From assembly GCF_014174215.1 (NCBI RefSeq), contig NZ_JABEQL010000001.1:1-64000 (forward strand): 64,000 bases of DNA, read 5' to 3'. The DNA is from Gluconacetobacter tumulicola. GTDB taxonomy: Bacteria > Pseudomonadota > Alphaproteobacteria > Acetobacterales > Acetobacteraceae. Made by a program: the position numbers and the translations under genes. This document shows, piece by piece, positions 1 to 64,000 of the stretch. A model generated the notes under the pieces. That model ran no database searches. It saw only the letters and a list, made by a program, of their open reading frames with translations, and was not told where the DNA came from. Numbering within the stretch: position 1 is the stretch's first letter; the number at the start of each line of letters is the position of its first letter.

Positions 1-96
1 CACCCGTCCGCCACTAACCCCGAAAGGTTCGTGCGACTTGCATGTGTTAAGCATGCCGCCAGCGTTCGCTCTGAGCCAGGATCAAACTCTCAGGTT
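1..96 (-). rRNA. 16S rRNA, 5' end (partial)
   Basis: Read on the minus strand, the sequence contains the universal bacterial 16S start (AGAGTTTGATCCTGGCTCAG) followed by the helix-6 region ending GTGGCGGACGGGTG. The short helix-6 loop (ACCTTTCGGGGT) is typical of Acetobacteraceae. The gene runs off the left edge, so only about 95 nt are present. The exact mature 5' end is set by analogy, a few bases upstream of AGAGTTTG. Confidence 0.97.
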
Positions 97-455
97 CATC
101 TCAGATCTCCATAAAAGCAGAAACCCAAAACAAACAAACCCGAACTCAATCCAAGCCTTAACTACTCAAACCAAAGGCCCAAGCAATCAAACTCGAAAGC
201 TATAAAAACGCATAAATCAAAGAAATATGCATCACAGCGTCCAAGCAGGCATCAATCAAACCCAGGCTAAACCCAGATAAAACCAATCCCTTACAACCCA
301 CTCTCGCAGGCCGTCAGAACGCCGCCAACATATCCCTTCCATTCCATATTCTATTGTCAAAGAACAACTTCTAATCTCAAACACCCCAGAAGGGCCAAAG
401 AAACTAGCAGGTCATCCCCACCAGGTCAAGAACCTCAGCCCCGGCGGTGAAGAGC
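97..455 (-). other. rRNA operon leader (no gene)
   Basis: This is the transcribed leader between the predicted rrn promoter and the 16S gene, read on the minus strand. It is A/T-richer than the rest of the window, has no credible ORF and carries the boxA-like element annotated separately. No tRNA is visible here. Confidence 0.7.
353..368 (-). promoter_or_regulatory. boxA-like rrn antitermination element
   Basis: The minus strand reads GTTGTTCTTTGACAAT, close to the E. coli rrn boxA core (TGCTCTTTAACAAT). It sits about 260 nt upstream of the 16S start inside the leader, where NusB/NusE-dependent antitermination elements normally lie. The assignment is by motif and position only. Confidence 0.6.
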
Positions 456-484
456 GATCTACACCCCACCCCTAACACCGTCAA
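456..484 (-). promoter_or_regulatory. Predicted rrn promoter
   Basis: On the minus strand a -35-like TTGACG (479-484) is separated by exactly 17 nt from a -10-like TAGATC (456-461). T/A-tract-rich sequence lies just upstream (about 488-512) and could act as an UP element. It faces the 16S gene. There is no experimental support; it is the best sigma-70 match I found in the 97-718 gap. Confidence 0.5.
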
Positions 485-718
485 CACAGGAGTTCAAAAA
501 AAAACAAAAAAGTTGCTCAGCCCGACGAAATATCCCGGAAAACCGCCATTCCTGATTTAGCCCCTCCAGATCGGTAGGACCTGTCCTGCCACTGCAAAGA
601 GTGATTTTGCATCGCCGCCACCTTTCATGCTCTTACTCCGCCGCCCTATCTGAGCAGGCACCGGCCGCTTCCACGCGGCCTTCTTCATCCACACCGATAA
701 AGCAGGCTCTATCTTCTC

Positions 719-2116
719 GTGTCCGCCGCCTCACCGAACCAATCGCCCCTCAACGAACGACGCGGCCTTCGGCGCGCATTCCGCAATCTGGGGGTTTTGC
801 TTGGCGGAAGGGCCCTCAATGCTCCGCTCAGTCTGCTGCATGCTTCCCTCGCCATCCACCTGCTGGGCGGTTACGGCTTCGGCCTGGTGGTCATGCTTTA
901 CGCGTTCGCCCGCACCATCGGCGATCTGGTGGATTTTCAGTCATGGCAGACCCTGCTGCAGTATGGCTTTCACCCCTTGGGCGACAGGGACCTGCCGCGC
1001 TTCCATCGCGTCCTGCGCTTCAGTTTGACCCTGGATCTGATCGGAGGCATCGCGGGCTGTGGGATCGCTGTCATCGCCAGCCTGACGATGGGACCGATCC
1101 TGGGCTGGCCGCCGATCCTGCACCCTATCGGCACATTCTACAGCCTACCCCCCCTGTTCATGGCCGCCGCCACGCCGACGGGCGTGCTGCGTATCCTTAA
1201 TCGCTTCGATCTGCTGGCCCTGCAAGGCAGCACGGCAACGATCGTGCGTCTGCTCGGAACATTGGCCCTGCCGGTGATCGGCCCCTCTTTCGAGCATCTG
1301 GCACTGGTCTGGATGCTGGCCGAGATCGTGTCCTTTACGCTGCTGTTCGGCCTGGCATGGCACGAACTGCACAAGAGGGAACTGATGGCAGGCTTCTGGA
1401 CAGGGATGGCAGATATCATCCCTGATCTGATGGAAGGCAGAATCGCCATCGACTTTCCCGGGATCTGGCGCTTCGCCTTCATCACCAACGCCAACGCCAC
1501 CCTGTCCCTGGTCTTCAGCCATGTGACGACGCTGATCGTCGGCAGCGTGCTGGGCCCCGTCAGCGCCGGCTATTATCGTATTGCCAGCCAGATCGCCGCC
1601 GGCATCGCCAAGCCCGGAACGATGATGCAGCAGACCCTCTATCCCGAAATGGCCTCCCTATGGCGGGAGGGCGCGACCGAACGGATGTACCGTCTGGCAT
1701 GGCAGTCCAGTCTGGCAGCCGGAGGTATCGGATGCCTGCTGATGGCCTTTGCGCTCCTGCTGGGGCGCCCACTACTGGGGTTGGTAATAGGCACACAGGA
1801 TCAGGCAGCCGTCAGCATCATGCTGTGGATGCTCGGTGCCGAGATCGTGGCGATTTGCGGCCTGCCGCTGGAGCCATTGCTGATGACATTCCGCCGCGCG
1901 GGCGCCGTCGTAATTGCACGCTGTGTAGATGTCATTTTCTTCCTGCCGGTTCTGATGATTCTAATCCATTTCCATGGACTGGACGGCGTAGGCCCAGCCA
2001 ATGTCGGTGGAGCGATTGTCCTGGTCCTCATGCAACTGGCCATGGCGTCGCATGCACGCCGAACGCTGACGCCCAACACCTCCTCCCCCAGCGCGTCCAA
2101 TCCAGGGCCGGCCTGA
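719..2116 (+). CDS. Oligosaccharide flippase family membrane protein (Wzx/MATE-like)
   Basis: This 465-residue polytopic protein has about 12 hydrophobic segments and the layout of MVF/Wzx-type polysaccharide transporters, with an N-terminal amphipathic region (NLGVLLGGRALNAPLSLLH) and long paired helices. The family flips undecaprenyl- or lipid-linked saccharides across the inner membrane. The GTG start at 719 is the furthest upstream in frame, and no clear ribosome site marks it. The gene stops 5 nt before the next gene, so the two are probably cotranscribed. Its position beside the sphingolipid core suggests a glycolipid or glycan substrate, which is inference. Confidence 0.7.
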   Translation: MSAASPNQSPLNERRGLRRAFRNLGVLLGGRALNAPLSLLHASLAIHLLGGYGFGLVVMLYAFARTIGDLVDFQSWQTLLQYGFHPLGDRDLPRFHRVLRFSLTLDLIGGIAGCGIAVIASLTMGPILGWPPILHPIGTFYSLPPLFMAAATPTGVLRILNRFDLLALQGSTATIVRLLGTLALPVIGPSFEHLALVWMLAEIVSFTLLFGLAWHELHKRELMAGFWTGMADIIPDLMEGRIAIDFPGIWRFAFITNANATLSLVFSHVTTLIVGSVLGPVSAGYYRIASQIAAGIAKPGTMMQQTLYPEMASLWREGATERMYRLAWQSSLAAGGIGCLLMAFALLLGRPLLGLVIGTQDQAAVSIMLWMLGAEIVAICGLPLEPLLMTFRRAGAVVIARCVDVIFFLPVLMILIHFHGLDGVGPANVGGAIVLVLMQLAMASHARRTLTPNTSSPSASNPGPA

Positions 2117-2121
2117 TCCCA

Positions 2122-3255
2122 ATGCGCATCGTCTTTCCCTATATCGCCCAGCCCCACCAAATCGCCCACTCCCTGCCAGTCGCTATGGAAATCGCGCGCC
2201 GATATCCGGAGATCGCGGTCCATATCGCCTGCCTGACAGACGAGCAGGAAGCCTATATACGGCGCCTGGCCAGCCTCTATCCGGACTCGCAGGTCGCTTA
2301 TGAACGGCTGACCCTGCCCGGACCGTTACGGCGGCAATTGACCCGTCGCGGGCCCAGCATCCTGACCAAACTGGCGACCCTGCTTTTCAACAAGAATTAT
2401 TTCGAGACATTTCAGGCGATTGTCGTTCCCGAGCGCACATCCCTCTATCTGCGCAGGATCGGGCTGCGCGCCCCCCGCCTGATCTGGACCCGACACGGTG
2501 CCGGAGACCGCGCGGTGGGCTTTGCCCGGGATGTCCGACATTTTGATTTTATCCTGATGGCAGGAAGAAAGCTGGAAAATCGCCTTCTGACCCAGGGCTC
2601 GCTGCGCCCTGGACATTACGTCACAGGGGTCTATGCCAAATTCGATCTCGTGCGCCTGATGCATAGCAACGCCCCACCATTGTTTGGCAACAGGCGCCCG
2701 ACAGTTCTCTATAATCCGCATTTCAATCCCAAGCTGACATCATGGTATAAGCTGGGCACTCAAGTTCTGGACTATTTTGCCAATCAGGACGGATACAATC
2801 TTGTTTTCGCGCCGCATTACCGGCTGTTTGACGCACATCGCGACAAAGCTGCGAGCATCCTGCGCGCCTATGAGGGAATACCGCACATGCTCATCGATCC
2901 GGGCAGCACCAGAAGCGTCGACATGACCTATACCATGGGTGCCGACCTCTATCTGGGCGATGTCAGCAGCCAGGTGGCCGAATTTCTGATCAACCCGCGT
3001 CCCTGCCTGTTTCTTGACGCGCATGAGACGAAATGGCACGACAATCCCGACTATCTGTTCTGGTCCCTGGGGCCGGTGATCGACACGGCGGCCAGCCTTG
3101 GTCAGGCTCTGGATGGCGCCGTCGCCGGGCACCCGGATTTCCTTGACCGGCAAAAATCGTATATACGTGAGACCTTCGGCCTGGCGGATATCGGGCCAAC
3201 AGCGCCAATTGGCGCGGATGCCATCGTAGAATTCCTCCGAAAGGCGCATTCATGA
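2122..3255 (+). CDS. CDP-glycerol glycerophosphotransferase-like protein (TagB/TagF family)
   Basis: The protein is 377 residues from the ATG at 2122 (MRIVFPYIAQ). The frame is open well upstream, but that part overlaps the flippase gene and is not protein-like. The GT-B-like C-terminal half resembles the glycerophosphotransferase fold: TRHGAGD, then YNPHFNPKLTSW, then FAPHYRLF, and a late DMTYTMGADLYLGDVSSQVAEFL-type block whose Asp-Val-Ser-Ser matches the CDP-glycerol binding region. The family transfers glycerol phosphate from CDP-glycerol to an acceptor. No TagD-like cytidylyltransferase sits immediately beside it, so the real donor and acceptor are uncertain. Confidence 0.6.
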   Translation: MRIVFPYIAQPHQIAHSLPVAMEIARRYPEIAVHIACLTDEQEAYIRRLASLYPDSQVAYERLTLPGPLRRQLTRRGPSILTKLATLLFNKNYFETFQAIVVPERTSLYLRRIGLRAPRLIWTRHGAGDRAVGFARDVRHFDFILMAGRKLENRLLTQGSLRPGHYVTGVYAKFDLVRLMHSNAPPLFGNRRPTVLYNPHFNPKLTSWYKLGTQVLDYFANQDGYNLVFAPHYRLFDAHRDKAASILRAYEGIPHMLIDPGSTRSVDMTYTMGADLYLGDVSSQVAEFLINPRPCLFLDAHETKWHDNPDYLFWSLGPVIDTAASLGQALDGAVAGHPDFLDRQKSYIRETFGLADIGPTAPIGADAIVEFLRKAHS

Positions 3256-3291
3256 GCGCCTTCGCCATCGCTTTGAACCTGCCTTGATTAC

Positions 3292-5058
3292 ATGCTCCAG
3301 GTGGAAGATTCGTTACCTGAAATGACACTCTCTCCGACTCCGACAGATTCTGGTCAGATGCGACGCCTCGGCGATTTTGCCACGTTTCCGGAAGCTCTGG
3401 ATTACGCTGCCCTCGGGGAAGCGGGATTCAACGTCTATTCCGGCCGTGGCCAACTGCTGGAGTCCCTCCCCTACCGAACACTGCGCGAACAGGCGCTGGA
3501 TGTCGCACGACGGCTGCTGACACTAGGGCTGCGCCCGGGTGAGCGAGTGGCAATCGTCGCGGAAAGCGATGGCGATTTCGCCCGAATCTTTTTCGGCTGC
3601 CAATATGCAGGGCTGGTACCTGCACCGTTGCCGCTGCCAGTCGCGTTCGGCGGACGCGAAGGCTATGTGACAACCCTGCGCGGTATGATCGAGAGCGCCG
3701 GCGCCGGCGCCGTCATCGTGCCCGACATCATTGCCGGCTGGACGGGCGAAATCGTCGAAGGCTTCGATCTGCGTTTCGGCGGGCGTCCAGCCGACCTGAT
3801 GGCCCTGCCGGTCGGCCCGGTCGCGCTGCCGACCGTCTCCCCCGACGATCTGTCCTATCTCCAATTCTCCTCGGGCAGCACCCGCTTTCCGATGGGGGTC
3901 GCGGTCACCCAGCAATCAGGCATGGCAAACGCCCGCGCAATCGCCCGCGACGGCCTGAAGGTCCGCGAAACGGGCGACCGGTGCGTGTCGTGGCTGCCGC
4001 TGTATCATGATATGGGCCTCGTCGGCTTCTTCCTCACGCCGGTCACCTGCCAGTTGACCGTCGATATGCTGCCAACGCGCGAGTTCGCCCGTCGTCCCCA
4101 TGTCTGGCTGGATCTGATCAGCCGCAATCGCGGCACCATTTCCTACAGCCCCTCCTTCGGTTTCGAATTGTGCGCGCGCCGTGCCTCGACGGTCACGCTC
4201 GAACTGTCGTGCTGGCGTGTCGCGGGAATCGGTGGCGACATGATCCGTCACCATATCCTCGAGGAATTTGCCGAACGCTTCGCGGCGTCCGGATTCGACG
4301 GGCGGGCGTTTACCGCCAGCTACGGCATGGCCGAGGCCACGCTGGCCATCAGCTTCGTGCCGCTCCATACCGGCATCCAGACCGATACGGTCGATCTACG
4401 TTTCCTGGAGACGCAAGGTGTGGCACGCCCCTCAAACGACCCCTCGCATGCTCTGAGAACATTCACCCTATGCGGCAAGGTTCTGCCCGAGCATGAACTG
4501 GAGGTTCGCGACCCTGCGGGGCGGCCTCTGCCGGACCGCAAGGTCGGCACCATTTTCGTCCGTGGCCCCAGCCTCATGCGCGGCTATTTCAACCAGCCCC
4601 AGGAAACCCAGCGCGTTCTGGATGCCAGCGGCTGGCTGAATACCGGCGATCTCGGTTACATGATCGACGGGCAGGTGGTCGTGACCGGCCGCGCCAAGGA
4701 TCTGATCATCATCAATGGCCGCAATATCTGGCCGCAGGACCTGGAATGGTCCGCCGAGACCGAAATCGGCGCCCTGCGCAGCCGCGATGTCGCCGTCTTC
4801 TCGATCGATCAGGAGAAGGGCGAAAAGGTCGTGGCCCTGATCCAGTGCCGCGCGGCCACCCCCGAGGCCCGCGAAACCCTGCGCAATGAAGCTGCCAGCC
4901 TGTTCCGCCGCCAGCATGGGGTCGATGTCTCCGTGATCCTGATCCCACCCCATACGCTGCCGCAGACTTCGTCGGGCAAGCTGACCCGCGCACGGGCCAA
5001 GGCCATGCTGCTGTCGGGCGCTTTCGATTCGGTCAGCGAGACCGCATCGGTCGCATGA
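3292..5058 (+). CDS. Fatty acyl-AMP ligase / acyl-ACP synthetase
   Basis: This 588-residue protein belongs to the adenylate-forming superfamily. The ATP P-loop is YLQFSSGSTRFPMGV, the A5-type motif is ASYGMAEATLA, the A7/A8 region is NTGDLGYMIDGQVVVTGRAKDLIIINGRNIWPQDLE, and the C-terminal catalytic Lys lies in TSSGKLTR. It would activate a fatty acid as acyl-AMP and load it onto the ACP encoded next. The ATG at 3292 is the longest start; an ATG at 3322 is possible. The gene order ligase, ACP, serine palmitoyltransferase matches the sphingolipid locus known from Caulobacter, so an acyl-ACP-supplying role is likely. Confidence 0.88.
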   Translation: MLQVEDSLPEMTLSPTPTDSGQMRRLGDFATFPEALDYAALGEAGFNVYSGRGQLLESLPYRTLREQALDVARRLLTLGLRPGERVAIVAESDGDFARIFFGCQYAGLVPAPLPLPVAFGGREGYVTTLRGMIESAGAGAVIVPDIIAGWTGEIVEGFDLRFGGRPADLMALPVGPVALPTVSPDDLSYLQFSSGSTRFPMGVAVTQQSGMANARAIARDGLKVRETGDRCVSWLPLYHDMGLVGFFLTPVTCQLTVDMLPTREFARRPHVWLDLISRNRGTISYSPSFGFELCARRASTVTLELSCWRVAGIGGDMIRHHILEEFAERFAASGFDGRAFTASYGMAEATLAISFVPLHTGIQTDTVDLRFLETQGVARPSNDPSHALRTFTLCGKVLPEHELEVRDPAGRPLPDRKVGTIFVRGPSLMRGYFNQPQETQRVLDASGWLNTGDLGYMIDGQVVVTGRAKDLIIINGRNIWPQDLEWSAETEIGALRSRDVAVFSIDQEKGEKVVALIQCRAATPEARETLRNEAASLFRRQHGVDVSVILIPPHTLPQTSSGKLTRARAKAMLLSGAFDSVSETASVA

Positions 5059-5062
5059 TCCG

Positions 5063-5090
5063 CTGGGGCCTGCCCCGCGACAGGCCCCAG
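5063..5090 (+). terminator. Hairpin after the acyl-AMP ligase gene
   Basis: A perfect 10-bp stem (CTGGGGCCTG / CAGGCCCCAG) with an 8-nt loop starts 5 nt after the stop codon. No U-tract follows, so it may be an attenuator or RNA-stabilising hairpin rather than a strong intrinsic terminator. A second small hairpin (CCTCTC/GAGAGG, 5133-5148) lies in the same 190-nt leader before the ACP gene. Confidence 0.4.
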
Positions 5091-5248
5091 CTTCAATACT
5101 GGCCAATCGACCGGATTTCGATATAAGGACATCCTCTCTGTTGAGAGGGGGCGCAAGCAGTCCGCCAGACTGCCCTGCTCCCCGATATGGCAGGCGGGGT
5201 TCGGGCACGTCACACGGGGACGGCTCCCGCAATAAGGATGCATTTATA

Positions 5249-5500
5249 ATGAGTGAAACGGTCGCGGACGTCTCTGCCCTGATCATCCAGACGCTGCTGG
5301 CGAATCCCAAGGTTCCCCGCGACATCAGCGGCAGCAGCAAGATCGTCGAGGATTTGGCCTTCGATTCACTCGCGGTCATGAATTTCGTAATGGAAATCGA
5401 GGATTCCCTCGACGTATCCGTTCCGCTCGACCGGCTTGCCGACATTCGCACCATCGACGACCTGGCCAACTGCATCGTGTCGCTGAAGCAGGGCGACTGA
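5249..5500 (+). CDS. Acyl carrier protein dedicated to the sphingolipid locus
   Basis: The protein has 83 residues from the ATG at 5249; an upstream in-frame extension is not ACP-like. It has the ACP helix-II motif DLAFDSLAVMNF, with Ser40 as the predicted 4'-phosphopantetheine site, and the acidic helix III region typical of type II ACPs. It is clearly different from the housekeeping AcpP at 20567-20806. It lies 4 nt upstream of serine palmitoyltransferase and downstream of the acyl-AMP ligase, so it probably carries the acyl chain handed to serine palmitoyltransferase. Confidence 0.9.
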   Translation: MSETVADVSALIIQTLLANPKVPRDISGSSKIVEDLAFDSLAVMNFVMEIEDSLDVSVPLDRLADIRTIDDLANCIVSLKQGD

Positions 5501-5504
5501 CTCC

Positions 5505-6701
5505 ATGTCGATCTTCACCAAATACGAGCCGCTGGCCCGTTCGCTGGCGGCCGTGACCAATGGCGGAGGCCGCAACCCGTTTTCCGTCGTGATCGACCAC
5601 CCCGTGTCCTCGACCGTGGGCGTGATCGAAGGGCGTGAGACCCTGCTGTTCGGCACAAACAATTACCTGGGCCTCAGCCAGAGCGAAGCGGCGATCGATG
5701 CCGCGATCGGCACACTGCGTACCCATGGGGTCGGCACCACCGGATCGCGCATCGCCAATGGCACCCAGGGCCTGCACCGCCAGTTGGAAGAGCGTATCGC
5801 CGCCTTCTTCCGCCGTCGGCATTGCATGGTATTCTCGACGGGCTACCAGGCGAATCTGGGCATGATCTCGGCCCTGGCCGGCAAGGACGATTATCTGCTG
5901 CTGGATGCCGACAGCCACGCCAGCATCTATGACGGCAGCCGGCTCAGCCAGGCGCAGGTCATCCGTTTCCGCCATAACGACCCCGAGGATTTGCACAAGC
6001 GCCTGCGCCGCCTGGACGGCACACCGGGCGCCAAGCTGATCGTCGTCGAAGGCATCTACTCAATGATGGGCGACGTGGTGCCGATGGCCGAGTTCGCGGC
6101 AGTGAAGCGCGAAACCGGCGCCTGGCTGCTGGCGGACGAGGCCCATTCCGTGGGTGTCATGGGCGAACACGGGCGCGGCGTCGCCGAAGCCTGCGGGGTC
6201 GAGGACGATGTCGATTTCGTCGTCGGCACCTTCTCCAAGAGCCTGGGTACGGTCGGCGGCTACTGCGTTTCGGACCAGGACGGGCTGGACCTGATCCGGC
6301 TATGCTCACGGCCCTATATGTTCACCGCGTCGCTTCCGCCGGACGTCATCGCCGCCACCATGGCAGCGTTGAGCGAGTTGGAGCAGCGGCCTGAGCTGCG
6401 GCACAGGCTGATGGACAATGCCCGCCGCCTGCATGCCGGCCTGAACGCGATCGGCCTGCGTACCGGTCCGCAGGCCAGCCCCGTCGTATCGGTGGTTCTG
6501 GACGAGGTCGCCCAGGCGGTACAGTTCTGGAACCGGCTCCTGGATCTGGGCGTGTATGTCAATCTCAGCTTGCCGCCCGCGACCCCCGACCAGCACCCTC
6601 TGCTGCGCACCTCGGTGATGGCGACGCATGACGCGGCGCAGATCGACCAGGCCATCGAAATCTTCGCCACGGTGGCCCGCGAAATGGGGGCCAGCCACTA
6701 G
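5505..6701 (+). CDS. spt: Serine palmitoyltransferase
   Basis: This 398-residue PLP enzyme belongs to the alpha-oxoamine synthase family. Visible features are the glycine-rich NNYLGL/GTTGSRIANGT region, a stacking His in DADSHAS (about H138), DEAHSVG (D211/H214) and the Schiff-base Lys in GTFSKSLG (K245). Related members are KBL, BioF and HemA. The ACP and acyl-ligase partners, rather than biotin or haem genes, point to serine palmitoyltransferase, which condenses serine with an acyl thioester to 3-keto-sphinganine. Length and motifs are intact. Confidence 0.88.
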   Translation: MSIFTKYEPLARSLAAVTNGGGRNPFSVVIDHPVSSTVGVIEGRETLLFGTNNYLGLSQSEAAIDAAIGTLRTHGVGTTGSRIANGTQGLHRQLEERIAAFFRRRHCMVFSTGYQANLGMISALAGKDDYLLLDADSHASIYDGSRLSQAQVIRFRHNDPEDLHKRLRRLDGTPGAKLIVVEGIYSMMGDVVPMAEFAAVKRETGAWLLADEAHSVGVMGEHGRGVAEACGVEDDVDFVVGTFSKSLGTVGGYCVSDQDGLDLIRLCSRPYMFTASLPPDVIAATMAALSELEQRPELRHRLMDNARRLHAGLNAIGLRTGPQASPVVSVVLDEVAQAVQFWNRLLDLGVYVNLSLPPATPDQHPLLRTSVMATHDAAQIDQAIEIFATVAREMGASH

Positions 6702-6714
6702 ACGCCCAGCCCCG

Positions 6715-6738
6715 CCCCGTCGTCCTCAGGCGACGGGG
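6715..6738. terminator. Hairpin between convergent genes
   Basis: A perfect 8-bp stem (CCCCGTCG / CGACGGGG) with an 8-nt loop lies between the serine palmitoyltransferase stop and the stop of the convergent Tam41-like gene. There is no U-tract on either side, so it may be a bidirectional structural barrier only. Confidence 0.4.
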
Positions 6739-6755
6739 AAGCCCCCCGACGCTCT

Positions 6756-7715
6756 TCAGCGCCGGAATATCCCAGCCCCCTTCAGCCGCCAGAGCAGCCG
6801 GGGCAGACAGATCAGCGGATGCCTGGCCTCGAACGGGGTCAGCGCAAGGTCGAACCCACTATGCCGGCGCACCTTCCAGGCGATGTAGCGCGCCCCGCCG
6901 GCGAAGGTGAAGGCGGCCTTGAACAGGCGTGCCGCATTCAACGGGCGCCCCAGATCGGCCCGAATCCGCCATTGGCGACCCGCCCGTGCGCGCGCGTCGG
7001 TCGATACTGCCGGACACAGCATGTCGCCCTCCCGCACGAACGAAAGGCCGGACGCAGCCCAGGCGGCCGGCAGCAGCACGTCGAAGCGCGCCCCCAGATC
7101 ACCGGCCAGCAGCGTGGTGGGACGATCCCCCCCTTCGACCCGCAATTCCGCAGCATAAGTCCGGCGGAATAGGCTTTCCCAATAGGCCTGTGCCGTTCCG
7201 CTCTCAGGGCCTAGCAGAGCCGCCCACCAGGCGGCCACAGCCACGGCGCGGATCAGGCAGCCCAGGATCGCGTCGGCCGCCGCCGCGTCGCGCACCCAGA
7301 CCAGTCGCACCGGCTGGCAGAAGCGTGCCCAGATCGTGGTGTCCAGATTGCCGCGCGCCGTCAGCGCCCGGAACTGCGCGACGGTCAGGATGGCGACCTT
7401 GGCCCGGACATATCGGCCATCGATGGTGCGCTCATGATATTCCACATTGGGCGGCAACAGCGCATTCGCCTCGCGCGCCGCCCTGCTGCGCGGCCAGTCC
7501 GCCTGCCGATCCAGCACGACGTAGAAATCGAGAATGCCCTCCGGGTCCACCTGCCGCAGGCCAGACCCATAGAACAGCACCCCCAGTACCGGCGCATCCC
7601 CGACCAGTTCGCCGACAAACGCCGTCACCGCCGGTTCCACCGGCCGAACCAGCTCGTCCGTCAGGATACGGGCGACCCGCCCGGCGGCGAAAAGATCGTA
7701 TCGCACGTCATCCAT
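6756..7715 (-). CDS. Tam41-like nucleotidyltransferase (phosphatidate cytidylyltransferase-like)
   Basis: The protein has 319 residues from the ATG at 7715 (MDDVRYDLFA); the frame is open further upstream only over the kinase gene. It has a nucleotidyltransferase-like GVLFYGSGLRQ followed by ILDFYVVLD, then a block (residues about 105-150) with a Gly-Lys-Val segment and NLDTTIWARFCQPV. By eye this follows the layout of Tam41, the mitochondrial CDP-diacylglycerol synthase (YGSG, an acidic strand, then a GRLxKPV-like segment). It starts 5 nt after the lipid kinase stop, so the two probably act in sequence: kinase makes a lipid phosphate, and this enzyme activates it with CTP. The substrate is inferred. 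Confidence 0.55.
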   Translation of the reverse strand: MDDVRYDLFAAGRVARILTDELVRPVEPAVTAFVGELVGDAPVLGVLFYGSGLRQVDPEGILDFYVVLDRQADWPRSRAAREANALLPPNVEYHERTIDGRYVRAKVAILTVAQFRALTARGNLDTTIWARFCQPVRLVWVRDAAAADAILGCLIRAVAVAAWWAALLGPESGTAQAYWESLFRRTYAAELRVEGGDRPTTLLAGDLGARFDVLLPAAWAASGLSFVREGDMLCPAVSTDARARAGRQWRIRADLGRPLNAARLFKAAFTFAGGARYIAWKVRRHSGFDLALTPFEARHPLICLPRLLWRLKGAGIFRR

Positions 7716-7720
7716 GGGGA

Positions 7721-8692
7721 TCAGGCATTCCGGATAAAATCGAAAGCCGGCCCCGCCGACAGATAGGTCTGCCCATCCGGACCGGAATCCAGGATTTCGC
7801 CATCCAGCACAAAGTCGCCTTCCAGCTTCAGGGCCAGACGATCGGTACGGCCACGCCGGTAGGATGGCGAGTGATCCAGCCATGCGGCGGACCGCCCGCG
7901 CAGTAACGACCATGTCGCGGAAAGCAGATGTTCGGGAAAGGCTGCGACGCTGAGATAAGACAGGCCATGCCCCTCGCGCGACGCAAAAGGCCACATGCCT
8001 CCGGGCAGGCATGCCAGCGTGGAGGCGAGGAACAGGAAACTGTCCGCCGTCCGCGGCACCTCGTCCCCGACCGCAAGCGTCACGGGATCGCCGGCCAGCC
8101 ATTTACGGCGGGTCGAGCGGAAAACAAGCCGCCCCAGCGAGGACGCGATCGCGACCCCGACCGCGAGATCATGCGAAAAGCGGTTCAGGATGACCGGCCG
8201 ATGAGCGATACGGATTCCGCGCGTGAAGGCCGCGGCACCATGGAACATCCCCAGCACGGCCGGACGCGCCGGATCGGACCAGCGAACGGCCAGCACGTTG
8301 CGCCGCAGGATGCGACGCCGCAGGGCGCCTTCGCCGGCCAGAACGCTCAACCGTTCAAGCGCCGCCTTGCCACGCAGACCGAACCCCACATCGGCGGCGA
8401 TCAGATTGGTATTCCCCGACGGCAGTACGGCAAGTGCCGGCAACGCGTCCGCCGGATAGCATTGGTGAATGGCGGACATGACATCGCTGACGGTGCCATC
8501 CCCCCCGTCGATCGCAATCACCCCGATTTCGCGTCGGGCCAGTTCGGTCACGATCTCGACCACGGCAGGCTTGGACGCCGAATGGAAGAACAGCGGCCCC
8601 AACGCCTGGGACGCACGCCGACGGAACGAGCCGTCTTCACGGCCATTGCGGCGGCTGCGCGGGTTGTGGATCAGGGCGAACCGCTCGCTCAC
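7721..8692 (-). CDS. Diacylglycerol/ceramide kinase family lipid kinase
   Basis: The protein has 323 residues, the usual DAGK-family length. The catalytic-domain hallmarks are IDGGDGTVSDV (GGDGT at about 63-67) and LPSGNTNLIA, with a C-terminal beta-sandwich region ending in LEGDFVLDGE. The family phosphorylates diacylglycerol or sphingoid lipids with ATP. Caulobacter crescentus has a DAGK-family ceramide kinase (CpgB) in its sphingolipid locus, and the position here, convergent with serine palmitoyltransferase and followed by the Tam41-like gene, supports a ceramide kinase role. The substrate cannot be read from sequence alone. Confidence 0.78.
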   Translation of the reverse strand: MSERFALIHNPRSRRNGREDGSFRRRASQALGPLFFHSASKPAVVEIVTELARREIGVIAIDGGDGTVSDVMSAIHQCYPADALPALAVLPSGNTNLIAADVGFGLRGKAALERLSVLAGEGALRRRILRRNVLAVRWSDPARPAVLGMFHGAAAFTRGIRIAHRPVILNRFSHDLAVGVAIASSLGRLVFRSTRRKWLAGDPVTLAVGDEVPRTADSFLFLASTLACLPGGMWPFASREGHGLSYLSVAAFPEHLLSATWSLLRGRSAAWLDHSPSYRRGRTDRLALKLEGDFVLDGEILDSGPDGQTYLSAGPAFDFIRNA

Positions 8693-8732
8693 TCCCTATC
8701 GACCTTTCTCTGTGGCACCGACATTCTTAGGG

Positions 8733-8762
8733 TCATAAGCCGCGTTCCCGGCATTATTGCAA
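8733..8762 (-). promoter_or_regulatory. Possible sigma-70 promoter of the lipid kinase operon
   Basis: On the minus strand TTGCAA (8757-8762) is followed after 18 nt by TTATGA (8733-8738), about 40 nt before the kinase start in the 120-nt divergent intergenic region. The match is weak. Confidence 0.25.
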
Positions 8763-8812
8763 GATCGTGAACCCCGCGGGACATGGAGGCCGACGACAGT
8801 GCGGAGGAAACC

Positions 8813-9709
8813 ATGAACGACATTACCCTGGCCCATCTGTCCGATCTGCATCTTGCACATGATGGGCTGCGGTTTCCGGCATGGGCCCTGCTGAACAAGC
8901 GCATGACCAGCCAGCTCTCCTGGCGGCGAAAGCGCCGTTTCCTGCATGTCGACACCGTTCTGGAATCCCTGGTCACCGACATCCGCGCCATGACACCGGA
9001 TGCCGTGGCCCTGACGGGGGACCTCACCAATCTGGGCCTCCCGGTGGAATGCCGGCGCGCGGCTTCATGGGTGTCGGCACGCCTGCCCCAGCAAACGGCG
9101 ATCATCCCCGGCAATCACGACATGCTGGTGCGCGCGCCCTGGGGCACCACGCTGGGGCTCTGGAAACCCTGGATGGCGACCCGGCCGGATGATTTTCCCT
9201 TTGTCCGACGGATCGGCCCGCTCGCGCTGATCGGCGTCAATTCCGCCTGCCCCACCCCCTGGTTTTCCGCCGCCGGGCGGATCGGGGCGGCGCAGGCCGC
9301 CCGCCTGACCGACATACTGCATGAAACCGGCCGCGAAGGCGCCTTCCGCGTGGTCATGATCCATCATCCACCGGTTCCCGGCATCGTGTCCCGCCGCAAG
9401 GCACTGCTGGATGGCGGACTGTTCGCCACCGCCATTGCCCGGGCGGGGGCCGAACTGGTCCTGCACGGCCACAGCCATCGCTCCGGCCTGTCCTCCCTGC
9501 CCGGCCCCACGGCGACGGTGCCGGTGCTGGGGATTGCCTCGGCCTCGATGCTGGCCCGGGGCCAGGAGCGCATGGCCGCATGGCACCATATCCGCATCGC
9601 CGGCACCGGGCGCGGCTATGCCGCCGAAATCCGCCGCCGGCTGGTCGCACCGGGCCAACCGGTCCAGGAGTTGCCGCCCTGGCGCTTCGATGTCTATCGC
9701 CTCCCCTAG
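8813..9709 (+). CDS. Calcineurin-like metallophosphoesterase
   Basis: The protein has 298 residues from the ATG at 8813, which follows a ribosome-binding GGAGG-type site (about 8802-8808). All five metal motifs of the family are present: SDLHLA (D11/H13), TGDLTN, PGNHD, HHPP and HGHSH. Such enzymes cleave phosphomono- or diesters with two metals. It opens the plus-strand operon containing the LptF/LptG-like pair and the hydroxylase, so a phospholipid- or head-group-directed phosphoesterase in sphingolipid metabolism is plausible. No signal peptide is seen, so it is probably cytosolic. Confidence 0.82.
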   Translation: MNDITLAHLSDLHLAHDGLRFPAWALLNKRMTSQLSWRRKRRFLHVDTVLESLVTDIRAMTPDAVALTGDLTNLGLPVECRRAASWVSARLPQQTAIIPGNHDMLVRAPWGTTLGLWKPWMATRPDDFPFVRRIGPLALIGVNSACPTPWFSAAGRIGAAQAARLTDILHETGREGAFRVVMIHHPPVPGIVSRRKALLDGGLFATAIARAGAELVLHGHSHRSGLSSLPGPTATVPVLGIASASMLARGQERMAAWHHIRIAGTGRGYAAEIRRRLVAPGQPVQELPPWRFDVYRLP

Positions 9710-9734
9710 GCGATGCTTGTATGTGTGGGCCGAC

Positions 9735-10931
9735 ATGATGCGCGCGCCTCGCCCTTCCGCCTTGCTGCAAAGGATCACGCCGGGAACCCTCGACCGTTAT
9801 CTGGTGCGGCAGATGGCACCGCCTTTCCTGATCTCGCTGGCCGTGGTGATGACAGCGCTGCTGCTGGAACGGCTGCTGGTCCTTCTGAACGTGCTGGCAG
9901 CGGATGGCGGCACGCTCAAGATCTTCGCCGGGCTCCTGGCCGACCTCATCCCCCATTATCTGGGCCTGGCCCTGCCGGCAGCGATCTGCGTCAGCGTCTT
10001 TTCGGTCGTTCGGCGGATGAGCCAGAACAATGAGATCGACGCCCTGATGGCCAGCGGCATCTCGCTGCTGCGGATCGCGCGCCCCTTCGTCATGGTGGGC
10101 TCGGTCATGGGCCTGGTGGGGTTCAGCCTCTATGGCTTCATCCAGCCTTATGCCCGCTACGATTTCCGGCAGGCGATGTATTTCGCCGCCCATGCGGGCT
10201 GGGCCCCCCATTTGCAAAGCGGGATGTTCGCAACCCCCGCCGACACGCTGATGCTGACGGCAGACCGGGTCGACGGGGCCGGCACGCGCCTGCACCACGT
10301 CTTCATCCGCGACCGGAGCAGCGGGCTGGAACGCGACATTTCCGCCGAGAGCGGAACCTTGCGGATCGCCGATGACCGGACCTCGGTCCGGCTCGACCTG
10401 GCGCATGGCATCATCGTCACCGACCGGCAGGACACAGCACCGACCCTGGTGCAGTTCGACACCACCACGCGTATCTTCCAGACCGTCTCGCAGGCCCACG
10501 CCTTCCGCCGCCGCGGCAATGACGAGCGGGAACTGACCCTGTTTGAACTGTTGCGGGGCGTGCATACCGGCGATCCGGCAATCCGACGGCCTCATCTGGT
10601 GGCCGAACTCCATTTCCGCCTCGCCCGCGCCCTGGCCATACCCTTCATCCCGATCCTGGCCTGTGCGCTTGCGGGCGTGGCCAAGCGCCAGCGGCGCAAT
10701 CTGGGGCTGGCCATCGCCGCCATCAGCCTGGTCGGCTTCGATCACGCGCTGCAACTGGGGCTGAGCCTGGTCGCCAGCCGCTCGATGTCACCCTGGCTCG
10801 TCATATGGGGGCCATTCTTCCTGTTCTGCGGCGCCTGCGTCTGGCTGATCGTGCATCGGACCGGATCGGCGGGAAGCGGCCGGATCTGGCGGCGCCCCTT
10901 CACCCGGCTGTCGGCCAGCCCCTCGTCATGA
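9735..10931 (+). CDS. LptF/LptG (YjgP/YjgQ) family permease, first of a pair
   Basis: The protein has 398 residues from the ATG at 9735. It has the LptF/G layout: two or three N-terminal transmembrane helices (DRYLVRQMAPPFLISLAVVM, then LIPHYLGLALPAAICVSVFSVV), the coupling-helix region QNNEIDALMASGISLLRI, a soluble periplasmic jellyroll (about residues 150-290) and three C-terminal helices. Family members form the LPS-extracting ABC permease with LptB. This copy lies inside a sphingolipid locus and has no LptB beside it, so it may be a specialised paralog. Its stop overlaps the start of the next gene (ATGA). Confidence 0.82.
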   Translation: MMRAPRPSALLQRITPGTLDRYLVRQMAPPFLISLAVVMTALLLERLLVLLNVLAADGGTLKIFAGLLADLIPHYLGLALPAAICVSVFSVVRRMSQNNEIDALMASGISLLRIARPFVMVGSVMGLVGFSLYGFIQPYARYDFRQAMYFAAHAGWAPHLQSGMFATPADTLMLTADRVDGAGTRLHHVFIRDRSSGLERDISAESGTLRIADDRTSVRLDLAHGIIVTDRQDTAPTLVQFDTTTRIFQTVSQAHAFRRRGNDERELTLFELLRGVHTGDPAIRRPHLVAELHFRLARALAIPFIPILACALAGVAKRQRRNLGLAIAAISLVGFDHALQLGLSLVASRSMSPWLVIWGPFFLFCGACVWLIVHRTGSAGSGRIWRRPFTRLSASPSS

Positions 10932-12037
10932 GTACGCCGCCCCCCTCGCCGACGCGCAACGTGCTGATCGGCTACCTGACGCGCGAACTGATCGGGCGAA
11001 TCCTGACGACAGCGGCCATCCTGCTGGCGCTGATGGAGATCCTGGCGCTGCTGGAACAGTTGACGCCGATCCTGGAACGGCACCAGGGTGCGCGCGGCAT
11101 CGCCTATTTTATGATGCTGCACGCACCCATGCTGGTGGGCGGCACCCTGCCGCTGGCAGTGCTGATCGGCTCTCTGGTCCTGCTGGTACAGATGACAACC
11201 GGCAGCGAGATCGCGATCCTGCGTGCCGCCGGCCTGACCACCCCCGGCCTGACCCGCCTGATGCTGCCCGCGATCCTCGCACTGGGCGTGGCCGGGGCCC
11301 TGGTCGACGACCAGATCACACCGCGCTCGGAACTGGCGCTGGCAAGCTGGTGGAACCGCACCGATCCCCATCCCGAAACCGGGCACGGCTTCTGGTTCCG
11401 CGCCGGTACGACACTGGCCGATATCGGCTATGTCGCCCATGGCGGCACGACCGTCACCCATGTCGACCTGTATCAGCGGGGGCCGAACGGCCGCCTGCTC
11501 CGCACCGTTCATCTCGACACGCTTCGCTATGCGGACGGTACATGGACCGACAATGGCGGACGCAGCCTCGAACCGACCGGCGCCGCCACCGTCCGTACGG
11601 CCACGCTGTCCCCCGCACCGGCGCTGGCGCATGGCTGGCCTGCCGGGATTCGCCCCGCCGACATGATCAGGCTGTCGATGGACACGCCTCCACTTTCGGC
11701 CACCACCATCATCGCGATCCTGCGCGGCCGCATGCCCGCGTCCCAGCCGCCGGCGGCCCTCCGCACTGCACTGCTGGCACGGGTGCTCACCCCCCTCAGC
11801 TTCGCGGTAATGCTGTTATTGGCCTTGCCGGTGGTCTATATCCCACCACGAAGCGGAACACGCAGCTGGCTGCCGGTCTGGTGCCTGGGGGCCGGCCTGC
11901 TGTTCGTGGTCTTCCAGGGCATGCTGCGGGCACTGGGCAACGCCGGCACGCTGCCCGCCCCGGCGGCAACCCTGCCCGGCATCGTGATCTTCACGCTCGC
12001 CGTCTGTGCCCTGGTGTTGAGGATTGAAGAGAGATGA
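10928..12037 (+). CDS. LptG/LptF family permease, second of a pair
   Basis: The protein has 369 residues from the ATG at 10928, overlapping the previous stop by 4 nt. It has an N-terminal helix pair (ELIGRILTTAAILLALMEILALLEQL; PMLVGGTLPLAVLIGSLVLLVQM), a TTGSEIAILRAAGLTTPGL coupling segment, a periplasmic beta-rich region and three C-terminal helices. It probably forms a heterodimer with the preceding protein. The lipid substrate is inferred from context: either LPS or the sphingolipid made by the neighbouring enzymes. Confidence 0.8.
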   Translation: MSTPPPSPTRNVLIGYLTRELIGRILTTAAILLALMEILALLEQLTPILERHQGARGIAYFMMLHAPMLVGGTLPLAVLIGSLVLLVQMTTGSEIAILRAAGLTTPGLTRLMLPAILALGVAGALVDDQITPRSELALASWWNRTDPHPETGHGFWFRAGTTLADIGYVAHGGTTVTHVDLYQRGPNGRLLRTVHLDTLRYADGTWTDNGGRSLEPTGAATVRTATLSPAPALAHGWPAGIRPADMIRLSMDTPPLSATTIIAILRGRMPASQPPAALRTALLARVLTPLSFAVMLLLALPVVYIPPRSGTRSWLPVWCLGAGLLFVVFQGMLRALGNAGTLPAPAATLPGIVIFTLAVCALVLRIEER

Positions 12038-12816
12038 TCGGCACGACCTTACATAACACGAATCTCCGCACCGGCCGAAGCTTCGACCTGGGGAAAATGA
12101 ATCTCCGCCAGTTGTGGATCGCCTACCTCACTTACCCGACGATCCTGCTCTATATCGTTCTGGCCGTGATCAGCCTCGTGGTGCTGGCACGGCAGTTCCC
12201 CGGCATCGGACCGGCCCTGGTCGCCGCTGGTGCCGTCGTCGCGGTCTATCCGCTGGCGTGGTACATGATCCACCGCTTCATCCTGCACGGCCGCTTCCTC
12301 TATCGGATGAAATGGACGGCCACGCTGTGGAAGCGCATCCATTTCGACCATCATCAGGACCCGCATCTGCTGGATGTGCTGTTCGGCTCGCCGCTGAATA
12401 CCATCCCCACCATCGCCATCATCACATTGCCAATCGGCTACCTGATCGGCAATGTCGGCGGCGCCGCGGCGGCAATGGGCACCGGGCTGGTCATCACCTG
12501 CATCTATGAATTCTTCCACTGCATCCAGCACCTGAACTACAAGCCGCGGATGCGCTGGATTCAGAAGATGAAGCAGCGCCATGTCCTGCATCACTTCCAT
12601 GACGAGGACGGCAATTACGGCATCACCAGCTTCGTCGTCGACCGCGTCTTCGGCACCTATTACGTCGATGCCCGCGCCCGGCCGCGCAGCGCGCATGTCT
12701 TCAACCTGGGCTACGATCTGGAAGAAGCCGGCCGCTATCCCTGGGTGATGGAACAGACCGGCGCGCCTCCGCGCGACCGGCCGGACGGGGCGACACCGCA
12801 GCGGAACGCAGCGTGA
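12034..12816 (+). CDS. Fatty acid hydroxylase / sterol desaturase family protein
   Basis: This 260-residue membrane protein carries the complete His-cluster set of the di-iron hydroxylase superfamily: HRFILH, HFDHH, HCIQH and HVLHHFH. Hydrophobic segments lie between the clusters. The start overlaps the preceding stop (ATGA), so it is translationally coupled to the LptG-like gene. Acetic acid bacteria are known to make ceramides with 2-hydroxy acyl chains, so an FA2H-like acyl-chain 2-hydroxylase or a sphingoid C4-hydroxylase is a good guess, but the position hydroxylated is not visible in the sequence. Confidence 0.82.
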   Translation: MIGTTLHNTNLRTGRSFDLGKMNLRQLWIAYLTYPTILLYIVLAVISLVVLARQFPGIGPALVAAGAVVAVYPLAWYMIHRFILHGRFLYRMKWTATLWKRIHFDHHQDPHLLDVLFGSPLNTIPTIAIITLPIGYLIGNVGGAAAAMGTGLVITCIYEFFHCIQHLNYKPRMRWIQKMKQRHVLHHFHDEDGNYGITSFVVDRVFGTYYVDARARPRSAHVFNLGYDLEEAGRYPWVMEQTGAPPRDRPDGATPQRNAA

Positions 12817-13601
12817 CGTCCGACACCCCGCCGGCCGCCCCCCTGACCGTCCTGGTCCTCGCCGGCACCCGTGCCGGCGCCGAGGACCCGATGGCCAGCG
12901 CCGCCAACGTGTCGCACAAGGCGATCCTTCCCGTGGCCGGCCGGCCGATGATCGCACGGGTGATCGACGCCCTTGCCGCCAACCCCCGCATCGGCCGCAT
13001 CGTCATCAGCATCGAAACCCCCGGCATTCTGACGAGCCTCGAACTGGACCATGCGGTGGATTTCCTGCCGCCCGCCGCCGGCCCCAGCGCCAGCGTGATG
13101 GAGGCCCTGCGCACACTCGGCACCCCGCTGCTGGTCACCACCGCCGACCATGCGCTGTTGCGCCCGGAATGGATCGACGCCTTCCTCGACTCCGTCGACG
13201 CACAGTGCGACATGGCCGCCGCCGTCGCCATGGAGGCCGATATCGCGCGCGACGTCCCAGGCACGAAACGCACGATGATCCGTCTGGCCGATGGCGCCTT
13301 TTCCGGCTGCAACCTGTTCCTGTTCCGCACGCCGGCGTCGATCGGCGTGGTGCAGTTGTGGCAGCGGATCGAGCAGGAACGCAAACGGCCGCTGCGCATG
13401 GCGCGTCTGCTGGGGATCGGCACCCTGCTGCGCTACGTGACTGGCGGCCTGACCCGCGCGGCCCTGTGCGCAAGGGTCGGCAGCCTGAGCCAGGCCTCGG
13501 TCAAACTGGTCGCCCTGCCCGACGGCCGTGCCGCCGTGGATGTCGATAAACCCGCCGACCTGATTCTGGTGGAATCCCTGCTCCGGCCCCCCTCCGAATG
13601 A
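12813..13601 (+). CDS. Nucleotidyltransferase family protein (MobA/GlmU-N-like)
   Basis: The protein has 262 residues, starting with a GTG that overlaps the hydroxylase stop (GTGA). The N-terminal Rossmann-type region TVLVLAGTRAGAEDPM...HKAILPVAGRPMIARVIDAL matches the G-x-G...K-P signature of sugar-nucleotide/NTP transferases, though GxGTRM is loosened to AGTRAG. A TTADHALL segment supplies the metal-binding Asp. Substrate unknown; the operon suggests activation of a polar head group. It is the last gene of the 8813-13601 operon. Confidence 0.7.
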   Translation: MTSDTPPAAPLTVLVLAGTRAGAEDPMASAANVSHKAILPVAGRPMIARVIDALAANPRIGRIVISIETPGILTSLELDHAVDFLPPAAGPSASVMEALRTLGTPLLVTTADHALLRPEWIDAFLDSVDAQCDMAAAVAMEADIARDVPGTKRTMIRLADGAFSGCNLFLFRTPASIGVVQLWQRIEQERKRPLRMARLLGIGTLLRYVTGGLTRAALCARVGSLSQASVKLVALPDGRAAVDVDKPADLILVESLLRPPSE

Positions 13602-13614
13602 AGGACGCATCCCT

Positions 13615-13732
13615 GTTCTTTTTTAAAAAAAAGAACCAAAAAACTTTTGATTCCTTGAGGGAAATCCTGCGGGCATCGTCGGACACCAAACGGATAAAAG
13701 TCTTTTTGCTTCTTTTTCTTCAGAAAAAGAAG
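13615..13732. repeat. A/T-rich double inverted repeat after the operon
   Basis: Two perfect inverted repeats flank this element. The first is a 10-bp stem at 13615-13636 built from GTTCTTTTTT and AAAAAAGAAC. The second is a 10-bp stem at 13709-13732 (CTTCTTTTTC, loop TTCA, GAAAAAGAAG). Poly-T/poly-A composition in an otherwise GC-rich genome suggests a terminator-like or small intergenic repeat element. It separates the sphingolipid operon from the downstream glycosyltransferase. Confidence 0.55.
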
Positions 13733-13760
13733 AAAGAGACCGCACGGTTCGCATAACTCC

Positions 13761-14846
13761 ATGCGCATCGCCTACATCATCAACTCGCTGGAGGGCGGCG
13801 GCGCTGCCTTCCCCGTGCCCGACATCACCGGCGTCCTGCGCCGCGCCGGGCACGAGGTCGCCATCTTCGCACTGCTCCGCCGCGACGGCCGCGCTCTGCC
13901 GGCGATGCAGGCAGCCGGCCTCCCGGTCCAAATCTGTCCCGAAGGACAACGCGACCATCTGGCAGCCCTGCGCTGGCTGAACCACCAGATCGGAAACTGG
14001 CACCCCGACCTGATCTGGACGTCCCTGACCCGGGCCACCGTGATAGGACAGATGGTGGGGCTGAAGCGCCGCCTCCCCGTCGTCAGTTGGCAGCATTCCG
14101 CCGGCCTGAGCCCCGCCAACACCCGCCTGCTGCGCAGCCTGCGGGGACTGAGCCGGATCTGGGTCGCCGATTCCAGTTGCGTGCTGGATTTCATGCGCCA
14201 CCGGCTGCGGATTCCGGCAAACCGCGCCGCATTGTGGCCAATTTTCCGCGCCGATCCCACCTGCCCGCCCGCCCGCGCCTGGCAAGCCGGCGAAATCGTA
14301 CGGATCGGCTCTCTGGGGCGGCTGCATCCGGTCAAGGGCTATGACGTGCTGTGTCACGCCCTCGCGCTGCTGAAGAACGACCTGTCCCTGCCGCCTTTTC
14401 AGGTCACCATCGCCGGCGAAGGCGATGCACGCCCCCAACTCGAAAGCCAGATCCGGGAACACGGCCTGACCACGCTGCGCCTGGCAGGCTTCACCAGCGC
14501 GGTGGCCGGCTTCCTGTCCACCCAGCACGGCTACGTCCAGCCCTCATTGCATGAAGGACTGTGCATCGGCGTGCATCAGGCCATGCAGGCGGGCCTGGCC
14601 CCCGTCGCCTCCGCGGTCGGCGAGATCCGCTACACCGTGCAGGACGGCGTGTCCGGACTGCTGGTTCCCCCCGCCGATCCCACCGCCCTGGCCGAGGCCC
14701 TGGCAAGGATGCTGCGCCAGCCCCAAGCCCTGGCCACCATGGGCCAGGCCGCACGAACCCACGTGCTGGACCTGTTCGCCCCCGAACGGTTCGATGCCGC
14801 CGGCGATGCGATCCTGGCACGGATCACGCCCCCTCGGCGCGGCTGA
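13761..14846 (+). CDS. Glycosyltransferase family 4 protein
   Basis: This 361-residue protein has the GT-B layout. The N-terminal IINSLEGGGAA loop is typical of GT4 enzymes, the linker is VRIGSLGRLHPVKGYDVL, and the C-terminal donor domain has TIAGEGDARPQLE and the EX7E-type segment SLHEGLCIGVHQAMQAGLAPVAS. It would transfer a sugar from a nucleotide donor to a lipid or glycan acceptor in the cytosol. It follows the sphingolipid operon after an A/T-rich repeat. A glycosyl-ceramide role is possible but not shown. Confidence 0.82.
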   Translation: MRIAYIINSLEGGGAAFPVPDITGVLRRAGHEVAIFALLRRDGRALPAMQAAGLPVQICPEGQRDHLAALRWLNHQIGNWHPDLIWTSLTRATVIGQMVGLKRRLPVVSWQHSAGLSPANTRLLRSLRGLSRIWVADSSCVLDFMRHRLRIPANRAALWPIFRADPTCPPARAWQAGEIVRIGSLGRLHPVKGYDVLCHALALLKNDLSLPPFQVTIAGEGDARPQLESQIREHGLTTLRLAGFTSAVAGFLSTQHGYVQPSLHEGLCIGVHQAMQAGLAPVASAVGEIRYTVQDGVSGLLVPPADPTALAEALARMLRQPQALATMGQAARTHVLDLFAPERFDAAGDAILARITPPRRG

Positions 14847-14852
14847 GGCCTC

Positions 14853-15764
14853 CTATCGGCCCTTGCCGATCCTCCGCCGACTCAGACGATCCAGTTCGAT
14901 CGCGATCCGACGCGGCGAGCGGCTGATCCGCTTCGCATCCACCAGCGTCACATCCCCGGCGGCGGACAAAGTGTGCAGGCCGTCGGTATAGGGCTTCCAG
15001 TCCGCCGCCGCGACGATGGGCGCGCCGGCCCGGGCGACAAAGCGCGTCGTCCCCAGTTCGGTGATCGTCAGAGGCACGATCGCCCCGCCATACGTGCCCG
15101 TGCAATCCTGGGTCGGCAGCACCACCCGCCCATCAACCAGGATCGGCGTGCCCCCCGGCCGCGCACTGCGACGATCCCGCCGCACCGGATTGCCGGGATG
15201 CAGATGCCACGGGCCGCGCAGCGTGTCGGCCCAGGCGACATGCAGCAGACTCTGCTTGTCTTCCGCCGACCCGCTGGAGGGGCAGTAGAACATCCACCAC
15301 CTACCATCGATCCGCACCGGCGAAGCATCGATCGCCGCTTCGGGAAAGGCGAAATCGGGGACCTTCTCCCAGCGATCGGGAAAGGAGGCGGCGCGATACA
15401 ATGTCAGCCGACCGGACCGATAGGCTTCGGGCAGCAGATAGATCTCATCCCCTTCCGCGATCACCACCGGATAGGACAGATGCCACGGCTCGGACAGCGC
15501 CGACCGTGCATCCAGAAGGCGCATCGCCCGATCGAAGACGAAGACGTCGATCCGGCCGATCCGGTCGCGATAATCATAAACCTCGGCAAACAGATACAGC
15601 CGATCATCCCGCCACACCCCGAACGGATCGGCCAGAAAACGGAACGGCCCGAGATCCGGCAGCCAGGTCACCGGTAACCCGTCAACGCCGCCACGCGCCA
15701 GGATTTCGGGCAGCGCACAGGGCAGAATGCCCGTCCGCCAGATATCGGTGCGCAGGATGCCCAT
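14853..15764 (-). CDS. GINT1-N-like / beta-propeller protein (possible glycosylhydrolase-43 fold)
   Basis: The protein has 303 residues from the ATG at 15764, preceded by GGGGAG at good spacing; an ATG at 15776 is an alternative. The repeated pattern FLADPFGVWRDDRLYLFAEVY, HLSYPVVIAEGDEIYLLPE, AIDASPVRIDGRWWMFY and PILVDGRVVLPTQD is a bladed propeller, like the N-terminal domain of plant glucosamine inositolphosphorylceramide transferase 1. That domain is often found stand-alone or fused to formyltransferase or glycosyltransferase domains in bacteria. It converges with the glycosyltransferase (6-nt gap). The biochemical role is unknown; the link to glycosylated sphingolipids is suggestive only. 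Confidence 0.6.
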   Translation of the reverse strand: MGILRTDIWRTGILPCALPEILARGGVDGLPVTWLPDLGPFRFLADPFGVWRDDRLYLFAEVYDYRDRIGRIDVFVFDRAMRLLDARSALSEPWHLSYPVVIAEGDEIYLLPEAYRSGRLTLYRAASFPDRWEKVPDFAFPEAAIDASPVRIDGRWWMFYCPSSGSAEDKQSLLHVAWADTLRGPWHLHPGNPVRRDRRSARPGGTPILVDGRVVLPTQDCTGTYGGAIVPLTITELGTTRFVARAGAPIVAAADWKPYTDGLHTLSAAGDVTLVDAKRISRSPRRIAIELDRLSRRRIGKGR

Positions 15765-15848
15765 GCCGCTCCCCATGCTGCAAGGCCGCCCCATGACGGC
15801 CGCCGAGCGGTCTATCCCATCAGGCCGCGTTCGCAAACCTCCGCGACC

Positions 15849-16382
15849 GTGACGCGCCGACCCACCCGTGGCATGGTGCGCGGGATGCCCATCGATCCCA
15901 TCCAGAACCAGATCGCCATCCGCCGCGCGGTCAATCATCTCTGCGGCCAGATGGGCTGGGCGGCCCTGAACGAACTGATCCTGCCGGACGGGCGCCGGGC
16001 GGATGTCATGGCCCTGCGGCCCGACAACGGATTCGTCTGCATCGAAATCAAATCCGGCCCCCGCGACTTCCTGACCGACCGGAAATGGACCTGCTATCAC
16101 GATTGGTGCGACCAGCTTTTCTTCGCCGTCGATCGCACTTTTCCTCTTTCCCTGCTGCCCGAGGCGACCGGGATCATGGTCGCCGATACCGATACCATCC
16201 CCGACGGCCTGAACGTGATCGCCGAAACCGCCATCCTGCGGCCATCGGCCACGACCGCCCTGCCGTCCGCACGGCGGCGGAAGCTGACATGGCTGTTCGC
16301 CACCCAGGCAGCCGCACGGCTGGCCCGTCTGGACGACCCCGCCATCACGGCTGCCCTGCGGATGGCAGGGCGGGCCGAATGA
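15849..16382 (+). CDS. mmcB: MmcB family DNA repair protein
   Basis: The protein is up to 177 residues; internal ATG codons at 15873 and 15885 are equally plausible starts. Its PD-(D/E)XK-like core is visible as LILPDGRRADVMAL followed by FVCIEIKSGPRDFLTDRKW, with the conserved YHDWCDQLFFAVD block. MmcB proteins are small alphaproteobacterial SOS-associated proteins. Molecular activity is not firmly known; the fold suggests nuclease ancestry. It is followed 41 nt later by an inositol-monophosphatase family gene. Confidence 0.8.
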   Translation: MTRRPTRGMVRGMPIDPIQNQIAIRRAVNHLCGQMGWAALNELILPDGRRADVMALRPDNGFVCIEIKSGPRDFLTDRKWTCYHDWCDQLFFAVDRTFPLSLLPEATGIMVADTDTIPDGLNVIAETAILRPSATTALPSARRRKLTWLFATQAAARLARLDDPAITAALRMAGRAE

Positions 16383-16423
16383 TCGCGCTCCGCCCCATCC
16401 AACCAACCCTGAAAGGTTTTCCG

Positions 16424-17215
16424 ATGTCCGATGCCGCCATCCTGCGCCGGTTCGAGGCCGCACGCTCCATCGTCCGCGACGCGGCCGATCTGGCCATGGC
16501 GATGCGCCCGCCGCCGGGCGGCCCCTCGGGCAAGCAGAAGAGCGCCCAGGACTGGCTGACCGAAGCCGACGGCGCGGTCGAGGCCCTGATTTCCGAACGG
16601 ATCGGCGCCCTGTTCCCCGAGGACGGCTTCCAGGGCGAAGAAGAAGGACGCACCCGTACCGGCCAGTTACGCTGGGTGGTCGACCCCATCGACGGCACAT
16701 CCAACTACGCGCGCGGCCGTCCACGCTGGTGCGTCTCGCTGGGCCTGATGGATGGCGACCAGCCGGTCGCCGGCATCATCCACGCCCCGGCCCTGAACGA
16801 GATCTATACCGCCGTGCGAGGCCACGGCGCCTTCCTCAACGGCCGGCCGATCCAGGCTTCGCCGGTGACGGATACAAGGTCCGCAATGGTCGAGATGGGG
16901 TGGAGCAACAAGGTCCCGGACGGCGTCTATGCGGCCAAGATGGCCGCGATCCTGGATCTTGGCGCCATGCCACGCTCCGGCGGCTCCGGCGCGCTGGCCC
17001 TGGCCGATGTCGCGTGTGGCCGGCAGGACGGCTATCTGGAAATGGTCATCAACCTGTGGGATGTCGCGGCAGCGCTGGTGCTGCTGGAGGAAGCCGGGGC
17101 CCGCTTCTCCCCCTTCCTGCGGGATGGCGGGCTGGATGGCGGCATCACCCTGCTAGCGACGGCACCCGGAATCGCCGACGATCTGGCGGCGGCACTCGCA
17201 GTACCGCTGGACTGA
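16424..17215 (+). CDS. Inositol monophosphatase family protein
   Basis: The protein has 263 residues from the ATG at 16424, with GAAAGG 8 nt upstream. The Mg-dependent phosphatase motifs are intact: an acidic FQGEEEG (usual GEE), WVVDPIDGTSNYARG, and C-terminal LWDVAAALVLLEEAGA. Substrates in this family include inositol-1-phosphate, histidinol phosphate, PAP and fructose-1,6-bisphosphate. The sequence does not decide among them. In acetic acid bacteria it might be a histidinol-phosphatase or a suhB paralog. Confidence 0.85.
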   Translation: MSDAAILRRFEAARSIVRDAADLAMAMRPPPGGPSGKQKSAQDWLTEADGAVEALISERIGALFPEDGFQGEEEGRTRTGQLRWVVDPIDGTSNYARGRPRWCVSLGLMDGDQPVAGIIHAPALNEIYTAVRGHGAFLNGRPIQASPVTDTRSAMVEMGWSNKVPDGVYAAKMAAILDLGAMPRSGGSGALALADVACGRQDGYLEMVINLWDVAAALVLLEEAGARFSPFLRDGGLDGGITLLATAPGIADDLAAALAVPLD

Positions 17216-17308
17216 TCGGCTGCCGCCAGCCATGGTTACGCCATAAAAATCCGGCAGGAGTGGGCGTGGGTCGATGGCCCACCACACGCCCAGCCGAACA
17301 TACGGAGC

Positions 17309-18133
17309 ATGCCTTTGCGAGACGGTCTTTCCCGCACAACCCTGGCCCTGGCGGCCATTGCGCTGGCACTGCCGGCGGCGCCGGCCCTGGCTGCGGGCGA
17401 ACGGCAGCAGGCCCTGGTGGACCGCGCCACCCTGACGGTGCGCGAGATGTTCAACGGCGCCGGCCCGAACAGCAAGATCACCCGCTACATGACGCAGGCC
17501 CGCGCGGTGATGGTCTGCCCGTCCATTTTCCGCATGTCGATCGGCTTCGGCGGTGCGGGCGGCGGCTGCGCCCTGCTGTCGCGCGATGCGCGCGGATCGT
17601 GGTCCGATCCCGCCTTCTACACGCTCAGCTCGGCCAATGTCGGAATCCAGCTCGGCATGCAGGATTCCCAGATGATGTTCTTCGTCATGACCGATCGCGG
17701 CCTGCAGGCACTGCTGGACAGCCAGTTCCAGTTCGGCGCCAACGCCGCCGCGTCCTTCGCGACGATGGGGTCCGGCATCGAAAGCGGCACGGCGGGCGAG
17801 CGCAATACCGACATCATGGCGCTGCAGAAATCCAAGGGCCTGTTTGCCGGCGCGGCGCTGGGCGGTTCGAAACTGACGGTCAACAGCGGCGCGAATCGCG
17901 CCTATTACAACCAGATCGTCGGCCCCGAGGACATCGTCGTCTCAATGCGGGTCAACAATCCCGGTGCCGACCCCCTGCGCGCCGCACTCAGCGAAGTGCA
18001 GGCCAGGGCCACTGCCGGCGCGCCTTCCATGCCGCCCCCGGCCTATGCCCAGCCCGGCGCAGGCGGCGAGCCGTCACAGGTCAACGTCCCTGCATCCGGC
18101 CCCGTCAGCAGCCAGCCTCTTTCACCCCCCTGA
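17309..18133 (+). CDS. SYLF-domain lipid-binding protein, exported
   Basis: This 274-residue protein has a clear Sec signal peptide (TTLALAAIALALPAAPALA, cleavage near residue 29). The SYLF/YSC84 domain follows: VMVCPSIFRMSIGFGGAGGGCALLSRD, LGMQDSQMMFFVMTDRGLQALL and a Gly/Ser-rich GGSKLTVNSGANRAYYN end. The domain binds anionic phospholipids. The tail from about residue 225 is Pro/Ala-rich and disordered. ACGGAG sits just upstream of the ATG. The gene is convergent with mltG, with a 2-nt gap. Confidence 0.82.
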   Translation: MPLRDGLSRTTLALAAIALALPAAPALAAGERQQALVDRATLTVREMFNGAGPNSKITRYMTQARAVMVCPSIFRMSIGFGGAGGGCALLSRDARGSWSDPAFYTLSSANVGIQLGMQDSQMMFFVMTDRGLQALLDSQFQFGANAAASFATMGSGIESGTAGERNTDIMALQKSKGLFAGAALGGSKLTVNSGANRAYYNQIVGPEDIVVSMRVNNPGADPLRAALSEVQARATAGAPSMPPPAYAQPGAGGEPSQVNVPASGPVSSQPLSPP

Positions 18134-18135
18134 GG

Positions 18136-19128
18136 TCACTTGCCCGGGGCCTGGCGCGCACGCCAGGCTCCGACATTGCGATTATGCTCCGCCAGACTGC
18201 TGGCGAACGCATGCCCCCCGCTGCCATCGGCAACAAAATACAGCGCATCGCTGTCGGCAGGATGCGCCACCGCATCCAGTGACGCCCGGCCGGACGAACA
18301 GATCGGTCCGGCCGGCAGGCCCGGCAGCGTGTATGTGTTGTAGGCATCCGGCGCTTCCAGTTCAGCCCGCGTCAGGGCATGGCCCAGCGGCCCGGCGCCC
18401 CGATTGATTCCATAAACCACGGTCGGATCGGATTGCAGCCGCATACCAAGGCGCAGCCGGTTGATGAAGACGCGGGCCACCAACGGGCGCTCGCCCGCAA
18501 TCGCGGTCTCACGCTCCACCATCGAGGCGAGGACAAGCAACGTCCGCCGATCGGGAATTTCCGGCACGGGCGCCCGATCACGCCAGACCGCATCCAGCGC
18601 CGCCTCCATCGCCGCCTGCATTCGCCCCAGCAGGACAGCGCGCGGCGTTCCCCATTCATAATCGTAAGTCTGCGGCAGGACAGAACCCTCGGCCGGCGGC
18701 GAAAGCAGCGGGCCAGCCAGCACCGGCGCGCGGTCGATCAGTTCCGCCACCTGAAGGGCGGAAAGGCCCTCGGCCACCGTCAGCCAATGCACCACCGGCT
18801 TGCCATGGCGCAACACGAACAGCACGTCGCGAAGCGAAGCATGGGCCGGAAACGCCAGTTCCGCCGCATGCAGGACACCATCATAGCGCGTAAGATGAAC
18901 GGCTACGCGAAACAGCAGGCTGCCGACACGGCCCGGCGCGATCACGCCTTCATGCTGCAAGGTTGCCGCCGTGCTGGCCAGGCCGCCACGGGGAATGACC
19001 ACCGCGCGGGATTCGGGCGCCGGTCCCGGCGCGCCATATTGCCACCATCCCCAGGCGGCAATGCCCCCGCCTGCCGCGCAGATTACCAGCAGCAGACTCA
19101 GGCTGAAAATCAGAAGACGCTTGAGCAT
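18136..19128 (-). CDS. mltG: Endolytic murein transglycosylase MltG
   Basis: The protein has 330 residues from the ATG at 19128 (preferred because GAAGAG lies at good spacing; a GTG at 19149 adds 7 residues). A single N-terminal membrane anchor precedes a YceG domain with the catalytic Glu in LLVLASMVERETAI, then RVFINRLRLGMRLQSDPTVVYG and the NTYTLPGLPAGPICSSG block. It cleaves nascent glycan strands at the inner membrane and sets their length. It is encoded right after fabF, an order common in alphaproteobacteria. Confidence 0.92.
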   Translation of the reverse strand: MLKRLLIFSLSLLLVICAAGGGIAAWGWWQYGAPGPAPESRAVVIPRGGLASTAATLQHEGVIAPGRVGSLLFRVAVHLTRYDGVLHAAELAFPAHASLRDVLFVLRHGKPVVHWLTVAEGLSALQVAELIDRAPVLAGPLLSPPAEGSVLPQTYDYEWGTPRAVLLGRMQAAMEAALDAVWRDRAPVPEIPDRRTLLVLASMVERETAIAGERPLVARVFINRLRLGMRLQSDPTVVYGINRGAGPLGHALTRAELEAPDAYNTYTLPGLPAGPICSSGRASLDAVAHPADSDALYFVADGSGGHAFASSLAEHNRNVGAWRARQAPGK

Positions 19129-19231
19129 GATGCTCTTCTTCCGCGTCACGATGTCAAAGACAAGAACCCCGGACGCGGATCAGGCCGGCAGCCCGATCCG
19201 TCTGTCCGGGCCAGACCGGCCCGGGAGCAGG

Positions 19232-20539
19232 TCAGACGCCGCGTACGATGATGCTGGCGTTGGTGCCGCCGAATCCGAAGCTGTTCGACAGGGCAATGTC
19301 GATCTCGCGGCGCTGGGCTTCGTGCGCCACCCGGTCGATCACGCTTTCGGTGGACGGATTGTCCAGGTTCAGCGTCGGCGGCGCGACATTGTCACGGATC
19401 GCCAGGATCGAGAAAATCGCCTCGACGGCGCCGGCAGCACCCAGCAGATGACCGATGGCCGATTTGGTCGACGACATCGCAACCTGGCTCGCGGCGTCGC
19501 CGAACAGGCGCTCGACCGCCTGCAATTCCAGATCGTCCGCCATGGTCGACGTCCCATGGGCGTTCACATAGCCGATGTCGGAGACCGAAATACCGGCGCT
19601 GCGCACAGCCGCCTGCATGGCGCGATACGCACCCTCATGCCCTTCGGCCGGCGCGGTGATGTGGTAGGCGTCGCCGGACATGCCATATCCGATGATCTCG
19701 CCATAGATCTTGGCGCCGCGCGCCTTCGCGTGCTCATATTCTTCCAGCACCACGATGCCCGCACCTTCGCCCATGACGAATCCGTCGCGATCGCGGTCCC
19801 AGGGGCGCGAGGCCTTTTCCGGCGTGTCATTGAACGCGGTGGACAGCGCACGCGCCGAACTGAAGCCGGCGATTCCCAACGGGCAGACAGCCGCTTCGGC
19901 ACCGCCCGCGACCATCACGTCGGCATCGCCGAGCATGATCAGACGCGACGCATCGCCGATCGCATGCACACCGGTGGCACACGCGGTCACGACCGAATGG
20001 TTGGGGCCCTTGAAGCCGTATTTGATCGAAACATGGCCGGAGACCAGGTTGATCAGCGCCGATGGAATAAAGAAGGGCGACAGGCGGCGGGCCCGTCCCT
20101 CATGCACCGTGATCGACGCATCATAAATCGTCTGCAGGCCACCGATGCCCGAACCGATCATCACGCCGGTCCGGCACCGATCTTCCTCGGATTCGGGCTT
20201 CCACCCGGAATCCTCGACCGCCTCGGTTGCCGCGACAAGGCCCAGATGGATGAAGCGATCCATCTTCTTCTGGTCCTTGACCGGGACCCAGTCGGACAGG
20301 GTCAGACCGCCCGCCTCGGTCGGCCCCGCCGGCACCTCGCCGGCGACATGCGCCGGCAGGTCCGATGGATCGAACGAGGCGATGCGGCCGATCCCGCTTT
20401 CGCCGGCGATCAGGCGCGACCAGTTATGTTCGAGCCCGAGCCCGAGCGGGCTGACAATGCCCATACCGGTAACAACAACGCGTCGATGTCCCGACGCTCC
20501 TCCGGCAGATTGTATCAACCCGCACCGCTCCCTGATCAC
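19232..20539 (-). CDS. fabF: Beta-ketoacyl-ACP synthase II
   Basis: The 435-residue KAS II carries the catalytic Cys in VVTACATG (about C187), His in NAHGTSTMADD and the second His region SAIGHLLGAAGAVEA. It elongates acyl-ACP with malonyl-ACP. The start is a GTG at 20539, and the first 18 residues precede the conserved VVVTGMG. It is the fourth gene of the fabD-fabG-acpP-fabF cluster, 27 nt after acpP. Confidence 0.96.
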   Translation of the reverse strand: MIRERCGLIQSAGGASGHRRVVVTGMGIVSPLGLGLEHNWSRLIAGESGIGRIASFDPSDLPAHVAGEVPAGPTEAGGLTLSDWVPVKDQKKMDRFIHLGLVAATEAVEDSGWKPESEEDRCRTGVMIGSGIGGLQTIYDASITVHEGRARRLSPFFIPSALINLVSGHVSIKYGFKGPNHSVVTACATGVHAIGDASRLIMLGDADVMVAGGAEAAVCPLGIAGFSSARALSTAFNDTPEKASRPWDRDRDGFVMGEGAGIVVLEEYEHAKARGAKIYGEIIGYGMSGDAYHITAPAEGHEGAYRAMQAAVRSAGISVSDIGYVNAHGTSTMADDLELQAVERLFGDAASQVAMSSTKSAIGHLLGAAGAVEAIFSILAIRDNVAPPTLNLDNPSTESVIDRVAHEAQRREIDIALSNSFGFGGTNASIIVRGV

Positions 20540-20566
20540 AAAATCCGACGTTCGGTAATAGCAGCC

Positions 20567-20806
20567 TCAGGCGGCCTTCTGCTTCTCGATGTAGTCGATC
20601 GCGTCCTTCACGGTGGCGATCTTCTCAGCCGCATCTTCCGGGATCTCGACGCTGAAAGCCTCTTCGAAGGCCATCACCAGTTCGACCGTGTCCAGGCTGT
20701 CCGCGCCCAGATCGTCGATGAAGGAGGCCTCCGGCGTGACCTTGCTTTCCTCGACACCGAGGTGCTCGACCACAATCTTCTTAACCTTGTCAGCGATTTC
20801 GCTCAT
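20567..20806 (-). CDS. acpP: Housekeeping acyl carrier protein
   Basis: The 79-residue canonical AcpP has the phosphopantetheine motif [18 protein letters not shown] (Ser37) and a strongly acidic composition. It carries growing chains for type II fatty acid synthesis. It is clearly distinct from the ACP at 5249-5500. Confidence 0.98.
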
Positions 20807-20931
20807 CTGTCTTCGCTTCCTGTCTGCCCCAATGAGATACGGGCGGTTCGAAATTCATTCGTCCTGTCTGACGTCCCGCGAAGCGGAACCGCCGGAACAT
20901 GCCCAGCCCGCTTCCGGACGAAGCAGCGGCG

Positions 20932-20960
20932 GATTAGCACGGTTCCCCGGCAATAGCCAA
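20932..20960 (-). promoter_or_regulatory. Possible acpP promoter
   Basis: On the minus strand TTGGCT (20955-20960) and CTAATC (20932-20937) are separated by 17 nt, within the 276-nt fabG-acpP gap. The gap holds no convincing ORF. A separate promoter for acpP would fit its need for high expression. Confidence 0.35.
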
Positions 20961-21082
20961 GGCGGCGGATCTTCTTTCCGTCACAATCCGCTGCAAAACC
21001 CCGAAACCGGCCCCGCAAAATCGGATTGTTGTCCGCCATATCCCTGCCTGCGTCCAGCGGAATCAGCGTGCTCCCCCGGCGA

Positions 21083-21832
21083 TCAGGGCATCGCCATCCC
21101 GCCATTGACGTTCAGCGTCGTGCCCGTGATCCAGCCGGCCTCGTCCGACGCCAGATAGGCGACGGATGCTGCGATATCCTCGGGCTTCCCCATGCGGCCC
21201 AGCGGAATGCCGCCCAGCAGCTTCTCGCGCTGCCCTTCCGAGAGCACATCGGTCATCGCGGTCTGGACGAAGCCCGGCGCCACGACATTGACGGTCACGC
21301 CGCGCGACCCGGCTTCCTGCGCCAGGGACTTGGTCATGCCGATCATGCCCGCCTTGGCCGCCGCATAATTCGCCTGGCCGGCATTGCCGGTCACACCGAC
21401 GATCGAGGCGATGCTGACGATTCGCCCGGCCCGGCGGCGCAGCATGCCCTTCAGCACGGCGCGGCACAGGCGGAAGGGCGCCGCCAGATCCACCTCAAGG
21501 ACGCGGTTCCAGTCCTCGTCCTTCATGCGAATCGCCAGCCCGTCACGCGTCAGGCCGGCATTGTTGACCAGGATGTCCAGCGGCGCGCCTGCCGCGACCT
21601 CGGCGGCCGAGACCAGCGCATCGGCCGCGGCCGGGTCGGACAGGTCGGCGGGGCACACATGGACCCGCTCGCCATCCGGCGCGATCTCGGCCGCCACCGC
21701 GGCCAGCACGGCCTCACGCGTGCCGGAAAGCACCACCCGCGCCCCCTGGGCATGCAGGGTCCGCGCAATCGCGGCGCCGATCCCCCCCGATGCGCCCGTC
21801 ACCAGCGCGGTCTTGCCATCCAACCTGAACAT
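21083..21832 (-). CDS. fabG: 3-oxoacyl-ACP reductase
   Basis: The 249-residue classical SDR has TGASGGIG for NADPH binding, NNAG, and the catalytic Ser143, Tyr156 and Lys160 (YAAAK). It reduces 3-oxoacyl-ACP. The start is the ATG at 21832 with AAGGA upstream. It lies 43 nt after fabD in the fab operon. Confidence 0.96.
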   Translation of the reverse strand: MFRLDGKTALVTGASGGIGAAIARTLHAQGARVVLSGTREAVLAAVAAEIAPDGERVHVCPADLSDPAAADALVSAAEVAAGAPLDILVNNAGLTRDGLAIRMKDEDWNRVLEVDLAAPFRLCRAVLKGMLRRRAGRIVSIASIVGVTGNAGQANYAAAKAGMIGMTKSLAQEAGSRGVTVNVVAPGFVQTAMTDVLSEGQREKLLGGIPLGRMGKPEDIAASVAYLASDEAGWITGTTLNVNGGMAMP

Positions 21833-21875
21833 CAGCCCGTCCTTGCCTGAAAAACCACTTATCGCCGCCCCGCCA

Positions 21876-22847
21876 TCAGAGAGAGGCGAGGAACGCCTCG
21901 ATATCCGCCGGGGTGCCGACCGAGCGTGTCGCCGCTTCGGGCGCGATGCGCCGGACCAGCCCCGACAGCACCTTGCCGGCTCCCAGTTCCACAAAACTGT
22001 CGACGCCCATCGCCGCCATCGCCTCGACACTCTCGCGCCAGCGCACGGTGCCGGTCACCTGGCGCACCAGCAGGTCGCGAATCGCCTGCGGGTCGGTCAC
22101 CTTCGCCGCCGAGACATTGGCCACCAGCGGCACTACCGGCGCGGCGATTTCGGCCCGTTCCAGCGCCTCACCCATCGCATCGGCGGCCGGCGCCATCAGC
22201 GAGCAGTGGAACGGCGCCGACACCGGCAGCACCACCGCCCGCTTCACCCCACGCGCCTTGGCGACCGCGATCGCGCGCTCGATAGCCGTCGCCCGGCCCG
22301 AAATGACGATCTGCCCGCCGCCATTATCATTGGCGACCTCGATGATCTCGCTCCGATCCGGCTCGCCCTCGACGCGCAGGATCGCGGCCTCGGCGCAGAT
22401 TGCGCGCGCCTGCTCAAGGTCCACGCCGATCAGCGCGGCCATGCCGCCTTCACCCGCCGGCACCGCCTTCTGCATCGCCGTGCCGCGCAGGCGCAGCAGG
22501 CGCGCCGTCTGGGCAATCCCCAGTGACCCCGCCGCCGCCAGCGCCGAATACTCACCCAGCGAATGACCGGCCACCAGCGCGGCCGCGCGCTTCAGTTCCA
22601 GCCCGCCTTCCTTCTCCAGCACCCGCAGCACCGCCAGCGACACCGCCATCAGGGCAGGCTGCGTATTTTCGGTGCGGGTCAGCTCCTCCATCGGCCCTTC
22701 GAACATCAGGGTCGAGAGCTTCTGCTCCAGCGCATCATCGACTTCTTCGAACACTTCGCGCGCCGGGGCAAAGGCAGCGGCCAGTTCGGCCCCCATCCCA
22801 ACGGACTGGCTACCCTGACCGGGGAAGATGAAGGCGTGAACGGTCAT
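21876..22847 (-). CDS. fabD: Malonyl-CoA:ACP transacylase
   Basis: The protein has 323 residues from the ATG at 22847 with GAGG upstream. FPGQGSQ opens the protein, GHSLGEYSAL carries the nucleophile (Ser96), and VSAPFHCSLM carries the catalytic His. It transfers malonyl from CoA to AcpP and is the first gene of the fab operon. Confidence 0.97.
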   Translation of the reverse strand: MTVHAFIFPGQGSQSVGMGAELAAAFAPAREVFEEVDDALEQKLSTLMFEGPMEELTRTENTQPALMAVSLAVLRVLEKEGGLELKRAAALVAGHSLGEYSALAAAGSLGIAQTARLLRLRGTAMQKAVPAGEGGMAALIGVDLEQARAICAEAAILRVEGEPDRSEIIEVANDNGGGQIVISGRATAIERAIAVAKARGVKRAVVLPVSAPFHCSLMAPAADAMGEALERAEIAAPVVPLVANVSAAKVTDPQAIRDLLVRQVTGTVRWRESVEAMAAMGVDSFVELGAGKVLSGLVRRIAPEAATRSVGTPADIEAFLASL

Positions 22848-22915
22848 GCTGTCCTCATTATCCAAAAGAAATCTCGCGTTCCGGTCCGCGAGATGCCGAC
22901 AGGATACGGCGCCTG

Positions 22916-23446
22916 TCAATCGCGGGGCACGCCATCCCGGCGACGGCACAGCAGCAGCAGGACATCCCACGGCAGGGCCGGGACCTCACGCAGGCGCCAG
23001 AACCACCGGCGCGCCAGGCGCCGGGCGGCCGGCACGGACGGCGGCGGCACCCGCATCACCCGCCAGCCGGCCAACCGCATCAGCACCAGGCAACGCGGCA
23101 GGTGGTAGGCGCTGCTGGCAACCGCAACGGGGCCGCGATAGCCACGCGCCCGCAGCAGCGCGGAACAGGCCAGCACCGAATCCAGCGTATCGCGCGCCGT
23201 CGCCTCGATCATGATCGCCGTGTCGGGAATACCCGCCCGACGCAGCAGGTCCGCCATCACAGGCGCTTCGGCCGGGCGCCCATCCAGGCTGCCGCCGGTC
23301 GGCACGAACAGCGGTTCCGCGCACATCCGCCCGAAGGCGGCCGCGGCCGCCACCCGGCGACGCAATGTCGGCGTGGGCGTGCCATCGGGACGCACCGCCG
23401 CCCCGAAGATCACGATGGCCAGCGGCGCATCCGGCCGCCCGGTCAC
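22916..23446 (-). CDS. YdcF/SanA (DUF218) family protein
   Basis: The 176-residue protein has IVIFGAAVRPDGTPTPTLRRRV at the N-terminus, TARDTLDSVLACSALL with the conserved N/D-T region, and VAVASSAYHLPRCLVLMRLAG (the S-x-x-H-x-x-R motif). Family members are envelope-linked and of poorly defined function. The start overlaps the stop of the upstream methyltransferase-like gene (ATGA), so it is translationally coupled. There is no signal peptide or clear membrane segment, unlike many YdcF homologs. Confidence 0.78.
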   Translation of the reverse strand: MTGRPDAPLAIVIFGAAVRPDGTPTPTLRRRVAAAAAFGRMCAEPLFVPTGGSLDGRPAEAPVMADLLRRAGIPDTAIMIEATARDTLDSVLACSALLRARGYRGPVAVASSAYHLPRCLVLMRLAGWRVMRVPPPSVPAARRLARRWFWRLREVPALPWDVLLLLCRRRDGVPRD

Positions 23447-24327
23447 GGTGGCGCCTGAAGCAGAAGCCGGCTCAGCCCCGCGAACGTGGCAAACATCGTC
23501 CGCCAGACCTGCCGGAACTGATCGGCTTCCACGCCCCGATTGTCCAGAATCGCCATCAGGTCCCCAACCGTGCGCCTGCCATCGATCAGCGGCAGCAGCC
23601 CGCGCGATTGCGACGGCACCGGCACCAGCACCACACGGTCACCCAGACGAACCGGCAGGCGGTTATCCGGCCGCATAAGCCGTGAAAGGGCGAACCCGTC
23701 CCCGCCATGCAGAACCGGCACCGAATCCCGATCCATCGGATCGGCCCGCCACACCCGATCTCCCGCCCGGCGGACATAAGCCACATGGAACGCCCGCTCC
23801 CCCGCCCGCGATTCGGCCAGGCAGGCCCGGGCGCGATCAGGCTGGAAATCAAGATCGGTACAAAGCGCTGGCTCCGCATCAAGCAGCGCGGGGTCGTATT
23901 CCAGCGGCGCCATCAGGCAGACAGGCGCCAATCCGGCCGCCGCCAGCAGGTCGAACAGTCCCGCGACATCGTAGCCGTCGCCACGCCCATCCGACGCGGC
24001 GACCACGATCCGCATCCCGCCGCCGGGCGCCAGCAGGTCGGCCAGGGCTCCCAGCCGCGCCCGCGGGGCCGCATCCGCGCTCAGGTCGCAATCGATATAG
24101 TCGTGAACAGAATGCACGGGCTGCGCACCGGGCGCGAGAAAGGCAACCGCACCGGGCCGTCCTCCAGCACTGAAGGCCTCGGCCAGCCGGGCCGCAACGG
24201 CGGCGTCGTCCCCGGCAACCAGCACGCGCAACGGGCATGAACGCGGCCGCATGGCCCCGAACAGCCAGTAATCGGCTTCGCTCAGGTCGCCGGCCGTTCC
24301 AACGGTCAGATAATCGGCATGCTCCAT
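23443..24327 (-). CDS. Methyltransferase-like protein with degenerate SAM site
   Basis: The protein has 294 residues from the ATG at 24327. The N-terminal half looks like a class I methyltransferase Rossmann domain (PLRVLVAGDDAAVAARLAEAF, then VHDYIDCDL and LGALADLLAPGGGMRIVV). The usual glycine-rich GxGxG of motif I is replaced by GDDAAV. The C-terminal part (from about residue 175) is a separate domain ending DLMAILDNRGVEADQFRQVWRTMF, which resembles the tail of some uncharacterised methyltransferase-like proteins. SAM binding is doubtful. It starts 4 nt before the betaine-binding gene stop, forming one operon with it and ydcF. Confidence 0.55.
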   Translation of the reverse strand: MEHADYLTVGTAGDLSEADYWLFGAMRPRSCPLRVLVAGDDAAVAARLAEAFSAGGRPGAVAFLAPGAQPVHSVHDYIDCDLSADAAPRARLGALADLLAPGGGMRIVVAASDGRGDGYDVAGLFDLLAAAGLAPVCLMAPLEYDPALLDAEPALCTDLDFQPDRARACLAESRAGERAFHVAYVRRAGDRVWRADPMDRDSVPVLHGGDGFALSRLMRPDNRLPVRLGDRVVLVPVPSQSRGLLPLIDGRRTVGDLMAILDNRGVEADQFRQVWRTMFATFAGLSRLLLQAPP

Positions 24328-24331
24328 GGAC

Positions 24332-25093
24332 CTAGCGGGGCAGAAGCTTTCCGCGCTGCCAGGCCTCGGCAGCCTCGTCGGCACTCATGCCGTCGCAACG
24401 CACGGCATATTCCAGCGCGCTCACCACCTTGTGGCCCAGCATCAGCTCGTCCAGCTCGTCCAGCAGGTCGGAATCCAGTTCCGCACGCGCCTCCCGGCGC
24501 ACCAGCATCCGCGCGGCCTGCTCGCCGGCCAGCACGTTCCTGGGGTCTTCCAGCGGCCGCAGCCGGCCGCCATGATGCAGGAAATGCGGCTGCCACAGCG
24601 GTAGGATCGACGCCTCGCCGGCTTCGATCGCCTTCGCCGCATGCTGATAGGCGTCCTCATCGGGACGGGCCTCGATGGTAAAGCCGCGCTCCGTCAGCCC
24701 ATAGGCCCCCACGCCGAGCCGTACCCGTTCGAGAGCCGATTCCGGCGCCACGATATTGCGGTTGACCGCCCCGTCATCGCGTCCCAGATCGGCAATCGAG
24801 GCCACATCCGGCGCGCACCCTTCGGGCATGAACCAGCCGAAGACGGGCTTGTACAATTCTCCGAGCACATCCATGCCCAGCGACCGGTCCAGCCACCGGG
24901 CATCGACATCGGGCAGCCATGCGGACACGAACAGGTCGATCCCGCCGGCCTTCATCGCGGCCGTCAGTTCGTCCTGGCCGCCGGTGACATATTCGACCTC
25001 CAGGTCATAGGCTTCCAGCACACGCACCACCGCCGCCGCGGCTGCCGCATGCAGGATGGTTTCCGGATGGCCAAGCGTCACCGTCGTCATCAC
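24332..25093 (-). CDS. Glycine betaine/choline-type substrate-binding protein (OpuAC family), orphan
   Basis: This 253-residue OpuAC-like domain has VEYVTGGQDELTAAMKAGGIDLFVSAWLPD near the N-terminus, the VFGWFMPE region and the late ILPLWQPHFLHH aromatic box segment. It binds quaternary amines in known transporters. It lacks a signal peptide and has no ABC or permease gene beside it, so transport in the usual form is doubtful. It may be cytosolic or a sensor. GGGAGAGG precedes two adjacent ATGs (25093 and 25090). Confidence 0.75.
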   Translation of the reverse strand: MMTTVTLGHPETILHAAAAAAVVRVLEAYDLEVEYVTGGQDELTAAMKAGGIDLFVSAWLPDVDARWLDRSLGMDVLGELYKPVFGWFMPEGCAPDVASIADLGRDDGAVNRNIVAPESALERVRLGVGAYGLTERGFTIEARPDEDAYQHAAKAIEAGEASILPLWQPHFLHHGGRLRPLEDPRNVLAGEQAARMLVRREARAELDSDLLDELDELMLGHKVVSALEYAVRCDGMSADEAAEAWQRGKLLPR

Positions 25094-25210
25094 ACCTCTC
25101 CCCGATCACGAGGTGGTTTCCAGCAGGTGGCACCCGTTTGCGCAAGGGGCGGAACGGCAAAAAACCGTCCCTGCATGCCCCCTGCTCCCGGCGTGCGAGG
25201 CTTCCCGCCG

Positions 25211-27328
25211 TTACCAGATCTTCACCCGGTCCTCGGGCTTCAGATACAGCGTGTCGCCCGGCTTGACGTTCCAGGCCTTGTACCACGCATCGATATTGTG
25301 CATGGGGATATTGACCCGCGCCTGCGGCGGCGAATGCGGGTCCGTCATCACCCGCTGGCGCGCGATGTCGTCACGCAGCTTCTGCCGCCAGACCTGCGCC
25401 CAGCCCAGGAACACGCGCTGGTCCCCGGTCAGGCCGCCGATCACCGGGGCCGGCTTGCCGTGCAGCGAGGCATGATAGGCATCCAGCGCCAGGGTCAGCC
25501 CGCCAAGATCGGCAATGTTCTCGCCCATCGTCAGCTTGCCGTTCACATGCACGCCCGGCAGCACCTCGAACGCGTCGTACTGTTTGCCGAAGCGATCGGC
25601 CAGCTTGTTGAAACGGGCCTCGTCATCCTTGGTCCACCATTCCTTCAAGCGGCCCAGATAATCGAACTTGCGTCCCTCATCGTCGAAGGAATGCGTCATC
25701 TCATGGCCGATCACGCCGCCGATCGCACCATAATTGATCGCCGGGTCCGCCTTGGGGTTGAAGAAGGGCGGCTGCAGGATCGCGGCCGGGAACACGACCT
25801 CGTTGAACAGCGGGTTGTTGTAGGCATTGACCGTCTGCGGGGTCATGTCCCACTCATCCCGATCGACCGGGTGGCCCAGATGCCCCAGCCAGTAGCGCCA
25901 TTCGAAGCCCACGGCGCGCCCGGCATTGCCATAGGCATCCCCCTGCTTGACGACGAGCGTCGCATAATCCCGCCAGCGCTTGGGATAACCGATCTGGATG
26001 GTGAAATGATCCAGCTTCTGTAGGGCTGCCGCGCGCGTCTCCGGGCCCATCCACGCATTATGCTGCAGCCGCACACGGAAGGCCGCCTTCAGCTCGGTGG
26101 TCAGCGACTCCATCATCCGCCGGTATTCCGGCGGGAAATAGCGCGCGACATAGCTCTGGCCCAGTGCCATGCCCATCGCATTGCCGGTGGCGGTCACGCC
26201 GCGTTTCCACCGGTCGGGCAATTGCGGCTGGCCGCCCAGCGTCTTGTCGTTGAAGTCGAACGATGCCTGGACGAAGGCCTTGGGCAGAGAGTGCGCTGCA
26301 TTGTCCACCAGGTGGAAGGCCAGCCAGGCCCGCAGCGTATCCAGGGGGGTTTCCGACGCAATGCGGGCCTCGCCGATGATGGCATCGGGCTCGCCGACGA
26401 TCAGCGTGCCCGATTTCACGATCGTCTCGGGCAGTTCGGCACCGGTCAGATAGGCCGCCCAGTCGAAGCCCGGCGCACGCTTGGCCAGGTCGACGACCGT
26501 GATCGGGTTATAGATCTTGTCGGGATCGCGCAGGTCCTGCCGCGCCCAGTGGACCTGCGCCAGCCGCGTTTCGAATGCCACGATGGCCTGGGCCTGCCGC
26601 GCGGCATCCGGCCAGCCGATCAGGGTCAGGGCCTGCTGGACATAAGTCTGATAGGCGGTCTTCTTCGCCGCCAGTTCAGGCTTCAGATAATAATCCCGAT
26701 CCGGCAGCCCCAGGCCCGCCTGGTCCAGCATCAGCGCGTAGACGGTCGGGTCCTTGGCGTCCGGCTGGATACCCAGCCCGAACAGCGAATACTGGAATCC
26801 CGTCTGGGCGTGCCCCAGCAGAGCGGCGAAGGCGGTCCGGTCGCTCACCGCGCGCACGGCATCCAGATCCGACGCCAGCGGCCGAATCCCCAGGGCTTCG
26901 ATCCCCTTCTCGTCCATGAAGGTCGCGTAGAAGGTGCCCAGCTTCTGGTCGACCGTCGCGGGCTCGGCCACCGGATGGGCCGACAGGTCGTTCAGAATGC
27001 CCTGCACACGCTTGCGCGACAGTTCGTGCAGCATGTTGAACGGCCCATAGGCCGTCATGTCGGGCGGGATGACGATGTCGTGCACCGCCTGGCCGTTGGC
27101 GTAGCCGAAGAAATTGTTGCCCGGCGCGATCGACAGATCCCGTCCGGCCACGTCGAAGCCCCAGGCCCCGTAGGACGGCGCGTCGGCCCCGTCGGCGACC
27201 TTCGCCGCCACGGCCGGTTCAGCCGCCCGCGCCCCGCCGCTCCAACTCGCCGCCGTCAGCAGCGCGACGCCGCACAACCATGCGCGCCGCGCCGAACCGC
27301 TCCGCCCATATCGCCTGGAATCCGACAT
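25211..27328 (-). CDS. M13 family zinc metallopeptidase (PepO/neprilysin-like), exported
   Basis: The protein has 705 residues from the ATG at 27328, preferred because AAGGGA lies 6 nt upstream (an ATG at 27343 is possible). A cleavable signal peptide (about 30 residues) is followed by the alpha-helical M13_N region (GWPDAARQAQAIVAFETRLAQ). The zinc site is GHEMTHSFDDEG with the third ligand in GENIADLGGL, and NAYNNPLFNEVVFPAAILQPPFF matches the NxxYxP-type substrate block. It probably degrades oligopeptides in the periplasm. Confidence 0.93.
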   Translation of the reverse strand: MSDSRRYGRSGSARRAWLCGVALLTAASWSGGARAAEPAVAAKVADGADAPSYGAWGFDVAGRDLSIAPGNNFFGYANGQAVHDIVIPPDMTAYGPFNMLHELSRKRVQGILNDLSAHPVAEPATVDQKLGTFYATFMDEKGIEALGIRPLASDLDAVRAVSDRTAFAALLGHAQTGFQYSLFGLGIQPDAKDPTVYALMLDQAGLGLPDRDYYLKPELAAKKTAYQTYVQQALTLIGWPDAARQAQAIVAFETRLAQVHWARQDLRDPDKIYNPITVVDLAKRAPGFDWAAYLTGAELPETIVKSGTLIVGEPDAIIGEARIASETPLDTLRAWLAFHLVDNAAHSLPKAFVQASFDFNDKTLGGQPQLPDRWKRGVTATGNAMGMALGQSYVARYFPPEYRRMMESLTTELKAAFRVRLQHNAWMGPETRAAALQKLDHFTIQIGYPKRWRDYATLVVKQGDAYGNAGRAVGFEWRYWLGHLGHPVDRDEWDMTPQTVNAYNNPLFNEVVFPAAILQPPFFNPKADPAINYGAIGGVIGHEMTHSFDDEGRKFDYLGRLKEWWTKDDEARFNKLADRFGKQYDAFEVLPGVHVNGKLTMGENIADLGGLTLALDAYHASLHGKPAPVIGGLTGDQRVFLGWAQVWRQKLRDDIARQRVMTDPHSPPQARVNIPMHNIDAWYKAWNVKPGDTLYLKPEDRVKIW

Positions 27329-27373
27329 CCCGTTTCCCTTCATTCTGTTACGAACGGGGTACAGTATGACGGT

Positions 27374-27994
27374 TTATTTGCGGTGCCCAGCCCGCGATCC
27401 AGCGGTTTTCACAGGCTCCGGCGGACGCGCCAGCGCCGCCACGCGATAATCGAACGTCATGATTCCGGCCAGATACGGCGCCGCGAACGCCTTGAAGGCA
27501 TCATGCGCGGGATCGAAGAAGCCCGGCTGGGTCACGACCGGCCGGCCGACATAGTAATTCCGGTCCCCTTCCGAGCGGAAACTGACCAGGAACCCCATCT
27601 GGTACCCCTCATCCACGCCCTCGCCACTGTTCTGGAAACCGGTCTCGATCGATTCGACCACCGGGCGACCGTCGGGACGACGGGAATCGGCCGCCAGCTC
27701 CAGGAAACGCCGGGCGATCTCGGCCCTCTGAAACGGCGTCACGTCCTTGAGGAAGCGGAACAGCACCACATGCCGGATCAGCGCCGGCCGAAAGGCGGGC
27801 GCGGTAAAGGCCGCAACCCCCACCTGGGCCAGGTCCTGCTGTACCGCGACGGCGGCGGCATCGGGGGGCGGCGGCGCTGCGGGCGACGTCGCGATTGGCA
27901 GGGAATAAGGTTGGGCCAGCACAGCCTCCGCCGGGCATAACGCCGCCACGGTCAGGCCGAGGCTCGCGGCCGCGATCATTTTGCGCACCAACAT
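27374..27994 (-). CDS. Dabb (stress-responsive A/B barrel) domain protein, exported
   Basis: The protein has 206 residues from the ATG at 27994, with GGAGGGAG 5 nt upstream. After a signal peptide (to about residue 28) comes a Pro/Ala linker and a Dabb domain beginning IRHVVLFRFLKDVT, with GYQMGFLVSFRSEGDRNYYVGRPV and FFDPAHDAFKAFAAPYL. The family is a dimeric alpha/beta barrel of unclear function. It lies just upstream of the M13 peptidase on the same strand. Confidence 0.75.
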   Translation of the reverse strand: MLVRKMIAAASLGLTVAALCPAEAVLAQPYSLPIATSPAAPPPPDAAAVAVQQDLAQVGVAAFTAPAFRPALIRHVVLFRFLKDVTPFQRAEIARRFLELAADSRRPDGRPVVESIETGFQNSGEGVDEGYQMGFLVSFRSEGDRNYYVGRPVVTQPGFFDPAHDAFKAFAAPYLAGIMTFDYRVAALARPPEPVKTAGSRAGHRK

Positions 27995-28022
27995 CGTCAC
28001 TCCCTCCAGATTCCCGCCCCCG

Positions 28023-28847
28023 TCAGGCCAAGGCCGCCTGACGCGCGAATTTCTTCTGCCGTATGCGAATCAGATGATACACGCCCCGCGCGACCAGTTC
28101 ATGCACCCAGCCATGCGGCGTGATCCCGATGGTCTTCAGGACCATGCCGGTGACGCGCACGGTGTGCCTGGGCTGATAATAGCGCATTGCCCGCGCCATA
28201 TAAGCCGCAATGCACCGGCCATGGTCATAGGGCACGCCGGCCGGCTCGTTGGTCGTGTGGTAGGCCGAAGCCAGTTCGTCGTCCTCGCTCTCCGTCACCC
28301 GGCCCAGCGCGATACGCATACGCTGCCACACACCCAGCTTCTCGCGCTTCAGGTAACGGTTCATGTGATCGTAGAACAGCTTGAAATGCCTATATTCGTC
28401 CGCTGCGATCTGCCGACAGATCGCCTTCAGCAGCGGCTCCTCCGTGGCATCGGCCAGCGCGGTGTAGAAGGACGACGTCCCGGTCTCCACCATGCAGCGC
28501 GCAATCAGCTCCCCGGTGCGCGACCCGCGAATGGACCGATCGACCTCCAGTTCCAGCTTGTACGATGTCCGGTAGCGTTCGAACGCCTGCGGATAATCCC
28601 ATGACGGATCGGCCAGCATCGCCCACCGCCCCAGGGCGTCGCCATGCTGCACTTCCTCGATCGCCCAATTGTCCGCCGCCTCGCGGAAGGCCGGGTCATC
28701 GAAGAACACATTGTTCAGATAGAGCGCATAATCCACGCCGTTCCGTTCGACGACCGACGCCGCCTTGACCAGCTGGACGATGTCGGGGTCGACACGGGCC
28801 GGATCGAAACTGTCCCAATCCATCTGCTCAATGCGCCAGTGTTTCAT
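28023..28847 (-). CDS. Ferritin-like di-iron protein (acyl-ACP desaturase-like)
   Basis: The protein has 274 residues from the ATG at 28847 with GGAG upstream. The metal-binding helices are seen as AIEEVQHGDALGRWAML and AADEYRHFKLFYDHM, plus CMVETGTSSFYTAL; the E...ExxH pairs fit a di-iron carboxylate centre. Similarity in layout to plant-type acyl-ACP desaturases suggests lipid desaturation or hydroxylation. No reductase partner is adjacent, so substrate and reaction are unassigned. Confidence 0.65.
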   Translation of the reverse strand: MKHWRIEQMDWDSFDPARVDPDIVQLVKAASVVERNGVDYALYLNNVFFDDPAFREAADNWAIEEVQHGDALGRWAMLADPSWDYPQAFERYRTSYKLELEVDRSIRGSRTGELIARCMVETGTSSFYTALADATEEPLLKAICRQIAADEYRHFKLFYDHMNRYLKREKLGVWQRMRIALGRVTESEDDELASAYHTTNEPAGVPYDHGRCIAAYMARAMRYYQPRHTVRVTGMVLKTIGITPHGWVHELVARGVYHLIRIRQKKFARQAALA

Positions 28848-28950
28848 CGTGCTCCGTCTTTCATGCCATCCTGCCCCGTTTCCCTCTCTCCCGCCCTTCC
28901 GTGCAGAAGGGCATATACGAAGCCTGAACAAGTCCTTTTCAGCTTGGGAG

Positions 28951-28977
28951 ATGGCATAAACCGTCCAATTATGCCAT
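28951..28977. promoter_or_regulatory. 9-9-9 inverted repeat, operator candidate
   Basis: A perfect 9-bp inverted repeat, ATGGCATAA and TTATGCCAT, with a 9-nt spacer, lies in the 214-nt gap between divergent sucC and the ferritin-like gene. The two half-sites are 18 nt apart centre to centre, a spacing compatible with a dimeric repressor. The cognate regulator is unknown. Confidence 0.45.
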
Positions 28978-29061
28978 GCAGACCATAGCTGGCGCATACG
29001 CGACCGGCGCACCGCCCGGCTTCCCCCTGGCGCAATGACAACAAACGCGGATTATAACCGT

Positions 29062-30263
<1,202 letters not shown>

Positions 30264-30264
<1 letters not shown>

Positions 30265-31145
30265 TGTCCATCCTGGTCCATAGCGATACCCGCGTCATCA
30301 CCCAGGGCTTCACCGGCGCCCAGGGCACCTTCCATTCCGAACAGGCCCTGGCCTACGGCACCAGACTGGTCGGCGGCGTCACCCCCGGCCGGGGCGGCGA
30401 GACCCATCTCGGCCTGCCGGTCTTCGATACGGTGGCCCAGGCCTGCGCGGCCACGCGGGTCGATGCCAGCGTCATCTACGTGCCGCCCGCCGGTGCCGCC
30501 GATGCGATCCTGGAAGCAATCGCCGCCGGCGTGCCCCTGATCGTCTGCATCACCGAAGGCATTCCGGTGCTGGACATGGTGCGTGTGCAGCAGGTGCTGC
30601 ACCGGTCCGACAGCCTGCTGATCGGCCCCAACTGCCCCGGCATCATCACCCCCGGCGAGTGCAAGATCGGCATCATGCCCGGCGCGATCCACCGCCCCGG
30701 CAAGGTGGGCATCGTCTCGCGCTCCGGCACCCTGACCTACGAGGCCGTGGCCCAGACCACAGCGGTCGGGCTGGGGCAGAGCACCTGCGTCGGCATCGGC
30801 GGCGACCCGGTCAAGGGGATGGATTTCATCGACGTGCTGGAACGCTTCATCGCGGACCCCGACACCGATTCGATCATCATGATCGGCGAAATCGGCGGCA
30901 CGTCGGAAATCGACGGCGCCACGCTGATTCGCGACAGCGGGACCCGCAAGCCGGTCGTGGGCTTCATCGCCGGGGCTACCGCCCCGCCGGGGCGCCGCAT
31001 GGGCCATGCCGGCGCGGTCATCACCGGCGGGCACGAGACGGCAGCCGCCAAGATCGAGGCCCTGCGCGACGCCGGCATCCACGTCTCCGCCAGCCCGGCC
31101 CTGCTGGGTCAGACCCTGCTGGACGTGCTGACGGGCCGCGCCTGA
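30264..31145 (+). CDS. sucD: Succinyl-CoA synthetase alpha subunit
   Basis: The protein has 293 residues. The CoA-binding N-terminal region has [18 protein letters not shown] and [24 protein letters not shown] lies mid-protein, and the phosphohistidine is in [13 protein letters not shown] (H248). Translation is coupled to sucC through a one-base overlap. It is followed by a GC-rich hairpin. Confidence 0.95.
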
Positions 31146-31155
31146 CACATCCCCC

Positions 31156-31179
31156 CGGTCCGCCCCTCGGGGCGGACCG
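31156..31179. terminator. Strong GC hairpin after sucCD
   Basis: An 11-bp perfect stem (CGGTCCGCCCC / GGGGCGGACCG) with only TC between the arms lies between the sucD stop and the remnant aroE on the opposite strand. No T-run follows, so it may act bidirectionally or as an mRNA 3' stabiliser. Confidence 0.5.
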
Positions 31180-31180
31180 A

Positions 31181-31699
31181 TCAGGCCTCCCGCAGACCGA
31201 GCGATGTCGCATTGACGACCAGATCATGCCCCCCGACATGCTCCCCGATCACGATCTCCAGATCCGGAAACCGCAATCTCAGCCGCTCGTGAAGCGCCAT
31301 AAGCCGTTCCCGCGAACGGTTGATCAGGGTCAGTTTCGCGGGCTGCCATTCGACCAGCGCCACCGCAATCGCGCTGGCCGCCCCGGCCGCCCCCACGATG
31401 CAGATCCGTCGCCCGGCCACCGAATGCCCGGCAGCGGCCAGTCCGGCGACAAAGCCCTCGCCATCCGGCATGTCCCCCGCGAACGCATCCTCGCCGACAC
31501 GGCGCATGACATTGACGGCCCCGCCAGACAGCGCGCCAGATCCACCCCCCGGAACGTCGAACGGCACCATGACCGCATCAAGCCCGTTGCGTTCGAAGAG
31601 GGCATTCATCGCCTGAGATGTGCGGGCATGCGCGACCGGATGCCCCATCAGGCCGAAAAGCTTCGTTGTCCCACCAATCATCGTCAGCCCTACGGACAT
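31181..31699 (-). pseudogene. Shikimate dehydrogenase remnant (second aroE copy, internally deleted and truncated)
   Basis: The frame encodes 172 residues instead of about 270. The substrate-binding start is recognisable (KLFGLMGHPVAHARTSQAMNALFERNGLDAVMVPFDV) and so are the NADP region (RRICIVGAAGAASAIAVAL, TLINRS) and NATSLGL. The segment carrying the catalytic Lys (VTxPHK) is missing between MVPFDV and GGAVNVMRR, and the C-terminal helix domain is absent. A full aroE lies at 48890-49798. It is most likely a non-functional relic, but the remaining frame is open. Confidence 0.75.
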
Positions 31700-32122
31700 T
31701 CTTCACGCAGGGAACATCGGATATTCAGACACCGAACCATCCGGCCAGCAAAGCCAGTCATATTTTCCGTATTCGATCCGACGCCGGGACCAGAACAGTA
31801 CATCGTCATCGCGATCATGGTGCGCGCTGCCGGCCATTTTCCGAGCCGGCCAGGAAACGCACTGGCGGCAATCCAACGCGTTTCGCAACTGCCGCCCTGC
31901 AATTCCCAACCGGCCCCATAAAACGCAAAGACGCCTTCCGGTCTGGACCCTTACACGCCCCCCCGTCCGAGAACCTGTATTTCACCTGAAAGGGCGAGCC
32001 TTACCGCCGCCAAAGCCGCCTAAATCTGCGGAGCAGCCAGATCCGCCAATCCGCACCCCATCTCTGCATTGAGGGGACACACGGCTAAAGAGAATGGAAG
32101 CCAGTAAAGATTATCTATTCCG
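31700..32122. other. 423-nt gap, no gene seen
   Basis: The stretch between the aroE remnant and the orphan gene has no convincing reading frame on either strand. Overlapping open frames exist but are low-complexity and unlike proteins. The base composition is less GC-rich than average. I see no repeat or tRNA in it. Confidence 0.5.
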
Positions 32123-32680
32123 TCACGGAGCGGATAGCTGCATCTGTGCCAGACGAATATGCGCCTCACCAAGCTCACCCTTGCGGATCATATTCTTCAC
32201 TGTCGCCACGGATACGGCAGGCGACTTCATCTTGGAGCGCGGATTCGTCTCGTTGTCGTCCTCGATAAAGGCATTGGTTGACGGATCGAGATAGCCATAG
32301 GCACAGAGATACGGGTTACGCACATCGGCCATGACGGCTACGACATGATAACGCGTCCTCCCGACCCAGTCCTCGGCGATCGAGCTCTGATCGACGCCAG
32401 GGTAATTAAAAGTCACCCCGATGGAATGGAAATAATCAAAAATACCGCCCATGAGAGCGTTCACCAGACGCATCTTCTTCGGATTGAATTCAAACCCGTA
32501 GTAAAAATAATCCTGATAGATCGTTTTTTCTTTTGGGAGAGAATTCTTATTAACCAATCCCAGGATGCTCTGCATCGTGGAGGGGGTGGGCTTTATCCTG
32601 AGCGGCCGATCACGGAAAATCATGGCGCCCCGATGGTTGTAAAAGATCGGGATAATAATGTGTTTCGGATCACTACTCAT
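32123..32680 (-). CDS. Hypothetical protein, possibly horizontally acquired
   Basis: The protein has 185 residues from the ATG at 32680, chosen for its strong GGGAGG site at 8 nt. It begins MSSDPKHIIIPIFYNHRGAMIF and contains KTIYQDYFYYGFEFNPKKMRLV, WVGRTRYHVVAVMADVRNPYLCAYGYLDP and a C-terminal helix. Codons are far more A/T-rich (Lys AAA, Ile ATT, Tyr TAT) than neighbours, which suggests transfer. No transmembrane segment or known family is recognisable. The frame is open upstream to 33013 but becomes composition-like there. Confidence 0.5.
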   Translation of the reverse strand: MSSDPKHIIIPIFYNHRGAMIFRDRPLRIKPTPSTMQSILGLVNKNSLPKEKTIYQDYFYYGFEFNPKKMRLVNALMGGIFDYFHSIGVTFNYPGVDQSSIAEDWVGRTRYHVVAVMADVRNPYLCAYGYLDPSTNAFIEDDNETNPRSKMKSPAVSVATVKNMIRKGELGEAHIRLAQMQLSAP

Positions 32681-32947
32681 AGAATCGCCTCCCAGGATAC
32701 GAAATATCAGACTTTTCCCATCCTGGGCAATGGCCTGATCCCTAAGGATATCTTCGCTGACCGGCCTGTGAAGTGTAAAGAGACCAACGAGAGGCAACGC
32801 CTTTCCATCGGCACGCACCTGAAACGAATCACCCGTCTTGTGGCCCTGCGAATTGCCTTCCCCGACCCGTTCGCCCATCCCTTGACGCTCCGCCGGCGGC
32901 CTTATATTCAACATCCGGTGATTTAATGTGCGCGAGGGAGCGCCCGC

Positions 32948-33451
32948 ATGCAGCAGGACAAGACGGCGGGCACCTCCTTCCTCACGGAGCGCGGCGTCCG
33001 ATTCAGCGTCCATCGCTACGAATATGATCCCGCCGGCACCCTGATCGGCATGCAGGCCGCCTCCGCCATCGGCGAAGATCCGTCATTCGTCTTCAAGACC
33101 CTGATGGTGCGGGTCGACCGCGAAAAACCCGTGTGCCTGATCGCTCCCGCCGCCGGCAAGGTCAATCTCAAGCAGGTCGCAGCCCTGTTCGGCGGCCGCA
33201 ATGCCCGCATGATCCCGGCGGCCGAGGCCGAGGAATTGACCGGTTTCCAGGTCGGCGGCATCAGCCCGTTCGGCCAGAAAACGCAGGTGCCGGTGGTAAT
33301 CGACGCCGCCGCGTCCAGCAAGGACTATATCTACGTCAATGCCGGCGCGCGGGGCCTGGTTGTAAAGATCGCACCGGACGATGCGCGCAGTGCGCTCGAC
33401 GCCACCCTGGCGCCGATTTCCTCGCCGCAGCCCGGCTGGGAAAGCAACTGA
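32948..33451 (+). CDS. ybaK: Cys-tRNA(Pro)/Cys-tRNA(Cys) deacylase YbaK
   Basis: The 167-residue protein has GAGGGAG before its ATG. The YbaK/ProX-type editing domain is seen in SFVFKTLMVRVDREKPVCLIAPAAGKVNLKQVAALFGGRNARMIPAAEAEELTGF-type sequence (the Lys of FKTL is the conserved active residue), followed by VGGISPFGQKTQVPVVID. It hydrolyses mischarged Cys-tRNA(Pro) in trans. Confidence 0.9.
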   Translation: MQQDKTAGTSFLTERGVRFSVHRYEYDPAGTLIGMQAASAIGEDPSFVFKTLMVRVDREKPVCLIAPAAGKVNLKQVAALFGGRNARMIPAAEAEELTGFQVGGISPFGQKTQVPVVIDAAASSKDYIYVNAGARGLVVKIAPDDARSALDATLAPISSPQPGWESN

Positions 33452-33466
33452 AAAGGATCAGCCAGA

Positions 33467-34105
33467 ATGCGCGTGACGATCGAAACATTAACAGGCGAGC
33501 GCATCATTCCGGTTCTTCCGGATCTCGCCCGCCTGCGCATCGGCGTCTTCCGCGACTGGCCCTATCTGTATGACGGAGACGTGGCCTACGAGGAAAAATA
33601 CCTCCAATTCTATGTCCGCAGCGAAGGAGCAGCCGTCATCATCGCCCGCGACGGCGACAGCGTGGTCGGCGCCTCCACCTGCCTGCCGATGCGGGACGAA
33701 CAGGAGGCCATTCGCGCGCCTTTGGAAACACGCGGCCTGAGCACGGACGATTTCTTCTATTTCGGCGAGTCCGTGCTTCTCGATGCCTATCGCGGCCAGG
33801 GGCTGGGCGTACGCTTCTTCGAAGAGCGCGAACGCCATGCTCTCACGACGAGCCTGGCCAATTTCGCGACCTTCTGCTCGGTGCGCCGTCCGGACGATCA
33901 TCCGGCCCGCCCGCCTGGCGCCACCACGCTGCACGCCTTCTGGGCCCGACGCGGCTTCCGCCCCCTGCCCGGCGTGACGTGCCAACTGGACTGGAAAGAG
34001 CCGGGCCACGCCGAAGAAACGCCCCACACGCTCGATTTCTTCATCAAATCGCTTCGCGGCGCACCGATCCCCGCCAGCCTCGAGACGCAGGAGCATGATG
34101 CATGA
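33467..34105 (+). CDS. GNAT family N-acetyltransferase
   Basis: The 212-residue protein has the acetyl-CoA pyrophosphate loop YRGQGLGVRFFEERERHA at about residues 107-124, preceded by the strand pair AAVIIARDGDSVVGAST. AAAAGGAT precedes the start. The acceptor is unknown. It is translationally coupled to a nitrilase-superfamily gene (4-nt ATGA overlap), and the pair recurs as an operon with an NTF2-like gene, suggesting joint amide/amine metabolism. Confidence 0.82.
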   Translation: MRVTIETLTGERIIPVLPDLARLRIGVFRDWPYLYDGDVAYEEKYLQFYVRSEGAAVIIARDGDSVVGASTCLPMRDEQEAIRAPLETRGLSTDDFFYFGESVLLDAYRGQGLGVRFFEERERHALTTSLANFATFCSVRRPDDHPARPPGATTLHAFWARRGFRPLPGVTCQLDWKEPGHAEETPHTLDFFIKSLRGAPIPASLETQEHDA

Positions 34106-34980
34106 ACAAACCAATCCGACTGGGCGTGCTGGCCTGGGAAGTGGCACGCAATCACACGATCGAGGATTACGCCCGCCATCTGGACGCCCTGGTGGCAGAA
34201 GCCGCGCCGCACGCGGACCTGCTGCTGATGCCGGAATATTCCTGCATGGAAGCCGCCGCCGCACTGACCGACCGGCCCGATCCGGCGGCGGAACTGGCGG
34301 CCGTCTGCCGTTACAGCGACGCCATCCTGAACATCATGCGCGAGACGGCACAGCGCCATAGGGTCTGGCTGATGCCCGGCACCCTCCCCCGGCCGGAGGC
34401 CGCAGGCGTGCGCAACCGCGCCCCCCTGATCGCCCCGGACGGCCAGGTCGCGTTCCAGGACAAACACGTCATGACCCGGTTCGAGAACGAATCCTGGGGC
34501 GTGCGCGCGGGCAATCCGCCCGGCGTGTTCGAAACCCCGTGGGGCCTGATCGGCACCTCGGTCTGCTATGATTCGGAATTTCCGATGTTGGCACGCGCCC
34601 AGATCGAGGCCGAGGCCTGGCTGATCCTGGTGCCAACCTGCACCGATTCCATGCATGGCTTCAACCGGGTGCGGATTTCGGCGCAGGCCCGCGCGCTGGA
34701 AAACCAGTGCTTCGTCGCGGTCTCACCGACCGTGGGCGACGCGCCCTGGCTAGCCACGCTGGACGAGAACCATGGCTGCGCCGGGGTCTACGGCCCGGTC
34801 GATCGCGGTTTCCCGGCCGACGGCATCATGGCGGAAGGCAAGCTGGACCAGGGCGGGTGGATCTTCACGACACTCGACCCGGCCACACTGGATGCGGTGC
34901 GCGAAAACGGCGCCGTGCGCAACTGCCGCGACTGGCCTGTCACGGTCCCCGTCGCCCGCCGCATCCCCTTCTCGGCTTAG
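34102..34980 (+). CDS. Carbon-nitrogen hydrolase (nitrilase superfamily)
   Basis: The 292-residue protein has the catalytic triad visible as Glu45 (LLLMPEYSC), Lys121 (FQDKHVM) and Cys155 (GTSVCYDSEFP). It hydrolyses a nitrile or amide bond of an unidentified small molecule. It overlaps the GNAT gene upstream and is followed 8 nt later by an NTF2-like protein. Confidence 0.88.
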   Translation: MNKPIRLGVLAWEVARNHTIEDYARHLDALVAEAAPHADLLLMPEYSCMEAAAALTDRPDPAAELAAVCRYSDAILNIMRETAQRHRVWLMPGTLPRPEAAGVRNRAPLIAPDGQVAFQDKHVMTRFENESWGVRAGNPPGVFETPWGLIGTSVCYDSEFPMLARAQIEAEAWLILVPTCTDSMHGFNRVRISAQARALENQCFVAVSPTVGDAPWLATLDENHGCAGVYGPVDRGFPADGIMAEGKLDQGGWIFTTLDPATLDAVRENGAVRNCRDWPVTVPVARRIPFSA

Positions 34981-34988
34981 GGAAACCC

Positions 34989-35405
34989 ATGTCAGCCGAA
35001 CAGACCCAGGCGCTGATCCGCGCCTATTACGACGCCTTCAATCGCGAGGATATCCCGGCCGTCCTCGACCTGCTGACCGAGGATGTCGTCCATGACATCA
35101 ACCAGGGCGGGCAGGAGACCGGCCGCCCGCAATTCGAGACCTTCCTGCGGCGCATGGAAGGCTTCTATCGCGAGGAGTCGAAGGATCTCGTGATCATGAC
35201 GACACCGGACGGGACGCGCGCCGCAGCGGAATTCATCGTCCATGGCACCTATCTGAAGACCGAACAGGGCCTGCCCCCGGCAACAGGCCAGACCTATGCC
35301 CTGCCAGTCGGTGCCTTCTTCCGAATCCGGGGCGGCAAGATCGCACGCGTCACCAACTATTACAATCTTCCGCTATGGACGAAGCAGATCAACGCGGCAC
35401 CCTGA
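34989..35405 (+). CDS. NTF2-like / SnoaL-like ketosteroid isomerase family protein
   Basis: The protein has 138 residues from the ATG at 34989. The cone-shaped NTF2 fold is evident from LIRAYYDAFNREDIPAVLDLLTEDVVHDINQGGQETGR and GAFFRIRGGKIARVTNYYNLPLW. Family members bind small hydrophobic ligands or catalyse isomerisation or hydrolysis. It is third in the GNAT-nitrilase operon. Function unknown. Confidence 0.8.
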   Translation: MSAEQTQALIRAYYDAFNREDIPAVLDLLTEDVVHDINQGGQETGRPQFETFLRRMEGFYREESKDLVIMTTPDGTRAAAEFIVHGTYLKTEQGLPPATGQTYALPVGAFFRIRGGKIARVTNYYNLPLWTKQINAAP

Positions 35406-35440
35406 TCGTCCCCGGCCTGGCGGCGCAACCCGCGCCCTCG

Positions 35441-35572
35441 GAGCCTGACCGAAAATGCGGGCTGGTGAGCGTAGAGTGCCGCGAAGCGGCATGGCCGTCA
35501 TGTGTTTCCGAGCACCGAAGCGCAAGGAAACGCGCGGCGGATCGCCGCCAGACCGCATTTTCGGTCGGGCTC
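35441..35572. repeat. Dispersed inverted-repeat element, copy 1 (132 bp)
   Basis: Outer arms at 35441-35460 and 35553-35572 are reverse complements with one mismatch in 20. The core, read on the minus strand, has the shared GCGCTTCGGTGCTC and CCGCGCGTTTCC segments seen in the other copies. It sits directly against the TetR gene stop. Confidence 0.8.
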
Positions 35573-36214
35573 TCAGGCCGCCAGTACCATCGGCAATACG
35601 TCCGAGATCAGCCGGCGCGACAATTCCGCCTCGTCCCCCTTCGAAAGCCCCCGCCGGCGCATCATCAGCAACGGCAGCATCACAGCCCCCATGACCATCA
35701 TCAGGGTCAGTTCGGGCGATCCGTCATGGCGAAGCAGCCCGTCCGCCCGGGCCTCCTGCAACAAGGGCAGCATCGCGTCCTGGTATGGTTCCCAGATTTC
35801 ACGCACGATATATTCCTGCCGCTCCCCAGGCAGGCTCATCTCGTCGGAGAGAAATTTCGCCAGTTCGGGAATATCGCAATTGGCCGTGATGAAACGCGTC
35901 AGCCCTTCGCGCACCCGTTCTTCGGTGGGCCCCGATGCGCCATGCAATTCCTCGATCGACCGGCGCGCCGCAGCCAGGCGCAGCGCAATCTCGTCCACCA
36001 CCGCTTTCCACAGGGCGAATTTCGAGCCGAAATGATGGGAAATCAGCGCGGGATCGACGCCCGCCTCCTCCGCGATCTCCCGCAGCCCCGTTCCGTCATA
36101 ACCCTTCCGCGAGAACCCATGCAGAGCCGCGCCAAGCATGGCGTCGCGCGCCGCGGGCGTTCCCTTCGCCGGGCGTCCCCTGCGTCGACTGAGCGGAGTA
36201 TGATGGAACGGCAC
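35573..36214 (-). CDS. TetR/AcrR family transcriptional regulator
   Basis: The 213-residue protein has an N-terminal HTH (residues about 20-70: RDAMLGAALHGFSRKGYDGTGLREIAEEAGVDPALISHHFGSKFALW), which is textbook TetR, followed by an all-helical ligand domain. Ligand and target are unknown. It ends exactly where repeat copy 1 begins. Confidence 0.9.
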   Translation of the reverse strand: MPFHHTPLSRRRGRPAKGTPAARDAMLGAALHGFSRKGYDGTGLREIAEEAGVDPALISHHFGSKFALWKAVVDEIALRLAAARRSIEELHGASGPTEERVREGLTRFITANCDIPELAKFLSDEMSLPGERQEYIVREIWEPYQDAMLPLLQEARADGLLRHDGSPELTLMMVMGAVMLPLLMMRRRGLSKGDEAELSRRLISDVLPMVLAA

Positions 36215-36446
36215 CAGATCGTCCTTCGTTCAGTGTCGAGCCGTCCACCCTAGCACCGCCGGAGCGAGCTTTCTATTCGTTAGCCCAGGAAAACGGGGCA
36301 TGGCCAAGGGCCGCCCCATTCATTCAACGATCAACAATTTCATGCCGCAAAACCCTGCCTGCCCCCCCCTGGACGATCGAAACAAGCCCCGACAAACCGA
36401 CATGGGTGACATACCCCCCGCTTCTGTGGCACAGCGTTGTCCCTTC

Positions 36447-36584
36447 GAGGCTGTTTCAAAAGCCCCGCTGGCGGCGGCCTGACGGCGATTTCCTGCGCTT
36501 CGGGGCGCGCGGCCATCAAGGCCGCTCCGCTTCGATGCCTGAAAACCACCGCCCGCTCACCAGCGGGGCTTTTGAAACAGCCTC
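36447..36584. repeat. Dispersed inverted-repeat element, copy 2 (138 bp)
   Basis: The arms at 36447-36471 and 36560-36584 are perfectly complementary over 25 bp. The core contains TTTCCTGCGCTTCGG and GGCCATCAAGGCCGCTCCGC, as in copies 4 and 5. It lies 29 nt upstream of the bioB start and could form a very stable hairpin in any bioB leader. Confidence 0.88.
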
Positions 36585-36613
36585 CTATCGCCAACAGTCC
36601 AGGAACCCGCCCG

Positions 36614-37624
36614 ATGCCCGATGGTCTCATGCCGGCCGCATCGCCCGCTTTCGCCGATCCGTCCCTTCCGCCGGTCCGCACCGACTGGACGCGCGACGAA
36701 ATCGCGGCGCTGATCGCCCTGCCCTTCCCCGAACTGCTGTTCCGGGCCCAGAGCGTGCATCGCGCCCGCTTCGACCCCACGGAGGTGCAGATCTCCACCC
36801 TGCTCTCGATCAAGACCGGCGGCTGCCCGGAAGATTGCGCCTATTGCCCGCAGAGCGCGATGCACGAGGATGGCGGCGTCAAGGCCAGCCGCCTGATGGC
36901 GGTGGAAGCCGTGCTGAAGGAAGCCCGCGCCGCGCGCGATGCCGGGGCCGCGCGTTTCTGCATGGGCGCCGCCTGGCGCTCGCCCAAGGATCATGATCTC
37001 GAGACTGTCTGCGCCATGGTCGAGGGCGTGAAGGCCCTGGGCCTGGAAAGCTGCGTCACCCTGGGCATGCTCGACGCCCGTCAGGCCCAGCGCCTGCGCG
37101 ATGCCGGGCTGGACTACTACAACCATAATCTCGACACCTCGCCCGAGCATTACGGCAACATCATCTCCACCCGCACCTATCAGGACCGGCTGGACACGCT
37201 GTCCAATGTCCGTGACGCCGGGATCAATGTCTGCTGCGGCGGCATCGTCGGCATGGGCGAGGACGAAAGCGACCGCGCCGGCCTGATCGCCAGCCTGGCC
37301 AGCCTGCCCAAACACCCCGAGAGCGTGCCGATCAACCTGCTGGTGCGCGTGGCCGGCACCCCGCTGGCCGAGGCGGAGGCGGTCGACCCGATCGATTTCG
37401 TGCGCATCATCGCCGCCGCCCGCATCGCCATGCCCGCCAGCCGCGTCCGCCTGGCCGCCGGGCGCGAGGACATGACGGACGAAGCCCAGACCCTGTGCTT
37501 CCTGGCCGGCGCCAACTCGATCTTCTACGGCGAAAAGCTGCTGACCACCCCCAACCCCGAAGCCAGCCGCGATGCCCGGCTGCTGGCCCGCCTGGGCATG
37601 CACACCAGCCTCGTCCAGGCCTGA
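36614..37624 (+). CDS. bioB: Biotin synthase
   Basis: The protein has 336 residues from the ATG at 36614. The radical-SAM cluster motif is [13 protein letters not shown] (C71, C75, C78). [16 protein letters not shown] and [12 protein letters not shown]-like blocks and a C-terminal [17 protein letters not shown] match BioB. It inserts sulfur into dethiobiotin using two Fe-S clusters. Repeat copy 2 lies immediately upstream. No other bio genes are near. Confidence 0.96.
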
Positions 37625-37632
37625 CAGGCCGG

Positions 37633-37662
37633 GCCGCCGGCGATCACCGATCGACCGGCGGC
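37633..37662. terminator. Hairpin between convergent bioB and osmC-like genes
   Basis: An 8-bp perfect stem (GCCGCCGG / CCGGCGGC) with a 14-nt loop spans the 19-nt gap and the last codons of the osmC-like gene. There is no T-tract. Confidence 0.35.
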
Positions 37663-38132
37663 TCCCTGACGATCACGGGCGCATTGCGCACCGGAAAATT
37701 CACGGATCGGGCGATAAAGCACAGGCCATGGGCCTTCTCATGCAGCGCCCTGGCCTGCTCCACATCCGACCCGGCCGAAACCGTCACCCGAGGGTGCAAC
37801 GTGACGGAGGTGAATTGCCCGCCCCCGTCCGCCTCTTCGACCATGCAGCCTTCGGCATCGTCTTCATACGCCGTCACCACGATACCGGCCTGCGCGCATA
37901 GGCCCAGAAACCACAGCTTGTGGCAGGCGGACAGCGACGCGACCAGCAACTCCTCCGGATTCCACCGGCCGGCATCGCCCCGAAAAGCAGGATCGGACGA
38001 TCCCGCAATGACAGGCTTGCCCTCCGCGACGATGTCGTGGGCACGTTCATATCCACGATAATTCTGCGTTCCAGCACCGGTATTGCCGGTCCAGCGCACC
38101 GTGACCGCGTAGCGATGCGTCTTGTCCGCCAT
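37644..38132 (-). CDS. OsmC family peroxiredoxin-like protein
   Basis: The protein has 162 residues from the ATG at 38132 (MADKTHRYAVTVRW). It contains NPEELLVASLSACHKLWFLGLCAQAGI with the first redox Cys, and YEDDAEGCMVE with the second. The family reduces organic hydroperoxides. The frame continues upstream to 38321 but that part is not OsmC-like. It is convergent with bioB. Confidence 0.88.
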   Translation of the reverse strand: MADKTHRYAVTVRWTGNTGAGTQNYRGYERAHDIVAEGKPVIAGSSDPAFRGDAGRWNPEELLVASLSACHKLWFLGLCAQAGIVVTAYEDDAEGCMVEEADGGGQFTSVTLHPRVTVSAGSDVEQARALHEKAHGLCFIARSVNFPVRNAPVIVREPPVDR

Positions 38133-38319
38133 ATGACGTGTCCCTTCATGCCCCTCGAAAACCGTCCGCATCCCTATCATGCACCCCCTGTCGTCACACG
38201 CAGCCATTCCGGCCCGACGCAGGACGAACCACCTGCCACCCCCTGCGCACATCGCACGACCAGCGCGGTACCATGATTTAACGCTTGCGTCCGGGCACCG
38301 CCTGTCCGAAATCACCCCC

Positions 38320-38955
38320 ATGGCCTATATGATCAAGGAGATGTTCGCGACCCTCCAGGGTGAGGGCGCGTATGCCGGCCGCGCCGCCGTGTTCTGCCGT
38401 TTCGCCGGATGCAATCTCTGGTCGGGGCGGGAGGCCGATCGCGCGGGCGCGACCTGTCGTTTCTGCGACACCGATTTCGTCGGCACCGACGGCGAAGGCG
38501 GCGGCCGTTTCGCCGACGCCGCCTCCCTGGCCGACGCCATCGCAGCGATCTGGGCCGCACCGGACCGCGACCACGCCTTCGTCGTCTTCACGGGCGGCGA
38601 GCCGCTGCTCCAACTCGATGCAAAGCTGATCGCGGCGGTACACGCACGCGGCTTCGAAATCGCCATCGAGACCAACGGCACCCTGGCCGCCCCCGAGGGC
38701 ATCGACTGGATCTGTGTCAGCCCCAAGGAAGGTGCCGCGCTGGTCCAACGCAGCGGCCACGAACTGAAACTGGTCTACCCCCAGCCCGGCCTGCTGCCCG
38801 AAGCGGTGGCCGATCTGGACTTCCAGCAATTCTGGCTCCAGCCGATGGACGGCCCCGACCAGGCCCGCAATACCCAGCAGGCCGTCGCCTATTGCCGCAC
38901 CCACCCACGCTGGCGCCTGTCCCTGCAGACCCACAAGCTGATCGGGATTCCCTGA
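38320..38955 (+). CDS. queE: 7-carboxy-7-deazaguanine synthase
   Basis: The protein has 211 residues from the ATG at 38320. [20 protein letters not shown], then a C-x14-C-x2-C radical-SAM motif (CNLW...CRFCD), then [14 protein letters not shown]. The extended Cys spacing is the QueE hallmark. It converts CPH4 to CDG in queuosine precursor synthesis. It is first in the queE-queC-queD operon, 1 nt before queC. Confidence 0.95.
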
Positions 38956-38956
38956 T

Positions 38957-39694
38957 ATGGCCGCAACGCTGACCCCCGCCGACCCGAAACAGGAAAGCGC
39001 GATCGTGCTGTTCTCCGGCGGCCAGGATTCCGCGACCTGCCTGGCCTGGGCGCTGTCGCGCTTCGGCCGGGTCGAAACACTGGGCTTCGCCTACGGCCAG
39101 CGCCACGCGGTGGAACTGGAATGCCGCGACACGCTGCGCGCGGGCATGGCCGCGCACGATCCCGCCTGGGCGGCCCGGCTGGGCGAGGACCATACGCTGG
39201 CGCTCGACGCGCTGGGCGCGGTCTCCGACACCGCGCTGACCCGCGACGCCGCCATCACGATGAACGAGAACGGCCTGCCCAGCACCTTCGTGCCCGGCCG
39301 CAACCTCATCTTCCTGACCTTCGCCGCCGCCCTGGCCGCCCGCCGCGGCGCACGCCACATCATCGGCGGCATGTGCGAGACCGATTATTCCGGCTACCCC
39401 GACTGCCGCGACGACACGATCAAGGCCATGCAGGTGGCGCTGAATCTCGGCATGGCCAGCCGGCTGGTCCTGCATACGCCGCTGATGTGGATCGACAAGG
39501 CCGATACCTGGCGCCTGGCCGAAAGCCTGGGCGGCCCCGATCTGGTCGCGCTGATCAACCGCGAAAGCCATAGCTGCTATCTGGGCACGCGCGAGACGAT
39601 GCACCCATGGGGCCATGGCTGCGGCACCTGCCCCGCCTGCGACCTGCGCCGCGCCGGGTGGGAGCGCTACATGGCGGGTCGCGCCGATGCTTGA
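38957..39694 (+). CDS. queC: 7-cyano-7-deazaguanine (preQ0) synthase
   Basis: The 245-residue protein has the PP-loop [15 protein letters not shown], the [11 protein letters not shown] block, and the C-terminal Zn site [14 protein letters not shown]. It converts CDG to preQ0 with ATP and ammonia. It overlaps queD. Confidence 0.96.
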
Positions 39695-40214
39695 TCTGGT
39701 CTTCACCCGCCGCTTCTCGATGGGCCACCGGCTGATCCACGGCGCCAGCGAAAGCTGCGCCCTGCCGCACGGCCACAACGAATTCGTCACCGTGCGCCTG
39801 CGCCCCACCGCGCCCCGCCCGCTGGACGGGTCCGGCAACATGGTCGTGTCCTTCCAGCGCGCCAAGTCGCGCTGGCACCGCTTCGTGGACGAACGGCTGG
39901 ACCATGCCCTGCAACTGGCCGAGGACGACCCGCTGCTGGCCTGGTTCCGCGCGCACGAGCCCGAACGTGCCCGCCGCATCGTCGTCACCCCCGGCGACCC
40001 GACCACCGAACTGATGGCCTGCCTGATGATGGCCAAGCTGAACGCGCTGCTGGACGACGATGGCGGCCTGCTGCGCTGCGCGGAGATCACCTTGCAGGAA
40101 ACCCCGACCAACACCGTCCGCTACGAGGGCGACCCGCTGGAGGCGCTCCCAACCCCGCGCCCCGCGACCAACTGCTGGTGGCGGCGCGCCGACGACAGTA
40201 TTGCCGATGTCTGA
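39687..40214 (+). CDS. queD: 6-carboxy-5,6,7,8-tetrahydropterin synthase family protein
   Basis: The 175-residue protein has zinc ligands in [10 protein letters not shown] and LPHGHNEF, and ESCALPHG supplies the active Cys. Longer than usual QueD (about 120), with insertions around residues 65-100. It provides CPH4 for QueE. The start overlaps queC and the stop overlaps the next gene, so all four are one operon. Confidence 0.88.
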
Positions 40215-41703
40215 AGCACCGATGGCCGCATCACCCCTCACCGGTTTCGCCCGCTACCGCGCCGAATGGCTGGCCAATCCGGTGCGCGAAATCCTGGCCG
40301 GCATGGTCGGCACCTTCGCCCTGATCCCCGAAGTCATCGCCTTCTCCTTCGCCGCCGGGGTCGACCCGGAGGTCGGGCTTTACGCATCGTTCGTCATCAG
40401 CGTCGTCATCGCCATCGCCGGCGGCCGCCCGGCCATGATCTCCGGCGCCGCCGGCTCGGTCGCGCTGGTGGCGGCGGCGCTGGTGCACGCGCACGGCGTG
40501 CAATATCTGCTGGCCGCCACCCTGCTGGCCGGTCTGTTGCAGATGCTGGCCGGCGCGGCGCGGCTGCACCTGCTGATGCGCTACGTTTCCCGCCCGGTCC
40601 GCACCGGCTTCGTCAACGCGCTGGCCATCCTGATCTTCTCGGCGCAACTGCCGCACATGCTCCATGTGACATGGCACACCTACGCCATGATCGCGCTGGG
40701 CCTGGCCATCATCTACGGCGTGCCAAGGCTCTTCAGCGCCATCCCCTCGCCCCTGATCTGCATCCTGGCACTCACGACCGTCGCCACGATCTGGCCGATG
40801 CCCCTGCATACGGTGGCCGATCTGGGCCGCCTGCCCGACAGCCTGCCGCATCTGGTCTGGCCGCTTGTGCCACTGTCCCTGTCCACGCTGGAAACCATCC
40901 TGCCCTTTGCCGCCGCCATGGCGATGGTCGGCCTGCTGGAATCGATGATGACCGCCAGCGTGGTGGACGACATGACCGAAACCCACAGCAGCAAGCGCAC
41001 CGAATGCGTCGGGCTCGGGCTGGCCAATGTCGCCGTCGGCCTGTTCGGCGGCATCGCCGGCTGCGGCATGATCGGCCAGACGGTGGGCAATCTGCGCTAT
41101 GGCGGGCGCGGGCGGCTCTCGACCTTCGTCGCCGGGGCGTTCCTGCTGCTGCTGATGGTGGCGCTGCGGCCGTGGGTGGCCCGGGTGCCGGTCGCCGCCC
41201 TGGTGGCGATCATGATCATGGTCTCAGCCAGCACCTTCTCCTGGTCGTCGCTGCGCGACCTGCGCACCCACCCGCGCGGGGCCAGCCTGGTCATGCTGGC
41301 AACCGTGGCGGTGGTGGTGGCAACTCACAATCTGGCGGCGGGCGTGCTGGTGGGCGTGCTGCTCAGCGGCCTGTTTTTCGCCGCCAGCGTCTCACGTCTG
41401 GTCACGGTCGAAACGCGCTACGACGCCGCCAGCGACACCCGCACCTACAGCGTGACGGGCCAGATCTTCTTCGCCTCGGCCGACCTGTTCGCTGAGAGGT
41501 TCGACACGCGCGACACCGCCCGCCACATCCGCATCGACCTGCGCCACGCCCATTTCTGGGACATCACGGCCGTCGGCACCCTGCGCGACATCGTCGCACG
41601 CATGGAAAGCCATGGCCTGACCGTCGAACTTCTGGGCCTCAACAGCGCCAGCGCCACATTGATCGATCGCCATTCAGATCTCAGCGTCGCGCCCCAGACC
41701 TGA
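40207..41703 (+). CDS. SulP/SLC26 family anion transporter with STAS domain
   Basis: The protein has 498 residues from the ATG at 40207. About 11-12 membrane segments begin with [36 protein letters not shown], the SulP signature region. A C-terminal STAS domain (about residues 400-498, [23 protein letters not shown]) follows. Substrate could be sulfate or bicarbonate. It overlaps queD, which is odd for a queuosine operon. A sulfate link is not obvious. Confidence 0.88.
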
Positions 41704-41709
41704 GAAGTA

Positions 41710-41760
41710 GGCTGTGAATGCGGGCTGGCCGCACCCGCTCACCAGCCCACATTTCCAGCC
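41710..41760. repeat. Dispersed inverted-repeat element, copy 3 (short, 51 bp)
   Basis: The arms at 41710-41728 and 41742-41760 match as reverse complements at 16 of 19 positions. The core seen in the longer copies is almost entirely absent (a short form). It lies between convergent sulP and the Mla-like operon and could serve as a terminator hairpin. Confidence 0.6.
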
Positions 41761-41784
41761 CGGTTCCGTGAGGCACCACACGCC

Positions 41785-42633
41785 TCAGATCGGCGGCGCC
41801 GGCTCCGCAAACGGGTCCGGCGCCCCGGCGACAACCGGCGCGCTGGCCGATTGCGCGTGCTGGCTCTGCGCGGCCTGAAGCGACAGAGCCGCAGCCCCAC
41901 CGGAATCACCTGCCTGCCCCGCCGCGCGGGCGGCCAGGGTCAGCGCCCGCGCCATGCCGCGATAATCCACAAGCTGGCGCCGCAGATCGGCAGCATGAAC
42001 AGCCAGTTCCCGCGCCACTACCGGGTCCTGGGCCAGCCTCAGCCGGGCCTGCAATTCATCCTCGTCCGCCTGCCATTTGGCCGGCACGGGGTGCGGATGC
42101 GCCAGATGCGCCACCGCCTGCGCCAGCGTCGCCCTGTCGCCCCTCGCGTCCGCGATCAATCCGGTCAACAGGCTGGCCTGTTCGGCAATCGCCGGATCGG
42201 GGCTCGCCGTCGCACCGGCGGCCAGCGGCGCCGCCTCGTCATCCCGCGACAGGCGATGCAGGGCGGCCGCCTGCGTCAGGTCCAGCCCGGCATCAGCCCC
42301 CTGACGCCCCCGCACCGCCAATGCAGCACGCGTGGCCGCAATGGTGGACAGCGCATCAGCCGGGCGACCCTGCGCCAGTTGCACCACCGCCAGATTATAC
42401 CCCGCATCGCCGATTGCCCCGGCATCGTCCCGCGCCAGCGCGCGCGTGCCCGCCAGCCGGTACTGCGCTTCCGCGACCGTCAGCCGCTCCAGCCCGGCCG
42501 ACTGATGCCCCACATCCATCGCCTGATCCAACACCGCATCGCCGGCCGGCGCCGCCTTGCCGCCTCCGCACCCGGCCAGCACCGGCATGGCCAGCGCCAG
42601 CAGCAGGGCAGCCCGCCCGCATCCACCCATCAT
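41785..42633 (-). CDS. Lipoprotein at the end of the Mla-like operon
   Basis: The protein has 282 residues from the ATG at 42633, overlapping the MlaD-like stop. A lipobox LAGC (about residue 21) follows a hydrophobic leader. The rest is Ala-rich and alpha-helical with TPR-like spacing (YRLAGTRALARDDAGAIGDAGYNLAVVQLAQGRPADAL). MlaA or PqiC-like partners are expected here, but this sequence looks like a tetratricopeptide-type lipoprotein instead. Role unknown; it may be the outer-membrane or periplasmic partner. Confidence 0.6.
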   Translation of the reverse strand: MMGGCGRAALLLALAMPVLAGCGGGKAAPAGDAVLDQAMDVGHQSAGLERLTVAEAQYRLAGTRALARDDAGAIGDAGYNLAVVQLAQGRPADALSTIAATRAALAVRGRQGADAGLDLTQAAALHRLSRDDEAAPLAAGATASPDPAIAEQASLLTGLIADARGDRATLAQAVAHLAHPHPVPAKWQADEDELQARLRLAQDPVVARELAVHAADLRRQLVDYRGMARALTLAARAAGQAGDSGGAAALSLQAAQSQHAQSASAPVVAGAPDPFAEPAPPI

Positions 42634-43586
42634 GGCGCGATCCTCCCGGCCGGCAGGCGGTTCGAGGGCGGCGCCTTCGCCCCGCCGCCACCCAACAGCC
42701 ACAGGCCGCGCAGTTGGTCCGTCAGCTTCTGCAGGCTGGCGGCAGTCGTCTGCGCCTGCGTCAGCAACACCGGCAGTTCGGCCGATGTCTCCTGCAGGTT
42801 GCGGGTGATCGCGGGCATGCTCGGGCTCGCCTTGCGCAGGTCGGCGGACATGGCACGGACATTGGCCATGCTGGCATCGGCCTTCGTCATGACCCCCGAC
42901 AATTGCCGCTCGATCGGCGTCAACCGGGTGACGGCATCGTTCAGGGATGCGACCAGCGTCTCGGCCTCGCGCACCAGCTTGTCGTTGGTCATCAGTTGCC
43001 CGGCAGTACCCTTGCCGGCATGCAGGTCGGTGATCGTGGCATCCAGCATCGACATCATGTGCTGCGCACTGTCCAGCACCGGCAGGACGCGCGCGCGGAT
43101 ATCGGCAAAGGTCTGGGTAACCATGTCGGCCGGATTGGGTGCGGGGTGCGCTGTCAGCACCGCATAATGCCAGTCCATCGGCTGCCCGGTGCCACGCGTG
43201 ATGTCGATATAGTTCGCCCCGGCCACCACGAACCGCCGCCGGATGGTGGCGGTACTGTCGCGGCGGATGAAAGGCTCGATATCCGGATCGATATCCGCAA
43301 TCGCATACATACCGCCCGTCGGGTTGATGCGGATGCGCCGGATCGTGCCGGCGCGAATGCCCACTACCTCCACATCGTCGCCCGGCGACAGGCCGCTGAC
43401 GCCGCCATCGGGCAGGACGATCTGCAACCGGCCGGCCGGTGTCAGCCAGTTATGCAGGATGCCCGCCTCGATCACGGCGGCCGAACAGATCAGCAGCGCC
43501 AGCAGCACCAGCAGCCCGACCCATTCGTCGGCATACCGCACGCGCACCAGTTGCCGTGTCAGGCCCTTCACTTGATCCTTGGCCAT
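42630..43586 (-). CDS. MlaD family (MCE domain) protein
   Basis: This 318-residue protein has one N-terminal membrane helix (about residues 22-42), then an MCE domain (LQIVLPDGGVSGLSPGDDVEVVGIRAGTIRRIRINP) and a long alpha-helical C-terminal tail (residues about 165-295), as in longer MCE proteins. It binds lipid as a ring in the periplasm and works with MlaE. Starts and stops overlap by one base or 4 nt with both neighbours. Confidence 0.85.
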   Translation of the reverse strand: MAKDQVKGLTRQLVRVRYADEWVGLLVLLALLICSAAVIEAGILHNWLTPAGRLQIVLPDGGVSGLSPGDDVEVVGIRAGTIRRIRINPTGGMYAIADIDPDIEPFIRRDSTATIRRRFVVAGANYIDITRGTGQPMDWHYAVLTAHPAPNPADMVTQTFADIRARVLPVLDSAQHMMSMLDATITDLHAGKGTAGQLMTNDKLVREAETLVASLNDAVTRLTPIERQLSGVMTKADASMANVRAMSADLRKASPSMPAITRNLQETSAELPVLLTQAQTTAASLQKLTDQLRGLWLLGGGGAKAPPSNRLPAGRIAP

Positions 43587-44281
43587 CAGCCCCCCCGCAC
43601 CGGGAAAAGGCCTTCATCGAGAAGGCGCAGATGAACATTCACCGCCGGCCGGTAATCGGCCCAGGTCGCGGCATGGCGCACGAACCACATCACGGCAGCC
43701 CCCCGGTCACGGGCCGCCGTGATCGCCTCCAGAAACGCCACCGACGCATCCGGCGGCAACATGTCGGAAATGTCTTCCAGCACCAGCAGGTCAGGCCGGC
43801 CCAGAAAAGCCCGCACACAGGCCGCCCGCGCCAGATCGGACACGGACAGGCGCCCCGGGCCGGTCACGGGCAGGCCCGGAAAGCCGAAAACCATGCCCAG
43901 CTTCATCGCATCCGCCACCACATCGCCGGTCGGACGGGTGGTATGATGCAGTTGCTGGAGGATGATGTTCTGGTGCGTGCCGAACAGGTCCAGCCATGAC
44001 CCGCGCCGGGTGATCCGCCCGATTCGTCCACGCAGGGCATAAAGCTGCCGGTCCCCCAGTTCCATCCAGTCCAGCCCCATGAACCGCACGCTGCCCGATG
44101 CCAGGGCGATCATGCCGCTGCACAGGTCGGCAAACAACGTAGCCCGCGCGAAATCCCGGCATTCGATGACGGCGCAATCGCCGGGCATCAGCCGCAGGTC
44201 GACCGGCACCGGGGCCATGCCGCTTTCGTCGAATGAAGGCTGTGCGGCGCGAATGTCCAGGATCGGTCCATCTTGCGCCAT
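43586..44281 (-). CDS. Degenerate ABC ATPase (MlaF-like position, Walker A lost)
   Basis: The 231-residue protein lies between MlaE-like and MlaD-like genes, where MlaF belongs. The ABC fold outline is visible, but key motifs are broken. The Walker A region (about residues 40-48, ECRDFARAT) has Arg where Lys should be and no glycines. Signature LSGG(Q/M) is LSVSD (145-149). Walker B ends LED rather than DE (165-170). The H-loop keeps a His (VRHAAT, about 203). Classical ATP hydrolysis is therefore unlikely. The frame is intact without stops, so it is maintained. Confidence 0.75.
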   Translation of the reverse strand: MAQDGPILDIRAAQPSFDESGMAPVPVDLRLMPGDCAVIECRDFARATLFADLCSGMIALASGSVRFMGLDWMELGDRQLYALRGRIGRITRRGSWLDLFGTHQNIILQQLHHTTRPTGDVVADAMKLGMVFGFPGLPVTGPGRLSVSDLARAACVRAFLGRPDLLVLEDISDMLPPDASVAFLEAITAARDRGAAVMWFVRHAATWADYRPAVNVHLRLLDEGLFPVRGG

Positions 44282-44284
44282 GGC

Positions 44285-45154
44285 TCAGCCCCCCATGCTG
44301 AACAGGATATTGACGACCAGCACCGTCATGATCCCCCGCGCGAACCCGCGCGGCATCAGCGTCGCGATCGTGTCGTCCGCATCCACCAGCAGCCCGGTCA
44401 TGCAGGCCCCCAACCCGACGAAGAAGCCGACCAGGATGAATTTCAGCGGAATGACCAGGAAATCCCACGACGACATCGCCATCAGCACATTGGCGAAGAA
44501 CGTCCACACCGAGGTCGTGATCACACCCGCCGAGTGGGTAATGATGAAGCCCATCAGCAGCGATATGGTGGCGAACAGGATACCCAGCGTAAAGCCGCCG
44601 ACCATGAACGCGAAGGTACGCGGCAGGACCAGCAGCAGGAACGGGTCCATGCCCTGCGCCTGCAACGCACGGATCTGCCCCCCCAGCGTCAGGATGCCGA
44701 TCTCCGTCAGGACCAGCATCCCGCTGCGCCCCAGCAGGATGATTCCGACCAGCACCGGCGAGATCTCGCGCACCAGCACCGACACCAGGATCGAGCCGGT
44801 CATCTGCGCCATGCCGGCAAAACCAAGCCAGTAGACCGCCTGCGACACCACCATCAGACCCGCCAGCGTGGCGGTGACCATCGTGCTCAACAGCCCGCCG
44901 CCTACCACCTGGCGCAGGCACTGGCGGAATTCCTCGCGCACGGTCCGCCGCCAGGAATTGGGGCGCACGCTCTCGCGCACCACCCCCCAGGCCGCGCCCA
45001 CCAGCGCCAGCACGAACCGCACCTGATGGCGCGTCAGACGGCCGACCCGCGCCAGCACCGGACGAACGCGCTCCAGGATCGACATCAGCCAACCCGGCCG
45101 ACTGTCCGGCGGGCTGTCCCCCGGCGCGTCGGATGGTACCGGCGCGGCCGTCAT
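44285..45154 (-). CDS. MlaE family lipid ABC permease
   Basis: This 289-residue protein has about five hydrophobic segments in the C-terminal two thirds and the MlaE core: REISPVLVGIILLGRSGMLVLTEIGILTLGGQIRALQAQGMDPFLLLVLPRTFAF. It has a longer N-terminal cytosolic extension than E. coli MlaE. It starts with a 4-nt overlap with the cyclase-like gene and ends 3 nt before the degenerate ATPase start. Together with MlaD-like it should form the lipid-transport core. Confidence 0.88.
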   Translation of the reverse strand: MTAAPVPSDAPGDSPPDSRPGWLMSILERVRPVLARVGRLTRHQVRFVLALVGAAWGVVRESVRPNSWRRTVREEFRQCLRQVVGGGLLSTMVTATLAGLMVVSQAVYWLGFAGMAQMTGSILVSVLVREISPVLVGIILLGRSGMLVLTEIGILTLGGQIRALQAQGMDPFLLLVLPRTFAFMVGGFTLGILFATISLLMGFIITHSAGVITTSVWTFFANVLMAMSSWDFLVIPLKFILVGFFVGLGACMTGLLVDADDTIATLMPRGFARGIMTVLVVNILFSMGG

Positions 45155-47520
45155 CGCCGCCCCGCCAGCACGTATGTGCGCGTCATGCCCGCATGCGGCA
45201 CGAAGAAACGCCCCCGTTCACGGAACAGGAACCGCCCGCGCAGGATCTGATAGACCTCCTCCGACACCTGGATGGTGCCGACATCGGGTGCGCCCTGGGC
45301 CATCATCTCGGCCATGCCGATGGCATCGCCCCACAGGTTGAAAACCTTCGGGTCCTCACCCAGCAGGCCGCCGAAAACCGGTCCGACATCGATCCCCATG
45401 CGAAAGACCGGGTCCAGATCCGCGCGCGACAGGATCGACAGCGACGCCTCGCGCATCACCAGCGCCGCATTCGCCATCCGTTCGGCCGCACCCGGGTCAG
45501 GGGTATGCGAACAGCCCGCCACGCAGACCAGCCGGTGCCCCAGCATCTTGATCGAATACAGGCCATAATCCCGCGCCACGGTCTGAAGCTGCACCGCCAG
45601 CGCCTCGACCAGCGCGATGATCCGCGCCGGATCGGCCCGCGAGGAGGTGATGATGTCGGCAAAGGTAATCACCATCACCGCCACGGCCGGAAACAGCCCT
45701 TCCACCACGCCACCCTGCCCATCATGCTGGGTGCTGCCCGGCGGGATCAGGAATCCGTCGCCCAGCGAATGCTCGGCTTCCTCGGCCGGCGGCCCGGCCA
45801 GTTCTTCGGCTGCTGCCGCCACGGCACTGTAGTGCTGGGCGGAGAAACGTGCCGCCACGACGCCCGCGATCATGGCCACGAAATGCGACACCAGCCCGGC
45901 ACGCGGCGCATCCTCCAGCATGATCATCCCAACCGGCCCCGACGCCCCCAGGATCGGCGCCAGGAACAGGCTGCGGCTGCCGAAGGTCCGCATGAACAGC
46001 CGATGAAAACTGACCGTCCGCTCATCGGACCCTGCATCGGGCACCGTGATCGCATCGCCATGCGCCACCAGATCAAAGAAGGCCTGAAGATCGTTGCGCG
46101 ACAGTTCGAAACCGCCCGAATGAGCATCATGGCGCGAATCATAGGAATCGACGCACAGCAGCGTGGCCCCGTCATGCATCAGGCGCCACACCGATGCCCG
46201 CCGGGCCGACGCCATCTCCGCCAGACCGCGCGTCAGGATCAGCGCCTCGTCGGTCGGGTCGAACAACGCCGGATAGCTGGCCACCGTGCGGAGCATCTGG
46301 CTCTCACGCCCCGAGACCGCGCGCAGTCCCTCCAGCTCCGCCGACACACGATCGGTCCGCCGCCCCTGGCGGAACAGCAACGCCCCCAGCACAACCGCAA
46401 GGGCGACGATCAGCAGCGAGAACATCAAGTTCTGCCGGCCGTCCACCATCGCGAAATTCGCAAAATCGCTTTCCGGCGCAACCAGGATCAACACCCATTT
46501 CTTCGCCGTCGACGGCAGGGGCGCCGCCATGGTGACGAAATTGCGCTTGCGGTTGCGGATCGAATGCGGACCATAGCCCTGCACACGATAGACATCGAAC
46601 GCCTGCGCCAGCACCGGGTAGGTCCGGGGGTCGAGCACCATCTTCGCCGGGTCCCAGTTCGCCTTCTTCGCCACGTCCAGCATGTGCCGGCCGGCCAGAA
46701 GATGCCCGTCCTGGTCGAGGATCAGCGCATGGCCGCTCTTGCCGATCTGCAGGGAATCCAGAAAATTCGTCAGCTCGTTCATCGACAGGTTGACGGCAAA
46801 GACGAACCGGCGGCCATCCTGCCCCTGATAGGCGATCGAGGCCGTAATGATCATCTGGCCCGTCTGGGTGATCAGATAGGGCGTCGACCAGTACAGCTTG
46901 CCGGATTCGGTCGCCCCCCTGAACCAGTCGCGGGTCCGCGGGTCGTAATCACCGGTCGGATTGCTCTCGTTGCGCAACACTCCGCCCTTCTCGTCGTAGA
47001 ACTGATGGACGAACTGCGCCCCCGCCTCCTCGCCGGTCAGTTGCGTCGTCTCCAGCCCCTTGCCCTTGGGGTCGCGCTCGATCAGGTCGAAATGTCCCTC
47101 GGAATCGGCCAGATAGAAGGAATGAACCTGCGCCACGTGCCGCAGCATGCTGCCGCCATAGGAATTGAAGATCTTGATGATCGCCGTCTGCGACCCATGC
47201 TCCAGCATGTCGCGCGCGATCACCGTCCCCGCCGTGGCCGGGCCCAGATAATCGCCCACTTCCTGCGCGATATAATTCTGCTCGCTGACCAGCAGGTCAT
47301 GGGTCAGCGCCAGCGCCCCGGATCGGATCGACCGGTACGAATGCAGGCCAATCCCGCCGATGACCGCAACCACCAGCACGACGCCGAAGATGGGAACGCC
47401 GACATGCAGCAGAAACCGCCTGACCTGGTCCGAACGGGCATCGGCGGGGTCCACGATTTCGTCAGCGTTCAATGATCTTTTCCCGGTCTGTTGGCCCAGA
47501 GCGCACAACGGCTGCCTCAC
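45151..47520 (-). CDS. Receptor-type class III adenylate/guanylate cyclase homolog with degenerate catalytic site
   Basis: The protein has up to 789 residues (GTG at 47520; a TTG at 47472 is also possible). Layout: N-terminal TM helix (about 35-57), a periplasmic Cache-like sensor (about 60-350; DPRTRDWFRGATESGKLYWSTPYLITQTGQMIITAS is typical), second TM (about 370-388), a GAF-like middle, and a cyclase domain (about 611-770). In the cyclase domain the first metal Asp is kept (D622), but the second is His662. The Asn and Arg transition-state residues are replaced (Gly735, Met739). Cyclase activity is doubtful. It overlaps MlaE-like by 4 nt. Confidence 0.72.
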   Translation of the reverse strand: MRQPLCALGQQTGKRSLNADEIVDPADARSDQVRRFLLHVGVPIFGVVLVVAVIGGIGLHSYRSIRSGALALTHDLLVSEQNYIAQEVGDYLGPATAGTVIARDMLEHGSQTAIIKIFNSYGGSMLRHVAQVHSFYLADSEGHFDLIERDPKGKGLETTQLTGEEAGAQFVHQFYDEKGGVLRNESNPTGDYDPRTRDWFRGATESGKLYWSTPYLITQTGQMIITASIAYQGQDGRRFVFAVNLSMNELTNFLDSLQIGKSGHALILDQDGHLLAGRHMLDVAKKANWDPAKMVLDPRTYPVLAQAFDVYRVQGYGPHSIRNRKRNFVTMAAPLPSTAKKWVLILVAPESDFANFAMVDGRQNLMFSLLIVALAVVLGALLFRQGRRTDRVSAELEGLRAVSGRESQMLRTVASYPALFDPTDEALILTRGLAEMASARRASVWRLMHDGATLLCVDSYDSRHDAHSGGFELSRNDLQAFFDLVAHGDAITVPDAGSDERTVSFHRLFMRTFGSRSLFLAPILGASGPVGMIMLEDAPRAGLVSHFVAMIAGVVAARFSAQHYSAVAAAAEELAGPPAEEAEHSLGDGFLIPPGSTQHDGQGGVVEGLFPAVAVMVITFADIITSSRADPARIIALVEALAVQLQTVARDYGLYSIKMLGHRLVCVAGCSHTPDPGAAERMANAALVMREASLSILSRADLDPVFRMGIDVGPVFGGLLGEDPKVFNLWGDAIGMAEMMAQGAPDVGTIQVSEEVYQILRGRFLFRERGRFFVPHAGMTRTYVLAGRR

Positions 47521-47580
47521 AAGGATAGGGTACCGTCAACACAAAAACCAACCCGCCAGATGCGTGTCTGCCATCCACGG

Positions 47581-48264
47581 TCACGCGAACCAGATCGGCT
47601 CCTTGAGCTTTTCCAAAAAACGGCTGTGCGCCGCCAGTTCCTCAGGTGACGGCACGATCGGCCGGGGCGTGCGACCGGTCACGCGCTCGTAGCTGTACGC
47701 GGCCGGGCCGCCTCCCCCACCATCCTCGACCATCAGGCCCAACCCGCGCTGCCGGCCACCCATCAGTTCCAGATAGACCTCGGCCAGCAGGCGGCAATCG
47801 AGCAGCGCGTTATGCGTGGTGCGCGCCGACAGATCGATCGAGAAACGCCGGCACAGCGCGTCCAGGCTGTTGGGCAGGCCGGGATAGCGTTCGCGCGCGA
47901 TATCCAGCGTATCGACCATCCGGTCCAGCGACAGCACCGGCCGGCCGGCACGCTCCAGCTCCGCGTTCAGGAAGCCGAAATCGAAGCGCGCATTATGCGC
48001 GATCATCTCGTCCGGGCCGATAAAAGTCAGGAATTCGTCTGCGATTTCATGAAACCGCGGCTTGCCTTCCAGATCCGCCAGCGTAAAGCCGTGAACCTTC
48101 GTCGCCTCCTCCGGAATGTCCCGCTCCGGATGGATCAGCACCCGGAAATGCTCCCCGGTCGGAAGATCGTCGATCAGTTCCAGGGCAGCGATCTCGATCA
48201 CCCGGTCCCCTTTCTTCGGGTCCAGACCGGTGGTTTCGGTATCGAACAGGATCGATCGCTTCAT
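47581..48264 (-). CDS. dnaQ: DNA polymerase III epsilon subunit (3'-5' exonuclease)
   Basis: The 227-residue protein has Exo I FDTETTG (D8, E10), Exo II AHNARFDFGFLNAEL, and Exo III THNALLDCRLLAEVYLEL. It proofreads within Pol III. The C-terminal ~40 residues likely bind DnaE. It overlaps the coaE stop (ATGA). Confidence 0.95.
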   Translation of the reverse strand: MKRSILFDTETTGLDPKKGDRVIEIAALELIDDLPTGEHFRVLIHPERDIPEEATKVHGFTLADLEGKPRFHEIADEFLTFIGPDEMIAHNARFDFGFLNAELERAGRPVLSLDRMVDTLDIARERYPGLPNSLDALCRRFSIDLSARTTHNALLDCRLLAEVYLELMGGRQRGLGLMVEDGGGGGPAAYSYERVTGRTPRPIVPSPEELAAHSRFLEKLKEPIWFA

Positions 48265-48887
48265 GGCGTTTTTCCTTCCGCGCGCAACCGCATTCCATCT
48301 TCCGCGCGCAACCGCGCGACCAGCCGCCGCACCCGGCGCATGGTATCATTCCGCGACAGGCCGGTGCGGATCACATCGTCCGCCCGGCGCCGCTTCTCCC
48401 GATCGGGCATCTGGCGCGCAATCACCGCCGCCACTTCGGCCCGCGCCATGCCCCGCCGCCTGGCCACCCGATAGGCCTGCACCTCCGGCGGCGCCGAAAC
48501 CACGGCCACCCGGTCGCACAACCGGTCGCCCCCGGTTTCGAACAGCAACGGCACATCCAGCACCACCCAGGAATGGCCCGCCCGCCGCGCCCGCGCCAGA
48601 AAACGGTCGCGCTCCTGCCGCACCATGGGATGAATGATGCGCTCCAGGCCCTTCAGGACCGCCCGATCGGCGACGGCTGCGCGCCGCAGCACCGCGCGAT
48701 CCAGCACCCCATCCCGCACCGATCCGGGCACCAGCCGCCCGATCGCCGGCAGCGCCCTGCCGCCCGGCGCCTGCAACGCATGAACCGCCGCATCGGCATC
48801 GAACACCGGAAAGCCGGCCCGCCGCAGCATCCGCGCCACCGTCGACTTGCCCATCCCGATCCCGCCGGTCAGGCCAAGGATACGCAT
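48261..48887 (-). CDS. coaE: Dephospho-CoA kinase
   Basis: The protein has 208 residues from the ATG at 48887. P-loop LTGGIGMGKST (8-16), FDADAAVH for the Asp, IHPMVR and LDVPLLFETG are typical blocks. It phosphorylates dephospho-CoA in the last step of CoA synthesis. The order aroE-coaE-dnaQ is common in alphaproteobacteria. Confidence 0.94.
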   Translation of the reverse strand: MRILGLTGGIGMGKSTVARMLRRAGFPVFDADAAVHALQAPGGRALPAIGRLVPGSVRDGVLDRAVLRRAAVADRAVLKGLERIIHPMVRQERDRFLARARRAGHSWVVLDVPLLFETGGDRLCDRVAVVSAPPEVQAYRVARRRGMARAEVAAVIARQMPDREKRRRADDVIRTGLSRNDTMRRVRRLVARLRAEDGMRLRAEGKTP

Positions 48888-48889
48888 CG

Positions 48890-49798
48890 TCACCGCGCGA
48901 GGTCGGCGTCGAACAGTGCCTGGATATCGGCATCGACCTCCGGATCGACACCGAACCAGCATTTGAAACCCAGCCGCGCCTGATGCAGCAGCATGCCGGT
49001 ACCGTCCACAACCCGCAGCCCCCGCGCCACCGCGGCCGTCAGCAGCGGCGTCATGCGCGGCACATAAACAATGTCCGACACCACCATGTCATCCGGCGCA
49101 CGCGTCAGGTCTGGCGTAAACACATCACCCGGCCCGCCATGCATGCCCAGCGACGTGGTGTTCACCAGCAGCGCGTGATCCGGCAGATGGTCCGTCCAGC
49201 CCGCCCAGTCGATCACCGAAATCGGCGCCGGCCCCTCCGCCGACAGCGCCTCGGCCAGCGCCACCGCCCGAGCGGTCGTACGGTTGGCGACCGAGACCGC
49301 CACGCCACGATCCAGCAGGCTGGCGGCAACCGCCCGAGCGGCCCCCCCGGCCCCCAGCAGCAGCACCGGCCCGCGCGTCACATCCACGCCCTTCGCCTCC
49401 AGGCTGGCAACGAATCCGTCGCCATCGGTCGAATGGGCTTCGATCGTCCCATCCTGCGCAAAGACCAGCGTATTGACCGACCCGGAACGCACGGCCGAGC
49501 GATGCAGCCGGTCGGCGATCGCAAACGCCGCCTCCTTGTGCGGAATGGTCACGTTCGCCCCCCGGAACCCGGCGGCACGCAGACCATGCACCGCAACCTC
49601 GAACGCACCCGGCCGCACCGGCAGCGGCACATAGGCACCATCGATGCCATACCGGGCCAGCCAGAAATTATGCAGCAGCGGCGAGCGCGAATGGGCCACC
49701 GGCCAGCCGATCACCCCGGCCAGCCCGGTCGTCCCGCGAATCGTCAGCCGACCGGGCTCAACCCGCGCCGAAGAAGAAGCATCCGTCACGTCACTCAT
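48890..49798 (-). CDS. aroE: Shikimate dehydrogenase
   Basis: The 302-residue intact enzyme has GVIGWPVAHSRSPLLHN, the catalytic Lys in NVTIPHKEAA, STDGDGFVASL, GAGGAARAVA for NADP, and VNTTSLGM and DIVYVPRMTPLL. It reduces 3-dehydroshikimate. It is the functional counterpart of the remnant at 31181-31699. The start is the ATG at 49798. Confidence 0.95.
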   Translation of the reverse strand: MSDVTDASSSARVEPGRLTIRGTTGLAGVIGWPVAHSRSPLLHNFWLARYGIDGAYVPLPVRPGAFEVAVHGLRAAGFRGANVTIPHKEAAFAIADRLHRSAVRSGSVNTLVFAQDGTIEAHSTDGDGFVASLEAKGVDVTRGPVLLLGAGGAARAVAASLLDRGVAVSVANRTTARAVALAEALSAEGPAPISVIDWAGWTDHLPDHALLVNTTSLGMHGGPGDVFTPDLTRAPDDMVVSDIVYVPRMTPLLTAAVARGLRVVDGTGMLLHQARLGFKCWFGVDPEVDADIQALFDADLAR

Positions 49799-49805
49799 AC
49801 CGCAC

Positions 49806-50582
49806 TCACGCTGTGTATCGCGCCCAGGCCAGCGGCAGCAGCCGCGCCAGCCGGTCAGCCCATTCCCGCTGTCCCGCCGCATCGGCCACCAGATCCTGCC
49901 GGATCTCCAGTTCCACGTGCGGCAGGCCACGCGCCTCGGCATGGAACGGCACCGTATGGTCGCTGGTATCGGTCAGCGCATAGGGCTCGTTGTCGCCGAC
50001 CACCAGACCGGGCTCCAGCTCCAGCAGATCCTTCAGGATCAGGCCGAAACGCGGTCCATGATTATGCAGGATGCCCGCATGCCAGGGCCGCGCGATGCCA
50101 TCCATCTCGGGCGTGAAACTGTGCAGCGACACCAGCACCGTCGGCTGCCCCGCTTCCTGCCGTGAATCCAGTTCCTCGGTGATCCGCTCATGATAGGGCC
50201 GGAAAATCCGCTCAACCCGCTCCGTCACCGCCGCCGCATCCAGCTCCGCATTGCCCGGCACCGGCGTCCCGTCGCTGATCCGCACGATCGAGCTCGGGTG
50301 CCCCGGCGCGCGATTGCAGTCGATCACCAGGCGCGAATAGGCCTGCTCGATCAGGATCGTCTCCAACCGCTCGGCCAGCAGGCGCCCCATCCCGGCCATG
50401 CCGATATCCCAGGCGATATGCCGGTCCCATTCAGCCGCCGGCACACCCAGATCGCCCAGCCGGACCGGCACCGCGCGCCCGGCATGATCGCTGACCAGAA
50501 CGAAGGGCGACTGGCCCGTCCGGCCATGCACCCGCATCGGCTGCGGATCGTCCGCGCCCAGCAGCGGTTCGTCCTGTCGCAT
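49806..50582 (-). CDS. N-formylglutamate amidohydrolase family protein
   Basis: The protein has 258 residues from the ATG at 50582 (a GTG at 50597 is an alternative). FVLVSDHAGRAVP, SRLVIDCNRAPGHPSSIV and TVLVSLHSFTPEMDG are family blocks. It probably hydrolyses N-formyl-L-glutamate or a related N-acyl compound with a metal. The true substrate is not assured, because histidine-utilisation genes are not near. It lies 7 nt upstream of aroE. Confidence 0.82.
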   Translation of the reverse strand: MRQDEPLLGADDPQPMRVHGRTGQSPFVLVSDHAGRAVPVRLGDLGVPAAEWDRHIAWDIGMAGMGRLLAERLETILIEQAYSRLVIDCNRAPGHPSSIVRISDGTPVPGNAELDAAAVTERVERIFRPYHERITEELDSRQEAGQPTVLVSLHSFTPEMDGIARPWHAGILHNHGPRFGLILKDLLELEPGLVVGDNEPYALTDTSDHTVPFHAEARGLPHVELEIRQDLVADAAGQREWADRLARLLPLAWARYTA

Positions 50583-50656
50583 CGTCTCGTCCCTCACCTG
50601 CTCATCCAGCCCCGGCCGGTTCTACCCCGCGCCCCGTCATCACGAAAGGCGTCGCC

Positions 50657-51247
50657 TCACCCGCCGGCCGCCAGCCCACGCAGGCGCGCCGGCGCCGATG
50701 CCGGGTCCCAGCGCACGGGCCCGACAATGCGCAGAACCTCACGCCCCACCCGGTCGATCACCAGCGTCACCGGCACCCCGTCCTCCCGCAGCGCGGGCGG
50801 AATCTGCATGTGCGGATCACACAGCACCGGCAGGTCGGCGATACCACGCACGCGATAGAATCGCCGCACAGTCTCCGCCCCCCCATGATCGATCGAGACC
50901 GGCAGCACCGCGATATCCCCCTCCGGCGCCACCTGCCGCGCCAGCGCGGCCAGCGCCGGCATCTCCGCGACGCAGGGCTGGCACCAGGTGGCCCACAGAT
51001 TCAGGACCACGATCCGGCCATGCCAGTCGGCCAGATGCCGCGTGGCTCCGGCTTCATCCAGAAAGGTCAGGTCCGGCAGCGCGCGCGGCGCGGTCGTCCG
51101 ATGCGGCGGCAGGTCGACAGGCTCCGGCCCTTCCGCCCGCGCCGGCGGCGCAAGGATGGAATTGCACCCGAGCCATGCGGCCAGTAGGGTGCCGCCATCC
51201 GCGAGTAACGCTCGCCGACCGACGGTTTTCGACAGGATCTGGGGCAT
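50657..51247 (-). CDS. TlpA-like thioredoxin-fold protein, exported
   Basis: The protein has 196 residues from the ATG at 51247. A signal-like N-terminus (about 38 residues, [25 protein letters not shown]) is followed by a TlpA/ResA-type thioredoxin fold with [18 protein letters not shown] (CxxC) and cis-Pro in GVPVTLVID. It is a periplasmic thiol-disulfide reductase. Its start lies only 3 nt from argH on the other strand. Confidence 0.85.
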
Positions 51248-51250
51248 GGG

Positions 51251-52681
51251 ATGTCTGTGAACGAAGAACATGCGACCGACAATGACTCCGCACGGGCGAA
51301 TGTCCAGTGGGGTGGTCGGTTCGCGGGTGGTCCCTCGGCCATCATGCAGGACATCAACGCCTCGATCGGCTTCGACAAGGCCCTGTGGCGGCAGGATATC
51401 GCAGGCTCGCTGGCCCACGCCGCAATGCTGGCCAGGACCGGTATCATCCGTGCTGAGGACGAGGCCGAAATCCGTCGCGGCCTGACTGGAATCGGCGAGG
51501 AGATCGCAGCCGGCCAGTTCGATTTCAGCCCCCGGCTGGAAGACATCCACATGAATATCGAAGCCCGCCTGTCCGACCGGATCGGCGAGGCCGGCAAGCG
51601 CCTGCACACCGCCCGCTCGCGCAACGACCAGGTGGCCACCGATTTCCGCCTCTGGGTCCGTGACGCCATCGACGGGCTGGACGAACAGATCGCCTCCCTC
51701 ATGCGCGCACTCTCCCGCCGCGCCCGCGAGCACGCGGCCGACCCCATGCCCGGCTTCACCCATCTGCAGACCGCCCAGCCGGTCACCTTCGGCCATCATC
51801 TGATGGCTTATGTGGAGATGCTGGCCCGTGATCGCGGCCGCCTGGCCGACACCCGCTGCCGCCTGAACGAATGCCCGCTGGGCTCCGCCGCCCTGGCCGG
51901 CACCTCCTTCCCGATCGACCGGCGTATGACGGCAGGCGCTCTGGGCTTCGACCGGCCGACCGCCAACTCGCTCGATGCCGTGTCGGACCGCGATTTCGCA
52001 CTGGAATATCTCTCGGCCCTGTCGATCATGGCCATGCACCTGTCACGCCTGTCCGAGGAAATCGTGATCTGGTGCTCGGCGCCGTTCGCCTTCATCCGCC
52101 TGTCCGACGCCTTCACCACCGGCTCGTCGATCATGCCGCAGAAGCGCAACCCCGACGCGGCGGAACTGGTGCGCGCCAAGATCGGCCGCATCACGGGCGC
52201 GCTGGTCGGGCTGCTGACGGTGATGAAGGGCCTGCCGCTGGCCTACGCCAAGGACATGCAGGAAGACAAGGAACCCGTCTTCGCCGCCACCGACGCCGCC
52301 GCCCTGTCGCTGGCCGCCTGCGACGGCATGATCCGCGACCTCAAGCCCAATACCGAGCGCATGCGCGCCTATGCCGGCTCCGGCTTCTCCACCGCCACCG
52401 ACCTCGCGGACTGGCTGGTGCGAGTGCTCAAGCTCCCCTTCCGCACTGCCCACCACGTCACTGGCCGCCTGGTGGCACTGGCCGAAAGCCGCGGCGTGGA
52501 CCTCTCGGACCTCTCCCTGGCCGACATGCAGGCCGAAGAGCCCGGCATCACGCAGGACATTTTCTCGGTCCTCACCGTCGAGGCCTCGCTCGCCTCGCGC
52601 ACCAGCGAGGGCGGCACCGCTCCCGATAATGTCCGCGCCCAGGCCGAACGCTGGCTGGCCGCCTTAGGCGATACGCCATGA
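51251..52681 (+). CDS. argH: Argininosuccinate lyase
   Basis: The 476-residue fumarase/aspartase-superfamily enzyme has [31 protein letters not shown] and the signature [12 protein letters not shown] with the catalytic Ser. It cleaves argininosuccinate to arginine and fumarate. It overlaps the small lipoprotein gene (ATGA). Confidence 0.97.
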
Positions 52682-52830
52682 TCCGGCGCATGGTACGTCC
52701 CGTCGGCACCATGCTGGGCCTCGCCCTGCTGCTGACGGGCCTCACGGCCTGTGGCAAGAAGGGCTCGCCCTCTGCACCCGGCCCGGCCTCGCATTTGACG
52801 TATCCCCGCACCTACCCCATGCCCGACTGA
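52678..52830 (+). CDS. lptM: Small lipoprotein after argH (LptM-like)
   Basis: This 50-residue ORF overlaps the argH stop (ATGA). An N-terminal leader with [18 protein letters not shown] has an LTAC lipobox followed by the typical GKKG, then a short Pro-rich tail. The small lipoprotein after argH and before lysA is a widespread arrangement in proteobacteria (YifL/LptM in E. coli, which helps LptD maturation). Homology cannot be shown at this length beyond these features. Confidence 0.8.
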
Positions 52831-52996
52831 GTTTGTGGCCGTAAACGCGCGCTGGTGGCGATCCGGCGCGCGTCCGCTGTTGCGCCGGTGCTCACGGCCA
52901 TCAAGGCCGCTCCGCTCCGGTGCTCGCGGACACACGCCGGCCGTGCCGCTTGCGCGGCACTCTCGCTCACCAGCCCACGTTTCCGACCACAAACTG
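52830..52996. repeat. Dispersed inverted-repeat element, copy 4 (167 bp)
   Basis: The arms (52830-52856 and 52970-52996) are complementary at 23 of 27 positions. Core segments GGCCATCAAGGCCGCTCCGCTCC and GCGGCACTCTCGCTCACCAGCCC-like match copies 1 and 2. A partial core-like remnant follows at 53003-53078 up to the TIGR02302 gene stop. It starts at the last base of the lipoprotein stop codon. Confidence 0.75.
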
Positions 52997-53078
52997 CGCG
53001 CCCACATGGGGGCGATCTGGCGTTCGCGGCTTGGGGCCGCTCCGCTTCGATTCGCCGCCGTAAGGCTTGAGCGGCGTT

Positions 53079-55919
53079 TCAGAACGGTTTCAGCAGGCGG
53101 TCCAGATATTCCAGTTCCTCGCGCGGGCGGGTGCGGTCGGAATCGCGGCGGCGTAGTTCCTGCTCGATCTCGCGGGCCCGCTCGCGCGATACGGCGTCGG
53201 GCACATGGGTGTCGGCATCCATGCCTTCCTTGCCCTCACCCGTCCGCCGGCCCAGCGGATCGCGATCACCCTTCTGGTCTTCCTGCGCGCTCTCCCCGGA
53301 TTCGTCGCCCTCGCCCGGCTTGCCGCCACCCGAACCGTTCGAGAAGCCCGGCAGGAAGCTGGCCATCCCACCGCCGCCCGATCCCTTCATGGCCTGACGC
53401 ATCTGCTGGTCGCCCTTCTGCAGATCGGCCAGAGCCTTGCGCTGTGCCGCTGCGGCCGCCGCATCGTCGCCACCGGCCAGGGCCGTGCGCGCGTTCTTGA
53501 TCGACTGCCCCGCATCGGCGAAACCGGACGGCGCATCCTTCCCCGTCAGCCCCTTGAATTCACGCCCCAGCTCGTCCAGCGCCCGCCCCAGCGCGTGCTG
53601 CACGGCCCGGTCGTCCCGTCGCGCCGTCTCGTCACCCGGTGCGTCCCCGCCATGCTGTTCCGGACCAGCCGACGACGGGCCATTCGCCCCCTCCTCTGAA
53701 GCGCTCCCCTCCGGCGGGGGCGGACCACCCGGCTGGCCGCCATGCCCCGACTGCTCGTCCTGCATGCCCGGCAACGGCCGCAGGCCAAGGCGCCGCATCA
53801 ATTCGGCCGCCGGCATCGTCGCCAGATCACCATCCGAATCCGGCGCCTCTTCCTCCTGCCGCGCGCGCCGCTCGGCTTCGGCCTTCTCGCGGGCGCGCTG
53901 CTCGCGGTCCAGGCGTGCCTGGCTGTGATCCAGCAACCCGGACTGGCGGCCAATCAGGTCCCGCAACGCCTCCTGCTGCTCGGCGGCCCGCTGGCGCGCC
54001 ATCATCTGGGCGGCCAGATTCGCCAGATCCTGCGGCGAGGCCGTGCGCATATGTTCCAGCATGTCTTCCATACGCTGCATCATCTGCATCGCATCGGCAG
54101 ACCGGCCGTTCTTCGCCGCATCCTGCATCTGCTGCATCATCTTCGACAGCGCCCGGTCCCCATCCTGGGTCATCCCGGGCAGATCCGGGATGGCGGTATG
54201 CGATTGCAGCGCCTGCTGGGCCAGCGCCTGCATCCGGCGGGAAATCGCCTGACGCAACGCCTCCATCCGCCGCTGCAATTCACTCTGCTCGGCGGGCGAC
54301 TGGCCCTGCGCGCCCAGTGCCCGCATGCGGTTCAACTGCGCGGTCACGGCATCCTGCGCCGCGCGCACATCCAGCGCCGCCTGCGCACCGGCCCGCCCGC
54401 CATGCCGGATATCCTCGATCTCCAGCGCCAGATACCAAAGCCGCGCCACTACCTGATCAAGCGCCGCCTGCGGCTCCACATCGGTGCTTTCCAGCATGTC
54501 GGCGGCCGATGCCAGGTTCAGCAACATGCCCTCATCGGCCTGGAACGGATCAGGCATCTCGCCCAGCGCCGCCAGATCGGCGGCACCATCGGCCGGTTCC
54601 TCCCGCCCCAGCGCCAGCCGGCGCCTGATGTCCAGCACCGCCTTTGCCACCGGGCTCGTGAACTTGCGCACGCCGAGACGGAACCGCGCCTCCGGGCTCG
54701 TACCCAGCTGCCCGCTGGTGCTGGTCGCCACCAGCCGGCCCACAACCTCCTCGCCGGCCCACGGATCGGCCGACAGATCGGGGGTGGCAACGCCGGTCGC
54801 ATCACGCGGCTGGCCATCAAGCGGGATCGGCACGCTCAATACCCGCGTGGCCGCAGCTCCCTTGCCCTGTTGCGCCAACCGCAGCTCGGCGTGCAACGAT
54901 GCGATGCCATAGGCCTGCTTCGCGGCATAAGGCAGCCGCGTGCGCCATTCGCCCGGCGGGGCGCCGGGCCGCGCACCCCACGCAATCGTCGGCGCCGCAT
55001 CGGGCAGAACCGTGACAGTCCAGTCGCTGAAGGTCCGCCCCCGCCCGCGCAGGGCCAGCGTCGCGCTGCCCAGCAGCCTGACCTCCGCCGACCAGCTTCC
55101 CGGCCCCAGCGCACGGAACCGGTCATCCGCCACCGCCGGCCCCGACGCCATCGCGGCCACACGCAAGTTCGGCCGCCCCCGCAGATCCGTCACGCTGACA
55201 CTCAGCACCGATCCCTGCGGCACCGTCGCCCGACCGGTGCGCTCATCCAGAAATACCGGCGCGCCGGGCGCATAGGCCGGCGGCGTGATCCAGGCCTGAA
55301 TATGCGGCCGCGCCGCACCCGGATCGTCCAGCCCCGGCCAGAAGGCAGCCGCCAGCCGTCCCGGCACCTCCGGCCCAGCCCAGCCCAACGCCGCCAGCAG
55401 CGCGACCGGAAGAACGATACCCAGACGCCACGGATCATGCGCCCCTGCCCACAGGCGCGGCCACCCGGCGCGCAGCCGCCCGATGGCCAGCCCCGTGCGC
55501 CACAGATGCGCAGCCCACAATCCCGCCTGCTCCGCCCCGCCAACCGCCGGATGGTCGGCCAGCGTCTGCAGCGGACGATGGGCAAGGCCGGACGCACGCT
55601 CGATCCGCCGGTCGATGTCGTCCGGCGTCGGGCCCGTCACCCGCCGCCCCCGCCAGACGATCCACCCCACACAGGCACCGGCCAGCATGACCAGAATCGC
55701 CCCGCGCGACAGATCGGACAGAGCCTGCGGCACCCCCAGCAGGCCCGCGATCACATAGGCAACCAACACCCCCAGCACCGGCAGCAGGACAGGCCGGATC
55801 GCCTCGATCCACAGGACGAGCCGCGCCCGATGCCGCGCCGCCGCCAGACGGACCGCAAATGGCACGATGGAAGCCGCCGGCCCCCCGTCGCCCCGCAGGG
55901 ATGTGGACCCGCCTGCCAT
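53079..55919 (-). CDS. TIGR02302/DUF4175 family large membrane protein
   Basis: The 946-residue protein has two N-terminal helices (LVLWIEAIRPVLLPVLGVLVAYVIAGLL; GAILVMLAGACVGWIVW), a beta-rich periplasmic-looking middle (about 190-400), and a long Gln/Met/Ala/Asp-rich coiled C-terminal half (about 500-850) ending KGDRDPLGRRTGEG...RRRDSDRTRPREELEYLDRLLKPF. This is the alphaproteobacterial family found next to lysA. Function unknown; it is likely an envelope protein. It begins 7 nt after lysA. Confidence 0.85.
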   Translation of the reverse strand: MAGGSTSLRGDGGPAASIVPFAVRLAAARHRARLVLWIEAIRPVLLPVLGVLVAYVIAGLLGVPQALSDLSRGAILVMLAGACVGWIVWRGRRVTGPTPDDIDRRIERASGLAHRPLQTLADHPAVGGAEQAGLWAAHLWRTGLAIGRLRAGWPRLWAGAHDPWRLGIVLPVALLAALGWAGPEVPGRLAAAFWPGLDDPGAARPHIQAWITPPAYAPGAPVFLDERTGRATVPQGSVLSVSVTDLRGRPNLRVAAMASGPAVADDRFRALGPGSWSAEVRLLGSATLALRGRGRTFSDWTVTVLPDAAPTIAWGARPGAPPGEWRTRLPYAAKQAYGIASLHAELRLAQQGKGAAATRVLSVPIPLDGQPRDATGVATPDLSADPWAGEEVVGRLVATSTSGQLGTSPEARFRLGVRKFTSPVAKAVLDIRRRLALGREEPADGAADLAALGEMPDPFQADEGMLLNLASAADMLESTDVEPQAALDQVVARLWYLALEIEDIRHGGRAGAQAALDVRAAQDAVTAQLNRMRALGAQGQSPAEQSELQRRMEALRQAISRRMQALAQQALQSHTAIPDLPGMTQDGDRALSKMMQQMQDAAKNGRSADAMQMMQRMEDMLEHMRTASPQDLANLAAQMMARQRAAEQQEALRDLIGRQSGLLDHSQARLDREQRAREKAEAERRARQEEEAPDSDGDLATMPAAELMRRLGLRPLPGMQDEQSGHGGQPGGPPPPEGSASEEGANGPSSAGPEQHGGDAPGDETARRDDRAVQHALGRALDELGREFKGLTGKDAPSGFADAGQSIKNARTALAGGDDAAAAAAQRKALADLQKGDQQMRQAMKGSGGGGMASFLPGFSNGSGGGKPGEGDESGESAQEDQKGDRDPLGRRTGEGKEGMDADTHVPDAVSRERAREIEQELRRRDSDRTRPREELEYLDRLLKPF

Positions 55920-55926
55920 GCCGGGC

Positions 55927-57285
55927 TCAGCCGCCCGCCGGAACGGGCGTCACCCAGTCGGGAATCCGGTCCGCCGCCCACAGGCTCTCGACCGGCTGGC
56001 GTTCGCGAATCACCGACCACCGCCCGCCATCGACCAGCACCTGCGCCGCCAATGGCCGGCCGTTATAGGTGGAGCTCATGACCGCGCCATACGCCCCGGT
56101 ATCCAGCAGCGCGACCCGCGCCCCTTCTTCCAGACGCGGCAGAACCCGGCCATCCGCAAAGGAATCCGCACTTTCGCAAACCGGCCCGACCACATTCACT
56201 GCCTCCACGGGCCGCGTCGCATCGCGGGCCGAAACCGGCAGAATGCCATGCCAGGCCTCATAGAGGCTGGGCCGCATCAGATCGTTCATCGCCGCATCCA
56301 GGATCAGGAAGGACGGCAACCCGTCCTCGCCCGCCTTGCGCAGGATCACCCGCGACAGCAGCAGCCCGGCCGGCCCCGCCAGCCAGCGCCCCGGCTCGAT
56401 GGCCAGCCGCACGTCCAGATCGCCGAGCTCGGCGCGGATCGCGCCGGCCAATGCTTCCGGCGCCCCTTCGGCCTCATCGCGATAACAGATGCCCAGGCCC
56501 CCGCCACAATCCACCAGGCTGACCGGCAGGCCGCGCGCCCGCACCGTGCGCACCAGCTCCGCCACCCGGGCAAACGCGGCCCGATAGGGCGCCATCGCGA
56601 CGATCTGGCTGCCGATATGCACCGAGAATCCCAGCGGCTTCAGCCCCGGCAACCCCGCCGCCCGTTCGTACAGCGCGGCGGCACGGGCATAGGCGATGCC
56701 GAACTTGTTGGTCGACAGGCCGGTGGTGATCTTTTCATGCGTGCCGGCATCCACGTCCGGATTCACCCGCAGCGTGATCGGCGCCACCCGGCCCGACGAC
56801 GCGGCGACGTCGGAGAGAATGTCCAGCTCCTCGGCACTCTCGACCGCGATGTGGCCAATCCCCTCGACCAGGGCCAGCGCCATTTCCTCGCGCGTCTTGC
56901 CGACACCCGAAAAGACGATCCGCGCCGCCGGCACCCCGGCCGCGCGGGCCCGGCGCAGTTCGCCGCCACTGACCACGTCGGCCCCGGCCCCCTCCGCCGC
57001 CAGAATGCGCAGCACGGCCAGATGATCGTTCGCCTTCACCGCGAAATGGATCGACGGCGCCAGCCCCGCACCGCGCATCGCATTCTCCAGCAGGCGATAG
57101 CGCGCCCGCAGGGTGCCCGCCCCCATGACCCAGGTCGGCGTGCCGATCGCATCGGCGATCGCGTTCAGCGGCACGTCCTCCAGCACCAGGCCGTCAAGGG
57201 CGTGCATCAACAGATGCGGTCGCGCGGCCAGAAGGTCGGCGACGGTCGGGTCCTGCTCGGCAGGCGAAGAGGGGCAATCCAGCAT
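55927..57285 (-). CDS. lysA: Diaminopimelate decarboxylase
   Basis: The protein has 452 residues from the ATG at 57285. PLP Lys is in HFAVKANDH (K84), HIGSQI binds PLP, the Gly-rich VDCGGGLGI follows, and PVCESAD carries the active Cys. It decarboxylates meso-DAP to lysine. It is the first gene of the lysA-TIGR02302 pair. Confidence 0.96.
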   Translation of the reverse strand: MLDCPSSPAEQDPTVADLLAARPHLLMHALDGLVLEDVPLNAIADAIGTPTWVMGAGTLRARYRLLENAMRGAGLAPSIHFAVKANDHLAVLRILAAEGAGADVVSGGELRRARAAGVPAARIVFSGVGKTREEMALALVEGIGHIAVESAEELDILSDVAASSGRVAPITLRVNPDVDAGTHEKITTGLSTNKFGIAYARAAALYERAAGLPGLKPLGFSVHIGSQIVAMAPYRAAFARVAELVRTVRARGLPVSLVDCGGGLGICYRDEAEGAPEALAGAIRAELGDLDVRLAIEPGRWLAGPAGLLLSRVILRKAGEDGLPSFLILDAAMNDLMRPSLYEAWHGILPVSARDATRPVEAVNVVGPVCESADSFADGRVLPRLEEGARVALLDTGAYGAVMSSTYNGRPLAAQVLVDGGRWSVIRERQPVESLWAADRIPDWVTPVPAGG

Positions 57286-57403
57286 GCACCGAGAATACCG
57301 GGACGGCGCCCCGGTTCCAAGCGCCACAGGCCCCCGATGCTGTTCTTTCGCCATACGATCCGATAGAGCATTCATGAGGCTGGACAAACCCGGGGAGGCC
57401 GCC

Positions 57404-57808
57404 ATGTCCGACGACAAGCTGATCGACGCCGCGATCGCCGTTCGCAACAACGCCTACGCCCCCTATTCGCGCTTTCTGGTCGGCGCCGCGCTGCACGACG
57501 CCGACGGGCGCCTCTTCGTCGGCTGCAATACCGAGAACGCCGCCTACCCCCAAGGCATCTGCGCCGAAGGCGGAGCCATCTCGGCCATGGTGGCGGCCGG
57601 CGGCCGCCGCATCACCGACCTGGTCATCTGCGGCGGGGGCGACCGCGCCTGCGCGCCCTGCGGCGGCTGCCGCCAGAAAATCCGCGAATTCGGCACCCCG
57701 GACCTGAGAATCCGCATGGTCGGGCCGGAAGGCGACATCCTGCTGGTCCGCACGCTGGCCGACCTGCTCCCCGACGCCTTCGGCCCCGAGGATCTCGACG
57801 CCGCCTGA
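57404..57808 (+). CDS. cdd: Cytidine deaminase
   Basis: The protein has 134 residues from the ATG at 57404 with GGGGAGG upstream. NAYAPYSRFLVGAAL, the zinc site GICAEGGAISAM (Cys, Glu) and PCGGCRQ match the homotetrameric CDA family. It deaminates cytidine and deoxycytidine. Confidence 0.93.
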   Translation: MSDDKLIDAAIAVRNNAYAPYSRFLVGAALHDADGRLFVGCNTENAAYPQGICAEGGAISAMVAAGGRRITDLVICGGGDRACAPCGGCRQKIREFGTPDLRIRMVGPEGDILLVRTLADLLPDAFGPEDLDAA

Positions 57809-57843
57809 ACCGGCCAAAGCCCGCCAGGTCGGCGCCTGCCCGA

Positions 57844-59142
57844 TCAGAGCCGACGATCGGCCCTTCTCTCCCCTGCGATATCGGCCGAGGCCGCCAGCCC
57901 CCAGCCGACCATCAGGAAGATCCAGCCCGCCGTCCGTACGGTAAACAACGCGCTGCTCGAGGCCAGCGGCCACAGCATCACGCAGCATGCCACGCACAGC
58001 ATCGCCTGCTGCGGCGCCTGTGCTGGCGACAGGACACGGATCATCCGCCACAGCCAGCACGCCACCATCGCCAGGAAACAGGCCAGCCCAGCCCACCCCG
58101 CCGTCGTGGCAACCTCCAGATAGATATTGTGCGGATGGATGTTGCACCCCAGCGCAACATCGCGGGTCGGAAACGTATGGCCGAACAGCACAAGGTCACG
58201 GACATAGGCCGGGTCGGCGCACGCCCCCCTGAACCCATCCACGCCCAATCCCAGCCATGGATGCCGGGCCAGCATGACCCCGGCGCGGATATAGATCTGC
58301 CCATAGGGACTGTCGGAAAAATGCCGCATCTGGTCCATGAAATGCACCACGAGCTTGGCATAGGCAGGCGGCGACAGCACGGGCAGCAATGCTAGCCCCC
58401 CGGCCCCGACCAGCCCGGCAGCCAGGACCGGCCAGCGCAGCCGGCGGATCAGCACGGCCATGACGGCCAGCCCAAGGCCGAATAGCAGCGCGGGCATGCG
58501 CTGGCCGATCAGGATCATCGTCAGCGTCAGGAACATGATCAGGCCGATCCCCGCCAGCCGCGCGCGCCAGACCGGCGCTTCCAGCCAGCGCGTGGCGAAC
58601 ACCATCAGCCCCGGAAAGACGACCATCAGCAGGGCCGCCCCCGCGCGGGGCTTGTAGAACGGCCCGGTCAGCGCGCCATCCACCCAGCGCGGATAGCCCC
58701 ACAGATTGGTCCCCAGCAGATATTGCTGCCAGCATTCCACGACCAGCCACAGGGCCGCCAGCGTCACCGATACGCCCAGCCAGCGTCGCGCGTCACCATC
58801 GCGCAGCACCCAGCGTTCCAGCGCCATGCAGAACAGGAAGAACCGCCCCAGCACGACCGCCTCGGCAACCGCATGGCCGGTGCCATGCATCACCGACGAC
58901 AGGATGGCCAGCACCCAGAATGCCAGGGCAAACACCGGCCATCCGCGCCACCAGCCACGATCGCGGGCGCGCAGGCAGTGCAGAAGAAACAACACCGCGA
59001 TACAGGACATGAATCCGTCGCTGATCGCCCGCCCCCGTAACTGAAAGAACGGCAGCGTCATGGTCATCGCCAGAGCGATCCCCCGTATCACACCATCGCG
59101 CACGCCCCAGCGCCCGCTTACCTTTTCAACCATCATCCACAT
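57844..59142 (-). CDS. O-antigen ligase family membrane protein
   Basis: The protein has 432 residues from the ATG at 59142. About 10-12 transmembrane segments and a large periplasmic loop carry HPWLGLGVDGF and the ligase/polymerase His block IHPHNIYLEVATTAGWAGL, typical of Wzy_C (WaaL-like) proteins. It may attach polysaccharide to lipid A core or polymerise it. It is next to a 2OG-oxygenase-like gene but separated by repeat copy 5. Confidence 0.82.
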   Translation of the reverse strand: MWMMVEKVSGRWGVRDGVIRGIALAMTMTLPFFQLRGRAISDGFMSCIAVLFLLHCLRARDRGWWRGWPVFALAFWVLAILSSVMHGTGHAVAEAVVLGRFFLFCMALERWVLRDGDARRWLGVSVTLAALWLVVECWQQYLLGTNLWGYPRWVDGALTGPFYKPRAGAALLMVVFPGLMVFATRWLEAPVWRARLAGIGLIMFLTLTMILIGQRMPALLFGLGLAVMAVLIRRLRWPVLAAGLVGAGGLALLPVLSPPAYAKLVVHFMDQMRHFSDSPYGQIYIRAGVMLARHPWLGLGVDGFRGACADPAYVRDLVLFGHTFPTRDVALGCNIHPHNIYLEVATTAGWAGLACFLAMVACWLWRMIRVLSPAQAPQQAMLCVACCVMLWPLASSSALFTVRTAGWIFLMVGWGLAASADIAGERRADRRL

Positions 59143-59225
59143 ATAACGCCGCTTGCCAGTCCAGGCTTCCCCATACAGGCGTGGGCGCATTCCTGGCGAT
59201 CAGACTCTCCGGCACGAATTGTTTC

Positions 59226-59345
59226 AGAGCCTGACCGAAAATGCACCTGGGCGGCGATCCAGCGCGCGTTTCCTGCGCTTCGGTGTTCATGGCCGGCAGG
59301 CCGCGCCGCTCCGATGCTCAAAAACACACGCCGGGCGCAGCCCTG
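59226..59345. repeat. Dispersed inverted-repeat element, copy 5 (right arm missing)
   Basis: The left arm (59226-59243) is almost identical to the left arm of copy 1. The core (GCGCGCGTTTCCTGCGCTTCGG, GCCGCTCCGATGCTC and ACACACGCCGG) matches copies 1, 2 and 4. The expected complementary right arm is absent before the oxygenase-like stop at 59356, so this copy is truncated. Confidence 0.7.
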
Positions 59346-59355
59346 CCGGCCGTTC

Positions 59356-60207
59356 TCAATCGACCGGCGCCTCGCGACTGGTCAGGCGGCGTACCCCACT
59401 ATCGGCATGAGGATTGGCATAATGGAACAAGGCGGTGGCACGGATCTGGTCGCGATCGCAGGGTTCGTTCGCATGCACCGACCGGTATCCCCAGAAGAAA
59501 TAGACATTCCCCGGCTTCATGCGAACCCGGGTGAACCGCAGACGGCCGGATGTGACACCCCGTCTCAGGACGATCTGCGTCAGGCGGTTATCCAACAGGA
59601 CCTTGTCGAGCAGATTGGCCAGATAGGTCTTTCTGATACCGCGCAGGTTGGGAAACATGATCAGGTCGCCCGCCTTGCCCACCGACGGCATCAGGATCGG
59701 CACCAATGCGGTAATGACGTACGAATCGTAATGGAAGAAATAGGCGTGCTTCTCACCGGTTTTGCCCGAGAGACCGCGCAGAACCTGGTAGAACGGCACA
59801 TCCGGACCCACTCGGCCTGTTCCCATCCGGTAGATCGTCCGGCAGGCACGGTTGAATTCCGGCGACAGGGACAACGCCTCCAGCATGGTGCCGCTGACGG
59901 CGCCCCGGCCCGTGAGAGCCACATATTCGCCGCCCACACCGGCAATCTTCCCGGCAACGAAATCCTGCAGGGCCGCCAGACGCGCGGGGTCGATACTGTC
60001 GTAAGCCACACCAAAACCGTTCCGGTGCATGTCCCCGACAATGCGCGCCAGCACGCTGTCCGGCAAATCGGGAAAGACCGGCTCGGACAGCGTCTCCCCG
60101 CCCCCGGCTGGTGCCGTTTCGGAGGGCGATAGTTCGATATCTCCCATTTCGAAAGCAACAGTCGCAGTCTCATCCCGGCTGATAGCCGCTGCCTCATCGC
60201 TGTTCAT
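59356..60207 (-). CDS. 2-oxoglutarate/Fe(II) dioxygenase-like protein
   Basis: The protein has 283 residues from the ATG at 60207 with GGGGA upstream. It contains YFFHYDSYVITALVPIL (an HxD pair), GDLIMFPN, and KPGNVYFFWGYRSVHANEPCDRDQIRATALFHYANPH with a distal His and an Arg ten residues later. This is the HxD...H...R pattern of 2OG oxygenases. Confidence is moderate because overall similarity is not recognised. The first 40 residues are acidic and likely disordered. Adjacent to an O-antigen ligase, it may modify an envelope component. Confidence 0.5.
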   Translation of the reverse strand: MNSDEAAAISRDETATVAFEMGDIELSPSETAPAGGGETLSEPVFPDLPDSVLARIVGDMHRNGFGVAYDSIDPARLAALQDFVAGKIAGVGGEYVALTGRGAVSGTMLEALSLSPEFNRACRTIYRMGTGRVGPDVPFYQVLRGLSGKTGEKHAYFFHYDSYVITALVPILMPSVGKAGDLIMFPNLRGIRKTYLANLLDKVLLDNRLTQIVLRRGVTSGRLRFTRVRMKPGNVYFFWGYRSVHANEPCDRDQIRATALFHYANPHADSGVRRLTSREAPVD

Positions 60208-61281
60208 TGTTTCATCCCCGGAAGGCGGAGACGATGAACGATATGAAATAATCCCGGTTTCAGGGAAACGATCCGTATCGGCACGGCACCAGCCGGATTC
60301 GGCCAGCGGACATGACGGACCACCATCGCAGGAAAATCGTCCAGACCATTCCAGATAAAGAATACAGCCTCTCGCAACCTGTCCCGCAGCCCAGGCCGCA
60401 CGCTCATATTCCGCCGCCAATCTCACAATATTGTGAAAATAGACACCAACGACCGAGCCCACCGGACACCTGGCCAGTCGCAGCAAGCAGAAAGGCAACG
60501 CTTCTCCCGTCTGAGACGATGAACCCGTCGAAACGTTAGCGCCCGGGAGGCAAGAGCGGCCGAACCGCATCCTGTCATGACGTCGATGCAACACCCTGAA
60601 TTCCAAGCATTGCAACGCTTTATCAGGTCGATACCTGAACTGGCATGGCTCTCCCTTGTCGAATCGGCACCAATATTGGATGGAGGCATCGCCTCACGGC
60701 AGAGACAGGCTCGGACCTTGTCCATGTAACCGCCTGAACAGAGCCCGCTCTCACCGGTTCCGGCGCATGTCCCATGCCCAGCTTCCAGATTATGTTCCGA
60801 TATATGAAGACATTTTCATGTCCTTTTCTCTATCCTTTCGCCCGTGACAAGCGATGCCGCAATAGAACAACAGTCCGGCGCAGCAGAACGTCAGGCAGGC
60901 AGTTCGGCATTCCATCATAGCAGGCATCAGACAGAGACCCGAAGACGCTCACCAACGCAATGCACCTGATGCGGGAGTGGCCCCTGCCGGAATTCCCCTC
61001 GGACCCGGTGCGCCGACAGAGATCTGCAGAAGACAATCGTGCCGGGCTTCGCGTTCGACAGGATCTACTGGCCAGAAGTGGAGCAGGATATCTTCGACCG
61101 CGCCCGCCTCGCTCTCGAACAGGAGGGGAATGCCTCGGGAGGCATCGCTGCCTCAAATCCGCACAATGATCATGATGGAACAGGCCGTGCATGACATCGT
61201 CGCCGGACGGGAAATCCCGTAACGCGTCTCGACGCAGAGGCGCACGGCGCCTCTCGCCCAGGAGCCTGATAAATCATATTT
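60208..61281. other. 1.07-kb stretch with no intact gene
   Basis: The minus-strand frame upstream of the oxygenase-like start is open to 60615 but unlike protein. At 61023-61222 on the plus strand a protein-like run (TIVPGFAFDRIYWPEVEQ) ends in one frame, and a neighbouring frame continues PQIRTMIMMEQAVHDIVAGRE to a stop. This suggests a frameshifted relic. No tRNA, repeat copy or operator is evident. Confidence 0.4.
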
Positions 61282-61320
61282 TTGGAAGTGTTGGCGGAGG
61301 GGATGTCCGCCGCAAAAACA

Positions 61321-61369
61321 AATCAACATATTGATTTATTAAGTTTTATCTCATGGGAGATAAAACTTA
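61321..61369. repeat. AT-rich palindrome cluster
   Basis: A 6-bp inverted repeat (AATCAA/TTGATT, 61321-61336) is followed by a perfect 13-bp stem with a 4-nt loop (arms 61340-61352 and 61357-61369; TAAGTTTTATCTC). A GC hairpin (GGCGGA/TCCGCC, 61294-61312) lies just before. It sits downstream of the AbiE toxin gene stop and could be its terminator or a regulatory site. Confidence 0.6.
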
Positions 61370-61495
61370 TCCCACACAAAAACCCACATAATATCGTCGC
61401 TTGCGTCATTCTGGGAGGTCCAGAAGGCACAGGGCCACCCGCTTCTACCGCATCTTCATTGTCAGGCAACGCGGATTCTGACGGGCGATTCGTGC

Positions 61496-62422
61496 TCATG
61501 AAAAGAGCACCCACTCCAATGCGTCGGCCAGTTCAATCCGTTTGGTATCGGACAGCTTGGCAAGATTGCGCTGTTTCCACATGACGGCAGGCAGATGCTG
61601 CGCCTCCGGTATCCCGAGTAGTTCCCAATCCGGTTCGCCTCGCTTGAAGCTGACGAGGAAGCGCCGGTGCTCGTCCGGCATGGCGGCAACCATCTCGGCG
61701 ATAATCGCTTCCCGCGCGTTTTCCAGTTCCGTGAGAGTGACGGGCTCTTCCGTCATTCCGACAAAGCCCCGCTCGAATTCCTCGCGCAGCGGTTTGCGGG
61801 TCGGGGCAAGAACTTCAGCCATCGGGCGGTTATGGCTGATGAGATAAACCAGAAAGGCTCGACGCAACGCATCGTCGACTCCCTCGTTTGCCAGCAGGCC
61901 GCGCACGTCGAAAAGGTCGCGGGGATGCTGGCGGTCGAATGCAGCTACGATCTTGCCCGCATAAAGGTCGGCGAAAGATACGACTTGCATCTCGGCAAAC
62001 CCGAAGGCATCTTCGACAGCAGGCACCACGCTTGTCACAGTCGGATCATAGACGGTGCCTCGTAGCACCGGCGTTACCTCTATCTTGATCTGTACACCGC
62101 CGACCCGAACGACCAGCTTCGTCATGGTGTTCTCATCGGCCGAACGTAAGGCATTGACCCTCACACCGGGTATGCCCTGTTCGATCCGCTCCTTGATCCT
62201 GAGCATTGCGGCGTCAATCGCAGACAGCGATGCGGGCCGCCCCTCAACCGGCAGATAAGTCAGGTCGATGTCCACGGAAAGGCGTGGCATGTCGCGCACG
62301 AACAGGTTGATCGCAGTGCCACCCTTTAGCGCGAAAATCCGTTCCTCCGCGACGAAAGGAACAACCCGCATCAAGAGAGCCACCTGCTGCTGATATGTGT
62401 CGAGGAAAGCCATGAGCTTCAC
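61496..62422 (-). CDS. AbiEii/AbiGii-type nucleotidyltransferase toxin
   Basis: The protein has 308 residues, and a GTG start overlaps the upstream antitoxin stop (GTGA). The nucleotidyltransferase core is ALKGGTAINLF followed by RLSVDIDLTYL (D51, D53), and DLYAGKIVAAFDRQHPRDLFDVRGLL is the third conserved block. AbiEii toxins act on tRNA or other RNA acceptors and protect from phage. Size is typical and motifs are intact. Confidence 0.9.
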   Translation of the reverse strand: MKLMAFLDTYQQQVALLMRVVPFVAEERIFALKGGTAINLFVRDMPRLSVDIDLTYLPVEGRPASLSAIDAAMLRIKERIEQGIPGVRVNALRSADENTMTKLVVRVGGVQIKIEVTPVLRGTVYDPTVTSVVPAVEDAFGFAEMQVVSFADLYAGKIVAAFDRQHPRDLFDVRGLLANEGVDDALRRAFLVYLISHNRPMAEVLAPTRKPLREEFERGFVGMTEEPVTLTELENAREAIIAEMVAAMPDEHRRFLVSFKRGEPDWELLGIPEAQHLPAVMWKQRNLAKLSDTKRIELADALEWVLFS

Positions 62423-63228
62423 GAACCTCCCAGGTCGGTTGGCACGGTGATGTTATAATGCGGATCGAGTTTTCCGCCTTTGGCAAGGACGCGCTTACCC
62501 GCACCAAGATTAATGCGAGATATATCGAGCCGAGGTCGCCATGCATGGCGATGGCGGTCCGCGAAGAACAGGAAGAGCCGCTTCACCTTCACGCTGGTGC
62601 AAGCCTCAAGCAGCATTTGCAGTCGGCGCGGGCTTAAATCGCTCATTCCTTCCATCAAGGCATCAGCTTGATGGAAGCTCTCATGCTCGGGTAGTTCATC
62701 GAGCAGTTCGAGAACGGCGCGCTCTTTGCTGGAATAGCGAATGGGCATGGTCAGACCACCGGTATTGACCATGGCCGGACTTGATATAGGCGATGCATCG
62801 GTGTGGCCTGGAAACAGTCGCAGGCTGTTGTGCCAATGGAAGGCCACATCGAGCGGCAGGCTTGGCAGCCAGGTCGGTGGGGGTTTCGGTCCGTAAAGGT
62901 GAACCTCACGAACCGACGTTGACAGATAATGAGCATAACCCTGCTGTTCGAGCGCAGTGCGCCCGCCGACCGTCAGCGAAAGATCCAGTACGGTCTGAAG
63001 AGAGACGGCTACCTGCTGCCAAGTGAGCGGCGTGCGCGAGCGGCGATAGACACGACGGGCTGGGCTTTCGAGCCAGCCGGAGCGTACATACTGGCTCCTC
63101 AACGCCGACGAATAGCCGTGGGCCTCCATCCATGCGGCGTCGACAAGGAGACCGTCAGGGAGTTCCTGCTGTAGGTGGTTTAGTTTTCCCGACAAACGCA
63201 TAGCCATACTTTGCATTTTTTCATACAA
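62419..63228 (-). CDS. AbiEi-like antitoxin / transcriptional regulator
   Basis: The 269-residue protein has an N-terminal winged-helix-like region (VDAAWMEAHGYSSALRSQYVRSGWLESPARRVYRR) followed by a C-terminal domain (residues about 150-265) typical of AbiEi-type antitoxins. It precedes the toxin with a 4-nt overlap. Members autoregulate by binding inverted repeats upstream. ATG at 63228 or internal 63216 are both possible. Confidence 0.82.
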   Translation of the reverse strand: MYEKMQSMAMRLSGKLNHLQQELPDGLLVDAAWMEAHGYSSALRSQYVRSGWLESPARRVYRRSRTPLTWQQVAVSLQTVLDLSLTVGGRTALEQQGYAHYLSTSVREVHLYGPKPPPTWLPSLPLDVAFHWHNSLRLFPGHTDASPISSPAMVNTGGLTMPIRYSSKERAVLELLDELPEHESFHQADALMEGMSDLSPRRLQMLLEACTSVKVKRLFLFFADRHRHAWRPRLDISRINLGAGKRVLAKGGKLDPHYNITVPTDLGGS

Positions 63229-63264
63229 TCAAACCGCCGTCCAGTTTGAAATAATCGCAATTTA

Positions 63265-63279
63265 CTAAGTTTAACTTAG
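63265..63279. promoter_or_regulatory. Palindromic operator candidate of the AbiE operon
   Basis: A perfect palindrome CTAAGTTTAACTTAG lies 37 nt upstream of the antitoxin start. A TATAAT-like -10 (minus strand, 63292-63297) lies just upstream of it, so a bound repressor would sit at the transcription start region. Confidence 0.5.
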
Positions 63280-63475
63280 CGTTTTAATGATATTATAAAC
63301 CCTCCTGCCATGCATCGCGTTCCGCAGCAACATACGTCATATGTTCGCCCCTTGATGAGCGAAGTGGGATTCAGCCTCGTCCTTTGAGCGCGACGGCCCG
63401 TCGGTGGCTCGCCTCCCCAGCAATTATTCGTTATGGTGGAATGGCTTCCTTTTCCTCGTCTGGACCCTTCCGTTG

Positions 63476-64000
63476 ATGCAACACGACTTCTTCCTCCGCC
63501 CCGTCGTCAACTCCCCTTATGGGTATCCGGCGCGTCACTGGGCACTGGACGAACACGGGCAGCCAACAGGGGCCCTTGTAAAATCCCGGCGAGCGGCGGA
63601 GTTCGTCACTCCGGTCCCCAAACCCAAGAAAACCAAGACGACAGCAGCTCAGACCAGCCTGATCTATACCGACACTGAGGGGCTTTCCTCCGAAGAGCAG
63701 GAATACAATCATAGCCGCCTCATCAACGAGGTGCGTGCGGCCGTCGATGCATGGCGGCAGCTTCCCAACCCGGACCAGTGGGGCGTGACGCCTGAAACCG
63801 CACGGCTGCTTCGTCATTGGCGGCACCATAATTTCAGTGAAATCAAGCCCTTCTTCTGCCAGATCGAGGCAGTCGAAACGGCAATCTGGTTGACCGAGGT
63901 CGCGCCCAAGCTGGGCAATCGAGGCGTGCGTTTCATCACGCACCTCAAACAGGCCAACGAGGGTGCCAATCCCGGACTGTCCCGCCTTGCGCTCAAGCTT
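63476..64000 (+). CDS. Restriction endonuclease/helicase-type protein (BPTD_3080-like), 5' part
   Basis: The frame is open from the ATG at 63476 for 175 codons to the window edge. It begins MQHDFFLRPVVNSPYG and contains NHSRLINEVRAAVDAWR, WGVTPETARLLRHWRHHNF and FFCQIEAVETAIWLTEVAPK, which match the N-terminal part of large type III-like restriction/helicase proteins; the helicase motifs would follow beyond the edge. It is transcribed divergently from the AbiE operon. Partial, so activity cannot be judged. Confidence 0.65.
   Translation, partial: MQHDFFLRPVVNSPYGYPARHWALDEHGQPTGALVKSRRAAEFVTPVPKPKKTKTTAAQTSLIYTDTEGLSSEEQEYNHSRLINEVRAAVDAWRQLPNPDQWGVTPETARLLRHWRHHNFSEIKPFFCQIEAVETAIWLTEVAPKLGNRGVRFITHLKQANEGANPGLSRLALKL

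Follow-up and report, generated by a model that had tools for sequence, protein, structure and literature searches.

The closest precedent for the locus described here is the Caulobacter crescentus CPG/CPG2 cluster, CC_1168-CC_1152, a ceramide phosphoglycerate system described in PMC11324152, PMC10331486 and PMC12275187. Caulobacter genetics identified CC_1160 and CC_1161 as required for CPG, and CC_1152 and CC_1153 for CPG2 (PMC11324152). In Gluconobacter oxydans 621H, an aasR-acpR-spt trio (GOX2056-2058) is accompanied by reductase and acyltransferase candidates, GOX1849 and GOX2417, that lie away from it (PMC9386255). The arrangement reported below runs parallel to this published Caulobacter cluster in nearly every part (PMC11324152), and both the trio and the split pathway are in print for G. 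oxydans (PMC9386255).

Gene content and conservation of the locus

The window, a 64,000-nucleotide stretch of the Gluconacetobacter tumulicola genome, carries fourteen genes at 719-15764, whose kind and place in Pfam and NCBIfam profile searches and predicted structures agree with an earlier list made from the sequence alone. We read them, with a probability of roughly three in four, as a locus of the Caulobacter cpg kind for making and exporting ceramide phosphosphingolipids, in the form that is common among acetic acid bacteria. The CC_ and Cpg names used for the window were assigned by gene order, domain and published descriptions, not by alignment with C. crescentus proteins. The genes are as follows.

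719-2116, + strand: MOP-family flippase (PF13440, 26.2 bits, cut-off 23; place comparable to Caulobacter flippase CC_1166)
2122-3255, + strand: TagF-like (Glyphos_transf) candidate CDP-polyol phosphotransferase, optional (PF04464 in orthologues; GT-B-type model)
3292-5058, + strand: AasR, predicted fatty acyl-AMP/acyl-ACP ligase (NF006624, 909.8 bits, cut-off 600)
5249-5500, + strand: AcpR, predicted dedicated acyl carrier protein (PF00550, E 6e-9, scanned on the longer frame 5141-5500)
5505-6701, + strand: Spt, predicted serine palmitoyltransferase (NF047599, 641.9 bits, cut-off 500; solved Spt 2x8u, E 5.2e-124)
6756-7715, - strand: CpgC-like Tam41-fold nucleotidyltransferase (model pLDDT 89; Foldseek 6ig4, E 1.6e-8, TM 0.50/0.57)
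7721-8692, - strand: CpgB-like putative ceramide kinase (PF00781, E 1.7e-11; GGDG motif in the translation)
8813-9709, + strand: calcineurin-like phosphoesterase, CC_1158 position (PF00149, E 7.6e-10)
9738-10931, + strand: LptF2 (PF03739, E 5.1e-58; in a clade shared with four further spt-linked LptF, 97/99)
10928-12037, + strand: LptG2 (PF03739, E 2.7e-50; pairs with G271 LptG2, 98/97)
12034-12816, + strand: putative fatty-acid/sphingoid hydroxylase (PF04116, E 8.8e-22)
12813-13601, + strand: MobA/CofC-like nucleotidyltransferase, CC_1153 position, not CpgD (PF12804; solved relative TTHA0179, 2dpw, E 1.4e-20)
13761-14846, + strand: GT4 glycosyltransferase, optional (PF00534, E 2.3e-28)
14853-15764, - strand: GINT1_N-domain protein (GH43-like), optional (PF24793, 110.3 bits, cut-off 27, E 1.2e-31; scanned on the longer frame 14853-16724)

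The Spt, ligase, kinase, phosphoesterase, LptF/G and hydroxylase families all scored over curated cut-offs, and the window's Spt is 99% identical to that of G. aggeris. Every gene class named in the earlier note was recovered in its place, by profile matches, by the Tam41 fold match or, for the TagF-like protein, through its orthologues. That note regarded only the trio as established in Caulobacter, which is too modest: flippase, aasR, acpR, spt, CpgC-type, CpgB-type, phosphoesterase, LptF2, LptG2 and CC_1153-type nucleotidyltransferase genes are common to both clusters in comparable order; beyond the trio, Caulobacter counterparts are described for the kinase, CDP-transferase, phosphoesterase, LptF2/LptG2, nucleotidyltransferase and flippase (PMC11324152). 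Unlike the Caulobacter cluster, the window locus is without CerR, CpgA, CerS, LptC2 and a CpgD-type gene, and has as extras the TagF-like, PF04116 hydroxylase, GT4 and GINT1_N genes. Different from Caulobacter are the lack of any CerR or CpgA match in the 80 acetic-acid-bacterial loci compared, a CerS that lies elsewhere beside a classical short-chain reductase (SDR), the optional TagF-like, GT4 and GINT1_N genes, and the presence of three LptF/LptG pairs.

Gene families, order and conservation could be observed directly. Among the acetic-acid-bacterial loci compared (the nearest 80 of 263 matched SPT loci), all ten core genes (ligase, ACP, SPT, CpgC, CpgB, phosphoesterase, LptF2, LptG2, hydroxylase and nucleotidyltransferase) were matched in 73, and the grouping is therefore not due to chance. 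The earlier note's description of a locus for making, modifying and exporting sphingolipids is supported. In L006 and L027, both of them whole short contigs, the nucleotidyltransferase was the sole core gene absent, and in five of the 80 (L037, L039, L044, L045 and L075, the last an 8-kb contig) the trio stood without the CpgC-to-hydroxylase block in the DNA examined, which speaks against the cpg-type reading. GT4 was matched in 41 and GINT1_N in 21 of these 80 nearest loci. Outside the Acetobacteraceae, G175 and G271 hold the set Flip-TagFl-AasR-CerR-AcpR-Spt / CpgC-CpgB-CpgA / PE-HIT-LptF2-LptG2-FAH-CerS-CC_1153-like, each pieced together from two stretches whose halves differ in relative order in G175; the window corresponds to this set without CerR, CpgA, HIT and CerS.

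Ceramide synthase and a candidate reductase

The claim that the pathway is split, with neither ceramide synthase nor reductase at the locus, is supported, and the same split is described for G. oxydans (PMC9386255). In the genome, CerS was found on another contig (C3:153922-155058; 40% identical to CerS from the G159 spt cluster, E 2.1e-83), and a close CerR was not, the best match in the genome to this epimerase type, the type named for G. oxydans with GOX1849 (PMC9386255), being 39% identical over 239 residues. Neither CerR nor an in-cluster CerS was matched in any of the nearest 80 of 263 loci, against CerR in 17 and CerS in 10 of 20 loci from the class, one of these 20 (L104) being itself from Acetobacteraceae. 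A weakly CerR-like gene (C6:199494-200204) was rejected as a likely reductase, its query matching 40 of the 42 family genomes that lack Spt versus 9 of the 18 that have it.

The window genome's CerS is divergently paired with an SDR (PF00106, E 1.3e-35), and because 16 of the 18 SPT-bearing Acetobacteraceae in the sample share this pair, the SDR is predicted to stand in for CerR. Its TGxxxGxG and YxxxK motifs were present in all 20 rows of the alignment (18 genomes, with G334 and G394 entered twice each), it has no evident N-terminal signal, and no NCBIfam equivalog exceeded its cut-off among the 25 families in the matches listed. This candidate reductase is like the Bacteroides thetaiotaomicron 3-ketosphinganine reductase BT_0972 (PMC9278070) in family and motifs, and differs from it in its genetic pairing with CerS.

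Head-group genes and the question of CPG2

The CpgB-like kinase shares its GGDG motif with the one described in PMC10331486. The CpgC-like protein had no Pfam match, and its AlphaFold model returned Tam41 as the top five Foldseek matches, at a moderate TM. A glycero-phosphorylated head group, as the earlier note had suggested, is plausible, but CpgA and CpgD, the Caulobacter genes for the second phosphoglycerate, were not found, CpgA in the genome and CpgD in the locus. CpgA was matched in none of the nearest 80 of 263 loci, and none of the three PF01066 genes of the window's genome resembles CpgA over more than about 80-150 residues, at 28-32%. The CpgD-type query, its type assigned by the order of genes in G186 and G202, was likewise matched in 0 of these 80. 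The nucleotidyltransferase at 12813-13601 was rejected as CpgD: CCNA_01217 to 01219 correspond to CC_1159 to CC_1161, an offset that makes CpgD CC_1152, and 2dpw, rather than the CpgD-like 4jd0, is the one solved structure related to it at E <= 0.01, so that the protein is CC_1153-like instead. Since CpgA is missing, the locus probably does not make CPG2 in the Caulobacter way.

It is quite improbable, in our estimate, that the product is nevertheless the same tandem phosphoglycerate, CPG2, with unrecognised genes doing the work of CpgA and CpgD, for instance the TagF-like gene for CpgA and the CC_1153-like gene or a distant cytidylyltransferase for CpgD. CC_1153, which the window nucleotidyltransferase fits in position and family, is itself required for CPG2 (PMC11324152), an analogy to the CDP-polyol donor used by TagF has been drawn (PMC12275187), and TagF-like genes are far commoner among Spt-bearing genomes (9/11) than overall (49/385). 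Set against this are the absence of CpgA noted above and the co-occurrence of TagF-like genes with CpgA in G175 and G271, and with both CpgA and the presumed CpgD-type gene on one contig in G202; the TagF-like protein is therefore not simply a substitute for either, and its direct replacement of them was rejected as a simple rule.

The optional edge genes

The TagF-like protein alone gave no significant profile match, and PF04464 was matched in 12 of 20 aligned orthologues (best E 1.6e-6). Its model is GT-B-type (pLDDT 84), with UDP-GlcNAc 2-epimerases at Foldseek ranks 1-3 and TagF from rank 4, at similar scores; two weak PDB-sequence matches to a profile from the TagF-like alignment, both AP2, were taken as chance. 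No TagF-like gene (E <= 1e-15) was found in G026 and G158, two family genomes that keep Spt, and it is therefore not an obligatory step. The remote TagF-like protein, the glycosyltransferase and the GINT1_N protein are optional parts, and the last two, both optional among relatives, are the basis for a possible glycosylation of the ceramide. For bacterial GINT1_N function, no paper was found among the literature matches listed.

Optionality and position at the locus edges would also suit a reading in which the flippase, TagF-like, GT4 and GINT1_N genes are mere neighbours serving an unrelated, teichoic-acid-like or polysaccharide, envelope polymer. Their Pfam families are also used in polysaccharide pathways. 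GINT1_N occurs without TagF-like in stretches L159 and L104, GT4 likewise in L104, and in 6 of 11 genomes with both (the window's, G175, G271 and G334 excluded) TagF-like is distant from Spt or on a different contig. We consider this reading unlikely, for TagF-like enrichment in Spt-bearing genomes persists without the window's family (7/8 versus 45/380 overall), and a single 20-kb stretch of G334 holds two TagF-like genes flanking GINT1_N together with flippase, CC_1153-like, hydroxylase, LptG2/F2, CpgB, CpgC, alpha-oxoamine synthase, SDR and CerS genes.

Export pairs and an inositol-type cluster

The window's genome has three LptF/LptG pairs and one LptC was found. In a tree read with LptD linkage, in which LptG2 and the C2 pair sit on long branches, the window LptF2 falls among the spt-linked LptF2 of other genomes (97/99) and away from LptD-linked LptF; the window LptF2 and LptG2 are distinct from the LPS pair. 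The third pair lies on contig C16 in a cluster with inositol-1-phosphate synthase, IMPCT-like nucleotidyltransferase, CDP-alcohol transferase and glycosyltransferase genes; Pfam scans of five C16 neighbours gave no HAD hydrolase over its cut-off.

This cluster could be taken to mean that the ceramide is mainly destined for inositol phosphoceramide. Of 385 class genomes, 3 carry its CDP-alcohol transferase, and each of these also has an Spt match (partial and just under the cut-off in G246); in G355 (L088) the homologous cluster sits between acpR-spt and aasR. In PMC9246714, a comparable set (inositol phosphate synthase, NTP transferase and CDP-alcohol transferase) is proposed for inositol sphingolipids in Bacteroidetes, as a putative alternative cluster for inositol lipids, from which C16 differs in being alphaproteobacterial with its own LptF/LptG pair and glycosyltransferase; the two passages on Acetobacter malorum in that paper do not say what its head groups are. 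We judge this destination improbable, however, as linkage to spt is physical in one genome only, diacylglycerol is a possible acceptor, and the window's CpgB and CpgC would be left unexplained.

Proposed pathway and implications

Under the cpg-type reading, whose enzyme activities are all inferred from sequence, AasR would load a fatty acid onto AcpR and Spt would condense it with serine, after which N-acylation and reduction to dihydroceramide in the cytosol would fall to CerS together with, most likely, the SDR divergently paired with it. The hydroxylase would add a hydroxyl group, CpgB would form ceramide-1-phosphate, and CpgC would probably use CTP to convert it to CDP-ceramide, to which glycerate or a different small alcohol would be attached. 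Processing of the head group would be the task of the CC_1153-like nucleotidyltransferase and the phosphoesterase; in loci that have it, the TagF-like protein would probably add a polyol phosphate that is CDP-linked, and GT4 and GINT1_N may decorate the head group. The flippase and LptF2G2 would carry the lipid outward. The probable product is thus a hydroxylated lipid of the ceramide-phospho-glycerate type, with export by LptF2G2 and a predicted head group and reductase.

The order and place of the bacterial ceramide synthesis steps are disputed, and the Caulobacter CerR is periplasmic, with no obvious electron donor in that compartment (PMC11087976). We give equal weight to belief and doubt in a broader proposal: that acetic acid bacteria swapped the periplasmic NDUFA9-like CerR for a cytosolic classical SDR paired with CerS, that ceramide would then be completed within the cell and only afterwards receive its head group, in the opposite order to Caulobacter, for which export followed by reduction has been proposed, and that the same genomes may run up to three dedicated LptF/LptG export pairs (LPS, CPG-type sphingolipid and inositol-type lipid). 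The locus offers a natural test of the dispensability of head-group genes (CpgA, CpgD) and lets one ask how several LptF/LptG pairs work with the single LptC found. A culturable group with an apparent CerR-to-SDR swap, in which the SDR is genetically tied to CerS, makes the question of step order testable.

Gene content and precedent of the sphingolipid locus

Every gene class that the earlier note had named was recovered in the locus, confirming the observation, in the following order.

Gene order of the sphingolipid locus
5' part, forward strand: flippase, TagF-like, acyl-AMP ligase (AasR), acyl carrier protein (AcpR), serine palmitoyltransferase (Spt)
Middle part, reverse strand: CpgC-like (Tam41-like), CpgB-like (ceramide kinase)
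3' part, forward strand: phosphoesterase, LptF2, LptG2, hydroxylase, nucleotidyltransferase (CC_1153-like), glycosyltransferase (GT4)
Last gene, reverse strand: GINT1_N domain protein

Sequence identity places the window in Gluconacetobacter, at 99% to G. aggeris for Spt and 96-100% for the adjacent genes. The source assembly (completeness 100) totals 4.29 Mb over 90 contigs. The 5' end of a 16S rRNA gene (RF00177) lies just upstream of the locus (window positions 1-97, reverse strand). Scanned singly, the CpgC-like and TagF-like proteins of the window gave no significant Pfam match. The top five Foldseek hits of the CpgC-like model (pLDDT 89) were all Tam41 chains (best E 1.6e-8, TM 0.50/0.57), and the fold, as modeled, is Tam41-like. 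The TagF-like protein was modeled as a GT-B type (pLDDT 84), for which Foldseek placed UDP-GlcNAc 2-epimerases in the first three ranks and TagF from the fourth on, at comparable scores; among 20 aligned orthologues, 12 matched PF04464 and none matched an epimerase family, the window protein alone giving no significant match.

The Caulobacter CC_1168-CC_1152 cluster is described as five ceramide genes, six head-group genes, LptC2/F2/G2, and a flippase, with CC_1160 (kinase) and CC_1161 required for ceramide phosphoglycerate (CPG) and CC_1159, CC_1158, CC_1153, and CC_1152 for efficient CPG2 synthesis (PMC11324152). CDP-glycerate is reported to be made by CpgD (CCNA_01210) (PMC12275187), and the G. 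oxydans trio, with separate reductase and acyltransferase candidates, is likewise in print (PMC9386255). Our equivalences to C. crescentus genes were set by gene order, domain, and published description. Since the Caulobacter cluster and the G. oxydans trio are published, this kind of locus was already known; the earlier interpretation as a complex-ceramide locus was right in kind but largely precedented (PMC11324152, PMC9386255).

Conservation and missing genes

The Spt scan yielded 263 relatives. The best 80 of these were retained, their titles all naming acetic-acid-bacterial genera, which biases the sample to near kin. At E <= 1e-5, with partial matches included, AasR, AcpR, and Spt were each matched in 80/80 of these loci, each gene from CpgC through the hydroxylase in 75, the nucleotidyltransferase in 73, GT4 in 41, and GINT1_N in 21; the TagF-like gene (65/80) and the flippase (28/80) belong to the 5' part, which is under-counted because many contigs stop just upstream of the TagF-like or AasR gene. 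Two contigs (L044 and L051) begin with a 16S end; in L051, no TagF-like match lies between this end (1-76) and the start of AasR (1156). In G. diazotrophicus PA1 5 (L026), the TagF-like gene upstream of AasR matched over 48 residues only, which suggests decay. Four Acetobacter loci (L037, L039, L044, L045) keep the trio, with no CpgC-to-hydroxylase block found within 10 kb; the first three retain the flippase and TagF-like gene nonetheless. At the place of GINT1_N, L011, L013, and L026 carry a conserved protein of ~165 residues, nuclease-like by eye ('ADIMAL...CIEIKSG'), between the CC_1153-like gene (or GT4 where present) and IMPase.

Among 385 class genomes, 49 were Spt-positive (E <= 1e-110), and stretches were taken around 20 of them, eleven being extended. 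In G271 the genes are flippase, TagF-like, AasR, CerR (the Caulobacter-type reductase), AcpR, and Spt; CpgC, CpgB, and CpgA (a CDP-alcohol transferase); and phosphoesterase, HIT, LptF2, LptG2, hydroxylase, ceramide synthase (CerS), and CC_1153-like. This gene set recurs in G175, where its second half is inverted and stands upstream of the first half. Compared with this set, the window lacks CerR, CpgA, HIT, and CerS. At E <= 1e-8, with presence bounded by stretch length, CerR was matched in 17/20 class loci (L104, one of the three misses, is from the Acetobacteraceae), CpgA in 5, and CerS in 10, whereas each was matched in 0 of the 80 acetic-acid-bacterial loci. None of the three PF01066 genes in the window's genome is CpgA-like beyond a short domain match.

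TagF-like genes occurred in 11/385 class genomes, 9 of them Spt-bearing (background 49/385), and 7/8 with the Acetobacteraceae left out. Outside the window's genome, G175, and G271, they are distant from Spt or sit on a different contig in most Spt-bearing genomes; none was found in G026 and G158, which keep Spt, and GINT1_N was found in stretches devoid of a TagF-like gene (L104, L159). For these reasons, the TagF-like and GINT1_N proteins are at best optional head-group modifiers. In G334, GINT1_N is flanked by two TagF-like genes.

A ceramide synthase paired with a short-chain reductase

The ceramide synthase that the earlier note had placed outside the locus was found as a single gene (C3:153922-155058; 40% identity, E 2.1e-83), and its divergent neighbor is a classical short-chain reductase (SDR; PF00106 E 1.3e-35). 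CerS was present in 25 of 60 family genomes (E <= 1e-30), and within 1.5 kb on each side an SDR adjoined it in 18 of the 25: all 18 with a CerS identity of at least 45% and none of the 7 at 41% or below. CerS was matched at no less than 40% identity in each of the 18 Spt-bearing genomes among these 60, and in 16 the SDR is beside it; in the exceptions, G405 and G432, CerS is beside Spt. G432 has CerR beside Spt/CerS (49-51% identity), and G405 has, instead of CerR, an SDR-like match near AasR (46% over 226 residues).

In G334 and G394, which gave no match to the Spt model, the SDR-CerS pair adjoins an alpha-oxoamine synthase. A single 20-kb stretch of G334 holds the pair and this synthase together with CpgC, CpgB, phosphoesterase, LptF2/G2, hydroxylase, CC_1153-like, flippase, two TagF-like genes, and GINT1_N. 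Both synthases are putative serine palmitoyltransferases; against this, bioF scored highest (340/426 and 323/426 bits), below every cut-off, with SPT models lower still.

The CerR query matched 49/60 family genomes (E <= 1e-12), reaching at least 50% identity only in G432 and G441. Matches fell in 40/42 genomes lacking Spt (including G441) vs 9/18 bearing it (including G432), a skew for which Fisher's p of 1.3e-4 is only a guide, given the relatedness of the genomes and the tendency of those with Spt to be smaller. The CerR-like gene of G441 (C135:36249-37166) is 52% identical, and no Spt or CerS match was found in that genome at the limits used. The SDR query gave a match in just one of the 20 class loci, L103 (29%), away from its CerS. 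TGxxxGxG and YxxxK are kept in 20/20 aligned SDR rows (two genomes appearing twice), and no signal peptide was obvious by eye on the alignment. Caulobacter CerR is described as an NDUFA9-like protein of the periplasm for which no electron donor is known (PMC11087976), and BT_0972 is reported to be a bacterial SDR that reduces 3-ketosphinganine (PMC9278070). The CerR skew, the SDR motifs, the want of an obvious signal peptide, and the BT_0972 precedent lead us to predict from sequence that the SDR displaced CerR.

A third LptF/LptG pair

The window's genome encodes six PF03739 genes, forming three LptF/LptG pairs, and one LptC match; the pair on C2 adjoins LptD and SurA. In trees of 16 rows with long branches, the window LptF2 clusters with four other spt-linked LptF2 (97/99), the window LptG2 branches together with the LptG2 of G271 (98/97), and each member of the C16 pair clusters with its G355 counterpart (100/100 each).

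The C16 cluster
L120:6513-14727: GT4, third LptF/LptG pair, CDP-alcohol transferase, IMPCT-like NTP transferase (2xme match, E 1.9e-19), inositol-1-phosphate synthase; then glycerate kinase

A homologous cluster in G355 sits between acpR-spt and aasR. At E <= 1e-25, the C16 CDP-alcohol transferase was matched in 3/385 class genomes. Each of the three also has an Spt match, which in G246 is partial and falls just under the model cut-off. A related gene set has been proposed for inositol lipids in Bacteroidetes (PMC9246714), and the C16 cluster is a candidate for inositol-(sphingo)lipid synthesis and export.

Among open-licence titles and abstract starts, no paper was found that describes, for acetic acid bacteria, SDR and CerS as a pair, a sphingolipid gene of the TagF-like type, or a third pair of LptFG genes, a scope that makes this weak evidence of absence. 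What is new and worthwhile is that CerR and CpgA are missing, that CerS is paired with an SDR, and that there is a third Lpt pair.
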